From Sanghuangporus weigelae (taxonomy: Eukaryota; Basidiomycota; Agaricomycetes; Hymenochaetales; Hymenochaetaceae), in NCBI GenBank assembly GCA_033182465.1, contig CP137324.1:1550001-1614000 (forward strand): 64,000 nucleotides of DNA. Direction: 5' to 3'. A program made the translations under genes and the position numbers. The notes under the pieces are model-generated. The model made no database searches. It was not told the origin of the DNA and saw only the letters and a list, made by a program, of their open reading frames with translations. The stretch's first letter is position 1, and each line of letters starts with the position of its first letter. Shown here one piece after another: positions 1 to 64,000 of the stretch.

Positions 1-440
1 CAGTGAACATCGGTAAATCGTACCGGCCAAGCATTCGCGGCGGCAATAATCCAGGTTCCACTCCCGCAACCGAGGTCCAACACTCGCTTTGGGGGCGCCT
101 CCAATTTTTGCAAGGACATGCCTCCCACAATGTCTGCGAAGAGGATGTGGTTGATCGCGTCGCTGTTAAAAAAAGTTCGCGTCGCGTCAGAGTTTCTTGT
201 GAGAGTACCAACGTACAAGCTAAGGTGGTTGTTCCTGGAATGCATAGGATACGGGACCTCCCCATGTTTTCTGTGCCGCGCTCGCGCTCGTTCGAGCAGC
301 TCAAAGCCGACCTCTTTGTGCACGCCCAGAGCTTTGGTTGGCTGTGCAGACACAGGACTGGGAGTGTTTGGAGCAGGCAGGGCGCTGGAGCGAGAAGTAG
401 TTGAGAGTTCGGTGACATTAAGAGCGAGATGGTTATTCAT
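1..440 (-). CDS. SAM-dependent methyltransferase, 5' part only (runs off left edge)
   Basis: Partial gene; the start codon is the ATG at 440-438. Exon 1 (440-217) and exon 2 (162-24) join in frame (363 nt, frame-checked), and a donor GTACG at 23 leads into an intron that leaves the window. The product begins MNNHLALNV, has a Ser/Thr/Pro-rich leader, then VLDLGCGSGTW, which is motif I (the SAM-binding glycine loop) of class I methyltransferases. The segment between leader and motif I (EVPYPMH...) resembles the LaeA/UMTA-like methyltransferases common in mushrooms. The substrate cannot be told: motifs II onward lie outside the window. The methyltransferase call is firm; the subfamily is an inference. 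Confidence 0.72.
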   Translation of the reverse strand, partial: MNNHLALNVTELSTTSRSSALPAPNTPSPVSAQPTKALGVHKEVGFELLERARARHRKHGEVPYPMHSRNNHLSLYVGTLTRNSDATRTFFNSDAINHILFADIVGGMSLQKLEAPPKRVLDLGCGSGTWIIAAANAWPVRFTDVH

Positions 441-1705
441 GACGAGGAGAGGCGAAAGAGGACGTACGGGGTGGTTGAGCGAAGGAAAGTTGGGTAGGTT
501 GGAAGCATTAATATTAAATATCTGCCAGTGAAGCCGTGCGTCCCGGTCACGGTATCGTATCCGTCGTTAGTGTTAGTTCCAAAATTATCCCAACTTCTTG
601 ATGGGGACTGGATGCGTACCTTCCCACGCACCATGCCGTGCCATGCCGGTGCGCCGATCATCACTTGAAAATCCTGTCGCACTTTTCAAATTTGCACTCA
701 ACAGGCCATATATCCATCCATAATACATAAATTGCTTCTGATCCTGATTCTGTAAATTACATTAAAAAATGAAAAAGATATGACAGAAATTTGATCATAT
801 TTCGAAAACTAGGAATGACTAAACAAAATGTTTTTTAACGCAATTCAAGAGAAGGATGAAATAATGCATTTTGCATCTTAGACAAAGGGATTTGTTGTTG
901 TGGAAGGCAGTTATTTCGGAAATGTTGTGAGACTAAGAATATCTTGTTGTAGTATGCCTCCATCAAGAAAGCTCCAATTCCACTGATTTTTCTTATTGGA
1001 TGAGAGTAAACAATCCAGAGCACCTTTATAACTATTTTTTTGCAGTCATATACTTGCATTGAGGATGAATGGGCCATGCATCTATGAAGGGAGCAGCATG
1101 TATGCAGTCACGTGACTATACCAAGTTGTGAAGCAATATCGCACTCTTAAAAGCCAATGATTCTTTGTAGAGCAACATCATTTTTGAATAAAGTGTCAAA
1201 AATGCATAACAGGTATTCAAATAAAGTGTTATATAATGTCTCTGCCCAGATGGTTGCTTTAAATACCCTCTAGTGAGGCAATTTGAGAAGTGCGACATGA
1301 AGATCGGCGTGAGTTACCATGATAGGGAAGTATTTGGACTCCGACAGAAAGAAAATGCGTACGCCGCGACCTTGGTCATTGCCGATCCCCATCAAGATTC
1401 TTGAGGGGACTTACTTATTGTCAGTAGCACGTGACTCAAAGCCTCGGAAACACCCTACATTCATAACCGTCTTTCGGCGACTCGAGGTAACAAGTTTCGT
1501 GTTTCAGCCAACAGATTCAACAGATATGCTCGACCCTCGAGAAAATTCACGAAACTGAAATCGTCGTGCCTTGAATTTTAATTTAATTTAATTTATTGAA
1601 AGTTAGTCGCTGATGTAAAGGATGTGACTTATGTAAGGGACTATCCTGAAATGGAATTATCCTTAGCACCGTCTCGTTCGTTGATTCACACTTGTAACCA
1701 ACGTC
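441..1705. other. intergenic region between methyltransferase and NDUFB8
   Basis: About 1.26 kb of AT-rich sequence. Open frames here are short, on conflicting strands, and show no recognisable domain or plausible spliced model. It holds two CACGTGAC motifs (1109-1116, the first inside the palindrome GTCACGTGAC, and 1428-1435), which are bHLH-type (Cbf1-like) sites. A T/A-rich run lies at about 1575-1600. Confidence 0.5.
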
Positions 1706-2304
1706 ATGAGTGCCGTCGCCCTCCGCCGTCTGGCGGCCAGCAGGCGCGCTCAGCTTCCCGCCGTCGTGCCCTCAATGCATCGTCAACTTCAACGGCGGAT
1801 GTACTCAGATCCTGCAAGAGACCCCCAGCTTGGCGACTATCCAGACATCCCGCCCGTTTATCGCGGTTACTTGCCTCCGTTGGGCTGGTGGGACAACTTG
1901 ACGCGTCGGAACTTTGGTGATCTCGTGCGTTATTTGCACGCCTTATTCTTTCCTTCTTTTCGCTAGGGCTGACTTTACGATCGGACAGCTGCACCCGGAA
2001 GACGAGTTGTACTCAATGTGGGGTCCCGACCCGCCCAAGGTCCCAGCAAGGCAGGCTTTCTTCCATTTCAGTCTCGCTGTAGCTGCTTTCGGTGGTATCA
2101 TGCTATTCGCTTACGAGGCCACTCCCGAACGGAAGGCCGTGCCACGACAGTACCCGTTTGATGGTCTTGTTAACGACCTGGGAGGCTTGGAGGAGAATAA
2201 GGTCCGTGCTTCTTTCTTTCTTTCTAGTGATTTTAGGATTACTTATGATGGCGGATTGTCTACAGGCTAGACCTGAATCATTGGAAGGAGAAGATGAAGA
2301 GTGA
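1706..2304 (+). CDS. NDUFB8: NADH:ubiquinone oxidoreductase subunit NDUFB8/ASHI (complex I)
   Basis: Supernumerary membrane-arm subunit of mitochondrial complex I. Three exons: 1706-1924, 1989-2201, 2266-2304; frame-checked, 156 aa. Residues 1-33 are Arg/Ala/Ser-rich without acids, as expected of a mitochondrial presequence. Next come the family's tyrosine/proline-rich stretch (DYPDIPPVYRGYLPPLGWWD), the NFGD...DELYSMWGPD block, one membrane helix (FHFSLAVAAFGGIMLFAYEA) and the conserved TPERKAVPRQYPFDGL segment facing the intermembrane space. The first intron was placed at CTC|GTGCGT...ACAG|CTG because the nearer AG leaves the frame open to a stop. The acidic C-terminus is usual. The call is firm. 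Confidence 0.88.
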
Positions 2305-2496
2305 TTTTTGTTATTCCGCGCTGAATGAAAGTTCTCTATGTTCCGGAAACTATTCGATCTTTTCACCGTTATGCTCCAAGAACGTCGCAGTCAAAAGAGC
2401 GAAGCACGAAATCGCTGAATCCTAATAAGTTACTTAAAAGCTATAAGATACCTATAATCCATATAAATGAAAGAAATTAAGAAATTAAGAATCCAT

Positions 2497-5400
2497 TCAT
2501 CCTTGATACTCCGACCCGTCCGATCCAGAATCCTCATCTTCAACATCCTTATGCTTTGTTTTTGCGTCATCACCGTTTCTATCGTCAGTGTTTTCACCTT
2601 GTGCTGCGCCTTTGTATGCCGGACGCGGTCTTACGCGCTTTCTCAATTCCATTTCGCGCACAGGAGCGTCTGTCGGTGCTCCGACGAACTCGTCGCTGGA
2701 CTCTGTCTCCTCTGCGCGTTTCTTGGATTTGCCCTTCGCTTTTGGACGAGACGGTTTTGCTTTCTTCCTTGTAGATTCTGACGAGGCGACAGAATCTTCA
2801 CCCCGAGCCTCGACTCGCGCCTTTCCGCCCCTACCCCTCCGACTTTGGGTACTCTTCCGTTTCTTGCCTTTACCCTGTCTGCTCCCACTCGCCCCAGTTC
2901 CTCTGGTGCTTTCATCTCCTTCGGCAGAAGATGCTTTCTTCCTCTTCTTCCTCGCCGGCTGTTTCTTTCCCTCCTCTGCATCATCACTATCGTCACTCTC
3001 AGTCGGCTCCGTACTCGTACCCTCGGCACGCTGTTTTTGAGCTTTGCGATGTGCAGAGACGAGAGCCTGAAGTCGCCGACTAGCGTAGGCCTCGCGTCGG
3101 CGTGGTTCTGCAGCTCCGACGCCCTCGGAAACGTTGAAGAAAGTGTTGAGCGTGCCTTGTCGATTTGCAGCTGCTTCCTGATGTTCGAAATGCCAAAGTA
3201 AGCTAAATGAAGAGAAGAAAAAGAAACGAATGAGAAATGTAAAGTCGTACCTGCCCGCGTTTGTTAATCTTCTGGATTATGGGCAAGAGAAGCTCGTCGA
3301 CTTTGACGACGTTCCATCCGAGTTCCTCGAGGAAGAAGCTATTCAAACATAAAATCAGCTAATCGTGTTCATCGACCGAGAACAAGAGACTTGCCTGCGC
3401 AGACCATCAAGATCTGGAAGTCCCCACTTGAACGGCTCTTCTGAGGTGTCAACGACAGGATGGTAGTACGCATCTCGCTGTTATCAACTTCAGCTATATT
3501 CTATCATCAGCAACGGACATGAACGTACAACAGCCGGATTAGGCCAATCACTGGCGAGGAAGAGGTCTTTGAAGCGCTTTTTCTAGTTTGCAAAAGATGT
3601 TGGCATAAACTAAGGAATCCTGACGAAGATGAAAATAGCGTACAAAACGTTTCTTGAAGGCTGAAGTATTGTCCGACTCTCTGTCACGTCCCGACTGGAC
3701 CTTCATCCACCAATCTGTGAACTTATGCAGTCCATCATCACCAGGGAACTCCCTAAGAAGCTCCATAGCGACGACGGGACCGACACCAGGTAAACCCGTC
3801 GTATAGTCACTTCCAAGGAGGTAAGCCAACCGAATGAGCGTCCCGCGATCGAGCCCAAGTTCGCGAGCGAGGTCCGTCAGCAGGAAACATTCAACTGTCT
3901 TTGATTGGTTGAACATATTCTTGTATACGCGTTTCGCGCCGAAGAGGAAGACGTCTGAGTCGTCTGTGATCACCCCATCTACGAGTCCGAGCTCGAGGAG
4001 CGTGGCGCATTGGGCTTCTGCCTCCATGGGTGCTGTTATGTATGGAATGCCGAATAGGCGAAGCATAGTCTGAACAAAGTATCAGTTTGCACCGTGGAGA
4101 TGAGCATGAATAATCACGCAACGCACCATGATCTGCGCAACCATAGCCTGATTTACATCTTCTGCATCACGCATTGCTGCCTTTCTCTGATCCCGCAGAA
4201 GCCTAATCTCATCGTCGATCTCGGCTCTAACGGTGTCGAGGTCACGACCCCGAACTTGCGCTGCGAAGCGTGCGAATTCACCAGTTTCTTCGTGGACGTT
4301 CATTTCTTCGGCAGCGTCCCAACCTTCATCGTGATTTTCTGCGCCGTCCCGCTGTTCTTGTCCACCGGGAGACTCAGGATGGAGCCACGCTTCGTCATCC
4401 GAAGAGGCTTCCGAGCCATTTTGATCTGGTAAGCCGACAGTTTCTGATACCACGGGCTTCATATTCGAATCCTCCAGCTGGGAAGGAGCTGACGATATTG
4501 TACTCGTTATGTGCATCTCTGGCTCCTCGCGAGGACCAGATTGTGTGGAAGTTAACACAGACTTTTCCGTATTGTGTACAGGCAATGGGAAAGCTTTGGG
4601 GATATCGTTGGTGCCGTGAATCGCCTGAAAGTCTGATTCCTTCACCACATTTGGCACTGATATCTCGGTCGCGGTTTGATCAAGTCCAAAATCAGCCTTT
4701 ACTGTCGGGGAAGCGAGTCCTGCGTTGTCCCCGGCTGCCACGTTGCTCGGAGCAGTCCGTTTCGTCTTATTCACAGATAGGTCAAGTTGCGCGATTTGCG
4801 GTTCCTCGTCTGAGACCGACTGAGTGGCGTCCTTGGTTTGGTTCTCGGACTGAGATACCGTCGACAAGGCCGGCTCGATTGGGACAACAACTTCTTCCAT
4901 ATCGTCGTCTTCATCCTCGTCATCATCCTGGACAGGCACTTTCTGAACCACAGGAGATGGTGATTGTGCACGAACGGGATGCCTCGAGACAGCAACGGGA
5001 GGAGAGACTTGTGGTTCTCGGCTAGCATAGGCGAACCGTAGGGCAGTATCCAACCTAGATGGTGTGAAGTCGATATAAAGGTCATCATCATCCGAGTCTG
5101 CTGCCTCCGGTGCACGTTGGTCACTGGCATCCTGTTGTTTTGAGGTAGCCTTGCGAGACTCTTCAAGTGCCGTTATTAAGTCGTTAGCCTCTTGGTCTTC
5201 CAATGAAGCCTGCATCGCAGTTACGAGTTCGGCATCCTCGACGCCCTCCCAATCAACATCGGAGCCATCACCGACGTCTATATCACCGGCATCCGCATCA
5301 GGTATGAACAACGGTTCCTTCTTCTGGGACTTCTTCCGGGGCATCATCGTTGCTGCTGGTCGACCTCTGGCAGCCGAAGCTGCTTGTCGCTTCTCAACAC

Positions 5401-6796
5401 CTGCTAACGCAAGCTCACGTCTATATTCCCGTAGATCCGGATCCGGTGTCGCCTGAGGTCTTCAATCATAAAAGCATGTAAGCAAGAAGCATATAAGCAA
5501 AGGTGAGCATGACGCATACATAGCTACTTCTTCCATATCTATATCATCATCACTTTCTTGGTCAGAATTAATGCGTTCGTCTGCATTGTCGAGTACGATC
5601 GGCTTGTCCTCAGTTCCATCATCTCGTATCCCTAGTACCCACCCACCGATCTCGTCCTCGTTCTTCATAAGTACATATTCTCTATTTCTCTCGCTCGCGA
5701 TGCGAATTGGGATGGTGACATGCGCTTTCCCAATGCTATCGGTTGTCTCTAACAACTGCTGTGTCAGCGCATTGCGTTGTTTAAGGAGCTGAATTTGTTG
5801 ACGAGAGAAGTCGAGAGCGGTACGCGATTTTCGAAGCATCGCTTGTAGACGCTTATGTGATGTTTGTCTGGACTTAAGACGCAGGTCACCGATAATTTCG
5901 TACTGCACTTCTGTGGGTAGCTCGCGAAAGGCAGGAGAGCTAACATCGAGGTCCTCTGGACGCATCATTTCAATAAACTCTCGCAGCTCGTCTTCAGTTG
6001 CAAGGCGTGGGTCCGGAGCAGTCGAGCGGGTTGCCTTTGCGACTGCAGCGTCCATGTCGACTTCTGGAAGTCGATATGGATCATGGTCCCGCCATTTGGC
6101 TTTCTTCGCCGAAGACGAAGGCGACTCTTTCGCCTTGCCCTTAGTCTTTGCTAGGGTTCGAGGTGCTGAGGCGTCGAGGTCTTCCAGATAGACAGTGCCA
6201 TCATCAAGTGCGACTGAGCCTTGGGGTGGTCTATTGCCGTCCTTTGCCGAGCTTTGGGTCGGTGAACTGGGGTTAGCATTGTAATAAAGAATAAACTGGC
6301 CAGGACGTACCTCTGAGCATGATTCAAAGCCTCCTTCCTCAACTGAGCTGCCAGGAGCTTCTGCGCAATCTTTTCATGACTTTCAGCAGCGCCGCTTTTC
6401 TTCTTCTTGCGTTCAGCCTGAGAGATCACCTATTAGTTATCCAACCATGCTACAAGTGTCCGTGAAACTTTACAATAGTCATCCGCTTCAATGCCGGAGC
6501 ACCTCCATCAAATACGAACACTGGCTTAATCCCGTAAAACAGAAGCTTGCATATTCGCCGTAAGAATCCAAGGACGTGTGCGTTGACCAGACCGCGTCCT
6601 TCCTTGTCACGCATCGTAGCCTGAAACTGATAGATCCATATACTGGAGTCGATGGCCATGGACTTTCCCTCCACTGTCTCCAGCCTGAAAGAGAGTAGAT
6701 ACAATCAGAATCGAATTCAGAGGAATTCAATGAGGCGACTTACATTACTGGTCTCCCCGCTGGAGCCAGAAGACTCCAGAGTGATTTAACACCCAT
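2497..6796 (-). CDS. RAD2: RAD2/XPG structure-specific endonuclease (nucleotide excision repair)
   Basis: Cuts the 3' side of the repair bubble in nucleotide excision repair; FEN1/XPG superfamily. Ten exons: 6796-6744, 6684-6474, 6417-6311, 6266-5520, 5459-4127, 4069-3644, 3582-3529, 3477-3395, 3338-3251, 3177-2497; frame-checked, 1260 aa. The N domain (MGVKSLWSLLAPAGRPV, DSSIWIYQF, FDGGAP) and I domain (APMEAEAQCATL, DGVITDDSDVFLFG, then the helix-hairpin-helix SDYTTGLPGVGP) carry the acidic metal ligands. They are separated by the long acidic spacer that marks XPG rather than FEN1, and this spacer includes the conserved DLRLKSRQTSHKRL. After WGLPDLDGLR and GWNVVKVDELL comes QGTLNTFF, a PCNA-interacting box, then a basic tail with serine clusters. 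The intron after 3395 has a GC donor. The start gives the invariant MGV N-terminus. Head to head with RMI1. Confidence 0.95.
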
Positions 6797-7564
6797 CGTT
6801 CAAACACCGTCCAATACTCGGTCGGGGAATGCGAAAAAATCAAGAAATCAAGAATCAAGAAATCATAAATAAGGAAGAAAGCGTCTTCAGCAGTCTCATA
6901 CGCCACGCTGCTGCTCTCAAGCCACTTCAGAGCGAGATGCTTTCAGGAATATGTCATCGTCGTTGCAGTCAAAATGGGTCCAGTCAGTACTACGGTGAGT
7001 CACGGTGACGCATGCCACATTATCCGTGACCGTGAGTCACGCGGTAAGGGATTCGGTTCCGAGCTTAGCCTTGACTCAGCTCAGTACAAACCAAAACCAG
7101 TTCTCAACCCCTTCTCAAACAAACACGCAAGATTCTTCTTATGGACTATTTTATGGTGGAAGATCAGACAAATTGGCTTGCTACCATATACAAAACTTAG
7201 AAAGACTCGGCAATTCGGACGCAAGGTCGGCCTCAAAAAGCAGACTAGCAACCATCCGTCATTTATATTCTTCGCGGAGGGACAATATTAATATCGGTAG
7301 CTTGAGTAGATGTCGACAAGTTCAAGATTTTGAATGTTATGTTATAAATTGAATGAAGATATTTTCGGAGCTCGAATTGATCTGAGACGCGTCGCGTCGC
7401 GTTACGACGCGTGACCGCGTCAGGCCATTGTCCTCTCTCTTTGACCACTGGCACCATCGCTTAAGCAACTTCATCTACGCTTTGCGTTAACTACTACTTC
7501 TCCCTATTCTCATAAAGGTCAGCTTACTACTCGCTCGCTTTCTCGTAAAAGGGAAGTGCGGACC
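6797..7564. promoter_or_regulatory. divergent intergenic region RAD2 / RMI1
   Basis: A 768-bp region between the two start codons of head-to-head DNA repair genes. No coding sequence is supported. On the RMI1 side it holds a compact GC-rich ACGCGT cluster (see separate entry), and around 6977-7040 a run of short repeated GTCACG/GTGAC motifs. Confidence 0.55.
7387..7412. promoter_or_regulatory. paired ACGCGT (MCB, MluI cell-cycle box) sites upstream of RMI1
   Basis: Two perfect palindromes ACGCGT at 7387-7392 and 7407-7412 are separated by GCG-rich sequence, 153-178 bp before the RMI1 start codon. ACGCGT is the binding site of the MBF (Mbp1-Swi6 type) G1/S transcription factor, which in fungi controls DNA replication and repair genes. 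The sites are seen directly; cell-cycle control of RMI1 here is inferred. Confidence 0.5.
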
Positions 7565-9441
7565 ATGGCGCCGATACAGGTTGTGAGGTGGATCAAGCAG
7601 GCTTATCCTAAGCCCGCCATAAACTCAGTAAGGCTGTAATCCTATTGGCAATTTTTGACTTTCTTACGATCTGCTTGACGCCAGGAATGGCTCGATGCCT
7701 GTTGTACATGGATCGCAGATGAAATGCACCTCAACCCAGCAACACAAACGGAAGCATTCACCGCAGAAGTAGAGAATCAACTTCTCGAATCCGATCTTCG
7801 CGACTCGATGGAACCTGGGACAGGACTCCCTCGCAATGCGCGAGCAATGAACAACCAGCGGATTCAGGGTTCGCCGCACATTCTTGTCGAGGTCACTGCT
7901 ATAATGGAAGTCGGGCATAGCGCGTTCAACTTGCATAATGTGCGACAGGCAAGAATTGAACGCGCTGATCTTGCTGGGTTAGCGCAAGAGGAGGGAGCTG
8001 AGGATGATGAAGGCCCAATTCCGAACTATCCCAGAACTATGCTTAGGTTTGAAATTTCCGATGGTACTGTGACTATGCCAGCGATTGAGTATAGGTCGCT
8101 TCCTTCACTCAAGCTTGATGAGACTCCATTGGGTTTCAAGGTGAGTATACCTACTGTATATTCGGCATCTTACTTTGGACTCAACATCGCTCCGTAGCTT
8201 TTGCTTAAAGATGTTCTTGTCCGCAGAGGAATCATATTCCTTGAGCCAAAAGGAATCGTCCTCAAGGGACACAGAAATGGTGATAGGGACGAGTTCCGAG
8301 AGCGAGACTTTGCTCACGGACTCCTCGGACGTATGATGTACGTTTCTATACAAGCCTTCGATCTTGCTTGCTAATTTGGAATAGGAAACCGATTCCTCAA
8401 GCTCAAGACCAAGGTGAAAACGGACCAGACGAGAACCAGCCTCCGCCTCAAGGTCCTCCAGCAAGAGCCCAAGCGCCCGCAGCTCAAGCTCGCATTCCTC
8501 TGCGCGAGATATCCGAACCTCCGGAATTCAGAGAGGATGCCATGGACATGGACGACGAAGCTGACCTTCCTCGCAAACGTCGCATCCCAAATCCAAGCAC
8601 TAACGATCTTCCGCCGCCATCATCAACGACGCGTGTTTCGTCCTCGGCCTCATCTACAAATACGCTCGTTGCTTCACATTTCTTTGGGACTTCGTCGAAC
8701 GCGACTAGTAGCGCTACTGCTGCTGTTATTGAAGCGACGACACGACGCCTTGCGCGTGTCCTCTCGCCGGTCCGCGGAGACCCAATCGATATAACTGATT
8801 CTTCGATGGAAGATCCCGTACCTTCTGCCACAAGACCGAGCTCAACAACGGTGAGTTCCAGCCGGCCAGCCCAGGATATTGGAACCGGATTCAATAACGA
8901 AGGTATCGCTCGCACGAGGATCAGCTACGAAGAATTCGAATTCGACGACGACGACGAAGAGCTGGACGCCGCCTTCCTGGATGAGATTGCGAAAGTGGAG
9001 AAAGAAGCGCTCGCGCGGGAGGGCGGGCAGACCATTTCGTATTCTCGTGATAGTAGTTCTGTTCCGAGTGGAAGAGTTGGCAGGACGAAGAGAGAAGCGG
9101 AACGGAGATCCAACACACCCGTTGCCGCTCCAGTCCCGTCATCTTCAACTGCTACACCTGCTTCAAGCGTACAACGTCCTGCACGATCTACTACTACAAA
9201 TCAAGCCACTCGCCCACGAGCACGAGTGCAACCACCATCCTCAACGACAACAACATCGGCAGCAACAATAATAACGCAATCCAAAGCAACGAGTCTCAAT
9301 GCACTCGACGACGTCATTACGGTAGACGACGAAGATGACGACGACAAAGAGAACGTTCCCGTCCCCAAACGCCGTGTACGGCGACGCCTATCTTTCCCTC
9401 CACCACCCATGCCCAACGATGTTATTGATATCTCTGATTAA
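7565..9441 (+). CDS. RMI1: RecQ-mediated genome instability protein 1
   Basis: OB-fold partner of the Sgs1/BLM helicase and Top3 in double-Holliday-junction dissolution. Four exons: 7565-7627, 7685-8140, 8198-8337, 8385-9441; frame-checked, 571 aa. The N-terminal helical DUF1767-type region (WIKQAYPKPAINSEWLDACC) is followed by the OB fold (LLLKDVLVRRGIIFLEPKGI with preceding TPLGFK), the usual RMI1 order. From about residue 225 the protein is a long disordered Ser/Thr/Pro-rich tail with acidic patches. The tail contains KENVPVP, a KEN-box-like degron, a basic KRRVRRR run, and ends VIDISD, similar to a SUMO-interacting motif. The tail motifs are suggestive only. Two ACGCGT sites lie upstream. 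Confidence 0.88.
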
Positions 9442-9883
9442 TTTCCTGGACGAGAGGACGGCGTGTGTCTATACCGTTGCTGTGTCGTGCAGTCATATTT
9501 ATGTGCTATGATCTCTGCTTTGTTTTGTTGTATATATATGTATGAGACCTTACAATTTGTGGTAAGAATTATAGCAAGGGAAAATGCTCAACATTGAAAG
9601 GGTGGAATAAGTTTATTACAAGGCACTACAAGCGACAAAAGAGGAAAGAATAGCAAGTATCAATACATACAAGATATGTAAATAGTACGATCTCAAGAAC
9701 AGAAAAGGATGTGAGGCTTGAATCGAACTCACTAAATGCAGCCGATCTGCCGCACATTCTACGTATGACAGTGAAGAGAAAATGAGAAGCGACGGCGTCT
9801 AAGCACACACGGATAGGAAGGAAAATCACGATCGAAAGAAAACGACGAGCGAAGAGAACTGAGGAAAACGAGCGGCGAGCGTG
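9442..9883. other. tail-to-tail intergenic region RMI1 / DNAJC8
   Basis: About 440 bp between two stop codons: 3' UTRs of both genes. TATATATATG at about 9530 may act in 3'-end formation. No gene is seen. Confidence 0.45.
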
Positions 9884-10980
9884 TTACCCAAGGACATTGT
9901 TCGCTTTGGTCTTCTTTTTCTTCTTGCTGGTGGCGAAGTTCCTCCAGCTACCTACACGTTCTTCTCGAGTTTCTATCAGGCAGTATTGTAATATAAATAA
10001 CTATGCTGACACAATCGGCAAAGACGAGTGTATGAGACGCACCTTCCCAAACTTTGTCCTCCTCAGCCTTGCGCTTCTTCGCAAGTTGCTCTGCTTCTTG
10101 TCGTTGTGCTTCTAGTCCTTCGTTTGCAAGGTTCATCTTGATAGCTCTGTATAGAATGAGGTGAATATATTCCAGAACGCGTCCAACCATATCCAGAGAA
10201 AAACAACAAAGTAGAAAAAAGCCGAAAGAAGAAAAGACAGACACGCACTTCCGCCTCCGGACCTCCTCTTCAATCATCATCTCCTTGCACTTCAGCCGCA
10301 TTTGCACTCTAAAAGGCGGATCTAGCGCTTTGACGCGCGGATCGCTTTCTTCAATGGTTGTAGGGAGCTTGTGTTCTCTGAGGAGGAGCGTACGAGCTGA
10401 GGTGACGATTGCGTCGACTTCATCTCGCTTTTTCTCGTCGCTGAGTTCTGACTCGGCCTTTTATACGAGGGAATATCAGTTGACTGGGCTTGCACACGCG
10501 AAAGAGAGGATGAGACGAACCTTCTTGAGAAGGTCGAAGGCTTCTGGTGCGCGTGCGTGGGATGTTTTATCAGGATGAATAACTGTTCAGATGAAGATGT
10601 ATGCGTCAGTAAGCATAGACGGAGGATAAGGGATACTCGGTACTGACAGAGTGAAAGTTGTCTATAGCGCCTCTTGATTTGTTCCGGTGTGGCGGTCTCG
10701 TCTATGTCAATTATCTCATACGGACTGCGAGAGTATATTCGGGAATAAGTCACGATTAACGAACATCAAAAACGAATAAGTATGGATGAACGTACTTGAG
10801 TTTGAACGCCTTGAGTATCCTCTCGACCTCGAGCTCACGGTTAAGCGCCGTAGCCTCGCGGTTCAGCAATCTTTCCAACTCTTGTTCTGAAATTACCGGT
10901 GCTTCATCTTTGTCTGTTGGTTTTCCTTCTGGCTTTGACGTTGTATTTGATGCCGTAGTTGAGGAGGGTTTGTCTGGCAT
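9884..10980 (-). CDS. DNAJC8: J-domain protein DNAJC8 / Spf31 (spliceosome-associated)
   Basis: Homologue of human DNAJC8 and fission yeast Spf31, J-proteins found with the spliceosome. Six exons: 10980-10796, 10724-10648, 10582-10521, 10457-10249, 10146-10043, 9972-9884; frame-checked, 241 aa. An acidic/polar N-terminus leads to LNPYEIIDIDETATPEQIKR, then RRYRQLSLFIHPDKT, which contains the HPD tripeptide needed to stimulate Hsp70 ATPase. The C-terminal half is a charged coiled coil ending with REERVGSWRNF and the lysine-rich KKKKKTKA, the signature tail of DNAJC8. Its start lies only 112 bp from that of COX11 on the other strand, so the two probably share promoter elements. Confidence 0.9.
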
Positions 10981-11092
10981 CGTCGTGGTTCTGAGTACGC
11001 TGTAATGAATGTGGACCGTGTTGTATGGATCGACGTTCCCACGAATACAAAACTACTGCTTCGATTACCCGATTCGCCTGTGTAATTGAAGC
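10981..11092. promoter_or_regulatory. short bidirectional promoter DNAJC8 / COX11
   Basis: Only 112 bp separate the two start codons of these divergent genes, so both 5' UTRs and core promoters must lie in or overlap this stretch. No TATA box is seen. Confidence 0.5.
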
Positions 11093-12469
11093 ATGTCTTT
11101 TCGACCTGCTTTTCAGCGCGTAGCTGCGTCGCGCGCCGGGCTCGTAAGCTCCTCGCTGTTTCTAGGTTATAGCAATATTTCTGATTATGCCTTACTGTAG
11201 TCTCAGTTCTGTCTGAGTAGAGCACAAAATGAGACGCGCTGTCGGGCGAACTCGAGCTATAGAAATGAGTTCTTTACGAAGAGGATGTACGCGACTGGGA
11301 CTGAGCAGTCGCGAGCTACAGCAGCGAGCCAGATCTTCAAAAGACGAGAAGAGATGTACAAGCAGCGAAATAAGACGTTGTTGATGTACTCAACAGCCGT
11401 CGTGCGTCCTCTCAAACTTTTATCACATTCATGCAAACAACTTACTATGTGTTCACACTCAGATCTTATTCGCAACGGGCATGTCCTACGCCGCCGTCCC
11501 CCTCTACCGCGCCTTCTGTGCCGCAACTGGTTTCGCCGGGACACCAGTGGTCGGTACAGGCAAGTTCTCTCCAGAGCGACTCGTCCCCGTCTCAGACTCC
11601 CGGCGAATCCGCGTGCGCTTCAATGCAGACACTTCTGAAGCACTCCCTTGGCAGTTCATGCCGCAGCAGAAGTACGTCGACGTCCTCCCTGGTGAGACGA
11701 GTTTGGCGTTTTATAAAGCGAGGAATACGGCACCGTACGATGTTATTGGGATTGCTACGTATAATGTTACACCTGATCGGGTAAGTGCTTTTCGTTTTTC
11801 ACCTTGTCTCTTTGTCGGACAGGATGCTATGTGGAGAGGACTGGGCAAGCCTTCGAAGTGAGGTGGACAATGTGCAGAGTCCTTGTCCTCGCTGTGCACC
11901 TGCAGCGGATACGCTTGGGAACCGTTCTCAATGCCCTTTATTGATCCATATTTTGCCTTATGCTGTTTATCTCGTCCATCTTGCTGGTCGAGTTGTCTTG
12001 TCTGCAGGAGAGGTCACTTGAGCTTTTCTCGATTCTAGACACATTTGTAGAACGTTGTGAAGGGGATGAGTAGTTCAAATTTCTTCTCAACTGTGCTTCG
12101 AGACTTCACATTATATTGAATTTTTTTATTTATTTCTAGATAGCATCATATTTTGCCAAGGTCGAATGTTTCTGCTTCGAAGAGCAGAAATTATTAGCAG
12201 GAGAGGAAGTGGACATGCCACTGCTATTCTTCATCGACCGGGATGTTTTAGAGGATCCAGCATGCAAAGATGTTGATGATATCGTGTTATCGTACACGTT
12301 CTTCCGGTACGACTTCCGCCATCTGATGCACAATAGTCACTAACTATTTGTCGTTAGTGCTCGACGAAATGCGTCAGGGCAGCTTGAGCCTGATGCGCCC
12401 GAGGATGTTGTGCAAGCATCACTGGGATTTGACAAGTATGAGCATGCACCGACGAATAAAAAGGAATAA
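11093..12469 (+). CDS. COX11: cytochrome c oxidase assembly protein COX11
   Basis: Inner-membrane copper chaperone that supplies the CuB site of cytochrome c oxidase subunit 1. Five exons: 11093-11143, 11201-11401, 11463-11780, 12140-12306, 12358-12469; frame-checked, 282 aa. The first about 70 residues form a basic mitochondrial presequence. One membrane helix (MYSTAVILFATGMSYAAVPL) precedes LYRAFCAATGFAGTP, and the soluble domain carries the copper-binding CFCFEEQ motif followed by PLLFFIDRD and the YTFF segment. The intron before CFCFEEQ is 359 nt, six times the local norm, though its splice sites are normal and the frame continues correctly. The 17-residue first exon is supported because it extends the presequence in frame. 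Confidence 0.92.
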
Positions 12470-12712
12470 ATCATAAAATAATGTAGAGATATTATAATGA
12501 TAATGAAATAAACACTACTCTGTAGCATCATGTGAGCAGTGCCAGTGCACAGTGCGCAGTTTAGCTCAGCATCAGCAGCAACCAGCTTGTTCTCCGACGC
12601 CGACGACTAAGACTCCGCACAGCATACATACACTCGGGTCCGCCCTACTACTTATAAGCGACCATCAGGGGTCTGCAATAATTTGAATTTATTTCTGATT
12701 GACGACGAGACG

Positions 12713-15700
12713 ATGGACTCGTATACGGGCAGGCTGAGTACAGAGTCCGCGAGTGGCCGCTCTAAACCTGGCTTTGGTATTCCACGACGTCTCTCAAAGT
12801 CCAACCGCGATAATCACAACTCAAACTCAACGGCCATGGTCGATGCATCTCCTCAGCCGGGCAGACCACAGCAGCACTCTCGTTCATCATTTCTCAGCTT
12901 CTCGTTTGCGAAAAATAGGACCAACAGTGCTCCGTCGACGCAGGTTCATCAGCCTACACTCAGCACGGTCCGCGAGGCGCGCGGAAGTAATAGCACCACC
13001 AGTACTGCTGGGAATCAAGCGGATGAATTTGGTTTGTCTGTGTCACGACCTCCACCTCAGCAGCACCAGTCTGCTCCTGGCTCTGGCTCTGGTCCTGGTC
13101 CTTCTTCGTCGCCGACCTTACAAACCCAATCAAGAGGCCAGATGGCAACTACTGCTCCCGCTGGTCCGTCTGGATCACAACAAGGAGCAGGGCAACAACA
13201 GCAACCAGCGACGCAAAAACAACTTCACCCAGAGATCCGCTCCATCGTCAGCCTCTCCACCGCTCAAGCACACAAGATATACTTCTCCGGCCCGCTCGTC
13301 AAGCATGTCGAGCGACATACGGATGGGAAGATCGTCGGGAAGGAGGAACCGTGGCGCGAGGTGTGGGTCCAACTCGGCGGGACGACCCTCAGCGTCTGGG
13401 ATATGAAGGAGATCGAGGAGGCTAGTAAGCGAGGGACGGAGGTCCCCCCGACATACCTCAACATCACCGACGCCTCCATCCATGTCCTAGGTGCCGTCAC
13501 TATGCCCAGCCCGGACGGTACCCCGGTCAAGTACTCGAATGTGATCACCCTTACGACGGCTGGGCTGAACCTCTTATTGTTCTCATGTCCGAGTCCGCAG
13601 GCGCTCGTGGCGTGGACCGCGGCACTGCGACTGTCGGCATATGAGAAATCGCGGTTGGAAGAACTATATACGGCTCATCTACTTCGCATGTCGCTTAGTG
13701 AGAATGGTGTCTGTGAGTATCTACATATTCATATTCCCCGGCATTCTTTACGCTGACGCCGTTACAGGGAAGGACCCGCGCTCGCCGCTCGTCAACGGCC
13801 GTATCGAAGGATGGGTCAAAATCCGCATTAACGGCCAGACCGACTGGAAGCGTCTCTGGATGTGTGTTCAGGGCGGTCAAGCAGATGGCAACGCCGACGC
13901 CTCTATGACACGCAAACACCGCATGTCCGCTCTCTTCAGTCGCACCTCACACGAACACAGTACCAGCATCACCTCTATCCCCTCACCTGACCGTTCCGGT
14001 GGTGTTGTTGGTCCTGGCAGCGCCTTCGACCCTCGTCTCCCCCATATCGCATTTTACGCCTCCCCTAAACCCCGCGATCGCAAAAAGGGGCTGCTCACCT
14101 TCACGGGCGTAACTCAGGTGTTTGCTGTATATCCGGAACGCCCCGAGCTAATCAGTCGAAGCACGCTTATCAAAATGGAAGGATTCATCGGAGATGAGGA
14201 GCTCGCGGGTGAATGGCGCTCGCGAGAGGGTTGGTTGCTTATGATGCCAGAGCCGGACCCGGGTAAATTGGGGTCGTTGGAGATGCTTAAATGGCTTGTC
14301 GGTACGTCCGATGTTAATTGTTTTTATTTTTATTTTTCTGTCTACGTAGACTATGTGCTAACTATGGCTCAGGTTTACATGATGCGTTTAGCCTTTATGG
14401 ACGTCCAGGGGGCTATACTTGGAACCCACGTGAGCCTATCTCGTTGATGTTTGCGTATCCCGTCGGACCGCACAAAGACGTGAGTTTAATGTCCATCAAT
14501 CATCAGATCAAACTGAAAAAAAACTGAACTGATTCACTGATGATGTCCAAATGATAGAACCTTTTCCTTGATCGCGAACTCGCCGAGAGTGTCGACCCTC
14601 GTGAAGACAGAGGGTCCGTCGTGCGTCAAAAGTTCAAGGAGATTCTTATCGAGCGCATGTACGGACAAGACGCTGCACAAAGAATATCCATGAACTTCTC
14701 GTCTCCGACGGGTAATGGAAGCGCGGCGCCTTCGAGTGTGCCACCATCACTTCCACCTATTCAAACTGTGGTAGAACGGCCATCAGAGGAGTCTGAAGAT
14801 CATCAGTTGCAGGACCAACGTGCTCCTCAAAATGGGGTGGGGGGTGCAGCTGCTGCTGGAGGTGGATCCTTCCAGCTTCCTCCTCTCAGCTTTGACATCG
14901 GTACGAGCGCTGCCTCAAACTTACCGCCTGCTCGTGATACGTCCTCCCTGTCGCCTATCACAGAGCGCACAGATAGCCATTCGTTGTCTCGTGGAAGTAC
15001 GCAGGAACAGTCACATATCTCGCCTGCGACTTCTTTGTCACTACGGGGTGCGACGAAACAGTCAACGATCGAGGAGGAGGAGTGTACGAACGTACTTGGA
15101 CCACAGCGTGTTGAAAGTCCGCCTTCAATACATGATATGCCATCGACCAATCAACAACGACAGACGAGTGTGACGTCGCCTCCGACAAGACCAGCACAGC
15201 TCGCACCGCGCTTTAGTCAAGATTCTGGTGCGGGGCTGGGATCAACATCGGTTTCAGCTTCAACGTCTGTGTCGGCGTCGGGACTGGGATCGGGTCAGGG
15301 TTCCGGTTTAGGCACGGGCACTGTCAGTGGTGTGACAAGTCCAGCCCGGGGGGCACGTTCGCCTCCGCTGTCTCCGGAGTCGTCGATATCGCGTTACAGC
15401 CAGCCAGAGGACTCGATCTACTCCAATCAAAATGTACATATAACGAGTCCGGAGCAGGTACAATCGCCAGCCTCGACTTCAACTGTACAGAGTCCAGTAC
15501 CCGAGCGTGATCACGACGCGCGTTCATCTCCGCCTTCGTCATTTGCTACGCAGATGCAAAGACAGTACCAGTCGCCGAAGTCGTCAGTCCCGCCTCGCAT
15601 GCAGCAATACCAACAACAGCAACAGCAACATCAGCAGAATGATCCCGTACCGCCGACTCCTGCGAGTATGTTCTCGACTTCGACGCATATGAGCTCGCCG

Positions 15701-18586
15701 TTTTCAATCAACGAGCTCAACAAAGAACAGCCTCCTGTTCCACCAGAGAAGAGCTTCCAGCGGAAGCAACCGCAGAACCAGCAGCAGCATTGGGAGCCTC
15801 AATACAAGCATAACGCTGCGGAGTCGGAATATGTGTTCGACGAACCGGGTGCTTTGTACCTCATGCAGCAGCACCGACAAGCCGAGGGCTTGCAGCAAGG
15901 ACCTTCTGGACGGCGCAGCGAGGACAGAGACGAACGAGATGAGGACGAGCATTCGGATAACTCTGAGCATTCGGCGTTGACGAACCCGATGAGCGTAAGA
16001 TCTGGTGCGCCTCTTCAATTTGCCGGCGCTAGAGCGACCCCTCCGCCAAGAGCAACCCCCTCGCCCGGCGCGTCGCCTTCACCCTCATCATCTCGCGTAC
16101 CTGTCTCGCCTGTTCCACGCCGACATGCACCCGGAGGCTTTGAAGTCGTCTCAGGTGCAGTTGGTACTGCAGCGCTGGGTGGAGGTGCGAGTGTGCGCAG
16201 TGGACGTTCCGGCTCGTTGCCGGATACAAGCTCTTACACGGCTACCTCGCCTGCTTTGGGAGGTGCATTTCCCGGTGGTTCCGGTGTGGGTGCCGGCGTT
16301 GGTTCTGGAAACGGCAACGTGGGAACAGGATTGGTCGAGAACGGGTCTGGAAGCCGAGGACTCGGAAGAAGACCTTCTGGTGCACGTGCACCTCAACAGC
16401 AGCCTCGCACTGTTGGCGGTAAACGATTTGTTCCTACTGATTCTCCTTCGTCTCTACCTCTCGAAGCTGACGAGCAGCAACCTTCACTATCACCCCGCCC
16501 ACCATCAGCTCAGGCGACGTCTTCGTTGACAACCTCACCCCAACCATCGCAGGTAGGTAGTCCGCAGTACGGTAGACAGGTGCACAGCCATATGGCGAGT
16601 TCGCTTGCGGAGGATGAGACTGTCGACGCGCTTGCTGTTCTGAGCTTCTTGGAGCAGCAGGACGCGCCTGCGCTGTCGGAGCCTGCGAAGGCCACGTCAC
16701 AACAAAATGAGAAGTTGCAGCAAGTGAAAAGAGGTCTGTCTGGAAGTTCCTCGTTACCTCCGCCCCCAACGATTTTGGAACCTGAGGATCGTGCACCGTC
16801 ACCACCTTCGCAACACACCGGCAGCAAACCGTATCGATCGTCGTTCGCTCCATCCAAGCAAGCTGCTGAACGTAAGGCGAGGTCTGCAGCCCAGCAAGCT
16901 GCGCATGAAGAAATTTTGCACAAGCCTGGAAGGCCGAACGGAAAGCAACGTGCGAAGCAACGCGAGGGAGGTTGGGAAAGTAGTGAGGACGAAGAGGAGG
17001 AGGAAGAGGAAGAAGAGGAGGAAGACGATGATGACGTGAACACGGATGATGAAGCTCCTCGTACCGCGTCCCGTGGTCCGCCCTCGGGTGCTCCCTCCAT
17101 CGCAGCACCCGTCGGAAGGAACCCTATGGTGCAGCAACAGATGCGTGGACTGTCGCCATCGAACTCGGCATCCGAAGAGTTTAGGGACCATCAAGGCCAG
17201 CAACGGGCGGTTCGCACGCTGCCGCAGATCCCGCAACGGGGTCGATCACCTGGTGGTACGTAGCCGAATACTCAAATAATACTCATTAGAACGCGTTGAA
17301 TCTAACTTCTTAATTTTCTTTGGACTTTTTCGTGTGCTCTAGGCTCGGATCGTAGGTATGATCAGTATGATGGACCACGCGAATCGAGCATGAGTCGTCC
17401 GCAGTCATACCTTCCGCCGCAACTGCAACAGCACTATCAGCAGGCCCAGCAGCCGGGTGCTGCGCGTCAAAATATCTGGAGCTCTGTTCTTGATACGAAG
17501 ACCGATACGGGGATGCCAGGACTAAACAACAACAACGGTAACCATAATCGGGATACGTTCGTGCAGATCGAGGCGCCTGCGGAGACGATGACGAAGGCAT
17601 TCACGCCGCAGGGCTTGTTGTCAGCTGGTATGCAAGACAAGGAGGAGAGGTCTGCTAAACGTCAGGAGGAGCTTGCTCGTGAATCGGGTGCTTCGCTCAT
17701 AAACGTACCGAATAAGCCTCCACCGCCACAAGTCGGCCTGCTCGGTGCGATTACAGCTCATGAACGCGAGAGGAAACGCGAGGGAGGTATGGGAGCAACA
17801 TTGACGGAACGCGAGCGCGAGAAACGGATGGCGGAGGAAAGACAAAGACGCTTAGATGAGTTGCAGCGCCAGCAGCTTGAACAACAACAGCAGCTCGCCG
17901 CACAATTTGGAGGGATGTACGGAGGTGGATTGAGCCCGCAGATGACGGGTATGAACCCTATGATGGGCGGGTTCCCAGGCTACCCGCAAATGATGGGCCC
18001 GCAGTCGATGTACTTCAATCCAATGCTCCCGATGATGAACCCGCAGCATATGTTCGCTGCTCAACAGGCCGCACAGGCGTATCAGCAAGCCATGATCGCG
18101 ATGTCGACTGCAGGCTCTCAAGCCGGTGGTCCTGGTGGTGGTAATGACGGGAACGCCAACGGTGGGGACAGGATGAGCCAGAACTTGAACCCGATGGGCA
18201 ACTCGCCCTCACCTGGGGGGATGATGGGCTTCGACCCGCGGATGTCGATGATGGGCATGGGTGGTATGATGCCCATGATGCCTATGGGCGGGATGTCGCC
18301 TATGGGTATGCAGATGACTGGTGGAAGCGGAATGGGTTCACCAGGAGGTGGTGCTATGGGTGGTATGGACCCACGCTTCTCGCTCGGTCCGAGTGGGTTT
18401 GATAGCTGGGGTGGAGGTGCGATGGGAGGGCCGCTGGGAGGACATACGCCTGGTGGTTCGGGTCAGCAGTCTCAGCGCGCCTCGGCGTATAACGGTTCCC
18501 CGAGAGGATCTCCAGCGCCGAATCGTGGAAACAATGGAAATGGAAATGGGAACGGGCATGCGGAGGAGAGCGCTGCTAAGGCCTGA
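12713..18586 (+). CDS. large PH-domain protein, Skg3/Caf120 type
   Basis: Five exons: 12713-13712, 13768-14301, 14373-14479, 14558-17255, 17343-18586; frame-checked, 1860 aa. After a Ser-rich leader of about 190 residues come a PH-like domain (IYFSGPLVKHVE... WREVWVQLGGTTLSVWD ... NVITLTTAGLNLLLFSC... WTAALRLSAYEKSRLEELY) and a second globular part (GRIEGWVKIRINGQTDWKRLW ... IAFYASPKPRDRKKGLLTF ... SLEMLKWLVG). This order is that of fungal Skg3/Caf120 proteins, linked to bud-neck/polarity sites and to CCR4-NOT. Residues from about 560 on are disordered, with Gln runs, an acidic Glu/Asp block at about 16986-17045 and a Met/Gly-rich C-terminus containing QAYQQAMIAMS. The start is the first ATG after an in-frame TGA-free leader lacking another ATG. 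PH assignment firm, role inferred. Confidence 0.82.
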
Positions 18587-19138
18587 ATCTGAATGGTAGT
18601 GGTGGAAAATTTCAGTTCATTGGTCGTTATTCTTTTGCGATACATGATGCTATGATGCTACGTTTCTTTCCTCATCATCGTCATATTCCTGTGTCTCTTT
18701 TCTAACTATTAGCATTACCATCACATGGACATATTCTTTCTAGTTCTCTAACCATGCGGACCTTATTCGAGCTTCTTCGTTCGATCTTGAATCTTGGTGT
18801 TAATTCGCTCTGTTCAATCCTTGTGTTCATTGACTTACGCTCTTTGATTCACCGGTGTTTTCTTGTGTACATATCTTATGTGCTCTGCCCTCTGATCACC
18901 ACTCTCACTTTCTATCTCTATCCTTTTCTCCGGAGTTTATGCAACCTTTACACCCCCCGGCCAATGATTGTTGTTTGCTTTTAAGTTACATAAGTCGATG
19001 AGGTCAAAATCCGATCAAGCAGACAATCTCAATGACGTCACCGGTTCAAAAAGCCAATTTATTATCTAATTATCTAATCTACAGATCTGATTCCGGTGCA
19101 GATCTTTCGTAATTTTTCTCGCTTTGCCTGGAACCATC
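18587..19138. other. intergenic region, PH protein to EFM4
   Basis: About 550 bp holding the 3' UTR of the PH gene and the EFM4 promoter. It is pyrimidine-rich around 18660-18960. No supported gene or repeat. Confidence 0.4.
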
Positions 19139-20232
19139 ATGTCGGACTCACCTGTGAATGAAGATCTGCAGCCATCGAAGCTGGGCACGAAAAAATAGTA
19201 GGTATATTATGACGCGTTTTTTATGCGTGAATATATTGGGACCTATCAGTGACATGTTGCCTTGAAGCTGGGATAGTATTTACGAGCAGGAAATCACGAA
19301 CTTTGAAGATTTTGGTGATGAAGGAGAGGTGTGGTGTGTCTTGATTATCTTTTCCGCGATCGTGTGTAACTGTACTGATATATTCCTTTTACTTTCTCTT
19401 GTCGTTGTGGACTGATCTGGAATGAGATAGGTTTGGTCAAGAAAGCGTAGAAAAGATGGTGTCATGGGCGCTCTCGAACGTCCCTCCGTCCTCGTCCTCA
19501 TCTTCGTCCGCATCCCCTTCCGCGTCGTCCTCTTCTGCACCAAAGATCCTCGAAGTCGGCTCAGGGAATGGGAATCTGCTCTTTGCGCTCGTCGATGCGG
19601 GGTACGATCCCTCGTATCTAGCTGGCATAGATTACTCGCCGGATGCAGTAAGACTTGCGCGGGAGATCGCGTCTGAACGGGGAAGAGGATGTGAAAAGGT
19701 TATTTTTGAAGAAGTTGACTTTCTCAACATGAGACTCGAGGAAGGGAAACTATGTGGAATTCTAGAGGTGAGCGCCGGAGAGAAAGGAGGCGGGGACGGA
19801 TGGACGCTCGTACTGGATAAAGGCACTTATGATGCTATGGCACTTGCGGAGCGCGATGAGGATGGGACGAGACCTTCTGACTCGTACCCCGAACGAGTAG
19901 CGGCGCTTTTGGCACCTGGCGGTTATTTCTTGATTACATGTGAGTTTCGCTTCTTTCGCCTAGGTCGAAAGTTTCGATTTACGAATAACTTGATAAACAG
20001 CGTGTAACTTCACGCGCGAAGAGCTCTTGCGGACGTTCCAGACGCCTGATACAGGCCTCATTTACCAGTCGGTCCTTCTACTATGTACTTTCCGTCTTAC
20101 TATACTTACGGATTCTGATCCCGGGGACCTCCTTTCAGTTCGGAAATAGAGTTCCCGAGAATATCGTTCGGCGGAGTACAAGGCAGTACGTACTGCAGTG
20201 TAGCACTTCAAAAATCGGCAAAGGCGCAATGA
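19139..20232 (+). CDS. EFM4: protein-lysine N-methyltransferase EFM4 (eEF1A methyltransferase)
   Basis: Class I SAM-dependent enzyme of the METTL10/EFM4 family, which methylates a lysine of translation elongation factor 1A in the cytosol. Five exons: 19139-19197, 19268-19333, 19431-19939, 20001-20067, 20139-20232; frame-checked, 264 aa. The N-terminal LGTKKYWDSIYEQEITNFED is the family signature. Then come motif I (ILEVGSGNGNLLFALVDAG), motif II (LAGIDYSPDAVRLA), VLDKGTYDAMAL (motif post II) and YFLITSCNFTREEL (motif IV), ending EIEFPRISFGGVQGSTYCSV. The exon 4 donor is the CA|GTCGGT site; the more obvious downstream GT breaks the frame. A decayed second copy of exons 3-4 lies at 22.8-23.4 kb. 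Confidence 0.9.
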
Positions 20233-20987
20233 AAAATACTATAGGACGTCTGGTGTGACGATTAGGAGCAACGACGCGCAATTTCTATCGCGTCAACCAA
20301 ATTATTCTGACTCTGAATGGAGTACCGGGGAAAATGTCAAAGTTTTTAAGGTGGGAATCCTGGCGGTGTGGGACTCGCTAGACCTAGCGGACTTCCTTGG
20401 CAGTCTCTTCCGCCGGACGAATTATACGCTAAATGACGCCCTTCAAAACGAGTTGCGAGGCTGATGGATCATCCGTTCAGATACCAGTCTAGAGCATAAC
20501 GGCAACACTGTCCTAGAAAAATCGGCTTTCATGCGCGAATTGGTAATTAACGAGAAAATATTTCTTGAGCGCAGCGGACACAGTATGCCTCGTCGACTCC
20601 ACCGTCTTTTGTTCGTATGCGAGCTCGAGCATAATTTCTGGACATTTTTCATCTTGGGCACTTCCGAATAATGCACTTGATGCCTGGAGGATGCACTGGC
20701 GGATGGGTCTAATGCAAAGTAGGTATGCATAAATTGACTTGAGTGTAGAATTGTGGTAAGACAAGTGTCAAGAAGCCTCTGGATAGTACAACAAATGTGG
20801 AAACGACATTGTCTGCGAGATAAACAAGAATACCAGAAAGTGGGAAGAATTGTTCAGACAGGTACGATCTAGTTTAGTAGACTGTGAGGTGTGATTCAAA
20901 GAGATTGTCAGGATCGACCTCGTCTAATGATCAAGGTCAGCATATAGCTTTATTACAGGGCAGGACCATCATGTACCACTCACCAGG
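20233..20987. other. tail-to-tail intergenic region EFM4 / membrane protein A
   Basis: About 750 bp between two stop codons. Short frames on both strands have no recognisable motif or splice model. It contains the EFM4 3' UTR; nothing else is supported. Confidence 0.4.
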
Positions 20988-21824
20988 TTATTCACGTCCA
21001 GACTTCTTGCATTGCTGATATAACTCTGCACTTGCGCAAAACACGAGCACTCCACAGGCAACCTTCACGGCCATAGGAATCGTGACCCACGACATGACTG
21101 TCATGACGAGAAGTGCAACGAGAAAGGCAGCGCCACTCCAGTAGAGAATGGACGCAGCCATAGAAGCTCGATTACTGAATGCAAGACTGTACGATGAACT
21201 GCGTATAGGGTTCGACAGATGCACACCGCAAGCTTGCAGCCAGAGAGACATGATGGAGAAAATGAATGATGCCAAGAAGAGGGCACTCTTGATACCATGG
21301 ACTGCAACAGAAGAATTATCGTAGTTCACTGGGATAATGTTGTTGTCCAGTAGATGCTTGAGCACGAGACTAGTCTAGTCACGAATGAATTGCGTGAACA
21401 ATGCCGAGCACCATAAAGATGAATACTCACCACAGTAAAGAGCTTGGAATTCATGATGCTCTGCATCTCAGCATCCAAATTACAACACGCAATCAGAAAT
21501 ATAGCCACAGCAATGCTGATCGTGATGCTATAGCAGACGAATACGGCAGTTACGGCTTCGACGTAGACCTCATAGAGAGATGCGAACACAGCGACGGCCA
21601 TTGAAAAGAAAGAGAAGCAGCGCGCGTCGAGGGCATTTGCTACAAAATGAAGGCTCCAAGTGATGGCGCCAATTGCCAGAGCAGAATTTGAAGATGCACT
21701 GCTGATGACAATCTTGTGCTTAGACAGGAAAATGGCGACGAGCCACACCTGACAGCATCGTAAGTATATGCCGCCTTACCAACAAGTAAGGAGCACTACG
21801 ATATATATACAAATACATGCTCAT
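20988..21824 (-). CDS. multi-pass membrane protein A (paralogue of 38.9-39.9 kb)
   Basis: Function unknown. Two 3' exons are secure: 21748-21431 (318 nt) and 21374-20988 (387 nt), both phase 0. The N-terminal exon is uncertain; an ATG at 21824 can splice through TTG|GTAAGG into the 318-nt exon. The product has about five to six hydrophobic segments, for example VWLVAIFLSKHKIVISSAS, YVEAVTAVFVCYSITISI and IKSALFLASFIFSIMSLWLQ. It matches protein B on the other strand at 38.9 kb in sequence (shared blocks TAVFVCY, MSLWLQA/MALWLQA, ASILYWSGA), in exon length and in intron phase. No catalytic or transporter signature is seen. It ends in a short charged tail (KKSGRE). Confidence 0.6.
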
Positions 21825-22065
21825 TTTGGTTCCGAGCGCTCTAATGCATGTGATTAATATGACAATTAGAACAAGCCGAAAGTATAAACTTACTGAGCCG
21901 TGACTGCCGTGATCCATGTGGAATCCAATGATCTAACACAGAGAACTGATCTAGAGTGTTGATGTACAGGGCGTAGTATAATATACAGATCAGAAGAACT
22001 TGAGTGGAACTGGAACTGGCAGGATAAGTGTTTGAAGAGACCGCATCGACACAGCTTATAAGCAA

Positions 22066-22125
22066 ATATCAATATCAATATCAATGTCAATATCAATGTC
22101 AATATCAATATCAATATAATAGTAT
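22066..22125. repeat. (ATCAAT)n-type microsatellite, first block
   Basis: About 60 bp of near-perfect ATATCA/ATGTCA hexamer units. The same unit returns at 22690-22742 in the same orientation, about 560 bp downstream. Confidence 0.75.
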
Positions 22126-22689
22126 ATCTCCCTCTTTTCATTTTTGTTGTTCCCCTACCTTCCACTGGCCCACTTGTCTTGAAAAAAATTTGCTTTTACG
22201 TATTTAGTGCTGGAAACAGGATTCTGCAGTTTTTTTGAGCAGAAACTGTATAGTTGCAATAAAATGGTTGAAAAATGCATTTTCTCAGCTTGGGAGGTGC
22301 TGTCTTTGCCACGTTAAAAATTCCAGCAAAACCATTAGACTACCATTTTTGTCTCAGAGCTTTTCGAATGCAGTCATATACTCCTACAATTTTTTCCTCG
22401 CAGATTTGTGTGCTCTAGAAATTAAAATTGAGAGATGAGTCCTGGGAGGGTGACATGAGGTGACAAAGGAGTTTGGTTTTGCCTATTCGATCGCGCCGCA
22501 CAGAACTGTGACAGCATGTGACAAAAGATGAAAAGAGGGATAATGATATTTTGCTCAATAAACTCTGTAAAAATATTTTGAAAGTTTATGGATGTCTATG
22601 CATACATTACGACCATGTTTGATTTTTTGGCGTGAAAAAAATGACGTTGCGAGTCTACAGACAAAAAATGAAAAGAGGATCACACTATA
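22126..22689. repeat. possible small inserted element between two microsatellite blocks
   Basis: A non-coding 564-bp stretch flanked on both sides by the same ATCAAT microsatellite. Its ends are imperfect inverted repeats sharing CCTCTTTTCATTTTT: left copy at about 22133-22148, right copy reversed at about 22665-22680. A further copy, AAAAGATGAAAAGAGG, lies at about 22523-22538. No coding potential. It may be a short non-autonomous element that split a microsatellite, but no clean target duplication can be proven. Confidence 0.3.
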
Positions 22690-22742
22690 GTATCAATAAC
22701 AATAACAACATCAATATCAATATTATCAATATCAATATCAAA
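22690..22742. repeat. (ATCAAT)n-type microsatellite, second block
   Basis: About 50 bp of ATCAATA/ATCAACA units, more degenerate than the first block at 22.07 kb but of the same unit and orientation. Confidence 0.7.
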
Positions 22743-22819
22743 GAAGCTGGGAATCAATGAGGATTAGAAGCCGCGCTGGTTATAATAAATAGGGAGCCGA
22801 AGACAATCACAGCAGGACA

Positions 22820-23440
22820 CAATGAGTAGGTTCGGTCAAGGAGTATGGACAAAAGGCTTATGGACAAAAGGCTCCTCCAGGCACCTTCAAATGGCACGCT
22901 ATCCTCCTTTTCATCTTCGCCCCGTCCACGATAACCATTTCTCCGAAGATCCTCGAAATAGCTCCAGGAAGCGGGAACTTGCTCTTTGCGCTCGTTGATG
23001 CCTTCGTATCCAGCTGGCATTGCTTACTCGCCCGATGCTTTGAAGCTTGAGAAGAAGATCGCGTCTGGACAAGGAGAACAGAGCGAAGGGATCATATCTG
23101 AGGTTGTTGATTTTCTCAACGTGGAACTCAAGTGAGGGGCACTGCAGGATGGAAGAAGTGCGGGCCAGAGAGGACTCGGAAGGTGAAGTGGAGAAAGGCG
23201 AGGACAAACGGATGCTCGTACTGCAAAGAGGTGCTAGTACTTGTGCTTGCAAAGCGTGATGGGGAAAGGAGGAGACCTTGTAAGTTGTGACTCGTACCTC
23301 AAATGAATGGCTGCGTTTCTGATCACTGGTGATTACTCCTATCCTATTACATGTGAGTATCACTTCTTTCAGCTACGATGGAAGTATTAAATACATGAAT
23401 TGCAGTAACTTCACATGCGACGAGCTCTCATACAAAGTGC
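22820..23440 (+). pseudogene. decayed duplicate of EFM4 (exon 3 to exon 4)
   Basis: Clear nucleotide similarity to the functional EFM4 at 19.4-20.0 kb. The splice acceptor and start of exon 3 (TAGGTTCGGTCAAG against TAGGTTTGGTCAAG), motif I (AAGATCCTCGAAATAGCTCC against AAGATCCTCGAAGTCGGCTC), the GCTGGCATTGCTTACTCGCC stretch, the VDFLNVELK region, the intron donor (ACATGTGAGTATCACTTCTTTC) and the AACTTCACATGCGACGAGCTC start of exon 4 appear in order. Because the intron is kept, this is a DNA-level duplication, not a retrocopy. The frame is lost: a stop falls just after the VDFLNVELK region, and segments present in EFM4 are missing. It ends about 60 bp before the stop codon of the convergent SGD1 gene. 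Confidence 0.8.
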
Positions 23441-23498
23441 GCGAGTATAGAGTATCATATGCTGATATCAACAATCCGTGCCTGGATAAGCAACGTCA

Positions 23499-26400
23499 TT
23501 ATTGGACCTCCGCAGCATCTTGCAATGCATCTCGAGAGATTTGACAACACCAGCGAACAAATGCATCCGTCGAACTTTGCGAGTCCATCTGAGGAAATGT
23601 CTTTGACAGAAAATGTAAGATCCCCAGCGACAGCGCTGGAAGGCGAGTGGCTTTCAATAGGACCGCCGCCAAAGCCTTTTCGTCACGTCGAGTAAGAACA
23701 TCGGCATCCATTCCATTGCCCAGTCTCGGCACGGATGATGGGTCCTGTGTGTTGGCAAACAGATGCATGAAGAATTGTTTGAGGAATGATTTGGTTTTCG
23801 CTTTGAGGCTGACGAAATCAAGCGTCTGAATCAAATAGGAAATGAGGTTCTCGGCATTCATGGATCTTTTTCCGGAATAAGTAGACGTACTTTAAGGATT
23901 GTGATCGCAACGCAGTCTTTTGCAACCAGCCAGGCATACGCGCGGGCGACGTTCGACATCCTGGTACTCGAGACACGATCTAGCTCAAAGGCATCTTCTT
24001 CACCTTGGTCATCTCGAGCCATCTCGGTACCGCCGACGCTCGCCTCCCCTAGACTGCGCAGAAAATCCCAAAAACAGTATTGCAGCGTTACGCGGTGGCC
24101 GTGGGACTGCTTGCAGAGATGCGCTGCAATTAGTGTGTAGTATGGATTATATGATTTTTCCTGTGCGTGGCAGGTTTACATTGAGAAAATGTCATCAAAG
24201 GAGGAACTTACGTTGCCGCAACAGTGCAAAAGAACACGGATGATCTCTCGCTGCTGAATCTCTGTCAGATTTAATTGGGCCAAGCGATCACAGGCATCGA
24301 CGTAATCCTAGAACAGTAATTAAACCCTATCCGGTTTAAGACTTACTTTCGGGACTTACATCACTGCTCATAAGCACGACAAATATACTACGCCTGACAT
24401 CCGTATTCATGCCTTGCTTTTTTGCGAGCGTCAGTAATGCGTTTTCTGCAGAAACTGCCGTAGCCTGTGCTGCTGAGTTTTGCTGCTCGACAAGCGGATC
24501 TCCACCCCAAGCTGCTCCGACAAGCCACCATTTCCCCTTCGAATCGGCTTGACGCAAATCGCTGAGCGATATTCGAAGCGGTTCGTGGGCATGAACTATG
24601 GATTTGCAAGATTAAATAAAGGAACCAGATGGGATTAAAGAACGGGACAGAAGAACGAACCATGGTATTTCTTTCCAATGCCCGCAACAAATTTGTTTAC
24701 CCTCTCTTTTGTCTCGTTACCACCCTGGGCACCCGCTGTGGCTTTCTTGAGCTTGTTATTCTTGAGATTGATGAGTGTTTCAACCATGAAACGTGTCCGT
24801 GAACTAAAAGAAAATTCCACAGTTTAACGCACAAAACAGGACATAGCCTGGTGACAAAAGGACCGACCTAGCATTTCGTTGATCTCCTAACTTCGTTTGC
24901 ACAATCTGAATAATGTCTTTCAATGCCGATGGATCATCCTGTCGTAATTGTGCACCGGAACCTTTGAGAATGCATTATACTGAATCATTTGTCGTATGGA
25001 ATACACGGCAAAGTGCTTACCTCTTGCGATTTTCAAGATCAGTTCTACATCAAGCTCCGATAGCTCACCCTCAAGAATGAGTCGAATGACGTCATACACC
25101 AAGGTGCACGAAATGACATGGCAATTGTACAGTTCGGACAGTAGCACGAGTAAATTTGAGCATTCTTTGCCAACTTCATACTCTGTCTTCGCATTCGAGC
25201 CCTCTTCAGTACGGGGCGCATTGCGATCTTTTGATCTGTTATAATGACGCTCAAAGGTGGAGACAACGTTTTGGACAAAGTATGCAGCTTATCAGACGGT
25301 AAACCAAAAATTTGAGCCTGACACATTTAGAGACTGAGCAAGTGGATTGTACGTACCAAGCTCAACACCGATGATTTTATGCAGACATGCTATGAGACCC
25401 GCGTGCAATGCAACATACGTGTCAAGTAAGATGGAATGCGAGCAGGTCCCCTCGATAATTAAATTCGACAAAGTAGAAGTGATATCTGTGAATCGAAACA
25501 ATTAGATCCAGAATAATTCATCCGGGAAAGTCAATTAAAACTACCATGTCGTCTATGCGATCGGTAAAGACTCTCGATCTCTTTCAAGATGGAGTCAATG
25601 TTTTGTTCGCTCAGCCTTTAACAAACTCAGTCAGTATTGTAGATAGAACACAAGATGTCAAAGTTGGTGGTAACCTGTTTAGAAGGCCCTTGAGTTGCCG
25701 AACCAGCTTCGCGTCAATCTCGGATCCGTTTGACTGTTGTGCTGCAGCTTGCTTTCGCAGATGTGGAGGGATATATTTTGACGCTTTTGGTTGCATAAGA
25801 TGAAGGATGTTATGAGAAATCAAGATGCATGACGTACCTGGGTTTTGTCCAGCTACTTCATTCGCCGTCGATTTGCTATCGCTCTCTGATACCTCCGCTT
25901 CCTCACCATCTGCATCAGAGTCCTCCGACTTAGATTCCGTCTGTTCATTTTCCGACTCTATGCCTATCCCATCTTGTCCTGACATCTCGTTATCATCGTC
26001 GAGCCTTGACGCTTCGTCTCGGTCGTCGGACTCGGCATTCCCATCAGACTAAGAAATATGAACAGTCAAATAACAAGATGGATGTCTAGTAGACAGTTAC
26101 CCACATTTTTTTCAAGATCATCTTCACCGGCTTGATTAAGCACTTTCTCGTCGAGGTCGACTAATAAGTCTAAGGAAAGTAGTCAGACGAAGCTAAGTAG
26201 GAGCATTGTAGATCTCAAAGACTCACCGAGGATACCATCCTCTTCAAACGCAGAGCTATATTTGCCTTTCCCTTTCTTATCCTTCTTGATTCCTAGCTTC
26301 CGTTCAAGCATCGATATATATACGTCCTCTTCCTCTTCTATCCTTGACCGCTTCGTTGACATGCTGGTTGGGGCGTTCCTCGTTTGCTTCTTGTTTAAGG

Positions 26401-26846
26401 CTAGTCTCGACCCCCGTTCTTTCGATCTCAGCTTCTTCTTTTCGAGCGTCGTCCCAGTTGTAGTGGCATGACCGGAGTGTTTGACTTTTTGAGCTGACAG
26501 AGATGCTATCTCCGGCGGCAGGTCGAACTTCACCTTCTTTCGAGGCGGAAATGTGTCTTTTGTCTCGATCACTACGTTTCTCTCGCCATTTTGTTTCGGA
26601 GCACCATGTGCGAAAAATTGGGCCTTTCGCTGTTTCACCAGCTGACGTTCCGCCTTCCTCTCGGCTTTCCGACTGTGGGATCCTGAGGCTCGTCTGTGCC
26701 CTGAGCTTGAAGCAACTTCCAAAGGCGAAAGAACTTAGGAAAGTCCATAGAAACAGATACGTCGAGGTCTCACCAGACTGTGCATTTATCTCGTCTGTTA
26801 TCGATTGAGGAAGACGTGTCGTCGATTGACCCTTTCTGGTTGTCAT
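23499..26846 (-). CDS. SGD1: SGD1/NOM1 nucleolar protein with MIF4G and MA3 domains
   Basis: Nucleolar factor for 18S rRNA maturation (yeast Sgd1, human NOM1). Start ATG 26846-26844, stop at 23499, with roughly 14-16 exons between; I resolved the first two junctions (exon 1 ends at 26774, giving INAQSVASSSGHRR) and the general order, not every splice site. The product has a basic nucleolar N-terminus (SRKAERKAERQLVKQRKAQF), an acidic Ser/Asp/Glu region (about 25.85-26.05 kb), then KYIPPHLRKQ, which opens the MIF4G domain. MIF4G helices include LLSELYNCHVISCTLVYDVI and RTRFMVETLINLKNNKLKK. The C-terminal MA3 part contains DVRRSIFVVLMSSD, LTEIQQREIIRVLLHCCGN and KSFLKQFFMHLFA. No sign of decay. 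Confidence 0.82.
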
Positions 26847-26948
26847 CTTACAACTTAACAGGTTCAAGCAGCACAATTGAAACAAAATTGTACTTTGTTT
26901 TAAACTGAGATTACGTAAACAAGTTTACATCATCCAAATGTCTATCTA

Positions 26949-27227
26949 CTACATAATACCGAATAGGTCTTCACGGGATCCAGATGCGACATTTTCGATG
27001 GGTTCCGATGCTGTACACTCAATGTCCTTTATAGAATTGTCACCGCCTGAACACTGCGATCGAGGAGCAGAGATATGGTGTAGGTCGCCTTGCTCCGGTT
27101 GCTAAAACGTGGTTCAGTGTATGAAAAAATTAACCTAATCTCAAGTTCTCCATGAATGACTTACCACAGGCATAGACAGGGCCGTACAACAGAGGAGGAG
27201 AAGCACAAGAAAGTATTTCGAGAACAT
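26949..27227 (-). CDS. small secreted protein SSP-1 (71 aa)
   Basis: Unknown function. Exon 1 (27227-27165) encodes a signal peptide (MFSKYFLVLLLLCCTALSMPV). A phase-0 intron (27164-27102, GTAAGT...TTTTAG) follows at once, and exon 2 (27101-26949) encodes 50 residues of acidic/polar sequence with two cysteines 11 residues apart (QCSGGDNSIKDIEC), ending LFGIM. Frame-checked. A TATAAAG box lies at 27471-27465 on the same strand, 238 bp before the ATG. The layout (signal peptide exon ending Pro-Val, then phase-0 intron) is shared with three other genes in the window at 49.2, 58.4 and 59.6 kb. Mature sequences are not obviously alignable, so common descent is inferred from architecture. Confidence 0.6.
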
Positions 27228-27559
27228 CGCTCTGAGCCAAGTTTACTAAGATAGCGAGGTTGCGACGGACAAGTTTACTCACAGCGGGTTTTTGGTAAAT
27301 TCAGGGGAGTATATGCGCAGGATCAACCTTGCGACTAAGATGACTGGGAGAAATTGAGGAAGACTGGGATGAGGTGCGAGAGGACGACAATGAACCGCGA
27401 GAGAAGGATATCAGAGCAGACTAGATATCATTCTTTTTGAAGTAAAATGGTTTGGAACACCTCGCTTTATACGTGGTGGATAAGAAGGATTCAGCTGTTG
27501 TCATACCGGTACCGAGGAGCAATATATGAAGAATGTTGATTGATGTTGCATCATGTTGT
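27228..27559. other. promoter region upstream of SSP-1
   Basis: About 330 bp without a supported gene. It carries TATAAAG (27471-27465, minus strand) facing SSP-1. Confidence 0.4.
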
Positions 27560-27629
27560 ATCGTTCAGCTGTCCTCACATCTAGGAGTATCTAGGTATAA
27601 AGATCGTTGCATATCAAACGAATGCTCAG

Positions 27630-28303
27630 ACACCAGAGATCTTCATAATTTCATAGTGGGGATCGTCCAAAGCTTTGCATACAGCTCTTGTAGCTGCGGT
27701 CAAAGTGAAGTCGTATCGATATTGCTGTGTGATGACAGAATACGCACGCAGCATTGGAATGTCAGGATTCAGTAAAGTCTGCACAATAGTACCAAACCTT
27801 TCAACGAGAACAGCGAGCAATGGCGACAAGTATCATTATCAGCTTGTGAGGTAGGCTCGTAGTTGATGAAATACATCCGCAAGGCACGAGGATCAGCGTT
27901 ACGACTCCTTGATTGTCCCGACAGTATGATTGAAATCTCTGTCTCCTGATCTCATCGGCAACCATCATCAGCACATTGCCGCAATGCATCAAAGTGCGAG
28001 TAACAGATTGTCGAAGCTGTTTAGAGACATGTCCGGAGATATATTGCTCTGAAAAGCCATACAATCACCATCGAGCTGGGAGCAGATCAACCATGAATCG
28101 TCAAGTGATACCTCAGGAGTCAGGACCGAAGCGAAGGTTCCGATGATCAAGCGGGTGCGTAGAGAGGAATGAGAATACAGAGAAGCAGCCAGGAATCGGC
28201 ACGAAAGCCTTTGTCTGTCCGCGAGAGATGGTGGTTGTGCGGATATAAGATTAGACACGGACAAAAGCATTTTGCGCCGAATGCCAATTTCCTCGGCTGA
28301 CAT
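27630..28303 (-). CDS. unrecognised gene or decaying gene, divergent from citrate synthase
   Basis: A clear first exon starts at ATG 28303 (MSAEEIGIRRKMLLSVSNLI, helical and Leu/Ser-rich) and has a good donor at CCTGAG|GTATCA (phase 0). Downstream, coding-like helical segments sit in different frames: KQLRQSVTRTLMHCGNVLMM near 28.0 kb and MLRAYSVITQQYRYDFTL near 27.7 kb, the latter ending at a stop near 27.63 kb. I could not find one splice model that joins all of them, so either an unusual intron set or a decayed gene is possible. No family recognised. Its start lies about 190 bp from that of citrate synthase on the other strand. Confidence 0.35.
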
Positions 28304-28494
28304 GTGATTTCCTTTCGTTCACAAAGTCACGATTGTGAATCATTGGTCGATGGCCGGGTCTACAGTTCTAGTTCTTTGCTTGACCGGCCCCCGAATAGAC
28401 TATTTATTTCCATTTTCCTTTCTCTTCCTTTCCATCATCCACTTGACCTGGCAACGACGAGTAGTGAAAATTCCGTTACCTTTAGGACGAAAGT

Positions 28495-30962
28495 ATGGGA
28501 CGACCAACAGCTAAAGCTCCTACGTCGACTGCTCCTGAGGATTCCTTGACTGTACAGGACAACCGTACGGGCAAGGTGTATATAGTTCCGTGAGTATGGA
28601 TTTTGTTTCCGACTCAGAAGGAGGTAATTGCTGAAGCTAGATGACACGTAGGATCACGAATAATACGGTACCAGCAACATCATTTAAGCAAATTGCCGCA
28701 CCGCGTAAGCCGGGAGAGCGGGAAGAGAACGAGGCGGAGCGGGGACTTCGTGTTGCGGACAAGGGTTTCTTGAACACCGCCGTCATTACCTCGGAGATCA
28801 CCTATATCGATGGAGAGAAAGGAGGTATGCACGTTTGCGATGCGCCTGAGTTATGAATTGTTGCTCATCCTATATCAGTGCTTCGCTACAGGTATGATCT
28901 TGGTCCAGAGCTTGTTATAAATGGACATTTTATGGAGCATGGCACAGAGGATACCCGATCGAACAGCTCGCTGTGGACTCTTCTTTCTTAGAGACAGCAT
29001 ACCTGCTTATATACGGTAATCTGCCCACAAAGGAACAATATCATGTATTCGAAGGCGAAGTGATGCATCACAGCATTGCGCACCAGGACGCAGAAGGCCT
29101 ATTTCGTGCTTTCCGGTATGTTTTTTCCATCAAACCTTAGACTAATTTCATGTGAAACTGAGTGATAATTCAAGTTATGACGCGCATCCTATGTCAATTT
29201 TGACCAGTGCCTTCGCTTATTTAGGTTCTATGTATAGCGAGGCACGTTGATTTCACTTCATTTACGCCTTAATTAAGCTGAATATTGGACATAGGCCAAC
29301 CCGTCTTTGCAAGGGCAATCGCTATACACGAAGAGTGATGCAGAGAATCTGGCGAATATGGACAAGCAGATTTATAGACTGATAGGCAAAGCGACTACTC
29401 TTGCGGCGTATGTCTGTTTTCTTCTGGAGTGCTTTGAAATTTACGATGCATTATTCTGTGTAGCATGGCCTATCGTATTCGGCAAGGTAGGAAATTCGTG
29501 ACTCCTCCAGCAGGATTGAGCTACACGGCTTCGTGAGTTGGCTCTGCAACGCGTCCGGAAGATTCGGACCAATGAAATTATTAGGTTCTTGTATCAACTG
29601 GACCACCTCGGTGAGGAGAGCTACAAACCATCTCCTGTTCTCGCAAAAGCTTTGGATGTGCTATTCCTTCTACATGCGGATCATGAGCTTAATGCCTCGT
29701 GCACGACTGTCCTTCAGACAGCCAGTTCACTTGTGGATCCTTATTCTGCTGTCGCGTTAGTATCTGTACATTATGTTTTCTTTGCTGTACCGCTGACCCA
29801 TGGATAATATTTAGTGCCGGTTGCGCTTCCTTATAGTAAGCTTCTTCCCTTTGCGTTATCATGTCGTTTCCTAATTTCTTACTTGGTATCAGTGGGCCCC
29901 TTCATGGTACGGCTTTCGTTTCATTTTGAAGTTCAACATTAATTCAACACTTCCTTTAGGTGGAGCAAATGAGGCCGTTATCCGAATGCTCATTTCTATC
30001 GGCTCCCCGGATAATGTCCCCGCGTTCATTGAAGCCGTGAAGCGACGGGAGAAGGTCTTGTCTGGCTTTGGTCACCGGTAGGCTTTACTACCCGTTCTTT
30101 TCGGACGCTAGCTAATTGACGAACGTTGCAGCGTCTACAAGACCGTAAGTTTCTATCTATGCCTGTGGTAACGTACTCAACATCGGGCGAACAGACAGAC
30201 CCTCGATCCTTCATTATTCGGAAAACAGCTGATGAGGTGTTCAAAGTGTAAGGCATAAAACTCGGATGGCCTGACGTACTTATGCAAATTTTTGCGCAGG
30301 ACGGGTAAAGACGAGCTACTCGAAACAGCAATGCGGCTACATGACGTCGCGATGAACGACGAGTACTTCATCAAGCGAAAGCTGGCACCCAACGTAGATT
30401 TCTGGAGGTAAGAAAGCAGACATTTCGCTTGACGGACCATCTGACGTTTTGCAGCGGCCTTATATACCGTGCGATGGGTGAGTACGATATTATGTCATTT
30501 ATGCGCCGCTTCTCACCTGTCACTAGGCTTCCCTCTTGACTTCTTCCCAGTGCTGTTTGCTGTCCCTCGAGTGGTTGGATGGCTTGCACACTGGCGACAG
30601 GTATGCCTGCATTTCATTGATTGGTGATACATTAAATTGAAATTATGAAGATGATGCTTCAACCTGATGGTGTCAAAATTTGGCGACCACGCCAAGTACG
30701 TGTTTTCCTTGCGAATCAAGCGAAGGGAAGGACAGGACTAACAACGATTTGCTGTAGATATATGTTGGACCGACCAGGCGAGACTACGTTCCCATGGAAG
30801 ACCGTGTCGCCGTGAATGGGCCGAAGAGCACGCCAACGCCAGTTAAACACACCGGGTGAGTATGCCCGTACTCCTTTTTGGACGAGTCTTCCCACTAATA
30901 CACATGGTAGACAAAGCAAGAGGACGATGCTAGCGGCATATGTTGGGAAGAGTAAATTATAG
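28495..30962 (+). CDS. CIT2: citrate synthase with C-terminal SKL (peroxisomal type)
   Basis: Condenses oxaloacetate and acetyl-CoA. 19 exons, frame-checked, 495 aa: 28495-28589, 28652-28824, 28879-28891, 28948-29115, 29175-29241, 29295-29407, 29464-29532, 29585-29755, 29815-29835, 29893-29906, 29960-30077, 30132-30144, 30195-30247, 30300-30407, 30455-30477, 30527-30600, 30651-30695, 30758-30855, 30911-30962. Exons 3, 10 and 12 are only 13-14 nt. Family blocks: [29 protein letters not shown], catalytic histidines in HADHELNAS and LYGPLHGGANEAV, catalytic Asp in [25 protein letters not shown]. There is no mitochondrial presequence, and the last residues GKSKL are a peroxisomal targeting signal, so a glyoxylate-cycle or methylcitrate role is likely. 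The intron after 29241 appears to use a GC donor (GAG|GCACGT). The symbol follows the yeast peroxisomal isozyme by analogy. Confidence 0.9.
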
Positions 30963-31276
30963 ATACAGTGTCTGTTGTGAAATGATTATTAGAATAGAAT
31001 AATGTCGCTCAACGTACCTGATTTTCTTAGAAATGAATAAAACGAGTAATGCAGGCGGTGATATTCAAACTCCGCAATCAGATGCCACCCGTGAAAGACG
31101 AGGACGGCAAGTTCCGGTTGTTCGGGCGTCGAGAGAGCCAAGGAAGGGAAGGACTACTTAGCGTCTTTTCTATCAGCTCCTTTGTTTCCCCCGCCGCCCA
31201 TCACTTTTCCTGCCTTCGTCCCCTCTCCTCTCGCCCTCATCCATCCGCGGCTCACGCCTCTGTATCATCTTCAAAG
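30963..31276. promoter_or_regulatory. promoter of GPI-anchored protein
   Basis: 314 bp: 3' UTR of citrate synthase and a strongly pyrimidine-rich tract (about 31185-31255, mainly C and T) just before the next start codon, a common initiation region in fungi. Confidence 0.4.
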
Positions 31277-32164
31277 ATGTTCTCGACACTCCTTACTGCC
31301 ACGCTCCTTTCTGCATTCGCCTTCCAGAGTGTCCTCGCTCAGGACCAGTTTGCGATTTACACCATCGCTCTCAATCAGGTGAGCTTGCGTGGCCCCCCGG
31401 AAAACGATCAAAAATCGTGAAGATGGATGCTGATGTATCCTCGTCGTGATTTGTTCGCGATTTTTATGATTAGTGCGAATCTGCCCATATCACTTGGACG
31501 CAGGCAAAAGCACCATTTAACTTGGCTGTCGTCCCGGTTGAAGACCCTTGCAACTCTATCCTGTCAGTGAAATTTTGTCTCGTTTATCTTACATCGATTT
31601 TCTAACTTGCCCGCTTGATTTGCAGTGTTGACCTCGGTGACCATGAGCATCTTTCCATGACTTGGCCCAATGTCACCGTACCCGCCGGCACGAAGGTTAT
31701 GTTCTCCCTCTTGGACTCGAGCGATCAAGAGGCCTGGTCTGGTGAAGTACGCGTTACTCCCAATCAAGCGACTGAGAAGCTATCTGGATGTATCTGATTG
31801 ATTCTTTTTACCCTTTTTCAGATCACGGTCGGCGAGGGTAGCAGCGCCTGCCTGCCAGGCGCGTCATCTGAGGCGGCCTCATCAACTGGACTGTCCACTG
31901 TTTCCGGATCTGCTACGACGTACGTCTCTTTCTTCGTGTTGACTGTTGCACGAGCTGATAGAGTTTTTCCCACTTAGGCTTACGCTCACGTCTTCATTCT
32001 CCACTGCTTCCGCGTTTGAGTCCGAGACTGCTACAATCGTTGGTGCTGCAAACGCTGGGACTGTCGGCAATGCTCCTTCCGGTGCCATGCCAAGTGTGCG
32101 CCTACCTGCGGCCGTAACGGTCCTCTCTTCTGTGGCGGCCATCGCTGCTGCTTTGGCCTTCTAA
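31277..32164 (+). CDS. GPI-anchored Ser/Thr-rich cell-surface protein (Kre9/Knh1-like domain)
   Basis: Five exons: 31277-31378, 31474-31562, 31626-31746, 31822-31919, 31978-32164; frame-checked, 198 aa. A cleavable signal peptide (MFSTLLTATLLSAFAFQSVLA) is followed by a beta-rich domain of about 90 residues (HITWTQAKAPFNLAVVPVED ... LSMTWPNVTVPAGTKVMFSL ... GSSACL) of the type found in fungal Ser-Thr-rich GPI-anchored membrane proteins related to Kre9/Knh1. A Ser/Thr/Ala-rich linker and a hydrophobic C-terminus (VTVLSSVAAIAAALAF) fit GPI attachment. Three cysteines remain in the mature ectodomain. A role at the wall or plasma membrane is inferred; many paralogues are usual in mushrooms. Confidence 0.8.
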
Positions 32165-33548
32165 GGCCTCTAAATGTCAATATACCCAGACGCATAAGCT
32201 AGTCGCCAAATGGGCACTGGCGGAGCCGTCGTCCATTCCTTCTTGTACATTCCTTCTCGTTTTCTTTTTTCTCTTCTTAGATACCACAATCTCCCTGCAT
32301 TTGCTTGACGCAAGTTTTAGTCTGGTCATTGCAATCACGCACGAAAGTTGCATGCGGCTTCCTAGCGTATCAGCGATTTCAGCATTCAACATCTGACAAT
32401 CTGTTGCTCCTTGTTTTTTATTCCATAAGCTATCCTATCGTTCAGGAAACGCATTTGGCTCTGCCTTCATTGTGCGTATGGCAATTTTTTTTACACACAT
32501 ACCGAGATGTTAGCTCACACTCCCTCCCCCTTCGTGTCCTGTACTCAACTCGGCTTTTGACTCCTTGTTTTGTTTTGCTTGGATATGACATACATAACAA
32601 TGTAGTCGGGCTGAAGGATACCTGGTTCACGAGGTGACATACACTACTCCATGACAAGTCACGATAAGTGGTAGGATCATCTTATACCAGACCTTTTCTG
32701 TTGACATTTTAGGTACTTTATTGGTTCTACATACATAAGGGTTAGTGGAGTCGGGCAACGTCTTCTTGTTGTATCTCTGTACACGCGTTTTTAGCTACTT
32801 CAATCATATTAATGTTATAAATTTTCCCCGGACACTGTAGTCGATTTTGGAAACTATAAGACTGATAAAGAGAAATAAATGCAAAGAGGGGGCGTCCCAT
32901 GGATGAATACGAATGTAGATGAATATGTACGTACGCCGATATCCCGGGGAAAGAATATTACGGGACAGTGCAAATGGCCATGATTAATGAAATATAACAG
33001 AACGACGAATAATCAGGTGGAATATTTTGTTTTGGAGAAAGATTTTATTCAAGGGTCCAGTAGATGTGCTGAGGCTGACGTAGGGGCACATCTAGCAACT
33101 ATAAGTACCGATGACCATTGCTGTGTGCCCCATGGGGTAGAGGAGCCCTCTCGCCAGCGGTACTACTGCTTCATGCGAAAGCCCCTAACGCGAAAGGCTG
33201 CAACAAAGAGAGAGAAACAGGAGGTGGACTATTTTTAAACTATATTCAGAAGCTTCGGGCACGTGGACTGACGTTTCTCGTCGGCATCGCAGTCGGAAAC
33301 CCAAATTCCAGCCAGCAGTACTGATTCTGGTCCTTATTACAAGTATTTTGTAAAGTTATGCGACCTCGTAAAACATCAAATGTACACATCTAAGCAAAGT
33401 ACAGAAGGAACGAAGGATGGAAGTTCGGATGATATACATACATGTGTACGAAACGTACGTACTTACAAACAGAGACAGATGATTATTAATGCTAATGTAA
33501 CAGAAACCCGAACTGCTAGCCATAATTACTACACGCTCGGTTTTCGAA
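32165..33548. other. tail-to-tail intergenic region
   Basis: About 1.4 kb between two stop codons. It contains the 3' UTR of the GPI protein (T-rich, about 32240-32600). The remainder has short unrelated frames with no recognisable protein, splice model or repeat. Confidence 0.4.
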
Positions 33549-35038
33549 TTATAAATCTATCAAACTGTTCGTGTTCGCAGGCGACGGATCCGTTACAGCT
33601 CCACCTCCAGAGTTCTTCCCAGCAGTAACCGTCTTTCCTTTCGTAGGCTCTATAGCCGGTCCAGCAAGTAATATCTCGTCCTCTTCCTCCTCTAGGAGAT
33701 CATCGTCTTCTCCTTCGTCCTCGGAGTCTGAAAGAAGCACGAGTAGCGGCTGTGCGGGAGTCTTGCCCTTGCCGTTTGCCACGTACGGCCCCTGAGCGAG
33801 AATAGTGTCTCCTGTGACGCTGCTGTCGCTGTCTTCGTCCTCCGGTAGGGCGATTGCGCCTACCCGGCGTGATAAAGCGTAACGTAACCCGACAGGTATA
33901 AGCACTCCGACTACAACAGCGCTGAGCCCTAGACCGTTCCGCCACGAGATGAGATGGAAGTCCGCAGCGCTCGTCATGTTGTCCAGTCCACCGCCAATTG
34001 TCGTATGGATAACAGACACACCAAATATGCCAAAGAACGTGCTGATCCAGAACGGAATGATATCAATACGTAAGTGAGGAGCAAGTACGTTGACGACCCA
34101 ATGGGGCGGCAACGGCGCTATTCGCAGGACTATGAGGTAGGAAAGGAGATTTGCGCGTTGTTCGGCGAGGATTGTACTCCATCGGTCTAAACGCGCGGCC
34201 CATTTCGGGAGGGTTAGTAGCGCAGGACCGAGAGCCGCGGAGATGAGATAGCAGAGGGTTGCGCCTGTTGCGACGCATGTGCACACGAGAGGGAGAGCAA
34301 TCGGGACGCCCCATACTGCGCCACCAAGAATTGATAGATACATTGACCCAGGAAGAGAGAAGGCTTGGAGGCTAGAATTGATGATATGAGTAAATATTCA
34401 AAAGGAAGTTCGCTTCCGAGGTGTGAACAGGTATACTAAGCGCGTTCGCGGGGATCAGAATGAATAAAGACTCACAATAGATACGTTGTAACATAGCAAA
34501 CGACGACGCGGATTGGATAAATATCACGGTATTTCTTCAGAAGATAATTGAGATCCTGCAATTGAGCGAACGACTTGGGTACGTGAAGGAGAGGGCGATC
34601 TTGTCTACACAGCAAATGAGATAACAAGTTTATTTGTTCCTGTGAAAGTATAACTTACTCTTCTAATGGCGGTAAGGCGAGCCACAAGGTACCGCCGAGG
34701 ACTAAGGTGCTGACAACAAAAAGCACAGACATCTTAATCCCAGCATTTAACAATATCCTTCTAGAAGATATATTGCTACTAGGAGACATAGGCATTGTTG
34801 CACCGTAAGTTGACGAACCCGATGCATCCGACCGCAATAGGGGTGACCGGTCTGAACTATGACTTCTCACTGAGACTGGCGACAGTGAGCGCGGTGATGA
34901 TGGACCTGGACGAGGAATGGTCGCCAGGGTGTATGCCGAAGCATTTGAATGTTGTAGGGCATTGTGCCCAAGAGTTGAAGAGCTAGCGACCGGCGAGCCA
35001 ATCACAGACGCATAATGGGGCGGAGATGCGCTCGGCAT
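33549..35038 (-). CDS. VTT-domain (TMEM41/DedA superfamily) membrane protein
   Basis: Three exons: 35038-34659, 34604-34476, 34371-33549; frame-checked, 443 aa. About 95 disordered Ser/Pro-rich residues lead to a first membrane helix (MSVLFVVSTLVLGGTLWLAL). Then come FAQLQDLNYLLKKYRDIYP, FSLPGSMYLSILGGAVWG, LVCTCVATGATLCYLISAAL and NLLSYLIVLRIAPLPPHWVV, the order and motifs of the VTT domain. TMEM41B and VMP1 relatives are ER lipid scramblases needed for autophagy and lipid droplets; this member is nearest TMEM41. The C-terminal about 110 residues are acidic and disordered (LLEEEEDEILL). The start at 35038 (MPSASPPHY) was chosen; a longer upstream reading exists but looks non-coding. Confidence 0.82.
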
Positions 35039-35725
35039 GGGCGACGAAGATTCACACCAGCGGGTGCCCAGCACGTCGGGAATGAGAGCAGCGACGATGA
35101 GATACTTTGGACAACGGCTGGCGGGTAGGTGAGAGTAGGAGCGAGAGAAAGTGGAACGGCCTGGAGAGGTGGGGCGATGCAACGTTTGTCCTCCAATCTC
35201 CGTGAGGCGTGTCAGGTGATGAGGTAAGCAATCGTCAGCACGAATGACTGTCCACCGATTTTTGTCCCGCTTTTTCTTGCCCATCACCATCGTCCGTCCT
35301 CAAAAACGATGCAACTTTGCCTCGGGATTCTAGTCTATATCTGGACTCTGTCGATGCTCGAGGACTGCCAGCTACACCTTGGCTGAAGTTCGACTCAAAG
35401 AAAAAAAATACGACCATTTCCAGACCTGTTTGCCACGCGAAATTTCCTCACGTTCTGACGCATTAATCCAGTCCAATCCGTTGGCTATGCTTAACTTGGG
35501 CCCTGGGTCCTGGTACACTCTACTCCTGCGTACCGACTGGTTACTTTTTCAGAAATGGCGACTTGTTTTGTTGACATTAGAATAAAGCAAACAAAGGCGA
35601 AGCCTTAGAGCAAGAGTAACGCTTGAAAGGGAAATTTGTCGTTGATAACCATCGGTGTCTATCACGTCACTTTGCTGCTTACCTCTTACTGAACGTCTAC
35701 TGTCCTTTGCACCTTTCTGCCCGAA
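35039..35725. other. divergent intergenic region, VTT protein / nucleotidyltransferase
   Basis: About 690 bp between two divergent genes; nothing else supported. Confidence 0.4.
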
Positions 35726-36803
35726 ATGGATCTTTTGGCAAGAAACAGGCGCAAAGTGAAAACGCATTGTGAGTTATCTGTACTCCGAGGCGCCAGAAGA
35801 AAGTTCAGCACCTCCCCCTGCATACCAGAAGCAGCATTTCATCTTTTGAAGTCGCTGATGTACAGTCGACCGAGACCTCTTCCCTACCCGCCCCCCCGTA
35901 CGACCTCTTCATTTCGCTCTCGTCAGATTGTCACGCACCAGAACCAGCTGAACGAGAAGATCCTCTTGCAGCTGCTTGATTCTTTGCAGCGCAAGTTACT
36001 GGAACGTCGAGGTAAGAAGACGGAACTAGTAGTGCATGGTGGTGTCATCTCTGTCCTGGCTTACAAGTCTCGTCCTGTGACGACGGACATTGATTACATC
36101 GAGCGTGTTCTGCCAGAGGAACTAGATCTTCCGAAGAAGAAATCTGGATTCGCACTCGGGGAACTGTTGAAGAAGTTTATCAGTGCTATCCATCTCAGAA
36201 GAGGACAAGACGAAAGGACCGTCATTAAAGAGTGCATTGCTGAGACTGCTGCTGAGTTCAATGCCAAGCACGCGAATCCTATTATTGTCCTGGAGCATGA
36301 CTGGATGAACCCTGCGTGCGACGTCGCTCTGCCTTGGCATCTCGAGTACGCCCATATGCCTTTCTCATCATTCTTACGATACTCACAAATACTTCAGTGC
36401 TGATTGTTACATGGTTGATCCGCTTGTCATCTCCGCGATGCGTGAAGCTGAGACGCAAGGGAATATCATTTATGACTCCCCCGGGTTGAAGTTAGTCGGG
36501 ATCACACCTTCCTGGACCTTCGCTCTCAAGCTGCAGCGGTACTCGCACATGGATGAAGAAGACATCGTTTGTCTCCTCCAGAGAGACGGCGCTTGCGCCA
36601 ATTACACCGAGGATGAATTCGTACAGATGGTTGAGGAACGTCTGCATATTGACTGTCCTGAAATGGAATATGATCACTATCCGGAGCGAGCGAAGGCGGA
36701 ATGGAGGGCACGTCTGAGCGACTGTGTGAGGAAGGCGAAGTATCAGCTAGGAGGGCAAGGAAGTCATTCTTCTCCAGATTCGTCTGATGATGTTTACGTG
36801 TAG
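35726..36803 (+). CDS. nucleotidyltransferase-fold protein (DUF6036/AbiEii-like)
   Basis: The main exon ends at 36345 (CTCGA|GTACGC) and joins 36398-36803 in phase 2, frame-checked, so HLDADCYMVDPLVISAM is continuous. The start at 35726 and the first about 60 residues are uncertain: another reading frame there also looks coding, so a short 5' intron may have been missed. The core has HGGVISVLAYKSRPVTTDID, which fits the G-G/S...D-x-D active site of minimal nucleotidyltransferases, then LEHDWMNPACDVALPW. Its C-terminal FALKLQRYSHMDEEDIVCLL matches the 'KL..R...D..DI..L' helix of this family. The chemistry and substrate of these fungal proteins are unknown to me. No sign of decay. Confidence 0.6.
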
Positions 36804-37544
36804 TGCTGCATTATGGTTTGATATTACGCGCTACACCTTGATATCCACGCTCCTTTACACAGCCTTCAAGTTGAATACACGATCCTTTCTGTGCGACTCC
36901 CAAATGGTGTTTATACGCCTGATGATTAAAAATTGATGCATGGGAACTGCAGTATGAAAGTCGAGTGAATGAATGAAATGTACTTTGCTTCAGAACGTGC
37001 CACTGGGGTGTTTATGAAGAGTACGTTCGGAGTACACCTATCAAATCGTCTCACTGCATGAACTTTCCAGCGTGTTCGGATGTGCAAACAACCCGTTTAG
37101 ACAAGTTACTAAGCTTTTGCATACTAGGCAAATTTGAATTTGCCGGACAATGTCTTCCGAATAGCTTCCGTCAGTTACTTTTATAAATTGATGGAATGAT
37201 GCGAGAGCTGTAGCTGGTTCACAATGCGTCAAGCCCTATCTGCATTTTCCAATCAGTGAAAACTGGAAAGTTGACTGAATATCGTAACAGTCTCTGGTAC
37301 ATGAGAGTGGAGAAAGTTTCTGTTGATCGATTACAGTGCATAGAGTATAAATTTTTGCTCAAATGTTTAGGTAGTAATCCATCGGTATCTCCTGACTACG
37401 ACCTGCCTTGATCCTTCTTTATATTCTGTTAGACGGATAGCCTAAAAAGTTCAGGTGAGATGTATTTCCTTTGTAAAATAGAAATAAGGCTTCAGGTGGA
37501 ATTTATGGAAGGGGGAGAAGGCAAGAGGGTGTGTATTATGAATG
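36804..37544. other. intergenic region before a transposon
   Basis: About 740 bp of AT-rich sequence; no gene, repeat or RNA recognised. Confidence 0.4.
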
Positions 37545-38728
37545 AACAAGTATAGGGCTCGAGGGGAAACTCAAACACGCCTGTGGAAACTAGTTGTCAA
37601 CAGGGTGCTTAGGTCAGGAGCTCATGTGGGAAATGTTTTCAACAGTGTGGAAACTGTGGAAACCCTTGTGGGAAATGTACTACATAAGTCGCCTAATAAA
37701 GCAGTTTTGTCGCTTTACATGTGTAGGCATCTTTCTGCTCTGTAAGCACTCTGCGAGCCGCCCCTTCGGAGCCAAGATAATTTCGAGGGCATCATTCATT
37801 CACGGCCCCGGACACTGGTCCAATCTGGTCGACCTTCTCGGGATCAGGAGCAAAATTCTCAAAAAAGTATGGCTGGAATAAGGTAGTGAGTCTGGAAGGC
37901 TAGACAGCACGTTATGAAGTTGAGAAAGCTTAGAGCCTGTTCGGCTGCAGCGTGATGTGAGATCGTGATTTCCCTCAATCGCAACATGCAAGTGTGCAAG
38001 TTGAGGCAAGTTGAGTACCTCAACCGTGGGAATGTTTTTGCACTCCCCATCTCGCGGCTGGTCCCCTCACTTTTGCTGAGAGCCCATAGCACCACATTGC
38101 AGGCATGTAAAAATTCAATTTCAACTGGGGAGCAGTGCGCCCGTATGGATAGATTATTTTTGTGATTTTTAATTAATTTTTTTGTGGTTGAGTTGTCGTG
38201 TATGGATGAGATAGTGGCAGATGATGTGAGATACCGCTATCTGAAAAACAGGTCGGAGCTGTGGCAGGGAAGTGATGTGAGAACGTGATTTCTGAAAGTG
38301 CACCGAACGCTCACCTCAACTTCAGATCACACCTCTACATCATCTCAAATCACGCGGCATTTTTTGGCAGGGAATATCTCAGATCACGCTGCAGCCGAAC
38401 AGGCCCTTAAGTACTTTCCAAATTCCTCTGATGAAAAAACTCGGACAGCCATTGATGAATTGATGTCCGACTTTTTCATTTTCAGTATTTATATGCACCA
38501 TGACATAATACCCCAATTTGGGTTGAAAAACTGTATATTTCTTGCTCCCGCTTCCAAAAGTCCTATACCGACTCCTACCAAATATTGATCTGAGTTTCCA
38601 CAGTTTCCACATGCTCATTTTCGGCCATCTGAGCTGCCAACATTGTCAACCCCGTGGGAAACCACCAAGTTGTCAACTAGTACTGAAATTGATAACTCCG
38701 AGTTTCCCCCTCGAACTCTAAACAAGTA
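37545..38728. mobile_element. hAT-like non-autonomous DNA transposon with 8-bp target duplications
   Basis: The element occupies 37553-38720 (1168 bp). It is flanked by identical 8-bp repeats AACAAGTA (37545-37552 and 38721-38728). Its terminal inverted repeats are TAGGGCTCGAGGGGAAACTC (left) and TAGAGTTCGAGGGGGAAACTC read one base short at the right end, that is TAGRGYTCGAGGG-type ends. Subterminal copies of GTGGAAACT/TTTCCAC and of CTAGTTGTCAAC are also inverted between the two ends. An 8-bp duplication with TAG-starting ends is the hallmark of the hAT superfamily. No transposase is encoded, so it is a mobilised-in-trans deletion derivative or MITE. A second element is nested inside it. Confidence 0.82.
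37930..38410. mobile_element. nested PIF/Harbinger (Tourist-like) MITE with TTA target duplication
   Basis: The element is 37933-38407 (475 bp), flanked by TTA on both sides (37930-37932 and 38408-38410). Terminal inverted repeats run about 30 bp: left GAGCCTGTTCGGCTGCAGCG, right (reversed) GGGCCTGTTCGGCTGCAGCG, both continuing TGAT.TGAGAT. A GGGCCTGTT-type end with a 3-bp TTA duplication is diagnostic of PIF/Harbinger MITEs. It sits wholly inside the hAT-like element at 37553-38720 and so inserted later. No coding capacity. Confidence 0.82.
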
Positions 38729-38868
38729 TATTGAATATTCTGGGTCTGGGAGAGGCGCTGGAAGAGGCGCTGGACAATGAAGATCCAAAGGTTACATAAT
38801 ACCGCACAGCATTAGCGTCTTTCAAGTTGGCACCGACACCATTACTATTTAACTTGACCACCTACAAA

Positions 38869-39895
38869 ATGGCACAGTCTAAATTACTACTCGCAATTTC
38901 TTCCCTTGCTATTCTACTGAAGGATGGATGCAGGCATGGTCAGTATCATGTTTAATAAGACCGATATGACCTGCTGAGCAACCTTCATCACAGGACCCGA
39001 CAGAACTTGAAGCCCAGATCGTGCAAGACCCAGAGCAAGTTGAAGAAGGTTTATGTCAGTACGAAATGCGAATCATTGTGAGTATGCGTCATCTATGTGG
39101 TGGCGAGTAGATGCTGATGTTCAACAGATCTGGTCTACTGCCCTTTTTGTGTCAAGTCAGACTATCGCTATCGGTGGTGCATCCGGGACGATGATGAACT
39201 TCGTTGCTTCTGCGTCGTGTCTTCAATTGCTTGTAAAGCCTCTTGGAGAACGTCGCGTTGCTCTTACCTCCATCGCCTTTGCCATGATCGTGTCTCTTTG
39301 CGACCTTTACCTTGGAGGAATTACAGCTGTTTTCGTCTGCTATCTAATGACGATTGCCTTGGGTGCCGTCATTTTCTGTTTAATCGTTGCAAATAATTCT
39401 AGAGCAGCAAGGAGGGCTTCAAATGATGTCAATCTTTTTCCAGTTGTAAGTACACCCCAACAGAATTTTCGACAGTTACTCAGTCCGCTTTCTCTCTCTC
39501 GCTAGACAATACTTATCATGAGGCAACTGATTGAGAATGACATTGTCCTGATGAACTCCGACTCCGACATAACAGCGCTACATAACTTTCAGAGTGGCAT
39601 TTTCGCTGCATCGTTTATCCTATCCACCATGGCTCTCTGGCTTCAGGCCATCGGTATCCATCCCCTGAATCCGATGCTTCGCACGTCATACTCGATTGCG
39701 ATTAGAGAGAGGCCTCGTGCAGTCGCATCCATCCTGTATTGGAGTGGTGCAATGCTCACCCTAGCATATCTTGTCATCATTATCATCATTTCTTCTGACG
39801 GCACGCCCATCCTCGTGAAGATTTCTTGCGCTGCGTTTGGGACGTACACTGTCGCAGATCTTCTCAAGAACAAAATAGATACCAAGGAAGACTAG
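38869..39895 (+). CDS. multi-pass membrane protein B (paralogue of 21.0-21.8 kb)
   Basis: Function unknown. Best model: exons 38869-38949, 38994-39077, 39128-39445 (318 nt) and 39506-39895; frame-checked, 290 aa. The last two exons are secure and the first two less so (the first donor is GTTTAA). There are about five to six hydrophobic segments, including LCDLYLGGITAVFVCYLMTI, SGIFAASFILSTMALWLQAI and AVASILYWSGAMLTLAYLVI, and a charged C-terminus (KNKIDTKED). It is a clear paralogue of protein A on the other strand 17 kb away: identical 318-nt exon, identical intron phases and a nearly equal last exon (390 against 387 nt). It begins just 140 bp after the nested transposons. Confidence 0.65.
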
Positions 39896-41868
39896 ACACT
39901 AGCGTGCCTAATAGTACAGTCGCTTTTTTGTTTGTTGATTCATTTGTCTCGTTGCTTTGTATTGCCTTGATATACCATAATCCCTCATCGTTCTCCTCCT
40001 TGTCAATAAGGAAAGCAATATGTATTCTACTCAAGCAGATTACTTGTCGGAGGCGTGTGCGTCCGATAAAATCTCGCAACTGTCCCATACACAGTTGTGA
40101 TCGTACACAACGTTTCTCGGCACAATGAAAAGAGTTGATCTTGTACGCACAGAATTCGCTAGAGCATGGTCGATACATGTTTTTAGTCCTCGAAGAGTAT
40201 AGTTCATCGCAGCAATAGATAGATCGTTCGGAAGATGGATTAATCACACCAAGTCGTCGTTGCAAGTACATGGGTCCGTCCGATGTGCGCACTTTGATCA
40301 TCAATAAACAGACATTGGAAGGACGATAGCCACTCGTATGTTCATGTTCGTATGTTCATGTTACGTGCTGCAGAGCCCGTTCCGCAATAGCGTTGGTGAA
40401 TTCTTCTGTGGCACTCATAACTCGGTAATTGTTGCCTGGAAGGGCCGGACGTCGTATAGCATATGGAGACTCGCAGACTTGAAAAAAAAAGCGGAATCCA
40501 GGTCTTAGCATCAAACGGCATCCACCCGCAGAATAGGATCTTTAAACCAATGTCTTCGTTGTCGACGAGAGACGCCATAGCGTTACGAGCAAGAATCCTG
40601 CCTGGTCCTGCCTTCTTCAGATTTCAGAAATGGATTACTGACGTACGTACCAGACTTCCCGCAAATCAGCGCGTGACCGGAAGCATATTACATTTGGATA
40701 TCCCGGCGCCGTTCCGATAAAAATTACCTGGATCGGGAGAGATTAGATCATACGACACTTCGGCCGCGTTGGAGAGCGTGAGTACGACGAAGAGGCGCGG
40801 GCGAGGCGAGTCAGCTGAGCGTTCGCGGCAGACGTGGATATAGAGCTTGATGAAGTTGGAAGATAAGCAAAAGTGTGATGAGGAGTCGTAGACAGACATC
40901 AAGTCGTCGTCTCCTTCAAAACATGAGCATTGCTTACAGCGTTGTAATCCAAGCCAAATAACTTCATGGCACAGTACTAGTGCTTAGATAAAAAAAAGTC
41001 TGCTCGAAAATGATGCGGCATCGGACGCATGGACGTTTTAAAGCCGCGACTCGTGTGTTGGCGAAATGCGTGAAGTGACGACCGCCGTTGAGATTAAATC
41101 CTTTGAAAGATAGGTATAAAACGACCTAGTAGGGCAGCGCTGGAGAGCTGTACACAGTGAAACAAACAACAAGTGAAATCATTCTGTCCGGGACCAGCGG
41201 GAACTTGATCATGCTCTATTCCGAATGGTGTCGGAAAGTGCTTGCCAAAGAAAAGGCCATCCAGGAATATTCAGACTGATCAAGTACATGTAAAGTGCTG
41301 ATAATAAGTAGCAGCATCATCATGAGGCGCAGGTGGTCGCACTTAAAGTTCGGCGAGCAAGGTTTATCAATTGCCGGGCCCGCCGGAATGTCTGTATAAG
41401 TTATTTGTTACCCGGGTGTGGCGATTGAGGGCGTAGCAGGATAGAATCATGTCGATCATCGAGGGACATTCCAAGTCCACTAAAACAGTAGTCAGAGATA
41501 CCCACCGTAAGTACTATGTTGCTATCGAGTAGCACTTGCTGTTGTAGAGACAACAAATGGCGAGAGTGTTTGGATTTATTTACGACAGTAGACCGGATGC
41601 GGGCGGATGAGCCGAGCTCGTGTTACGGCAGAAGCCGAGCCCCGCCGATGTAAACAGAGAACGCGATTCTCGTAGGCCTCCTCACGACTACCAGTCTCTC
41701 ACAACGTCTTGTCCTCCTTCCCCGTCCTCCCCTTCCCGCCGTCCCCCCTTCCCGGCCCCGTTCCTGCTGCTGCACGTTGCTAGTCTCGCACGCTGTGCTC
41801 AGCCTCTTCTGTTACTTGTCCTGCCAGTGACCGTACCGTTTTCGTGAGACGCTAGCGGCCATCTCGCT
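39896..41868. other. intergenic region with unresolved minus-strand coding-like pieces
   Basis: About 2 kb. On the minus strand between about 40960 and 40345 several coding-like pieces lie in order but in different frames: a short start MKLFGLDYNA, then LYIHVCRERSADSPRPRLFV, KAGPGRILARNAMASLVDNE, and QVCESPYAIRRPALPGNNYR running to a stop near 40.36 kb. They may be exons of a small unrecognised gene or a decayed one. On the plus strand, ATG 41449 opens a 19-codon frame ending at a good donor (CACC|GTAAGT) with no clear partner. A C/T-rich tract at about 41700-41762 is probably the SWI1 core promoter. Confidence 0.35.
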
Positions 41869-44353
41869 ATGGCGGAGCGCCCGAATCATCTTCAGGGTTA
41901 TCCGATGCCTCAAAGCAACTTCATGAGCCTTGGGCAGCAGCAGCAACCTTCGATGGCGTATCAGCAGCCCCAGGCGGCTATGAATCCCGCTCACCAGATA
42001 CCCGGTGTGCCGAACCCTGAGCACCAGCGTATGTGGCAACAGATCCAGGACAGACATCGAGCGATGGGCGGAGCGGATGGTATGGGTCAACAGCAGTTGA
42101 ACTCGCAGCAGGTGTGTATTCAGTCATTCCTCTCATCTTTGCCTTCGCCGCTCCTACCGACTGCGTCCATCGGTCTCCCCTGATGGTGTAGTGACCGGTC
42201 AATATCCGTTCCAGTTTCTATTTTGGGTCACAATCGTTATTTTGTCACGTCCCAGTCCTCAAAGCCTATTCATAATGTGTCACGTTCACACGCTCGTCGC
42301 TCCCTTTGCCTTGCTTCTTTGCGTTTTTTGTACTTGTACTTCGTCGTCGCTTGTCGCACAGTTCTTATACGTGCAAACTTCTTCTGTCACGGTCTCTGAC
42401 CATCTTTCTTCCAGATGGCTGATCTCCTCAGGAGCCAAGCTGCTCTCTCTCAGGCGCAAAATCATCAGCAGTCGCAAACGCAGCCTCCCCAACTTCAACA
42501 GGCCCAGCAGTTTCCTAACCTTGGCGGAATGACTCAAATGAACAATGCGTTACCGTCTCAGAATGCTCTATTGACCATGCAACGTCAGCAAGGGATGCAG
42601 GGAGGTTCTATGGGTGGTGTCCCGAACGCACAACTGACGCCGAATATGGCTCAAATCCTCGCCGCACAGCGCAATGGAGTAACGAATCCCGCAATGATTC
42701 AAATGAACCGGCAACTTGGGTTATTGAATCGTGCACAGAAACAGCAACCGCAGAACGGACCGGCGAACTTTGTTCAGCCGGGTCCGTCGTTTGGCGCCCA
42801 GCAAAATTTCCCATTTCCTCCAGGCGTGTTCCCTCCAAAACCAGACGAAGGTCGTATAGCTGCGGTGCAAGGGCCACAACACTTTCCTGCAACAACAGGA
42901 GTTCTGAACGGCGTCACTCAGGCGCATGGTTTTCCGAATGAGATTCTGCAGCGTGCGCTGAGAAACGGTGATGGTCGGCCTTTAACATTCGATGAACTCC
43001 GGTTTAAAGCTGCACAATTGAGACGGACTATTGAAGCTGAAAGAGCCGCTCTGGAGAACGTACCAAAGCCCACTACACAGGACGCACTACTGGCTTACAG
43101 GGAAAAACAAAGGGAGATTCAGACAAGGGAGCTCGTATTTTCGAAGATTTTAGAGCATACGAGAATCTTAGCAAGTCAACAGGGTGTACAGCAGCCTGGC
43201 CCAGGGAATGCGCCCGATGCCCCAGGCGCGGCAACAATGTGAGTAATGTGTGTTCCTTCTCATTCTCTCTTTCATTGACTGTCGTCAAGGAGTTCTATGG
43301 GGTTTCCAAATACTTCTCAGCAGCAATCTCAGACCTGGATGCCGCAAATGAACAGTATCAACATGCCTAATCAGCCCACAGGCGGACTACCTGGCAATCA
43401 GCAAATGCATGGTGGTCCCGCACAGAATGGTCCAGCTCAGGCAGCTCGGCAGCATACTAACTCACCTTTCCATGCGAATCTTGGGCAACCCCAGCAACAA
43501 CAGACCCCTATTCCTCGCTCTGGGCCTACACCCCAGCAGCAGCAGATGTTACAGGCGTTCTTGCAACAGCAGAGCGGTAATCAGTCGTCGCCGCCATCGT
43601 CAGCACCTGGCGTACTTCCAGATCAAGGCAAATTTGGTCAGCAGGCTTCTGCACTCGAAGTTCAGGAGACGCAGCATCGTCCCAATAGCCTCAGCTTCCC
43701 TCCTTTAGCCCGTGAGAGGTTTATGGGCCTCTTGCAGGAATGGTGGAAGCGAAGTGGCATCAACTTCGATCCACGAATGATAACTATTGGTAATCGGCAG
43801 ATCGACATAAATCAGCTACACCAATTACACACTGAAGTATTGCAACTTGGTGGTGTTGTGAATGTAGGATTGAGTTCTTACCTTTTAAAGTGACAAATGT
43901 TGATTTCTCATTTAGGTGCAGCGTCACGACTTGTGGAATGTCATCGCGGCTAAAATGGGCTGGACTGCCGCCGCCATCAGCGAATCGGGACACACGCAGG
44001 ATCAGATCGCTGAACAAATTAAAGTCGTATATGAACGGCTTCTGCAATCATTTGAACAGACGTATATGTCCGCTGCGATGAGGCACTCTTTAACCGCGCA
44101 GCAGCAGCCTCTAGACCACCAGATTGCCCCTAACCAGCCCAGCTCGGGTCCGAGCCAGCCTCCATTGTCGAGCCAGCAGGCTGTACAGATGATTAAGCTG
44201 GCAAGTATGTCCGCGGAGCAGTTACGTGCTAATGGATACCCCGAAAACCTCATCCAGAATATTGAGCGTAGTAGACCGCAGCTTGAAGCGACTTGGCGGA
44301 AAATGCAGATGCAACGAATCCAAGCTGCCCAGCAGCAACAGCTTCCGCAACAG

Positions 44354-44384
<31 letters not shown>

Positions 44385-46459
44385 GGCTTCAACAACAAGG
44401 AGCGCTTTTGAATGCTCCGTTGCCGTTCCAGAATCAGCTCCAGGCGCAAGCGTCTCTGCTCAATCCTTCTTCGTTAGCAACCCAAGGTGGTCTTCCCAAC
44501 GCGAATACCTTAGGTCACCCGGGACTCTCCGCTGGGTCCAGCCAGTCGACAGAATTTCCAGGCCAGCAGCGCCCAGGTTTGAATGCATCGCAGTTAACGC
44601 AGCAGAATATTCAGATGTTCGGGATGCTTTCGAACCTGAACCTGAGGAGACCTACCCCGGAGATGGTCAAGCAGGCGACATCGACGATCGATCAACTTAA
44701 ACAAGATGTTTCAAAGGAACGAAGTGCGTTTTTTCTATTTTGTCTTGACGGTTTTGTGCTAATAATGGATACTCTTTAATATGAAGCTTTCCGGCCAGAA
44801 CATGTAAGACACCTGTCTGACGCGGAGAAAGGGGTCTTTCCTGGGCAGTTTGAGAATCTTTGCAACGTTATTAGAGATATCAGCAGATTCTACCACGTTT
44901 ATCTGGCTGCTACGAGTGATCTTCCTCTCATCAGAGGTATCATAAATATGGTATGGATATCAACTTGTTGCATATCAAAGCTCTCACTCACTATACTATA
45001 GCTCGACATGTGTGACAAGCAACGGCAGCTGGTCCAGTCGGCAAATCCTGTTTACGTTCTAGATATTGGCACATTACAGAGGTTAACGAAGACAGCTGTG
45101 GAGGTCAAAGGCAAGATATTTGCGGCAGTGCAACAATTGCGTGCCATGTCGCAGATGGAGCAAAATCAAGCTCGTGCAGCTCTGCCTCAGCAGGGCGAAG
45201 GCGGGCCAGCACACCCGCCTCCCATCCAACAGAGTCAATCACCAGCGAATATTGCGCCGTCGCCAGCTCCGATTCCGCCACGCCCGCCCACAGTGCAGCC
45301 GCAGCCGCCTCATTTACCTCAGCAAAATCTTCGCCCTCCGCCTGCTAGAACCCCTCAGATGGCGCCAGCTCGTCCATCGTCCATAGTTCATAGCAGGGCG
45401 AAGGCTCCCACCGGCACTTCGCCGAATGCACAAGACACAGTGCCTTCTCCCTCCGCTTCAACCCCTTTGCCCAGCGGCGCCACTCCGAGCCATGTACAAA
45501 CATCTCCTCAGACTCCGAAATCTCCAAAAGGTAAAGGACAGACTAAATCGCGACAAAAGGCACGAAGGCAGTCCAAAGTGGCGCAACCGCATGCCAATGC
45601 TGGTCCTGCTACATCGGCACCTCCGTCTACAGCGCCGAGTGCAGCGGTTGCGCCTACATCCACGCCAGCAGCCGAACCAGCACCGAGTCCTGCTCAAGCA
45701 GCACCTTCTCCCGCTGAATCTTCTCTCAAACGCTCACGAGAGGATGAGCCTACTGACCAAGCAGGATCTGCCTTGCCTTCGCGTGCGGCAGCGGACGAGA
45801 CACCATCGAAACGCATTAAAACTGACTGGGAGAATGTACCAGATGCGGAACCGTCCAAACGTCAAGCTGAAGCCGAAAGTATCAAGACCCCCGGCCAAGC
45901 GGCGCAATTCTACAATGACATGACGCAGATACTAGAGCTGAGCAATGATACAGCGCTGCCACCGGAACTACATGATACTCTTGCTCAATTGGTGAAAACC
46001 GTGGGTCATGGTCTGGAAGTTCCAGATGCTACGGGCAGCTCGTCAGTAGGTTTGCCGAACGGTGGCACATCTTCACCCAAGGTTGCAGATGGGGACGATT
46101 CATTTTTCAGCTTCCTTGATTTTACGGCCTTTCAACAGGACGACGAGAAAGCGGATACTCCCGAACTCGTACCAACGTCCTCTACAAACCCGAGTCCCGA
46201 ATCTGGGGCAGGTTCCGAGACTGAACACCCTCCCGCTCCAGCGACCTCTGGATCTGTTGGTGACAGGGCTAAAATTGTTGATTCATCCGAATCCGAGCCG
46301 AAGACTGACCTCTTCGATATGGGGGCTGATTCTTTACGGCTTGGGATCTGGGGTGAAATTGATGGAGGCGAATCAGGTTATTTCAATTCTTCCGACATGT
46401 GGAAATGGGATAATATACCGCCTTCTTCTGGGGATAATTCTTGGGCGATTTCCACGTAG
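41869..46459 (+). CDS. SWI1: SWI1-type ARID-domain subunit of SWI/SNF chromatin remodeller
   Basis: Six exons: 41869-42111, 42415-43238, 43290-43863, 43916-44723, 44787-44950, 45002-46459; frame-checked, 1356 aa. The protein is Gln/Pro-rich throughout. The ARID/BRIGHT DNA-binding domain, split by an intron, runs from ERFMGLLQEWWKRSGINFDP through LHQLHTEVLQLGGVVN to RHDLWNVIAAKMGW, followed by ESGHTQDQIAEQIKVVYERL. This is the layout of fungal Swi1/Sol1. A CAG/CAA tract at about 44333-44398 encodes a long glutamine run that may vary in length between strains. The C-terminal half is Pro/Ala-rich, has a bipartite basic stretch near 45.54 kb, and ends with acidic serine-rich sequence. Intron 1 is 303 nt, long for this genome. 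Confidence 0.86.
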
Positions 46460-46940
46460 ATATGCTACGTTTCTGGGTCTTTATGCGACTTCTTCACCGT
46501 ATTCGTCTCCTTTCTGTCGCTGTCTTAGTATCGGATTCTTCACTTCGCGCTTTGCTTTCCCTGTAACGTCTATTTATCTCGTCTTCCTGTCCTCTGTTTC
46601 TTTCAATTTCGTCCCATCTCTTCTTTGGTTGTTCTGCGCCTCACAGTGATACTACCGCTACCGACTTCACACCCGTCTCCACCCTCCTCTCTCCTCTCAT
46701 AACGTATATCATATGCATATCATGTCGCCATATCCTGTCACCATATCCAGTACTCAAGTCTCTCTTGTTGCCTCTTTCTCTTGTTTCCTGCTGCTGTACG
46801 CGTATTGTCTCTGTGCCATCACGTTTGCTATCCGTTACTAATTTACATGGAAATACATAATCGTGTGGAAATACAAAATTGCATTTGACGATGAACAGAC
46901 GTAATATCGTAAGAGAAGCAAAACAAAGCACACAAAAAAA
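46460..46940. other. tail-to-tail intergenic region SWI1 / YJU2B
   Basis: About 480 bp, very T/C-rich on the plus strand (SWI1 3' UTR). No gene recognised. Confidence 0.4.
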
Positions 46941-48235
46941 TTATCTCTTCAGATTCACCCCCAAGGATTTTGCATCTGGAGGTTTGACCCTACTTTGCTT
47001 CAAGAACGGATCAGATTGTCGCACCGTGTTCTGCAACAATCGGTTCCGCAGTGAGAATGAGGCTCCAGCAGCAGATTCTGTGGAGATCTTAGGCTTCACA
47101 GATGCACGATGCGTTCGATTCGATAGCGTCGAATGCGGATGCCGTTCCAAAGTGGAACCTGAGGCAGAGGCAATTGAGCCCAGAGAACCTATTTCTGCCT
47201 CGAATCTTCGTCGCTTGGCTTCATCGTCAGCTCGTCGCTCAATCTTTCCGATTTCAAAAGCCTCCCTCGCTTCGGCCTTAACAGCATCATCATCCGCCAC
47301 GAGTGCCAGCGACTCTGGAAGGGCGTATTTGCCTTTCACTGAATCATCGGCATCCTTCCGGGCTTTGTCCAGCTTCTTCACTGTGCGGAAGTACTTCCGA
47401 GCGCGAGACGAAAGTATATATGGATCGTCATTGTAGTGGTCCGAGACGGATTGCAATGCTTCTATGCGAGGCTTTTGAACTGTAGTGAGAAGGGTTTGTG
47501 CCTGCGTCTCCTTTTCAAGTGCAGCCAGAGGATCGGAAGGTCCTTGTTTGTCAGGATCTGGCGAGCGCATTTAGCATATGAATTCTCAGTTAGATAAAGT
47601 AATCTTACCATGAATCGCAAAGCCTCCGTTCTCTTCGGGGTCCCAATCTTCCTCTTTCTTTCTAGCACCAGAAGTGACAACATAGCGCGTGTTCTTCGGG
47701 TCCGTCTCGATGGTGAACCAGTTGTCACAAAGGTGGCATTTGCAACGAAACGAGAAAATGGGCGTTGAGTAGTAGTTCCCAATCTTCTTCTTCTCCGCAT
47801 TGTAGCGAACGCCCATGCCGATGTGGTTGTTGCAGCCATCACTTCAATAGCGTATGAGAACATCATAGCGCACATATACCAGAGAAGCTTAGAAACGACG
47901 CGGAATGAGGTTCACCAGGGACACGTACCACCAGATGTTAAACGGTAGCTCGAAGCGCGTAATCAGGATGCCCTGGTCGAGCTTGCGAGCTCTATCTCCG
48001 AGAGCGTGTATGCCTACAGGATGCACAATGACATTCGTACAGTGATTGTGGAATATAGTAAGCAGGTACTGACCTCTATAGGCATTTAAGCTCTTGTGTT
48101 TGGTTGGATCATAGTCCGGGGGATAATATTTGTTAAAGCCTACGGCAAGTCAGACAAAGATAACTTGCGGTTTGCGATCTGATACTTACCTTGCATAGTG
48201 GGCGTGGCTACGAAATAATCGTTATTTAGCGACAT
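46941..48235 (-). CDS. YJU2B: CWC16-family splicing factor, YJU2B/CCDC130 type
   Basis: Homologue of human CCDC130 (YJU2B) and fission yeast Saf4, relatives of the spliceosomal step factor Yju2. Five exons: 48235-48190, 48139-48074, 48013-47929, 47841-47609, 47557-46941; frame-checked, 348 aa. Opens MSLNNDYFVATPTMQGFNKY, then YYPPDYDPTKHKSLNAYRGI and HALGDRARKLDQGILITRFE. It then has the zinc-binding cysteine pairs CDGC (with NNHIGMGVRYNAEKKKIGNY) and CKCHLC, diagnostic for this family. The C-terminal half is charged and helical, with a basic end (LGVNLKR). Head to head with the uS10 gene across 232 bp. Confidence 0.9.
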
Positions 48236-48467
48236 TATTCCTGAAGTGCACGTGCCATAGAAATCGGCAAACTCCAGAGGTCTGTGCGCAACTTCCTAAA
48301 TCGTCCACTGTTCTAAACTCTAATTTTCGTCTGTACACAACACACTTTGTTCCATCATCACAACAAGAGCCCTAGGTGCGCCGTTGCTGCTCTTCGTCCT
48401 GCATGTAACATACTAATGATAGACAATGGACAGTCACCGCTGACTATCCTCACATCATCACGCAAGG
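48236..48467. promoter_or_regulatory. bidirectional promoter YJU2B / RPS20
   Basis: 232 bp between divergent start codons of a splicing factor and a ribosomal protein gene. No TATA box is seen. Confidence 0.45.
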
Positions 48468-49008
48468 ATGAGTTACGTCGCTAAGGGCGAGAAAGACTAC
48501 GACGCAGCGGGTGCCGTTCCTCTCGCGAAAATTCACAAGATTCGCATCACTCTCACAAGTAGCAATGTCAAGAACCTGGAGAAATGTGAGCACTGTTTCA
48601 AACCGTTTGTCACTGCTGAGCGTTTACTGAATTGTTTGGGTATAAAGTCAGCCATGACTTGATCAACAGAGCTAAGGACAAGCAACTGCGTGTCAAGGGT
48701 CCTGTTCGTCTGCCGACCAAGAATCTCAAGATCACCACGCGCAAGAGTGTCAGTGCGATTCTCTTCATGTCGTTGCGCCTTTGTTGATCCTTATCTATTC
48801 TCCAGCCCTGCGGTGAAGGTTCCAAGACTTGGGACACCTTCGAGCTTAAGATCCACAAGAGGCTCATCGACCTTCATGCCTCGAGCGAGGTCGTCAAGCA
48901 AATCGTAAGTTCTTGTATTTTGTGTGATTTTCTCCGCTCTCAACAGTGTTTTAGACAACCATTTCCCTCGAACCTGGTGTCGAGGTCGAAGTTACGATTT
49001 CGTCTTAA
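48468..49008 (+). CDS. RPS20: 40S ribosomal protein uS10 (S20)
   Basis: Component of the small ribosomal subunit head. Four exons: 48468-48585, 48648-48748, 48806-48904, 48955-49008; frame-checked, 123 aa, the usual length. Family blocks: [78 protein letters not shown] and the C-terminal [13 protein letters not shown]. Intron density is typical of basidiomycete ribosomal protein genes. Confidence 0.95.
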
Positions 49009-49223
49009 TTAACTCTGTGCTATCGACTTGTCATCTCAAATCAAGCTTGTGCTCCATGCAGTATATGCATCGTGCAAATGCTTAATATGAATTCTTTTGC
49101 ATTGCCCCGGGCCTGCTCGGAGCTCTCTTGAAATGAGGATAATATATCTTACTAATACATGAAGTGCTCTTAATACGTGCAAACTTCCTTTTTCTACCGC
49201 TTCGTGTGGCTCTAGTGGAAGAA

Positions 49224-49639
49224 TTAGTGTCCACAGCCGCCCTTGATGAATTGGCAGAAACCTAGATGAGGAAATCTTGGGTTATTGAAGATGTTGTCCT
49301 CCAAAGGCTTCACAGCACCCAGCAATCCGTCGCTTTTGTCCCTGTTATCATCTTTGTTATTCTTAGCAGGTGCAGTATTTTCTTTATCCGTCTTAGATGC
49401 TCGCCCAGTCTCCGTCGGTTGGCTTGGTACAAGTGACGTCGGCCGCTCTCGATGTGGCCCCGTTGCCGATGCGGATACATTCAGGGAACTCGCATGATCC
49501 AATTGGTCGGATGTACCCTGAAGAAGATAAGTTCATGTTTGCATAACAGCTGCGCTGACGTTCGGAAGCTCACGACAGGGGCAGAAAGAACTCCGGAAAT
49601 AACAATCAGAAGAATGAATACGAGACGAGGTCGAAACAT
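49224..49639 (-). CDS. small secreted protein SSP-2 (119 aa)
   Basis: Unknown function. Exon 1 (49639-49574) encodes a signal peptide (MFRPRLVFILLIVISGVLSA) ending Pro-Val. A phase-0 intron follows (GTGAGC...TTCTTCAG), and exon 2 (49517-49224) encodes 97 residues: a Ser/Thr-rich part, a very polar Lys/Asp/Asn stretch and the tail NNPRFPHLGFCQFIKGGCGH with a C-X6-C pair at the very end. Frame-checked. Those are its only cysteines. Same exon layout as SSP-1, SSP-3 and SSP-4; the C-terminal cysteine pair is shared with SSP-3 and SSP-4. It lies tail to tail with RPS20. Confidence 0.62.
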
Positions 49640-50835
49640 TTTTTTTTGTTTCTGAAAGGCATTAGAACAGAAAGAGGCATCAAATCGTGTGTCCATTTCG
49701 CAGAATGATAGGAATGTACCTTTGATACGAGAAGTACGCCTGCGTAGGCAAGTCGCGGACCAGCGCGCAAGTAGTTGAGGGGCAAGGGGTCTGAGGACGC
49801 CGCTTGATCTGGTGCTAGGCTGTCGTCGTCGACTCTTTTAATACTACGATTCGATTTGGCCAATGGGAAATACTACTTTCTATCGCACGGTGTTCCTTAG
49901 ATCATCACTGCGGACTTTCTCCGCCCGTGCATCAGACATCTTTTGGCTCTGGATACGCCGTGGCATTCGTTCGTATCTACACATGAAGATGGGAATCTTA
50001 GCCATCATCACTGAATGCAAGAGAGCTCCAGCGGTCTTGGTATTGGTCCCGAACTATAGGATCGCCTTTATGTATGCGGGAAGAGGACCGTGGCTGAGCA
50101 TTGGAGCCGCAACGGTAACATCATGTTGAGCTGATACCGGTCATACACAAATATTCTGCGTCGAATGGCGATGCCGCATCCGACGCCCGGTTAACAGAGG
50201 AGACTACGGACCCGATTTAGGTGACCAATGACACACATATCATTCATTGATCAATATCCTATGGCAGCACGGTTACTCTCGGCCGAATAACGAACAGAGA
50301 ATCCCGATTGGTCTATCGCGGTTCTGTCTGTGACTGTTTGTCTTGCAGAAAACGCTGAGGGTCAATCTGTGTACGTGGCACCGATCAAAAAGGCAGATCA
50401 CCTCAGATCACTACCGGTTTTCACGAAGCGACGGTCGCTCACTCCTCTTGAGCTTACACTGTGTGGTTCAGGAAACGAGGAATCAAATTCATCAGGAACA
50501 TGGCCGTGACTGACTATTGCTTCCGCTCTACGCTGCCACTGATGATATATATATTAGTTTTTTCGAGACAGCATCGGATTCTGATATGGTCGGTATCCCA
50601 ACTATCATCGTGATCTTACGATGCCTGCCTCAGAATGCGCCACATGGCTGTCTGTAAGTGTCAAAACCAAAGCAGGCTCGTGCGGCGAGCCCGAGACTCA
50701 CCGCTGGACGTTGATCCCTCGGTTGTTCTACTATCTACTCGCTTCAAGTGCTGGACACGGAAAGCCTGTCTTTCTTTCGTTTCAAACGTCGTCACTCTTT
50801 TATATTCTGCTGCTAGCAGCGGATACCACACGACA
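49640..50835. other. intergenic region upstream of membrane protein
   Basis: About 1.2 kb. One plus-strand frame at 49863-50129 shows no domain and I do not support it as a gene. No repeat or RNA gene recognised. Confidence 0.4.
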
Positions 50836-52522
50836 ATGTCTTCCGACGGCGAAACTGGCGGTCTTCCCAAAGATGAGGCGGACCACTTCCAACAAGGTCT
50901 GTCACTATCCTGGTACTTTTTCAGACTTGCTGAAATGACAGACGGCGTTCAGTCCAGCGAGTAGATGAGAAGATCTACCTAGGCATACAAATTGCTGGAG
51001 GTCATATCCTGCTTCCCATTCTCATCCTTACCATCTTATTCTCGAAGAGGATTACACGCCATCCCGTCTTCGTCACTTTCTGCCTATCGTGGATATTCTC
51101 ATCTATTTTGTACTCTCTTCTGTGAGCACACTTCTTGAATCAAATACTGCATATCTACATACAGCTCTTCTCACCTAGAAACTCTTAGCGTATATCGCGG
51201 CCGAAGTTCTAATGATCTCCTTTCTCTGAATCCGTCATACGACACTTGCCTTATCCAGGCATCGCTCTTGAATGGAGTTCAAGCATTGTGCGCATGTCAT
51301 TGTACTCACCGGGATCACCGTAAGGTTCTCACTAGAGCTATAGAACTGCCTGCACGAATCTTGCGCTTGTGGTGCACGTGAGTCCAAGCTATCCATCATG
51401 GTCGTCTGATCTTCTGAATTTTGGCTAGCTATGGGCGGTACTCCGGTATTGCAACTGCAATCATTCGTCCGAAACCAAAGGGACAGGCTTTTTATCCAGA
51501 AGCCGAAAGGAGGTCATTCATAATTGCTTGGTTAGTATCCTTGCCCATGGAAAAAAAAAGTTATTCAAGCAATATTCTCGTTTACTGGTGTTTTCTTCAG
51601 CTTCTAGGTGGACCCTTCCTTGTCTTTGTAGTATTCACAGTTGTTACGATGGTGGTAAGTGATACAATTTGTTACTAAACATAAACTTATCAAATGCAAC
51701 TGCAATTTTAGATCGGAAGCCAGCCCGCGGAGAGTGCAGACGGAAGCGGAACAATCCCTGATTCGAATCTCTCGATTCCTAGTGTTTTCTATTGCATTAT
51801 CTTACAGAACGCAGACTTCTCCCATTCGCTAACACCAGGACTGAATATGTGCGCGAGCCAACCAAAGACGCTATTGTCATCTGCTGACAATACTTATTCC
51901 AGTTTGCGAGCGGTGTTGATGTTTACTTGCCTTGTGTCGCTCATTACTGTTGCATTTGAAGGTAGGTCCATTCCTGAGATAGGTCAAATTTCAGCTTTCA
52001 TAGCTACTCTGTAGCGCACATTGCTAGACTTGCGTATAAGAGACGGGAGTATCTGAGAGAGAAGACTTTCAACTGGCCAGCACTTTTCTTGCGCGTTGTT
52101 TTATTCAGTATCTATCGCATCGTTGCCCTCAGGTATGTCCGCAGTATTCGTATGACACGTCTTGGCATCAATATTGAGCTTATCAATAGTCTGAACGTGG
52201 CAATCATCGTTCATCCAGACGAACTGCTTCTCGTTGGCATATCGAAGAATAATATATTCAATGGCGTCATAGATTTCTTCCAGGCAGCAAGTACGTATAG
52301 GCTATTTTCGGATATCTCAATATCACTGATGCTGAACTTGTCTCGGTCAAAGTTCCACTGGTTGCTTTCCTGGCATTTGCCTCGGAAAAGGTTTGTAACT
52401 TCATGACTTAAAGCAACGATTTACTGACAAGTGAAATCCAGGACATCCTGAACGTGTGGTGCTTCTGGAGGAAGGACAAAACCCAGATAGAAAAGTCCCC
52501 AGTTTCGCGAGAGACTGCGTAG
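50836..52522 (+). CDS. multi-pass (7TM-like) membrane protein of a mushroom-specific family
   Basis: Function unknown. First exons are secure and frame-checked: 50836-50896, 50953-51121, 51189-51287. They give KIYLGIQIAGGHILLPILIL, TILFSKRITRHPVFVTFCLS, YSLLVYRGRSSNDLLSLNPS and YDTCLIQASLLNGVQAL, which resemble a large family of seven-helix-like proteins that I know from mushroom genomes. Later exons carry further helices (LLGGPFLVFVVFTVVTMV near 51.6 kb, SLRAVLMFTCLVSLITVAFE near 51.93 kb, FNWPALFLRVVLFSIYRIVA near 52.1 kb). The last exon, after GAAAA|GTTTGT...TCCAG, encodes KDILNVWCFWRKDKTQIEKS and ends at the TAG 52520-52522. Middle splice sites were not all fixed. A receptor role is possible but unproven. 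Confidence 0.6.
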
Positions 52523-52742
52523 ATGGGCTAAAGAAGCGTTCATCCATTGATAGGGTATCTATACATACAGTGTAACGTATAGTGTACATACGGTATATAT
52601 GATCGTGGGACGCGAAAGCGGGCGGCGACAATGTCTTTAAGTTCTACTGTACAATTAGCCGTCATTTCCGCCGGATACCACGGCTCTACGACAGGTAGAG
52701 AATAAGTTATCGTGAATAAGTCATGAGCGTTCAGATCCGCCA

Positions 52743-55700
52743 TTAAATGTAAAGTATATATGAACCGATGACCGGACGGTGATCGCTCCGCCCTTCTAAT
52801 TGTCGCATAGCTTGATCATCAAGAGACTTATAGCTCAGCGGGATGATTTCTCCGCGGCGAGGCTTATGTGACTTAGCAGGCAGAGGCTCCTGATTCTGTG
52901 AAGTCTCATAAGTGAGGCTAGCGGCCAAAGGTTCTATTTCGGTGTCCCGGTTGAAGAACGGAAGCCGTAACCATCCCCGGTTTGATGTCGTACGCAACCT
53001 CGCGACGTGATCCTTAGGAGGCACCGGCGGAGGTTCCTGATTTGCCGTCTCTGCAACAGCTGTGGCGTCCTCTGGGAGAGCTACAACCGGAGCAGATATC
53101 ACTGGCATCGCACTATAAGCTCGACTGCGCCGTTTGCGTGTACTTGATGTTATGAGAGGCGTGGTTGAAGTCGGTTCAATCGATCGAGATTTCAACAGTT
53201 TCGGATTCCGCGCCTTGCGCATGTTGACAACGTTCACGAGAGACTTGACCTTTAACAGTGCCGACTCTTTCTCAAATCCTAGAGAGACTTGGTCCATTAA
53301 GGGCTGGGAGTCTGATCGAGCCGTTGCTGGTCGCGGTGAGTCCTTCTCCGGAAGTGGCGGGGCAGCATTGGCCGTTGAGATGGAGGGTAAAGATGTGAGT
53401 GATGTCGTACGAGCTCGAGATGAATACGGTCGGAATGCTTGCGAGAAGAAAGCCAGCATACGCGGTCCAAGCGCACTACTGCGTGGATCCGAACTCTCGT
53501 CTTCGGAATCAGGCTTCGGTCGGATAGTGGTCCTCCACAATATTCTATCGCACCTATCATAATTATCCGTTAGACGGCCAATACAAGCCCAAAATCGGAC
53601 CACTCACCAGCTCGGAACGCGTTGCTTACTGGACGAATCATACGCACCCGTATCAGGTTCCTGGCGAGTATTTTCGGTTCCCTTGGCACTCCCTGGTGTC
53701 TTTGCGCTCTTTACAGACTTCAGACTTTTCTTAGATGACATACGACGCAGGTCGCTATGAGACCTGCCTAGCTCGATAGCTGATGCTGCTGCACGAAATG
53801 CTGAAGTAGTACTGTCCGAGTTCGTGCGGCGAGATTTAAATTGAGGGAATGAAGCAGAGAAACCGCTATGCTGAGATGTCTTGGATACTCTGCGTACTAT
53901 CGGTTGTCGAGGAACAATTGGCCGGACCACGGAAATCCATTTCGCTTTGGCTTTCAACGCGGCCTTCGTTATAAATAGCTTTCCCACTGGGGTATTGTTA
54001 TTCGTGGGAGCATTGTCGTCATTGGTCTTGCTTGATGATTGAGGACTTGTAGAGGGCGCGAAGAAACCGTCATTGCCACTCGAGGAACCATTTCCTGCCG
54101 CTCTGGATTGCATAGACGTGGCGCTGACCGCAGTAGATACAAATGAACCATTGTCCTCATCCGCATCCATAGAAGCTCCCTGACGTTCGTCAGCGACTTG
54201 TCTCGCGTCGAGCTCTGTCTCTGTCTCCTGGAGCTCCGATAAGTTCTGGTTGGATCGTTGCCCAAGCCAGCGTTTGCTGCCAAGGGCTCGTCCAAGTTCC
54301 TTGGAATAGACTGACTTGTCTCTCTTAACTGACTTCAAGACGTTGTACTTGAAAGTCGGAGGAAAGTTTATGGGAGCTTCATTGAATCCCGTGAAGGCTT
54401 GGCCTTTCTTCATGAGCGAGAGTAGCTGGTCGAAAGTTAGCGCTTCATCATAAGCTATGAACACAGAAGTAAGATCTTTAAGGCCCAATAAACTCGGAAT
54501 GAAAATACCTTGGCGCGAAATCAACCAGTCTGCATGTAGTCTAGTGATGTCCAACCGGAAGTTGAGGTCTCCGAACAGAAAAGTATAGTCAAACTTGTCC
54601 GTCAAGTCTGCAATGAAAGAATAAGCCCAGTAATAAGAGTAGTGCATCATTCCGACCTTCGGACATAACACGAGGATCATCCTGTGAGAGAAAATCGTTG
54701 ATTTGTAGTTCCGTCTGTGCTTCCCATTATCTCAAGACGTGCAAGTGTAGAAGTCTAAGACGCATGCATACCTTTATCTTTTGGAAGTTGGCAACTCGAG
54801 TCATCGTACGATCCTCGTGCGCTGAATGAAGTCATGTCAATAGATTCCCTATCACAACAATAAATCTGGTCACCTGCAAGATGCGCGTTGACAAAGAGCA
54901 GTGTCGTCCCGTCAAGATTAATGCTAATACCGACGCCACCCTTATTGCCCAGTCGTCCACCTATAATACCGGTTGAAACTGAGGATCTGGAAATACCTGT
55001 GGTCCTTGCTTAGAAGAGCTCGATGAAGCGAGCTAATCACCGACCTCGCACAAGTGGCTTCAGATCACGATATATGAAAACAGCCATATAGATGCCCATG
55101 AGCCTCTCCTTCGCTAGGAGCTCATAGGGTCCGATATGTGCTTTATCTTTACACCTATGCTTGTACTTCTTCTCTGGGTCTTTCTTCTTCTTTTCGACTT
55201 CCGAAGAGCAGATGTCGTCATCCCGCTGTTCTACTCCACAATCAGGCTGCTTAGGCGGACCTGATTCTGTGCCAGACTTTGCAGCTTGTGAGTTATACAG
55301 TTCCGATGCAGATGATGTTCCTGCGCCGTCCTTGCGCTGACCCAAACCATGGCAGTACCATTCCTCAAGGATCCAGCTCCATCCAGATGTTGGCCCATGG
55401 GAGCTAGCATCACCACTTGGCGATAAAGGAGGGTTGGATGGAGTGGTGCCGTCGGGCTCTCCCTCTTCGTCCTTGTCGTCTTCCTTGCCATCCCTGCCTT
55501 TCTTCTTCTTTGAACCTTTCTCGCTTTCCTTAGTTCTATCCTTCTCTTTGGGTCGGAAGCTAGCACCGAGTCCCATGGGAAGGCCTAAGATGTATCAGCC
55601 ATTTGATGCCGCATTCATGAGTGTTATCATACTTGCCTGACACCGTTGGACACTCTTGGCCAGCACTAGCAATCCATTTTTCAGCACCTGCCGACTCAAG

Positions 55701-56226
55701 CTTCCTGCGGGTACTTACACTATGACAACATGATAGGGATGGCCGTCTTCCATTGACATGTTCGGAATTCGAAGCTTGTCAGGCTCGTTTCTTGGACACG
55801 GGACATACGGAGGAACGGTACCAAGTAAATCCTCCAAATTTCCCTGCAAACCGATTTAGTATATGAACGGAAAATTTCCGACACGATGCGTGCCTTTGGA
55901 AGGGAATCATGCATATTCCAAGACACAATACGGATTTTGAGAAAGCGAGGCAACGGACGAGTAGACGCATCACTGGAGACTTTCAGTTCAGGAGAAATAG
56001 GAGCGACGACTGCAGACGCCCTTGGCGAGGAAGTGGTAGGAAAAAGAGACTGGAGCCTAGTGAGAATGGTCGGTTGTCCTATAATGGCAAGATGTCAGTG
56101 AGCTCAGGCCTATTCATGAATACGTGGCATACCTGTCCGCGGTCGACCTGACCTTCTAGGTACATCTTTCCCTTCGTCTCGGTACAGTGGCAGGACTTCT
56201 ACACACCTGGTTGAGGCGCGGGACAT
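52743..56226 (-). CDS. inositol polyphosphate 5-phosphatase with two long insertions
   Basis: Removes the 5-phosphate of phosphoinositides or inositol phosphates. Eleven exons: 56226-56133, 56078-55894, 55843-55719, 55665-55637, 55584-55045, 54996-54874, 54821-54772, 54681-54657, 54607-54509, 54454-53608, 53553-52743; frame-checked, 975 aa. Signature motifs in order: IRIVSWNMHDSLPKG, VVIVAGQECPTVSGLPMGLG, RLGNKGGVGISINL, FVNAHLAAHED, FLFGDLNFRLD, SWCDRILWRT and GRSDHRPV. Insertions: about 140 polar residues after QECP, about 240 between the GDLNFRLD block and WCDRIL, and about 220 between WCDRIL and SDHRPV; all are Ser/Lys-rich and look disordered. Introns after 55894 (GC|ACGC) and 55637 (GC|AAGT) appear to have GC donors. 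Membrane recruitment domains (SAC, C2) are absent. Confidence 0.9.
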
Positions 56227-57045
56227 CTCAGCTAGTTAAAAGGACTTTCGGATTGCGCTCAGTCGACGGGATCGGATTGTTACGCGAAGGGAAGGATCCA
56301 GATAGTGAACCGACACGATTGTCAGGCAACGCATGCAAGAACGGAATTCGGGGAGCGTGAAGTCGAGCTATATTATTTTTCTGGTATTGGGTCTGCGATC
56401 CACCGTTTCGAATCAAACGAGGGCGTCTGTAAAAGAGGTGACGAATGATGCAAAACACGACGGAACTGGCAGCAGCAAACCACGCTGTTTAAGTACGTAA
56501 ACCACGAGTTAGCACTGGCCAAAGCGTACGCACGACAGATAACAATGACACCGACAGCACAGACACCCTAGAGCAGTAATGGCCTCCTACTTGAGGCGCG
56601 CCCAACGGACTGGAAGATCGTAAAATGCAGCATGGCACAGAACAGCCGGCAATTTCGGTTAAGCAGATCATGTGATGATGGAAAGCACGTGCCCTGACTG
56701 ATTCAGAGATGCACCAATTATCTTATTGGCCAGCTAAACATCTGTTGAATCTCACTAAGCGTCGACATGCTAAAGGGACAATTCCTTGATGCTCAGATGG
56801 CGTCGCTATGTAGGGAGGCGATTAGTTCTTTCCTTGCGTCGAAGGGAACATACTATACGAAGATATCGTCTAGGCATCCGTGTTAGAATATATCGAGCCC
56901 CGAAGAAAACCTCGGCTATGCTCAAGTCCCAAACGAAAGGGGTATTTCACTTGCTCGCTCTATGTTCGCTTAGCTACTCTCGATCAAAGCACTACATCCT
57001 TTCAAGAAACTTGAAGACACCTTGTAACAAGTTTTGTCATTTTTT
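56227..57045. other. upstream region of 5-phosphatase
   Basis: About 820 bp. Contains the 5-phosphatase promoter; no other gene or repeat recognised. Confidence 0.4.
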
Positions 57046-57809
57046 TACTGCCTTTTTCATATGTATTGTCACTCGCGACTTCTGTGATTTTTGTCACACA
57101 GAACACCTCAAAATATAAAAATCACCATATCTCACTCAATTCTTGACCGTTTTGCATAATCTAAGTTGCTAAACTCATAGTTTTAAAATATGCTTCAAAA
57201 TCTAACAAGGATGAAGAGAAATGAGCAAAGAATGAGTGAGATATGTCGTAAAAGGTCGATTTTAGACACATCTTTCATGTGCAGTTTTTCCTGCCCTCAT
57301 CCCTGCTTCTACAGTCCTATAAGCAAGTCCAAAATGATATGATTATTTTATTTTAAGTTTACAGGCTGACTTTGAGCTCTATTCTGTGTTGTATCTGCTG
57401 GTTTGATGCATGTCTGGGCTGAGCTCAAGCCTACCTTTTCTCAAGGACCCCCAGACCTCAAAATAAATTTATTCTTAGGAAATCTGATGTCTGAAAATTC
57501 ATATTATACCAATAGCATCACTTTGGTGCAGTCTAGGTTGTTGTAGCACCCAGTCTGAGGGCAGGAAAAACTGCACATGAAGGAAGTGTCTAAAATCGAC
57601 CTTTTACGACATATCTCACTCATTCTTTGCTCATTTCTCTTCATCCTTTTTAGGGTTTGAAACATATTTTAAAACTATGAATTTAGAAACTTAGATCATG
57701 CAGAACGGTCAAGAATTGAGTGAGATATGGTGATTTTTATATTTTGAGGTGTTCTGTGTGACAAAAATCACAGAAGTCGCGAGTGACAATACATATGAAA
57801 AAGGCAGTA
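57046..57809. mobile_element. foldback-type element with about 250-bp inverted arms
   Basis: Element 57048-57807 (760 bp), flanked by TA on each side (57046-57047 and 57808-57809). The left arm (57048 to about 57299) and right arm (about 57557-57807) are near-identical inverted copies: CTGCCTTTTTCATATGTATT at the left end returns reversed as AATACATATGAAAAAGGCAG at the right end. The inner ends CAGTTTTTCCTGCCCTC and GAGGGCAGGAAAAACTG also match. The spacer of about 257 bp has no coding capacity. TA flanks suggest a Tc1/mariner-type target duplication, but 2 bp is weak evidence. The arms should form a long hairpin. Confidence 0.75.
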
Positions 57810-58412
57810 ATTATGCGGAGGCTACGCCTTACAAATAGAAATTCCTTCAGATTCAATCACATCCAGACGAATTGAAACCAATAATAAGCGCTAGCTTCTG
57901 ATAGAGGCACGGACTGGGATGTACTGCACAGGCCAATACCGGTTCATGAAACAAGGATCCTGTGTCCTTATCAGCGCGCTGTGTGGAAATTGTCATGGCT
58001 ATGTCTAAAGGTCAAGCTTCATCAAAGGATGGTCGTTCAGCACACAAGCGTCCAATGACGTGCATCGAGAGCTGAGACGGGTTACTACTGCTCCAGATGC
58101 GATTTCTAGCGCGACATATGAACTCAGAGCCATCTTCGACTCGCGTATTTTTGACACCGTGAGCTTTTCGCTTTGGCTTATAAAATGCTGCGACTTGAGA
58201 GCAGACGAGAGGCATAGAGCTAGTCTCCCCGCAGTGTTAATATCTTGTCTCTCGGTCAACACTCTCCGCTCAACTTACCTTTCACGATAATTCTATACAT
58301 ATACAAATCTTTGCGCTGGTACGCACGGTCGATAGTCAGGTAGCGAATTAATACAGGTAAGCAGGCTTATGTTCATACTTCTGTAACAGTCTCACTGAAA
58401 ACCGTTGGGTAC
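57810..58412. promoter_or_regulatory. upstream region of SSP-3
   Basis: About 600 bp with no supported gene. TATAAAA at 58179-58185 lies 234 bp before the SSP-3 start, about the same distance as the TATA box of SSP-1. Confidence 0.4.
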
Positions 58413-58772
58413 ATGTACAGCATGCTTCGTGTTCATCTCTTCGCCTTTTCGTTCTTTTCCCTTCTTTCTGGGGTGCTCTCTGTGCCTGTAGTGAGTATCT
58501 GTTTTTCCTCCGCTCACCGCCTACTTAGAGGGGCTCTGTAGCGATATGCAAGGCCAACTACATCAGGACATCTGATATCCCGGGATATCATCGGTCGGAA
58601 TGGAAACTATTCGCACTCTGACAATGATGGGAACAAAGGAGGCAGTGATTCACTCCTCGGCGATGTCGGGGACACTGCCGGAAACGTCGTCGAGCATACT
58701 GAAGAGCTGTGGGGTGGTGGTAGAGGAGGACCCGAACTAAACTGCGGCCAACACATGAGGAAGGACTGCTAG
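58413..58772 (+). CDS. small secreted protein SSP-3 (102 aa)
   Basis: Unknown function. Exon 1 (58413-58490) encodes a signal peptide (LFAFSFFSLLSGVLS then VPV; a second ATG at 58422 could also be the start). A phase-0 intron (GTGAGT...CTGTAG) follows, and exon 2 (58542-58772) encodes 76 residues: a Gly/Asn/Asp/Ser-rich middle (NGNYSHSDNDGNKGGSDSLL) and the tail NCGQHMRKDC, a C-X7-C pair ending on the last residue. Frame-checked. Same architecture as SSP-2 and SSP-4; SSP-4 lies 0.9 kb downstream on the same strand. Confidence 0.62.
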
Positions 58773-59636
58773 ATCGGTTTTACTATTCGCACTTTCAGTC
58801 ATTCTTCTATTTATTTCGTCGAGTACCATTCAGTGGCTGAGTATTAGCATACATATCGAATAGCTGGTTTGAAATGACTGCCCGACGAACAATGATCAGC
58901 GATCCATGATGGTGCTGCACTCAATGGAAATAATCTGTGTCTCGAGAGCCAACATATAGAAAGCTTTTTCTTTTTCGGAACGGTTATTTTTTGAGTCAAG
59001 CAATGCCTCATATGAATTTGATTCAGAGGCAACTCAGTCAGTTCTCATTGCTCTTCTATGCCCCCGGTCTGTCAGGAAACCAGTGACCATCGCTATAGTC
59101 ATGGAATGATCAAAATCTGGTAGTACTATAGTGAGTGATTCCATCATGATGTCCTTTGTGCGGTGTAAACTATAATCTTCATAGCGACAATGACGATGCC
59201 AACTACTCTGACACAGAAGAGCATCATGATCATACCAAAACCAGTATCTCAATCCAAATATAGAAGTTCCTTAGGCATTCAGAATGCATCATCATGATGT
59301 ATCTTGAACGTTGCTCCCACAACGAACAGATCGTACACAAGGACAAAAGCTTCACCGTAGATGATCAATCACGAAGACGCCTCAGTTTCGCAAGGCAGGA
59401 AGCAATGCTTGGGGCAACTCCATGATATTCGGAAGTCAAGGACATACTTATAAGGACTCGAGGACGGCGCAGAATAATCAACCAAAAGGCGGCCGCCTCG
59501 AGTTGAGCTCCAGATCGCCTTTCCCTTTTTTACTCGTTCTCGGATAGATCCCGGAGATCTTTCTTACACCAGCTGTGAGTCTGTCAATTTCAACTTATTC
59601 ACGAAAGCAGTATTCCCACACTATGCATTAGCCAAT
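58773..59636. promoter_or_regulatory. intergenic region SSP-3 / SSP-4
   Basis: About 860 bp without a supported gene. A TATAAG element at 59459-59464 lies 178 bp before the SSP-4 start. A GC-rich palindrome-like stretch (GGCGGCCGCCTCGAG) occurs at about 59488. Confidence 0.4.
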
Positions 59637-59936
59637 ATGGTCAGCCTCCGCTTCGTTGCTTTCGCTGTCTTCCTTCATGCTGTAGTAGCTACGCCTCTCG
59701 TGAGTTCTTGACTACATTGGGCCCTTTGTTACCCGATAGTAGTCGCTTACCATACACATACTACATAGTACATCCCAGCGAACATGCCTAGTATTAGCAG
59801 ACGCCAAGACGTTACGACCACTTCCGACGTCCCAGAACCATTAAAAACTCACATTAATATTGGCCTACCCGATTCGGCTCGACTTGGTAGCCCAGACCTT
59901 GAGTGTGAAGACGCTGTTGCAGGGTTCTGCGAGTAG
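59637..59936 (+). CDS. small secreted protein SSP-4 (76 aa)
   Basis: Unknown function. Exon 1 (59637-59699) encodes a signal peptide (MVSLRFVAFAVFLHAVVA) ending Thr-Pro-Leu. A phase-0 intron (GTGAGT...ACATAG) follows, and exon 2 (59769-59936) encodes 55 residues. These include a dibasic SRRQ, a possible Kex2-type cleavage site, and the tail LECEDAVAGFCE, a C-X7-C pair next to the C-terminus. Frame-checked. Its architecture is that of SSP-1 to SSP-3; with SSP-3 it may be a tandem pair that has diverged. Confidence 0.6.
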
Positions 59937-60627
59937 AGTGTCATTGCTGGATGGACATGCGCTACGTGTAACGAGTTAGAAGAAACATTTTGGGTTCGGA
60001 CTTTACACTCGGACAATGTTCTTATACTCAACGACCTTGTATCTCTTCTTTATTTCTGCCAATACGGGAAGAACGTTTTGACAATTAGAATTGATACACC
60101 ACAGAGTGGAAGTAACTGGCTTGAGCTTCTCGCACCAACTCTCGTCCTTTATGCCTTTGAGATTTGCGAACAATGAATAGGACGTTTATGTAAGTAGCCT
60201 CTATTGTTCAGAATTGTAGAATATCGAAATGCTGTAGCTCAAACCAATATAGAACGGCCACTGGGGATTTGAAGACCACATCCAGATACATTTTGACTTC
60301 TGTAGAACCATCATCCAAGTGAGATTTTTAGAGACCCCTCCATAGGATAAAATAAAATGAAATTTACTGCACATAGATCCCTGAATATCGGCCATTGCTC
60401 TGAGATGCGCGGATTTAGTGATTGGTGATACATGAGTTAGGAGCTCGTAACATGAAGAGTGTACCTGTGTGCGCTGTTGTTCTGATAGCGACGCTCCGTA
60501 TCATATTTCCTCTTGATGATGTGCTTGTACATGCAACTTATCAGAAGATGAAGGAAGTTAGAATGACAATATACATACCCAGACGGAGATTATGTCACAA
60601 AATTGATGACGAAAATACGAATCTAGT
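59937..60627. other. intergenic region downstream of SSP-4
   Basis: About 690 bp; short frames only, nothing recognised. Confidence 0.4.
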
Positions 60628-61170
60628 TTAGGCATATGCGCACGCTGGAAGAACGTGAAGGTGGGACTCAAGAAACACAGGCATGAAGTAACGTGCTACG
60701 AGTTCAGGATCATGCGCGATACCAGCACCAGTCATTATCGTTTGACAGACGCCGCTGGTAAAGTGGTACCGATCAAAATATTTGTAGAGCACCGCAATTA
60801 TTCTACCTCGGTAAGTGTACGACGTTGATCCGTCGGAGTGCGCGCACTCGGAGTCATCCATCGACTTGAGGTGTAGCAAAGAAGAGGAGCTATAATTATC
60901 AGTGTGTCAAGTATGAATCAAATAGGTGTATACCTATTTGTGCATCTCTCTGGTTCTGCCATATCATCAGATTTCCTGAAGCCTTATAGTAAATCGGAAG
61001 ACACACTTGAATGGCATGTCACGTAGAAGTTGATCAACTGTGAGGTTCGGCCAATGTACAAGTGATGAGAATTCAGTGTCAAGAGGTTCAAAGTTTTCGT
61101 TCGTAACGCAGACTGCAATTTCTAGGATACGTGTCTTCGCTGGAGGCTGGAATACATCATTCGTCTATAC
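60628..61170 (-). pseudogene. oligoribonuclease (REX2/REXO2)-like remnant
   Basis: Two minus-strand pieces resemble the DEDD 3'-5' exonuclease oligoribonuclease. Around 61.15-61.03 kb: KTRILEIAVCVTNENFEPLD, comparable to the 'ILEIAV.ITN.NLE..D' strand of the family. Around 60.84-60.63 kb: IIAVLYKYFDRYHFTSG and AHDPELVARYFMPVFLESHL, comparable to 'VL.YI...P...LLAGNSVH.D..FL...MP....HLHY'. The opening D-x-E metal site is not found upstream, the NSVH block is altered, and stops separate the pieces. I read it as a decayed copy; a fast-evolving relative is possible. The similarity is judged by eye only. Confidence 0.35.
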
Positions 61171-61232
61171 GTTTAGTAGATAGAATATAATTACCGACGT
61201 ATGAATTAGAGTCTATTGATTACAGCGCACCT

Positions 61233-62195
61233 CTAGATCGAGAAATCGTAGTTATCAATATTGTAGGAAGATTCGGACGAATCATTGATTGGCCTGGAAC
61301 GCTGGGGTCGCTGAAGCACTCGTCCCTGCGGCAGGGCTGCAACCAATGGAATTGGCATCGATACTGCTACAGCCGCCGTGGCCACAGAGGATACAGAAAG
61401 TTTCTCCGGTAAGACTGAAACTTGACCTGCAGCTTTCTGTTGAGGCTCACTGTCGTTTCCTTTCTGAATGAAGAGGAAAGAGGACAGTAAGAATAAAACA
61501 CAGTGAAGTGGGATGAACAATAGCAACTACTTTTACGACAGCTTGGTTAGCCTCTGCACCCCCAAGGTCCCCTGGGTTGTCTGGCCTGGATCACCTGCCT
61601 CAGTTTGCAAACGTTCATCACTCGCAGCGTGATCTACGTTTTTTTGCGATGCCCCGAACTGACCGTGCGGCTCTTCTGCGTTCTACTTCATGCAGATGAA
61701 AACGTGGAGAAGTTTCACTGCTCCATTGCATACTTGCCTCTATCATCAAGAACCTCGGACTTGAGAAATCCCTTGTTTCTGGTAATCCTCTTGCTCGAGC
61801 TTTGCTTCTGGTTAGCATGATACCGAGTACTCCGAATGGCTCACGCAGGCAAAAATGAGTAAACAAGTAAAGAACAGTGAGAACGTGGGTTTTGTATGTG
61901 TGGCCTACCACCACAGTAGACAGTGCTGCAATGACGTGACGATAGGAAGTCAAGGTCGCACAATTGGCGCATATTTCTACACTTCTCACGATTCCTCGCA
62001 TAACTCAAACTTTCCATTCTGAAAGGTTCGGTGATTCAGATGTTTCAGTGAAGCTGGGTTAAGACCCGCAAGATCTATTACAGATAAAATACAACCAACA
62101 GAGTGCTGTACCATCGCACCCGTTGTTACAAGAACGCAAGTCCAAAGGCACGAGACCCTAGATATCAATGCTATATTTTCTGTGCGGGCAGACAA
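61233..62195 (-). other. unresolved minus-strand coding-like region
   Basis: A 3' segment (about 61480-61233) reads AAGQVSVLPEKLSVSSVATA and then a hydrophobic VAVSMPIPLVAALPQ before ending at a stop at 61233. It can be joined in phase 0 (GTAAAA|GTAGTT...TTCAG|AAAGGA) to an upstream piece (GAEANQAVVK). Further upstream a start at 62195 (MSARTENIALISRVSCLWTC, with a hydrophobic stretch) lies in another frame. No single splice model was found and no family recognised; it could be a decayed gene. Confidence 0.25.
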
Positions 62196-62204
62196 TAGTC
62201 GATT

Positions 62205-63854
<1,650 letters not shown>

Positions 63855-64000
63855 TTTTTGAGGGGAAGGAAAGGGGATGAGGAGGCGGACTGGGTGGAGG
63901 GCTCTAAGAGAGGATGGTCGAGTCAACAAGTCAGGGTAAATGCATCCTATGTCATTCGCTGTAATTTATGAAAAAAACTGTTCCCATTGCACACGTGACC

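What the first reader, a model, noticed from the sequence alone, without database searches (positions are those of the whole stretch)
26949..59936. Four small secreted proteins with one exon layout, three with a C-terminal C-X6/7-C tail
SSP-1 (26949-27227), SSP-2 (49224-49639), SSP-3 (58413-58772) and SSP-4 (59637-59936) share a strict plan. Exon 1 is the signal peptide and stops, phase 0, right after Met-Pro-Val, Ala-Pro-Val, Val-Pro-Val or Thr-Pro-Leu; a short intron follows; exon 2 is a polar 50-97-residue chain. SSP-2, SSP-3 and SSP-4 end FCQFIKGGCGH, NCGQHMRKDC and ECEDAVAGFCE, a cysteine pair 6-7 residues apart at the extreme C-terminus and the only cysteines of exon 2. Mature sequences otherwise hardly align, as expected for fast-evolving secreted proteins. 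Three have TATA boxes about 180-240 bp before the ATG. I do not know a described family with this definition.
Basis: partly seen in the sequence, partly recalled or inferred. Interest (0 to 1): 0.75.

Follow-up and report, generated by a model that had tools for sequence, protein, structure and literature searches.

The report
Cluster of fast-changing secreted mushroom proteins
One stretch of a mushroom-type fungal chromosome carries a small family of related genes for short secreted proteins whose gene layout has lasted while most of the protein changed, and three of them end in a possible small disulfide ring; it looks like a new family of a familiar kind, with no known function.

Summary
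The four gene models are in the sequence as described and belong together. Each has a signal-peptide-like exon ending X-Pro-Val/Leu at a phase-0 consensus donor, a 51-69 nt intron and a short polar second exon. I add four things. (1) All four have a candidate 5'UTR intron ending 1-12 nt before the ATG. (2) A fifth member with the same layout lies 67 kb downstream (C7:1676831, minus). (3) SSP-2, SSP-3 and SSP-5 are related in exon 1; SSP-2 and SSP-3 also in exon 2. (4) The tails of SSP-2, -3 and -4 align without gaps over 13 residues (P-x-L ... C). Genome-wide, a 24-base DNA form of the exon-1 end matches five places in 33.9 Mb: the four genes and one site that is not a signal peptide. So this is one local, fast-diverging paralogous family; the searches made found no member elsewhere. 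The cysteine pair marks only three of five. Function is inferred: a secreted effector- or defence-type protein, perhaps with a C-terminal disulfide ring. No RNA evidence, orthologues or structure model were obtained. Verdict: a new family of a known kind (clustered orphan small secreted proteins recognised by gene structure).

The parts
26949..27227 (-). SSP-1 coding region: exon 1 27165-27227 (MFSKYFLVLLLLCCTALSMPV), intron 27102-27164, exon 2 26949-27101 (50 aa, no C-terminal tail)
27232..27282 (-). SSP-1 candidate 5'UTR intron (GTGAGT...CTCAG, 51 nt, ends 4 nt before the ATG); no YTNAY branch site in the range searched
27466..27471 (-). SSP-1 TATAAA, -244 from the ATG
49224..49639 (-). SSP-2 coding region: exon 1 49574-49639 (MFRPRLVFILLIVISGVLSAPV), intron 49518-49573, exon 2 49224-49517 (97 aa, ends PHLGFCQFIKGGCGH)
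49652..49719 (-). SSP-2 candidate 5'UTR intron (GTACAT...TTCAG, 68 nt, ends 12 nt before the ATG; weak donor, CTAAT branch-like site)
58422..58772 (+). SSP-3 coding region: exon 1 58422-58490 (MLRVHLFAFSFFSLLSGVLSVPV), intron 58491-58541, exon 2 58542-58772 (76 aa, ends PELNCGQHMRKDC)
58357..58420 (+). SSP-3 candidate 5'UTR intron (GTAAGC...TACAG, 64 nt, ends 1 nt before the ATG; removes the upstream ATG at 58413; two other donor/acceptor choices with a GTACGC donor exist)
58179..58184 (+). SSP-3 TATAAA, -243 from the ATG
59637..59936 (+). SSP-4 coding region: exon 1 59637-59699 (MVSLRFVAFAVFLHAVVATPL), intron 59700-59768, exon 2 59769-59936 (55 aa, ends PDLECEDAVAGFCE)
59575..59631 (+). SSP-4 candidate 5'UTR intron (GTGAGT...ATTAG, 57 nt, ends 5 nt before the ATG)

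Best explanation
The genes are paralogues: one locally duplicated, fast-diverging family of small secreted proteins in what is probably a mushroom-type basidiomycete. It has four members in the window and a fifth 67 kb away. Shown from sequence: a three-exon layout (5'UTR exon; signal-peptide-like exon; short second exon), a phase-0 intron directly after X-Pro-Val/Leu/Ala, family-level similarity of exon 1, related exon 2 in SSP-2/SSP-3, and a 13-residue tail pattern shared by SSP-2, -3 and -4. Inferred: the protein enters the secretory pathway; signal peptidase cuts before X-Pro (VLS|APV, VLS|VPV, ALS|MPV, VVA|TPL, VRS|APA), leaving a polar, probably disordered chain. In three members the two end cysteines close an 8-9-residue disulfide ring, which displays a variable loop as the binding head. 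Separating the conserved signal exon from the variable exon lets the mature part diversify while secretion is kept. The most likely role is an effector or defence protein acting on another organism or on competing hyphae. My weights: family and secretion 0.85; ring formed 0.5; outward-acting role 0.35.
For: Splice models and consensus sites. 4 donors against 2 in 20 resampled sequences together. Full layout scan of 264 kb: 6 starts, of which 5 are SSP-1 to -5; 20 resampled sequences gave 0-4 each (28 in all), 7 in all with Pro in the last three residues of exon 1 against 5 in the real sequence. 5'UTR intron: strict form before 1.06% and relaxed form before 4.7% of 9689 ATGs; SSP-1 to -4 have it in 3 of 4 and 4 of 4, and SSP-5 has one of the same kind. 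Genome-wide pattern [VA]x[SA]xP[VL]|GTRAGY: 5 hits, 4 being these genes, backward control 7; VLS[AV]PV|GTRAGY exact: only SSP-2 and SSP-3. Exon-1 similarity of the five: mean score 27.0 against 18.1, reached in 0 of 1000 shuffles. SSP-3/SSP-5 exon 1 score 54, reached in 0 of 2000. Synonymous sites are saturated but replacement sites much less changed (SSP-3/SSP-5 exon 1 pS 0.78, pN 0.33; SSP-2/SSP-3 22-residue exon-2 block pS 0.75, pN 0.43), as expected of translated genes. Tail: 22 of 2607 stop-to-stop ORFs of 50 aa or more in 264 kb end C-x6/7-C-x0-2; 4 of the 22 have PxL just before, and 3 of those 4 are SSP-2, -3, -4. A partial second copy of the SSP-5 3' region lies near it, so the locus is still turning over.
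Against: No RNA evidence. The genome patterns were written from the genes themselves, and their totals are no higher than the backward controls. SSP-4 exon 1 has no significant pairwise match (p 0.055-0.62) and SSP-1 exon 1 matches only SSP-2 (p 0.009; others 0.23-0.45); these two rest mainly on layout, place and (SSP-4) tail. The 20 pairwise protein tests are not corrected for number. Exon 2 aligns significantly only for SSP-2/SSP-3 and weakly for SSP-1/SSP-3. DNA of the gene regions does not align between five of six pairs tested. Two of five members lack the ring, so it cannot be the whole function, and tail models alone are no rarer per sequence than 3 real against 3 in 20 resampled. In the 13-residue tail of SSP-2/SSP-3 pS and pN are equal (0.44 and 0.43), so no constraint is shown there beyond the shared residues. 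No second genome, no expression data, no structure: the one model job had not finished.
Confidence: 0.62

Rival explanations
1. Signal-exon shuffling: only the promoter/5'UTR/signal exon was duplicated locally and captured different second exons, so the mature proteins are not related.
For: Exon 1 similarity is stronger than exon 2 similarity; exon 2 of SSP-4 and SSP-5 does not align significantly with any other, and of SSP-1 only weakly with SSP-3. A phase-0 junction would allow it.
Against: SSP-2 and SSP-3 align in exon 2 (p 0.001). The SSP-2, -3 and -4 tails share P-x-L and the last Cys at the same spacing over 13 residues. SSP-1 and SSP-3 exon 2 align weakly (p 0.034).
Confidence: 0.17
2. 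C-terminal peptide-hormone or pheromone-like precursors: the disulfide ring is cut free and acts as a short cyclic signal between hyphae, as in animal precursors that end in a disulfide ring (analogy recalled).
For: Ring at the extreme C-terminus after a polar chain in three of five; small gene family with variable ring residues.
Against: No dibasic site directly precedes the ring: RR only early in SSP-4 exon 2, RK inside the SSP-3 ring, none in SSP-1, -2 and -5 exon 2. Two members lack the ring.
Confidence: 0.1
3. Chance: unrelated short ORFs with hydrophobic starts, or generic signal exons, that happen to look alike.
For: Short ORFs and GT/AG pairs are frequent. One other signal-peptide-like exon ending xP at a phase-0 donor exists in the genome (C5:2006907). 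A layout-only phase-0 scan of the 264 kb finds 12 donors, 8 of them outside this family and nearly all not signal-like by eye.
Against: Resampling controls (12 phase-0 donors against 9 in 10 resampled sequences together, while phases 1 and 2 have 2 each), locality of the genome-wide pattern matches and coding-type substitution.
Confidence: 0.05
4. Decaying relics: an old secreted family being lost in this lineage, mostly unexpressed.
For: SSP-1 and SSP-5 lack the tail; a partial copy of the SSP-5 3' region lies 2.3 kb from it; another local duplicate is stop-bearing (methyltransferase-like copy at 22.9-23.1 kb).
Against: All five keep an open frame, donors near consensus and promoter-like elements; synonymous saturation with retained residues.
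Confidence: 0.06

Closest known systems
Blumeria Y/F/WxC effector candidates (CSEPs), PMC2886064 and PMC3582587 (passages seen)
   Same: Short secreted proteins of low mutual similarity, held together by one intron of constant place, phase and short length; paralogues that cluster in the genome.
   Different: There the intron is phase 1, 218-329 nt from the start codon, with a Y/F/WxC motif near the mature N-terminus. Here it is phase 0, 63-69 nt from the start codon, no such motif, plus a candidate 5'UTR intron. Only five genes.
Aphid bicycle genes found by gene structure, PMC9168663 (passages seen)
   Same: A fast-diverging putative effector family recognisable by exon structure rather than sequence.
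   Different: Many small phase-2 internal exons, insect genes, CYC motif; no relation by descent claimed.
Hydrophobins (PF01185), of which this genome has 16 matches
   Same: Small secreted, cysteine-bearing fungal proteins (recalled).
   Different: Hydrophobins have eight spaced cysteines (recalled); these have 0-2 in exon 2, and SSP-1 to -4 match no Pfam family (SSP-5 was not scanned).
Kex2-processed peptide precursors of fungi (recalled, not looked up)
   Same: Secreted polar precursors; SSP-4 has one RR site.
   Different: No repeated dibasic sites and no repeated cores seen by eye.

Membership tests
   SSP-1 to -4 and SSP-5
   Present in SSP-2, -3, -4 only; absent in SSP-1 and SSP-5. Not a defining feature of the whole set.
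Blumeria Y/F/WxC candidates | Y/F/WxC motif near the N-terminus of the mature protein | tested here: not met
   Read by eye in the translations: no [YFW]xC in the mature part of any of the five
Blumeria Y/F/WxC candidates | Intron phase 1, 218-329 nt from the ATG (PMC2886064, passages) | tested here: not met
   Phase 0, 63-69 nt from the ATG
Hydrophobin PF01185 | Profile match / eight cysteines (the latter recalled) | tested here: not met
   0 Pfam families at E 10 for SSP-1 to -4; 0-2 cysteines in exon 2 of all five
Kex2-processed repeat peptides | Repeated cores separated by dibasic sites (recalled) | tested here: not met
   0-1 dibasic pair per exon 2
Secreted proteins with a cleaved signal peptide | Signal peptide cleaved in vivo | not testable with these tools
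   Only a hydropathy rule was used; no signal-peptide predictor or secretome data

The most novel reading that the evidence does not exclude
The family makes secreted proteins whose working part is a tiny C-terminal disulfide ring (C-X6/7-C) on a disordered stalk, presented with different loop letters by each paralogue: a fungal counterpart of ring-bearing peptide precursors. If so, it could be a self/non-self or inter-organism recognition set diversified at one locus.
Probability: 0.1. Interest if true: 0.65.

Novelty: new member of a known kind. Interest (0 to 1): 0.42.

Why it matters
Many small secreted proteins of fungi are orphans that sequence search cannot group. Here gene structure (a 5'UTR intron ending at the ATG, a signal exon, a phase-0 intron after xP) groups proteins that protein searches of the whole genome with each one did not bring together, and it confirmed a member outside the window. 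If the layout holds in related species, it gives a handle for finding orthologues, dating the family and testing selection on the tail loop. The function stays open, so the interest is moderate.

Tried and rejected
Protein searches of the own genome with SSP-2, -3, -4, -1 and -5 found the genes themselves and three weak places (C13:312693, E 0.09; C9:238933, E 1.02; C3:2803840, E 0.238). The first is a 122-aa unspliced Ser-rich ORF with a signal-like start (MFKSKLLYFLALVTAVASAPAG) and no tail; not pursued. The third was not read.

My first scanner missed SSP-3 (hydropathy cut-off) and SSP-5 (second exon of 29 aa against a floor of 30). Both cut-offs were then relaxed, so the control '4 against 2 in 20' belongs to the 30-aa version and the five-member control. 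The relaxed 5'UTR donor rule was widened to take in SSP-2 (GTACAT). 'Shuffles' of the 264 kb are first-order resampled sequences, not exact shuffles. Calling a pattern match 'not signal-like' rests on my hydropathy rule and on reading the upstream frame, not on a predictor; the nearest to the line are L049 (47-residue hydrophobic frame, read as a membrane protein) and the near-copies L070/L071 (hydrophobic start broken by charges). Of the 23 matches of the pattern (control 26), 4 are the cluster and I read 7 of the other 19 (L039, L041-L045, L065). The output was cut, so not all weak hits were seen; other hits there had E-values like that of SSP-5 (for example SSP-4 at window-relative 151159, E 0.045), and SSP-5 was accepted for its layout, which the scan did not find at that other place.

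DNA alignment of the gene regions (400 nt before to 200 nt after) gave only SSP-2/SSP-3, exon 1 and donor, p 0.033. Rejected: a gene at 60452 starting MKSVPV (no signal-exon model); a second intron giving SSP-1 a tail (read by eye). The species was not identified: Agaricus bisporus, also of 13 chromosomes, is reported at 30.7 Mb (PMC7473861, passages), against 33.87 Mb here; a search for the genome size in print led nowhere (listing).


Full report
Setting. The window is C7:1550001-1614000 of a 33,870,148-base, 13-contig genome that holds 16 hydrophobin matches over the Pfam cut-off, against none in 14 control genomes; from this and the short introns I infer a mushroom-type basidiomycete. The species is not known. 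Among 36 ORFs of the window scanned against Pfam, those with matches over the cut-off name ordinary neighbours: XPG-type nuclease, RMI1, COX11, PH-domain proteins, a methyltransferase, a VTT-domain protein, ARID, Saf4/Yju2, Exo_endo_phos2 and a homocitrate-synthase-type protein.

Observation. The four models check (coordinates in parts). All four introns of the coding region are phase 0 with GTAAGT, GTGAGC, GTGAGT, GTGAGT donors, 51-69 nt long. Exon 1 ends MPV, APV, VPV, TPL. Exon 2 has 50, 97, 76 and 55 residues, 64-75% of them polar, Gly or Pro. The end cysteines of SSP-2, -3 and -4 are the only ones of their exon 2.

A second shared intron. Upstream of each ATG a candidate 5'UTR intron of 51-68 nt ends 4, 12, 1 and 5 nt before the ATG. 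A strict version (GTRAGY, acceptor within 12 nt) occurs before 1.06% of 9689 ATGs in the 264 kb and before 3 of the 4; a relaxed version before 4.7% and 4 of the 4. The relaxed rule was widened for SSP-2. For SSP-3 it removes the first ATG, so the protein would start MLRV at 58422.

A fifth gene. tblastn of SSP-3 against the 264 kb gave MQRIHLVLLSVFILLMGVRSAP at C7:1676831, minus strand (E 0.064; other hits of like E-value exist, so the layout decides). It has TATAAA about 227 nt before the ATG, a 58-nt 5'UTR intron (GTAAGT...CCCAG) ending 2 nt before the ATG, exon 1 ending APA at GTGAGA in phase 0, a 77-nt intron, and a 29-residue second exon without cysteine. Exon 1 aligns to SSP-3 (score 54, reached in 0 of 2000 shuffles) and to SSP-2 (p 0.005). 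My earlier scan had missed it because its second exon is under 30 residues.

Is it one family? Scanning 264 kb for the whole layout (5'UTR intron, signal-like exon, phase-0 intron) gives 6 starts: SSP-1 to -5 and one that does not look like a signal peptide. Twenty resampled sequences give 0-4 starts each (28 in all); starts with Pro in the last three residues of exon 1 number 7 in the 20 together, against 5 in the real sequence. A scan by intron phase gives 12, 2 and 2 donors for phases 0, 1 and 2, against 9, 13 and 17 in ten resampled sequences together; 4 of the 12 are SSP-1 to -4. Over the whole genome the exact pattern for VLS[AV]PV|GTRAGY is found only in SSP-2 and SSP-3; within two mismatches there are 11 places against 15 for the backward control, SSP-1 among them. 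The pattern [VA]x[SA]xP[VL]|GTRAGY has 5 places (control 7): the four genes and one place that is not signal-like. A wider one has 22 places (control 27): SSP-1 to -5; one other signal-like exon (C5:2006907, MRSYYIFAACVFALLQTGLPALAAPP, in a gene that seems to have further exons and shows no 5'UTR intron); 15 read and not taken as signal exons; and 1 not fetched that has a stop in its own letters. A third has 18 places (control 23): SSP-1, -2, -3 and 15 others, all read, none passing the signal rule. These totals are no higher than the controls; what is not chance is that the signal-exon matches sit together on 100 kb of one chromosome. The patterns were built from the genes, so the counts speak for locality, not for discovery.

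Sequence relations. SSP-2/SSP-3: exon 1 p 0.002, exon 2 p 0.001 (1000 shuffles). SSP-1/SSP-2 exon 1 p 0.009; SSP-1/SSP-3 exon 2 p 0.034; SSP-3/SSP-4 0.055 and 0.056; SSP-3/SSP-5 and SSP-2/SSP-5 exon 1 as above; the remaining pairs p 0.2 or more. These 20 tests are uncorrected. The five exon 1 together score 27.0 on average against 18.1, reached in 0 of 1000 shuffles that kept the first and the last three residues. Exon-1 and exon-2 blocks show saturated synonymous and much lower replacement change (SSP-3/SSP-5 pS 0.78, pN 0.33; SSP-2/SSP-3 exon-2 block 0.75, 0.43), but the 13-residue tail of SSP-2/SSP-3 shows no such difference (0.44, 0.43). The tails line up without gaps from Pro to the last Cys: PHLGFCQFIKGGC, PELNCGQHMRKDC, PDLECEDAVAGFC. 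In 2607 ORFs of 50 aa or more, 22 end C-x6/7-C-x0-2, and 4 of these have PxL just before; three of the four are these genes. The PxL feature was noticed after the fact.

Turnover. A copy of the DNA behind SSP-5 lies 2.3 kb away (74% over 95 nt and 89% over 37 nt), with what looks like a remnant of SSP-5 exon 2 next to it (read by eye). Other local duplicates are present as well: a three-copy membrane-protein-like family, a methyltransferase pair, and a pair 60.5-61.2 kb / 66.6-67.2 kb. So the stretch is one where genes are copied and lost, which fits fast change of the family.

What it does. Shown: layout and relationship. Inferred: secretion; cleavage before X-Pro; a ring of 8-9 residues closed by a disulfide in three members; action outside the cell, most likely against or upon other organisms. 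None of SSP-1 to -4 matches Pfam at E 10, and exon 2 of SSP-2 and SSP-3 match no PDB sequence at E 10.

Compared with what is known. The nearest kind is the secreted effector-candidate family held together by intron place and phase: the Blumeria Y/F/WxC genes (PMC2886064, PMC3582587: passages) and, in insects, the bicycle genes (PMC9168663: passages). Membership in the Y/F/WxC set is not met (motif absent, intron phase 0 not 1). In animals and plants it is phase-1 introns that gather near signal-peptide cleavage sites, and for fungi the cited survey had too few cases (PMC1626468: passages). I found no description of a family with this definition in six searches of the open-access library (listings and starts of abstracts only), which does not hold most subscription papers.

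Scores. Real and one family: about 0.85. Interest 0.42: a neat, well-bounded orphan family whose recognition by gene structure is useful, but of a known kind and without function.

Noticed in passing
C7:1676596-1676831 minus (window-relative 126596-126831, outside the window): Fifth member SSP-5 with the same three-exon layout, no cysteine tail.
   Followed up: yes
window-relative 125370-125853, minus (C7:1675370-1675853, outside the window): Next to SSP-5, another possible secreted-protein gene (exon 1 ... VNALPVPQPLLDSI, GTACGT, 130-nt intron, second exon with RRKR); relation to the family not shown (lowest of 10 comparisons p 0.013, with SSP-5 exon 2).
   Followed up: partly
57045-57313 and 57542-57810: Inverted repeat with 269-nt arms, 94% complementary, 228 nt apart, about 0.6 kb before SSP-3; no other copy in the 264 kb.
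   Followed up: partly
20991-21775 minus, 39044-39892 plus, and window-relative 68973-69685 plus (flank): Three paralogues of a membrane-protein-like family (ILYWSGA-type motif) interspersed with the SSP genes.
   Followed up: no
19426-20004 plus and 22946-23144 plus: Methyltransferase-domain ORF and a nearby partial, stop-bearing copy.
   Followed up: no
60561-61164 minus and window-relative 66639-67237 plus (flank): Two related stretches (RILEIAV...PLD), perhaps an oligoribonuclease-type gene (name recalled, not tested) and a partial copy beside SSP-4.
   Followed up: no
C5:2006101-2007300 (L061), minus: A small secreted-protein-like gene whose signal exon also ends at a phase-0 donor (AAPP|GTAAGC); apparently further exons.
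   Followed up: partly
C13:312693-312917 minus (L004): A 122-aa Ser-rich ORF with a signal-like start ending VASAPAG and no intron there; weak match to SSP-2 (E 0.09).
   Followed up: partly
window-relative 124600-125230 (flank): Stretch rich in tacgcgcgtatac-type repeats between SSP-5 and its remnant (seen).
   Followed up: no
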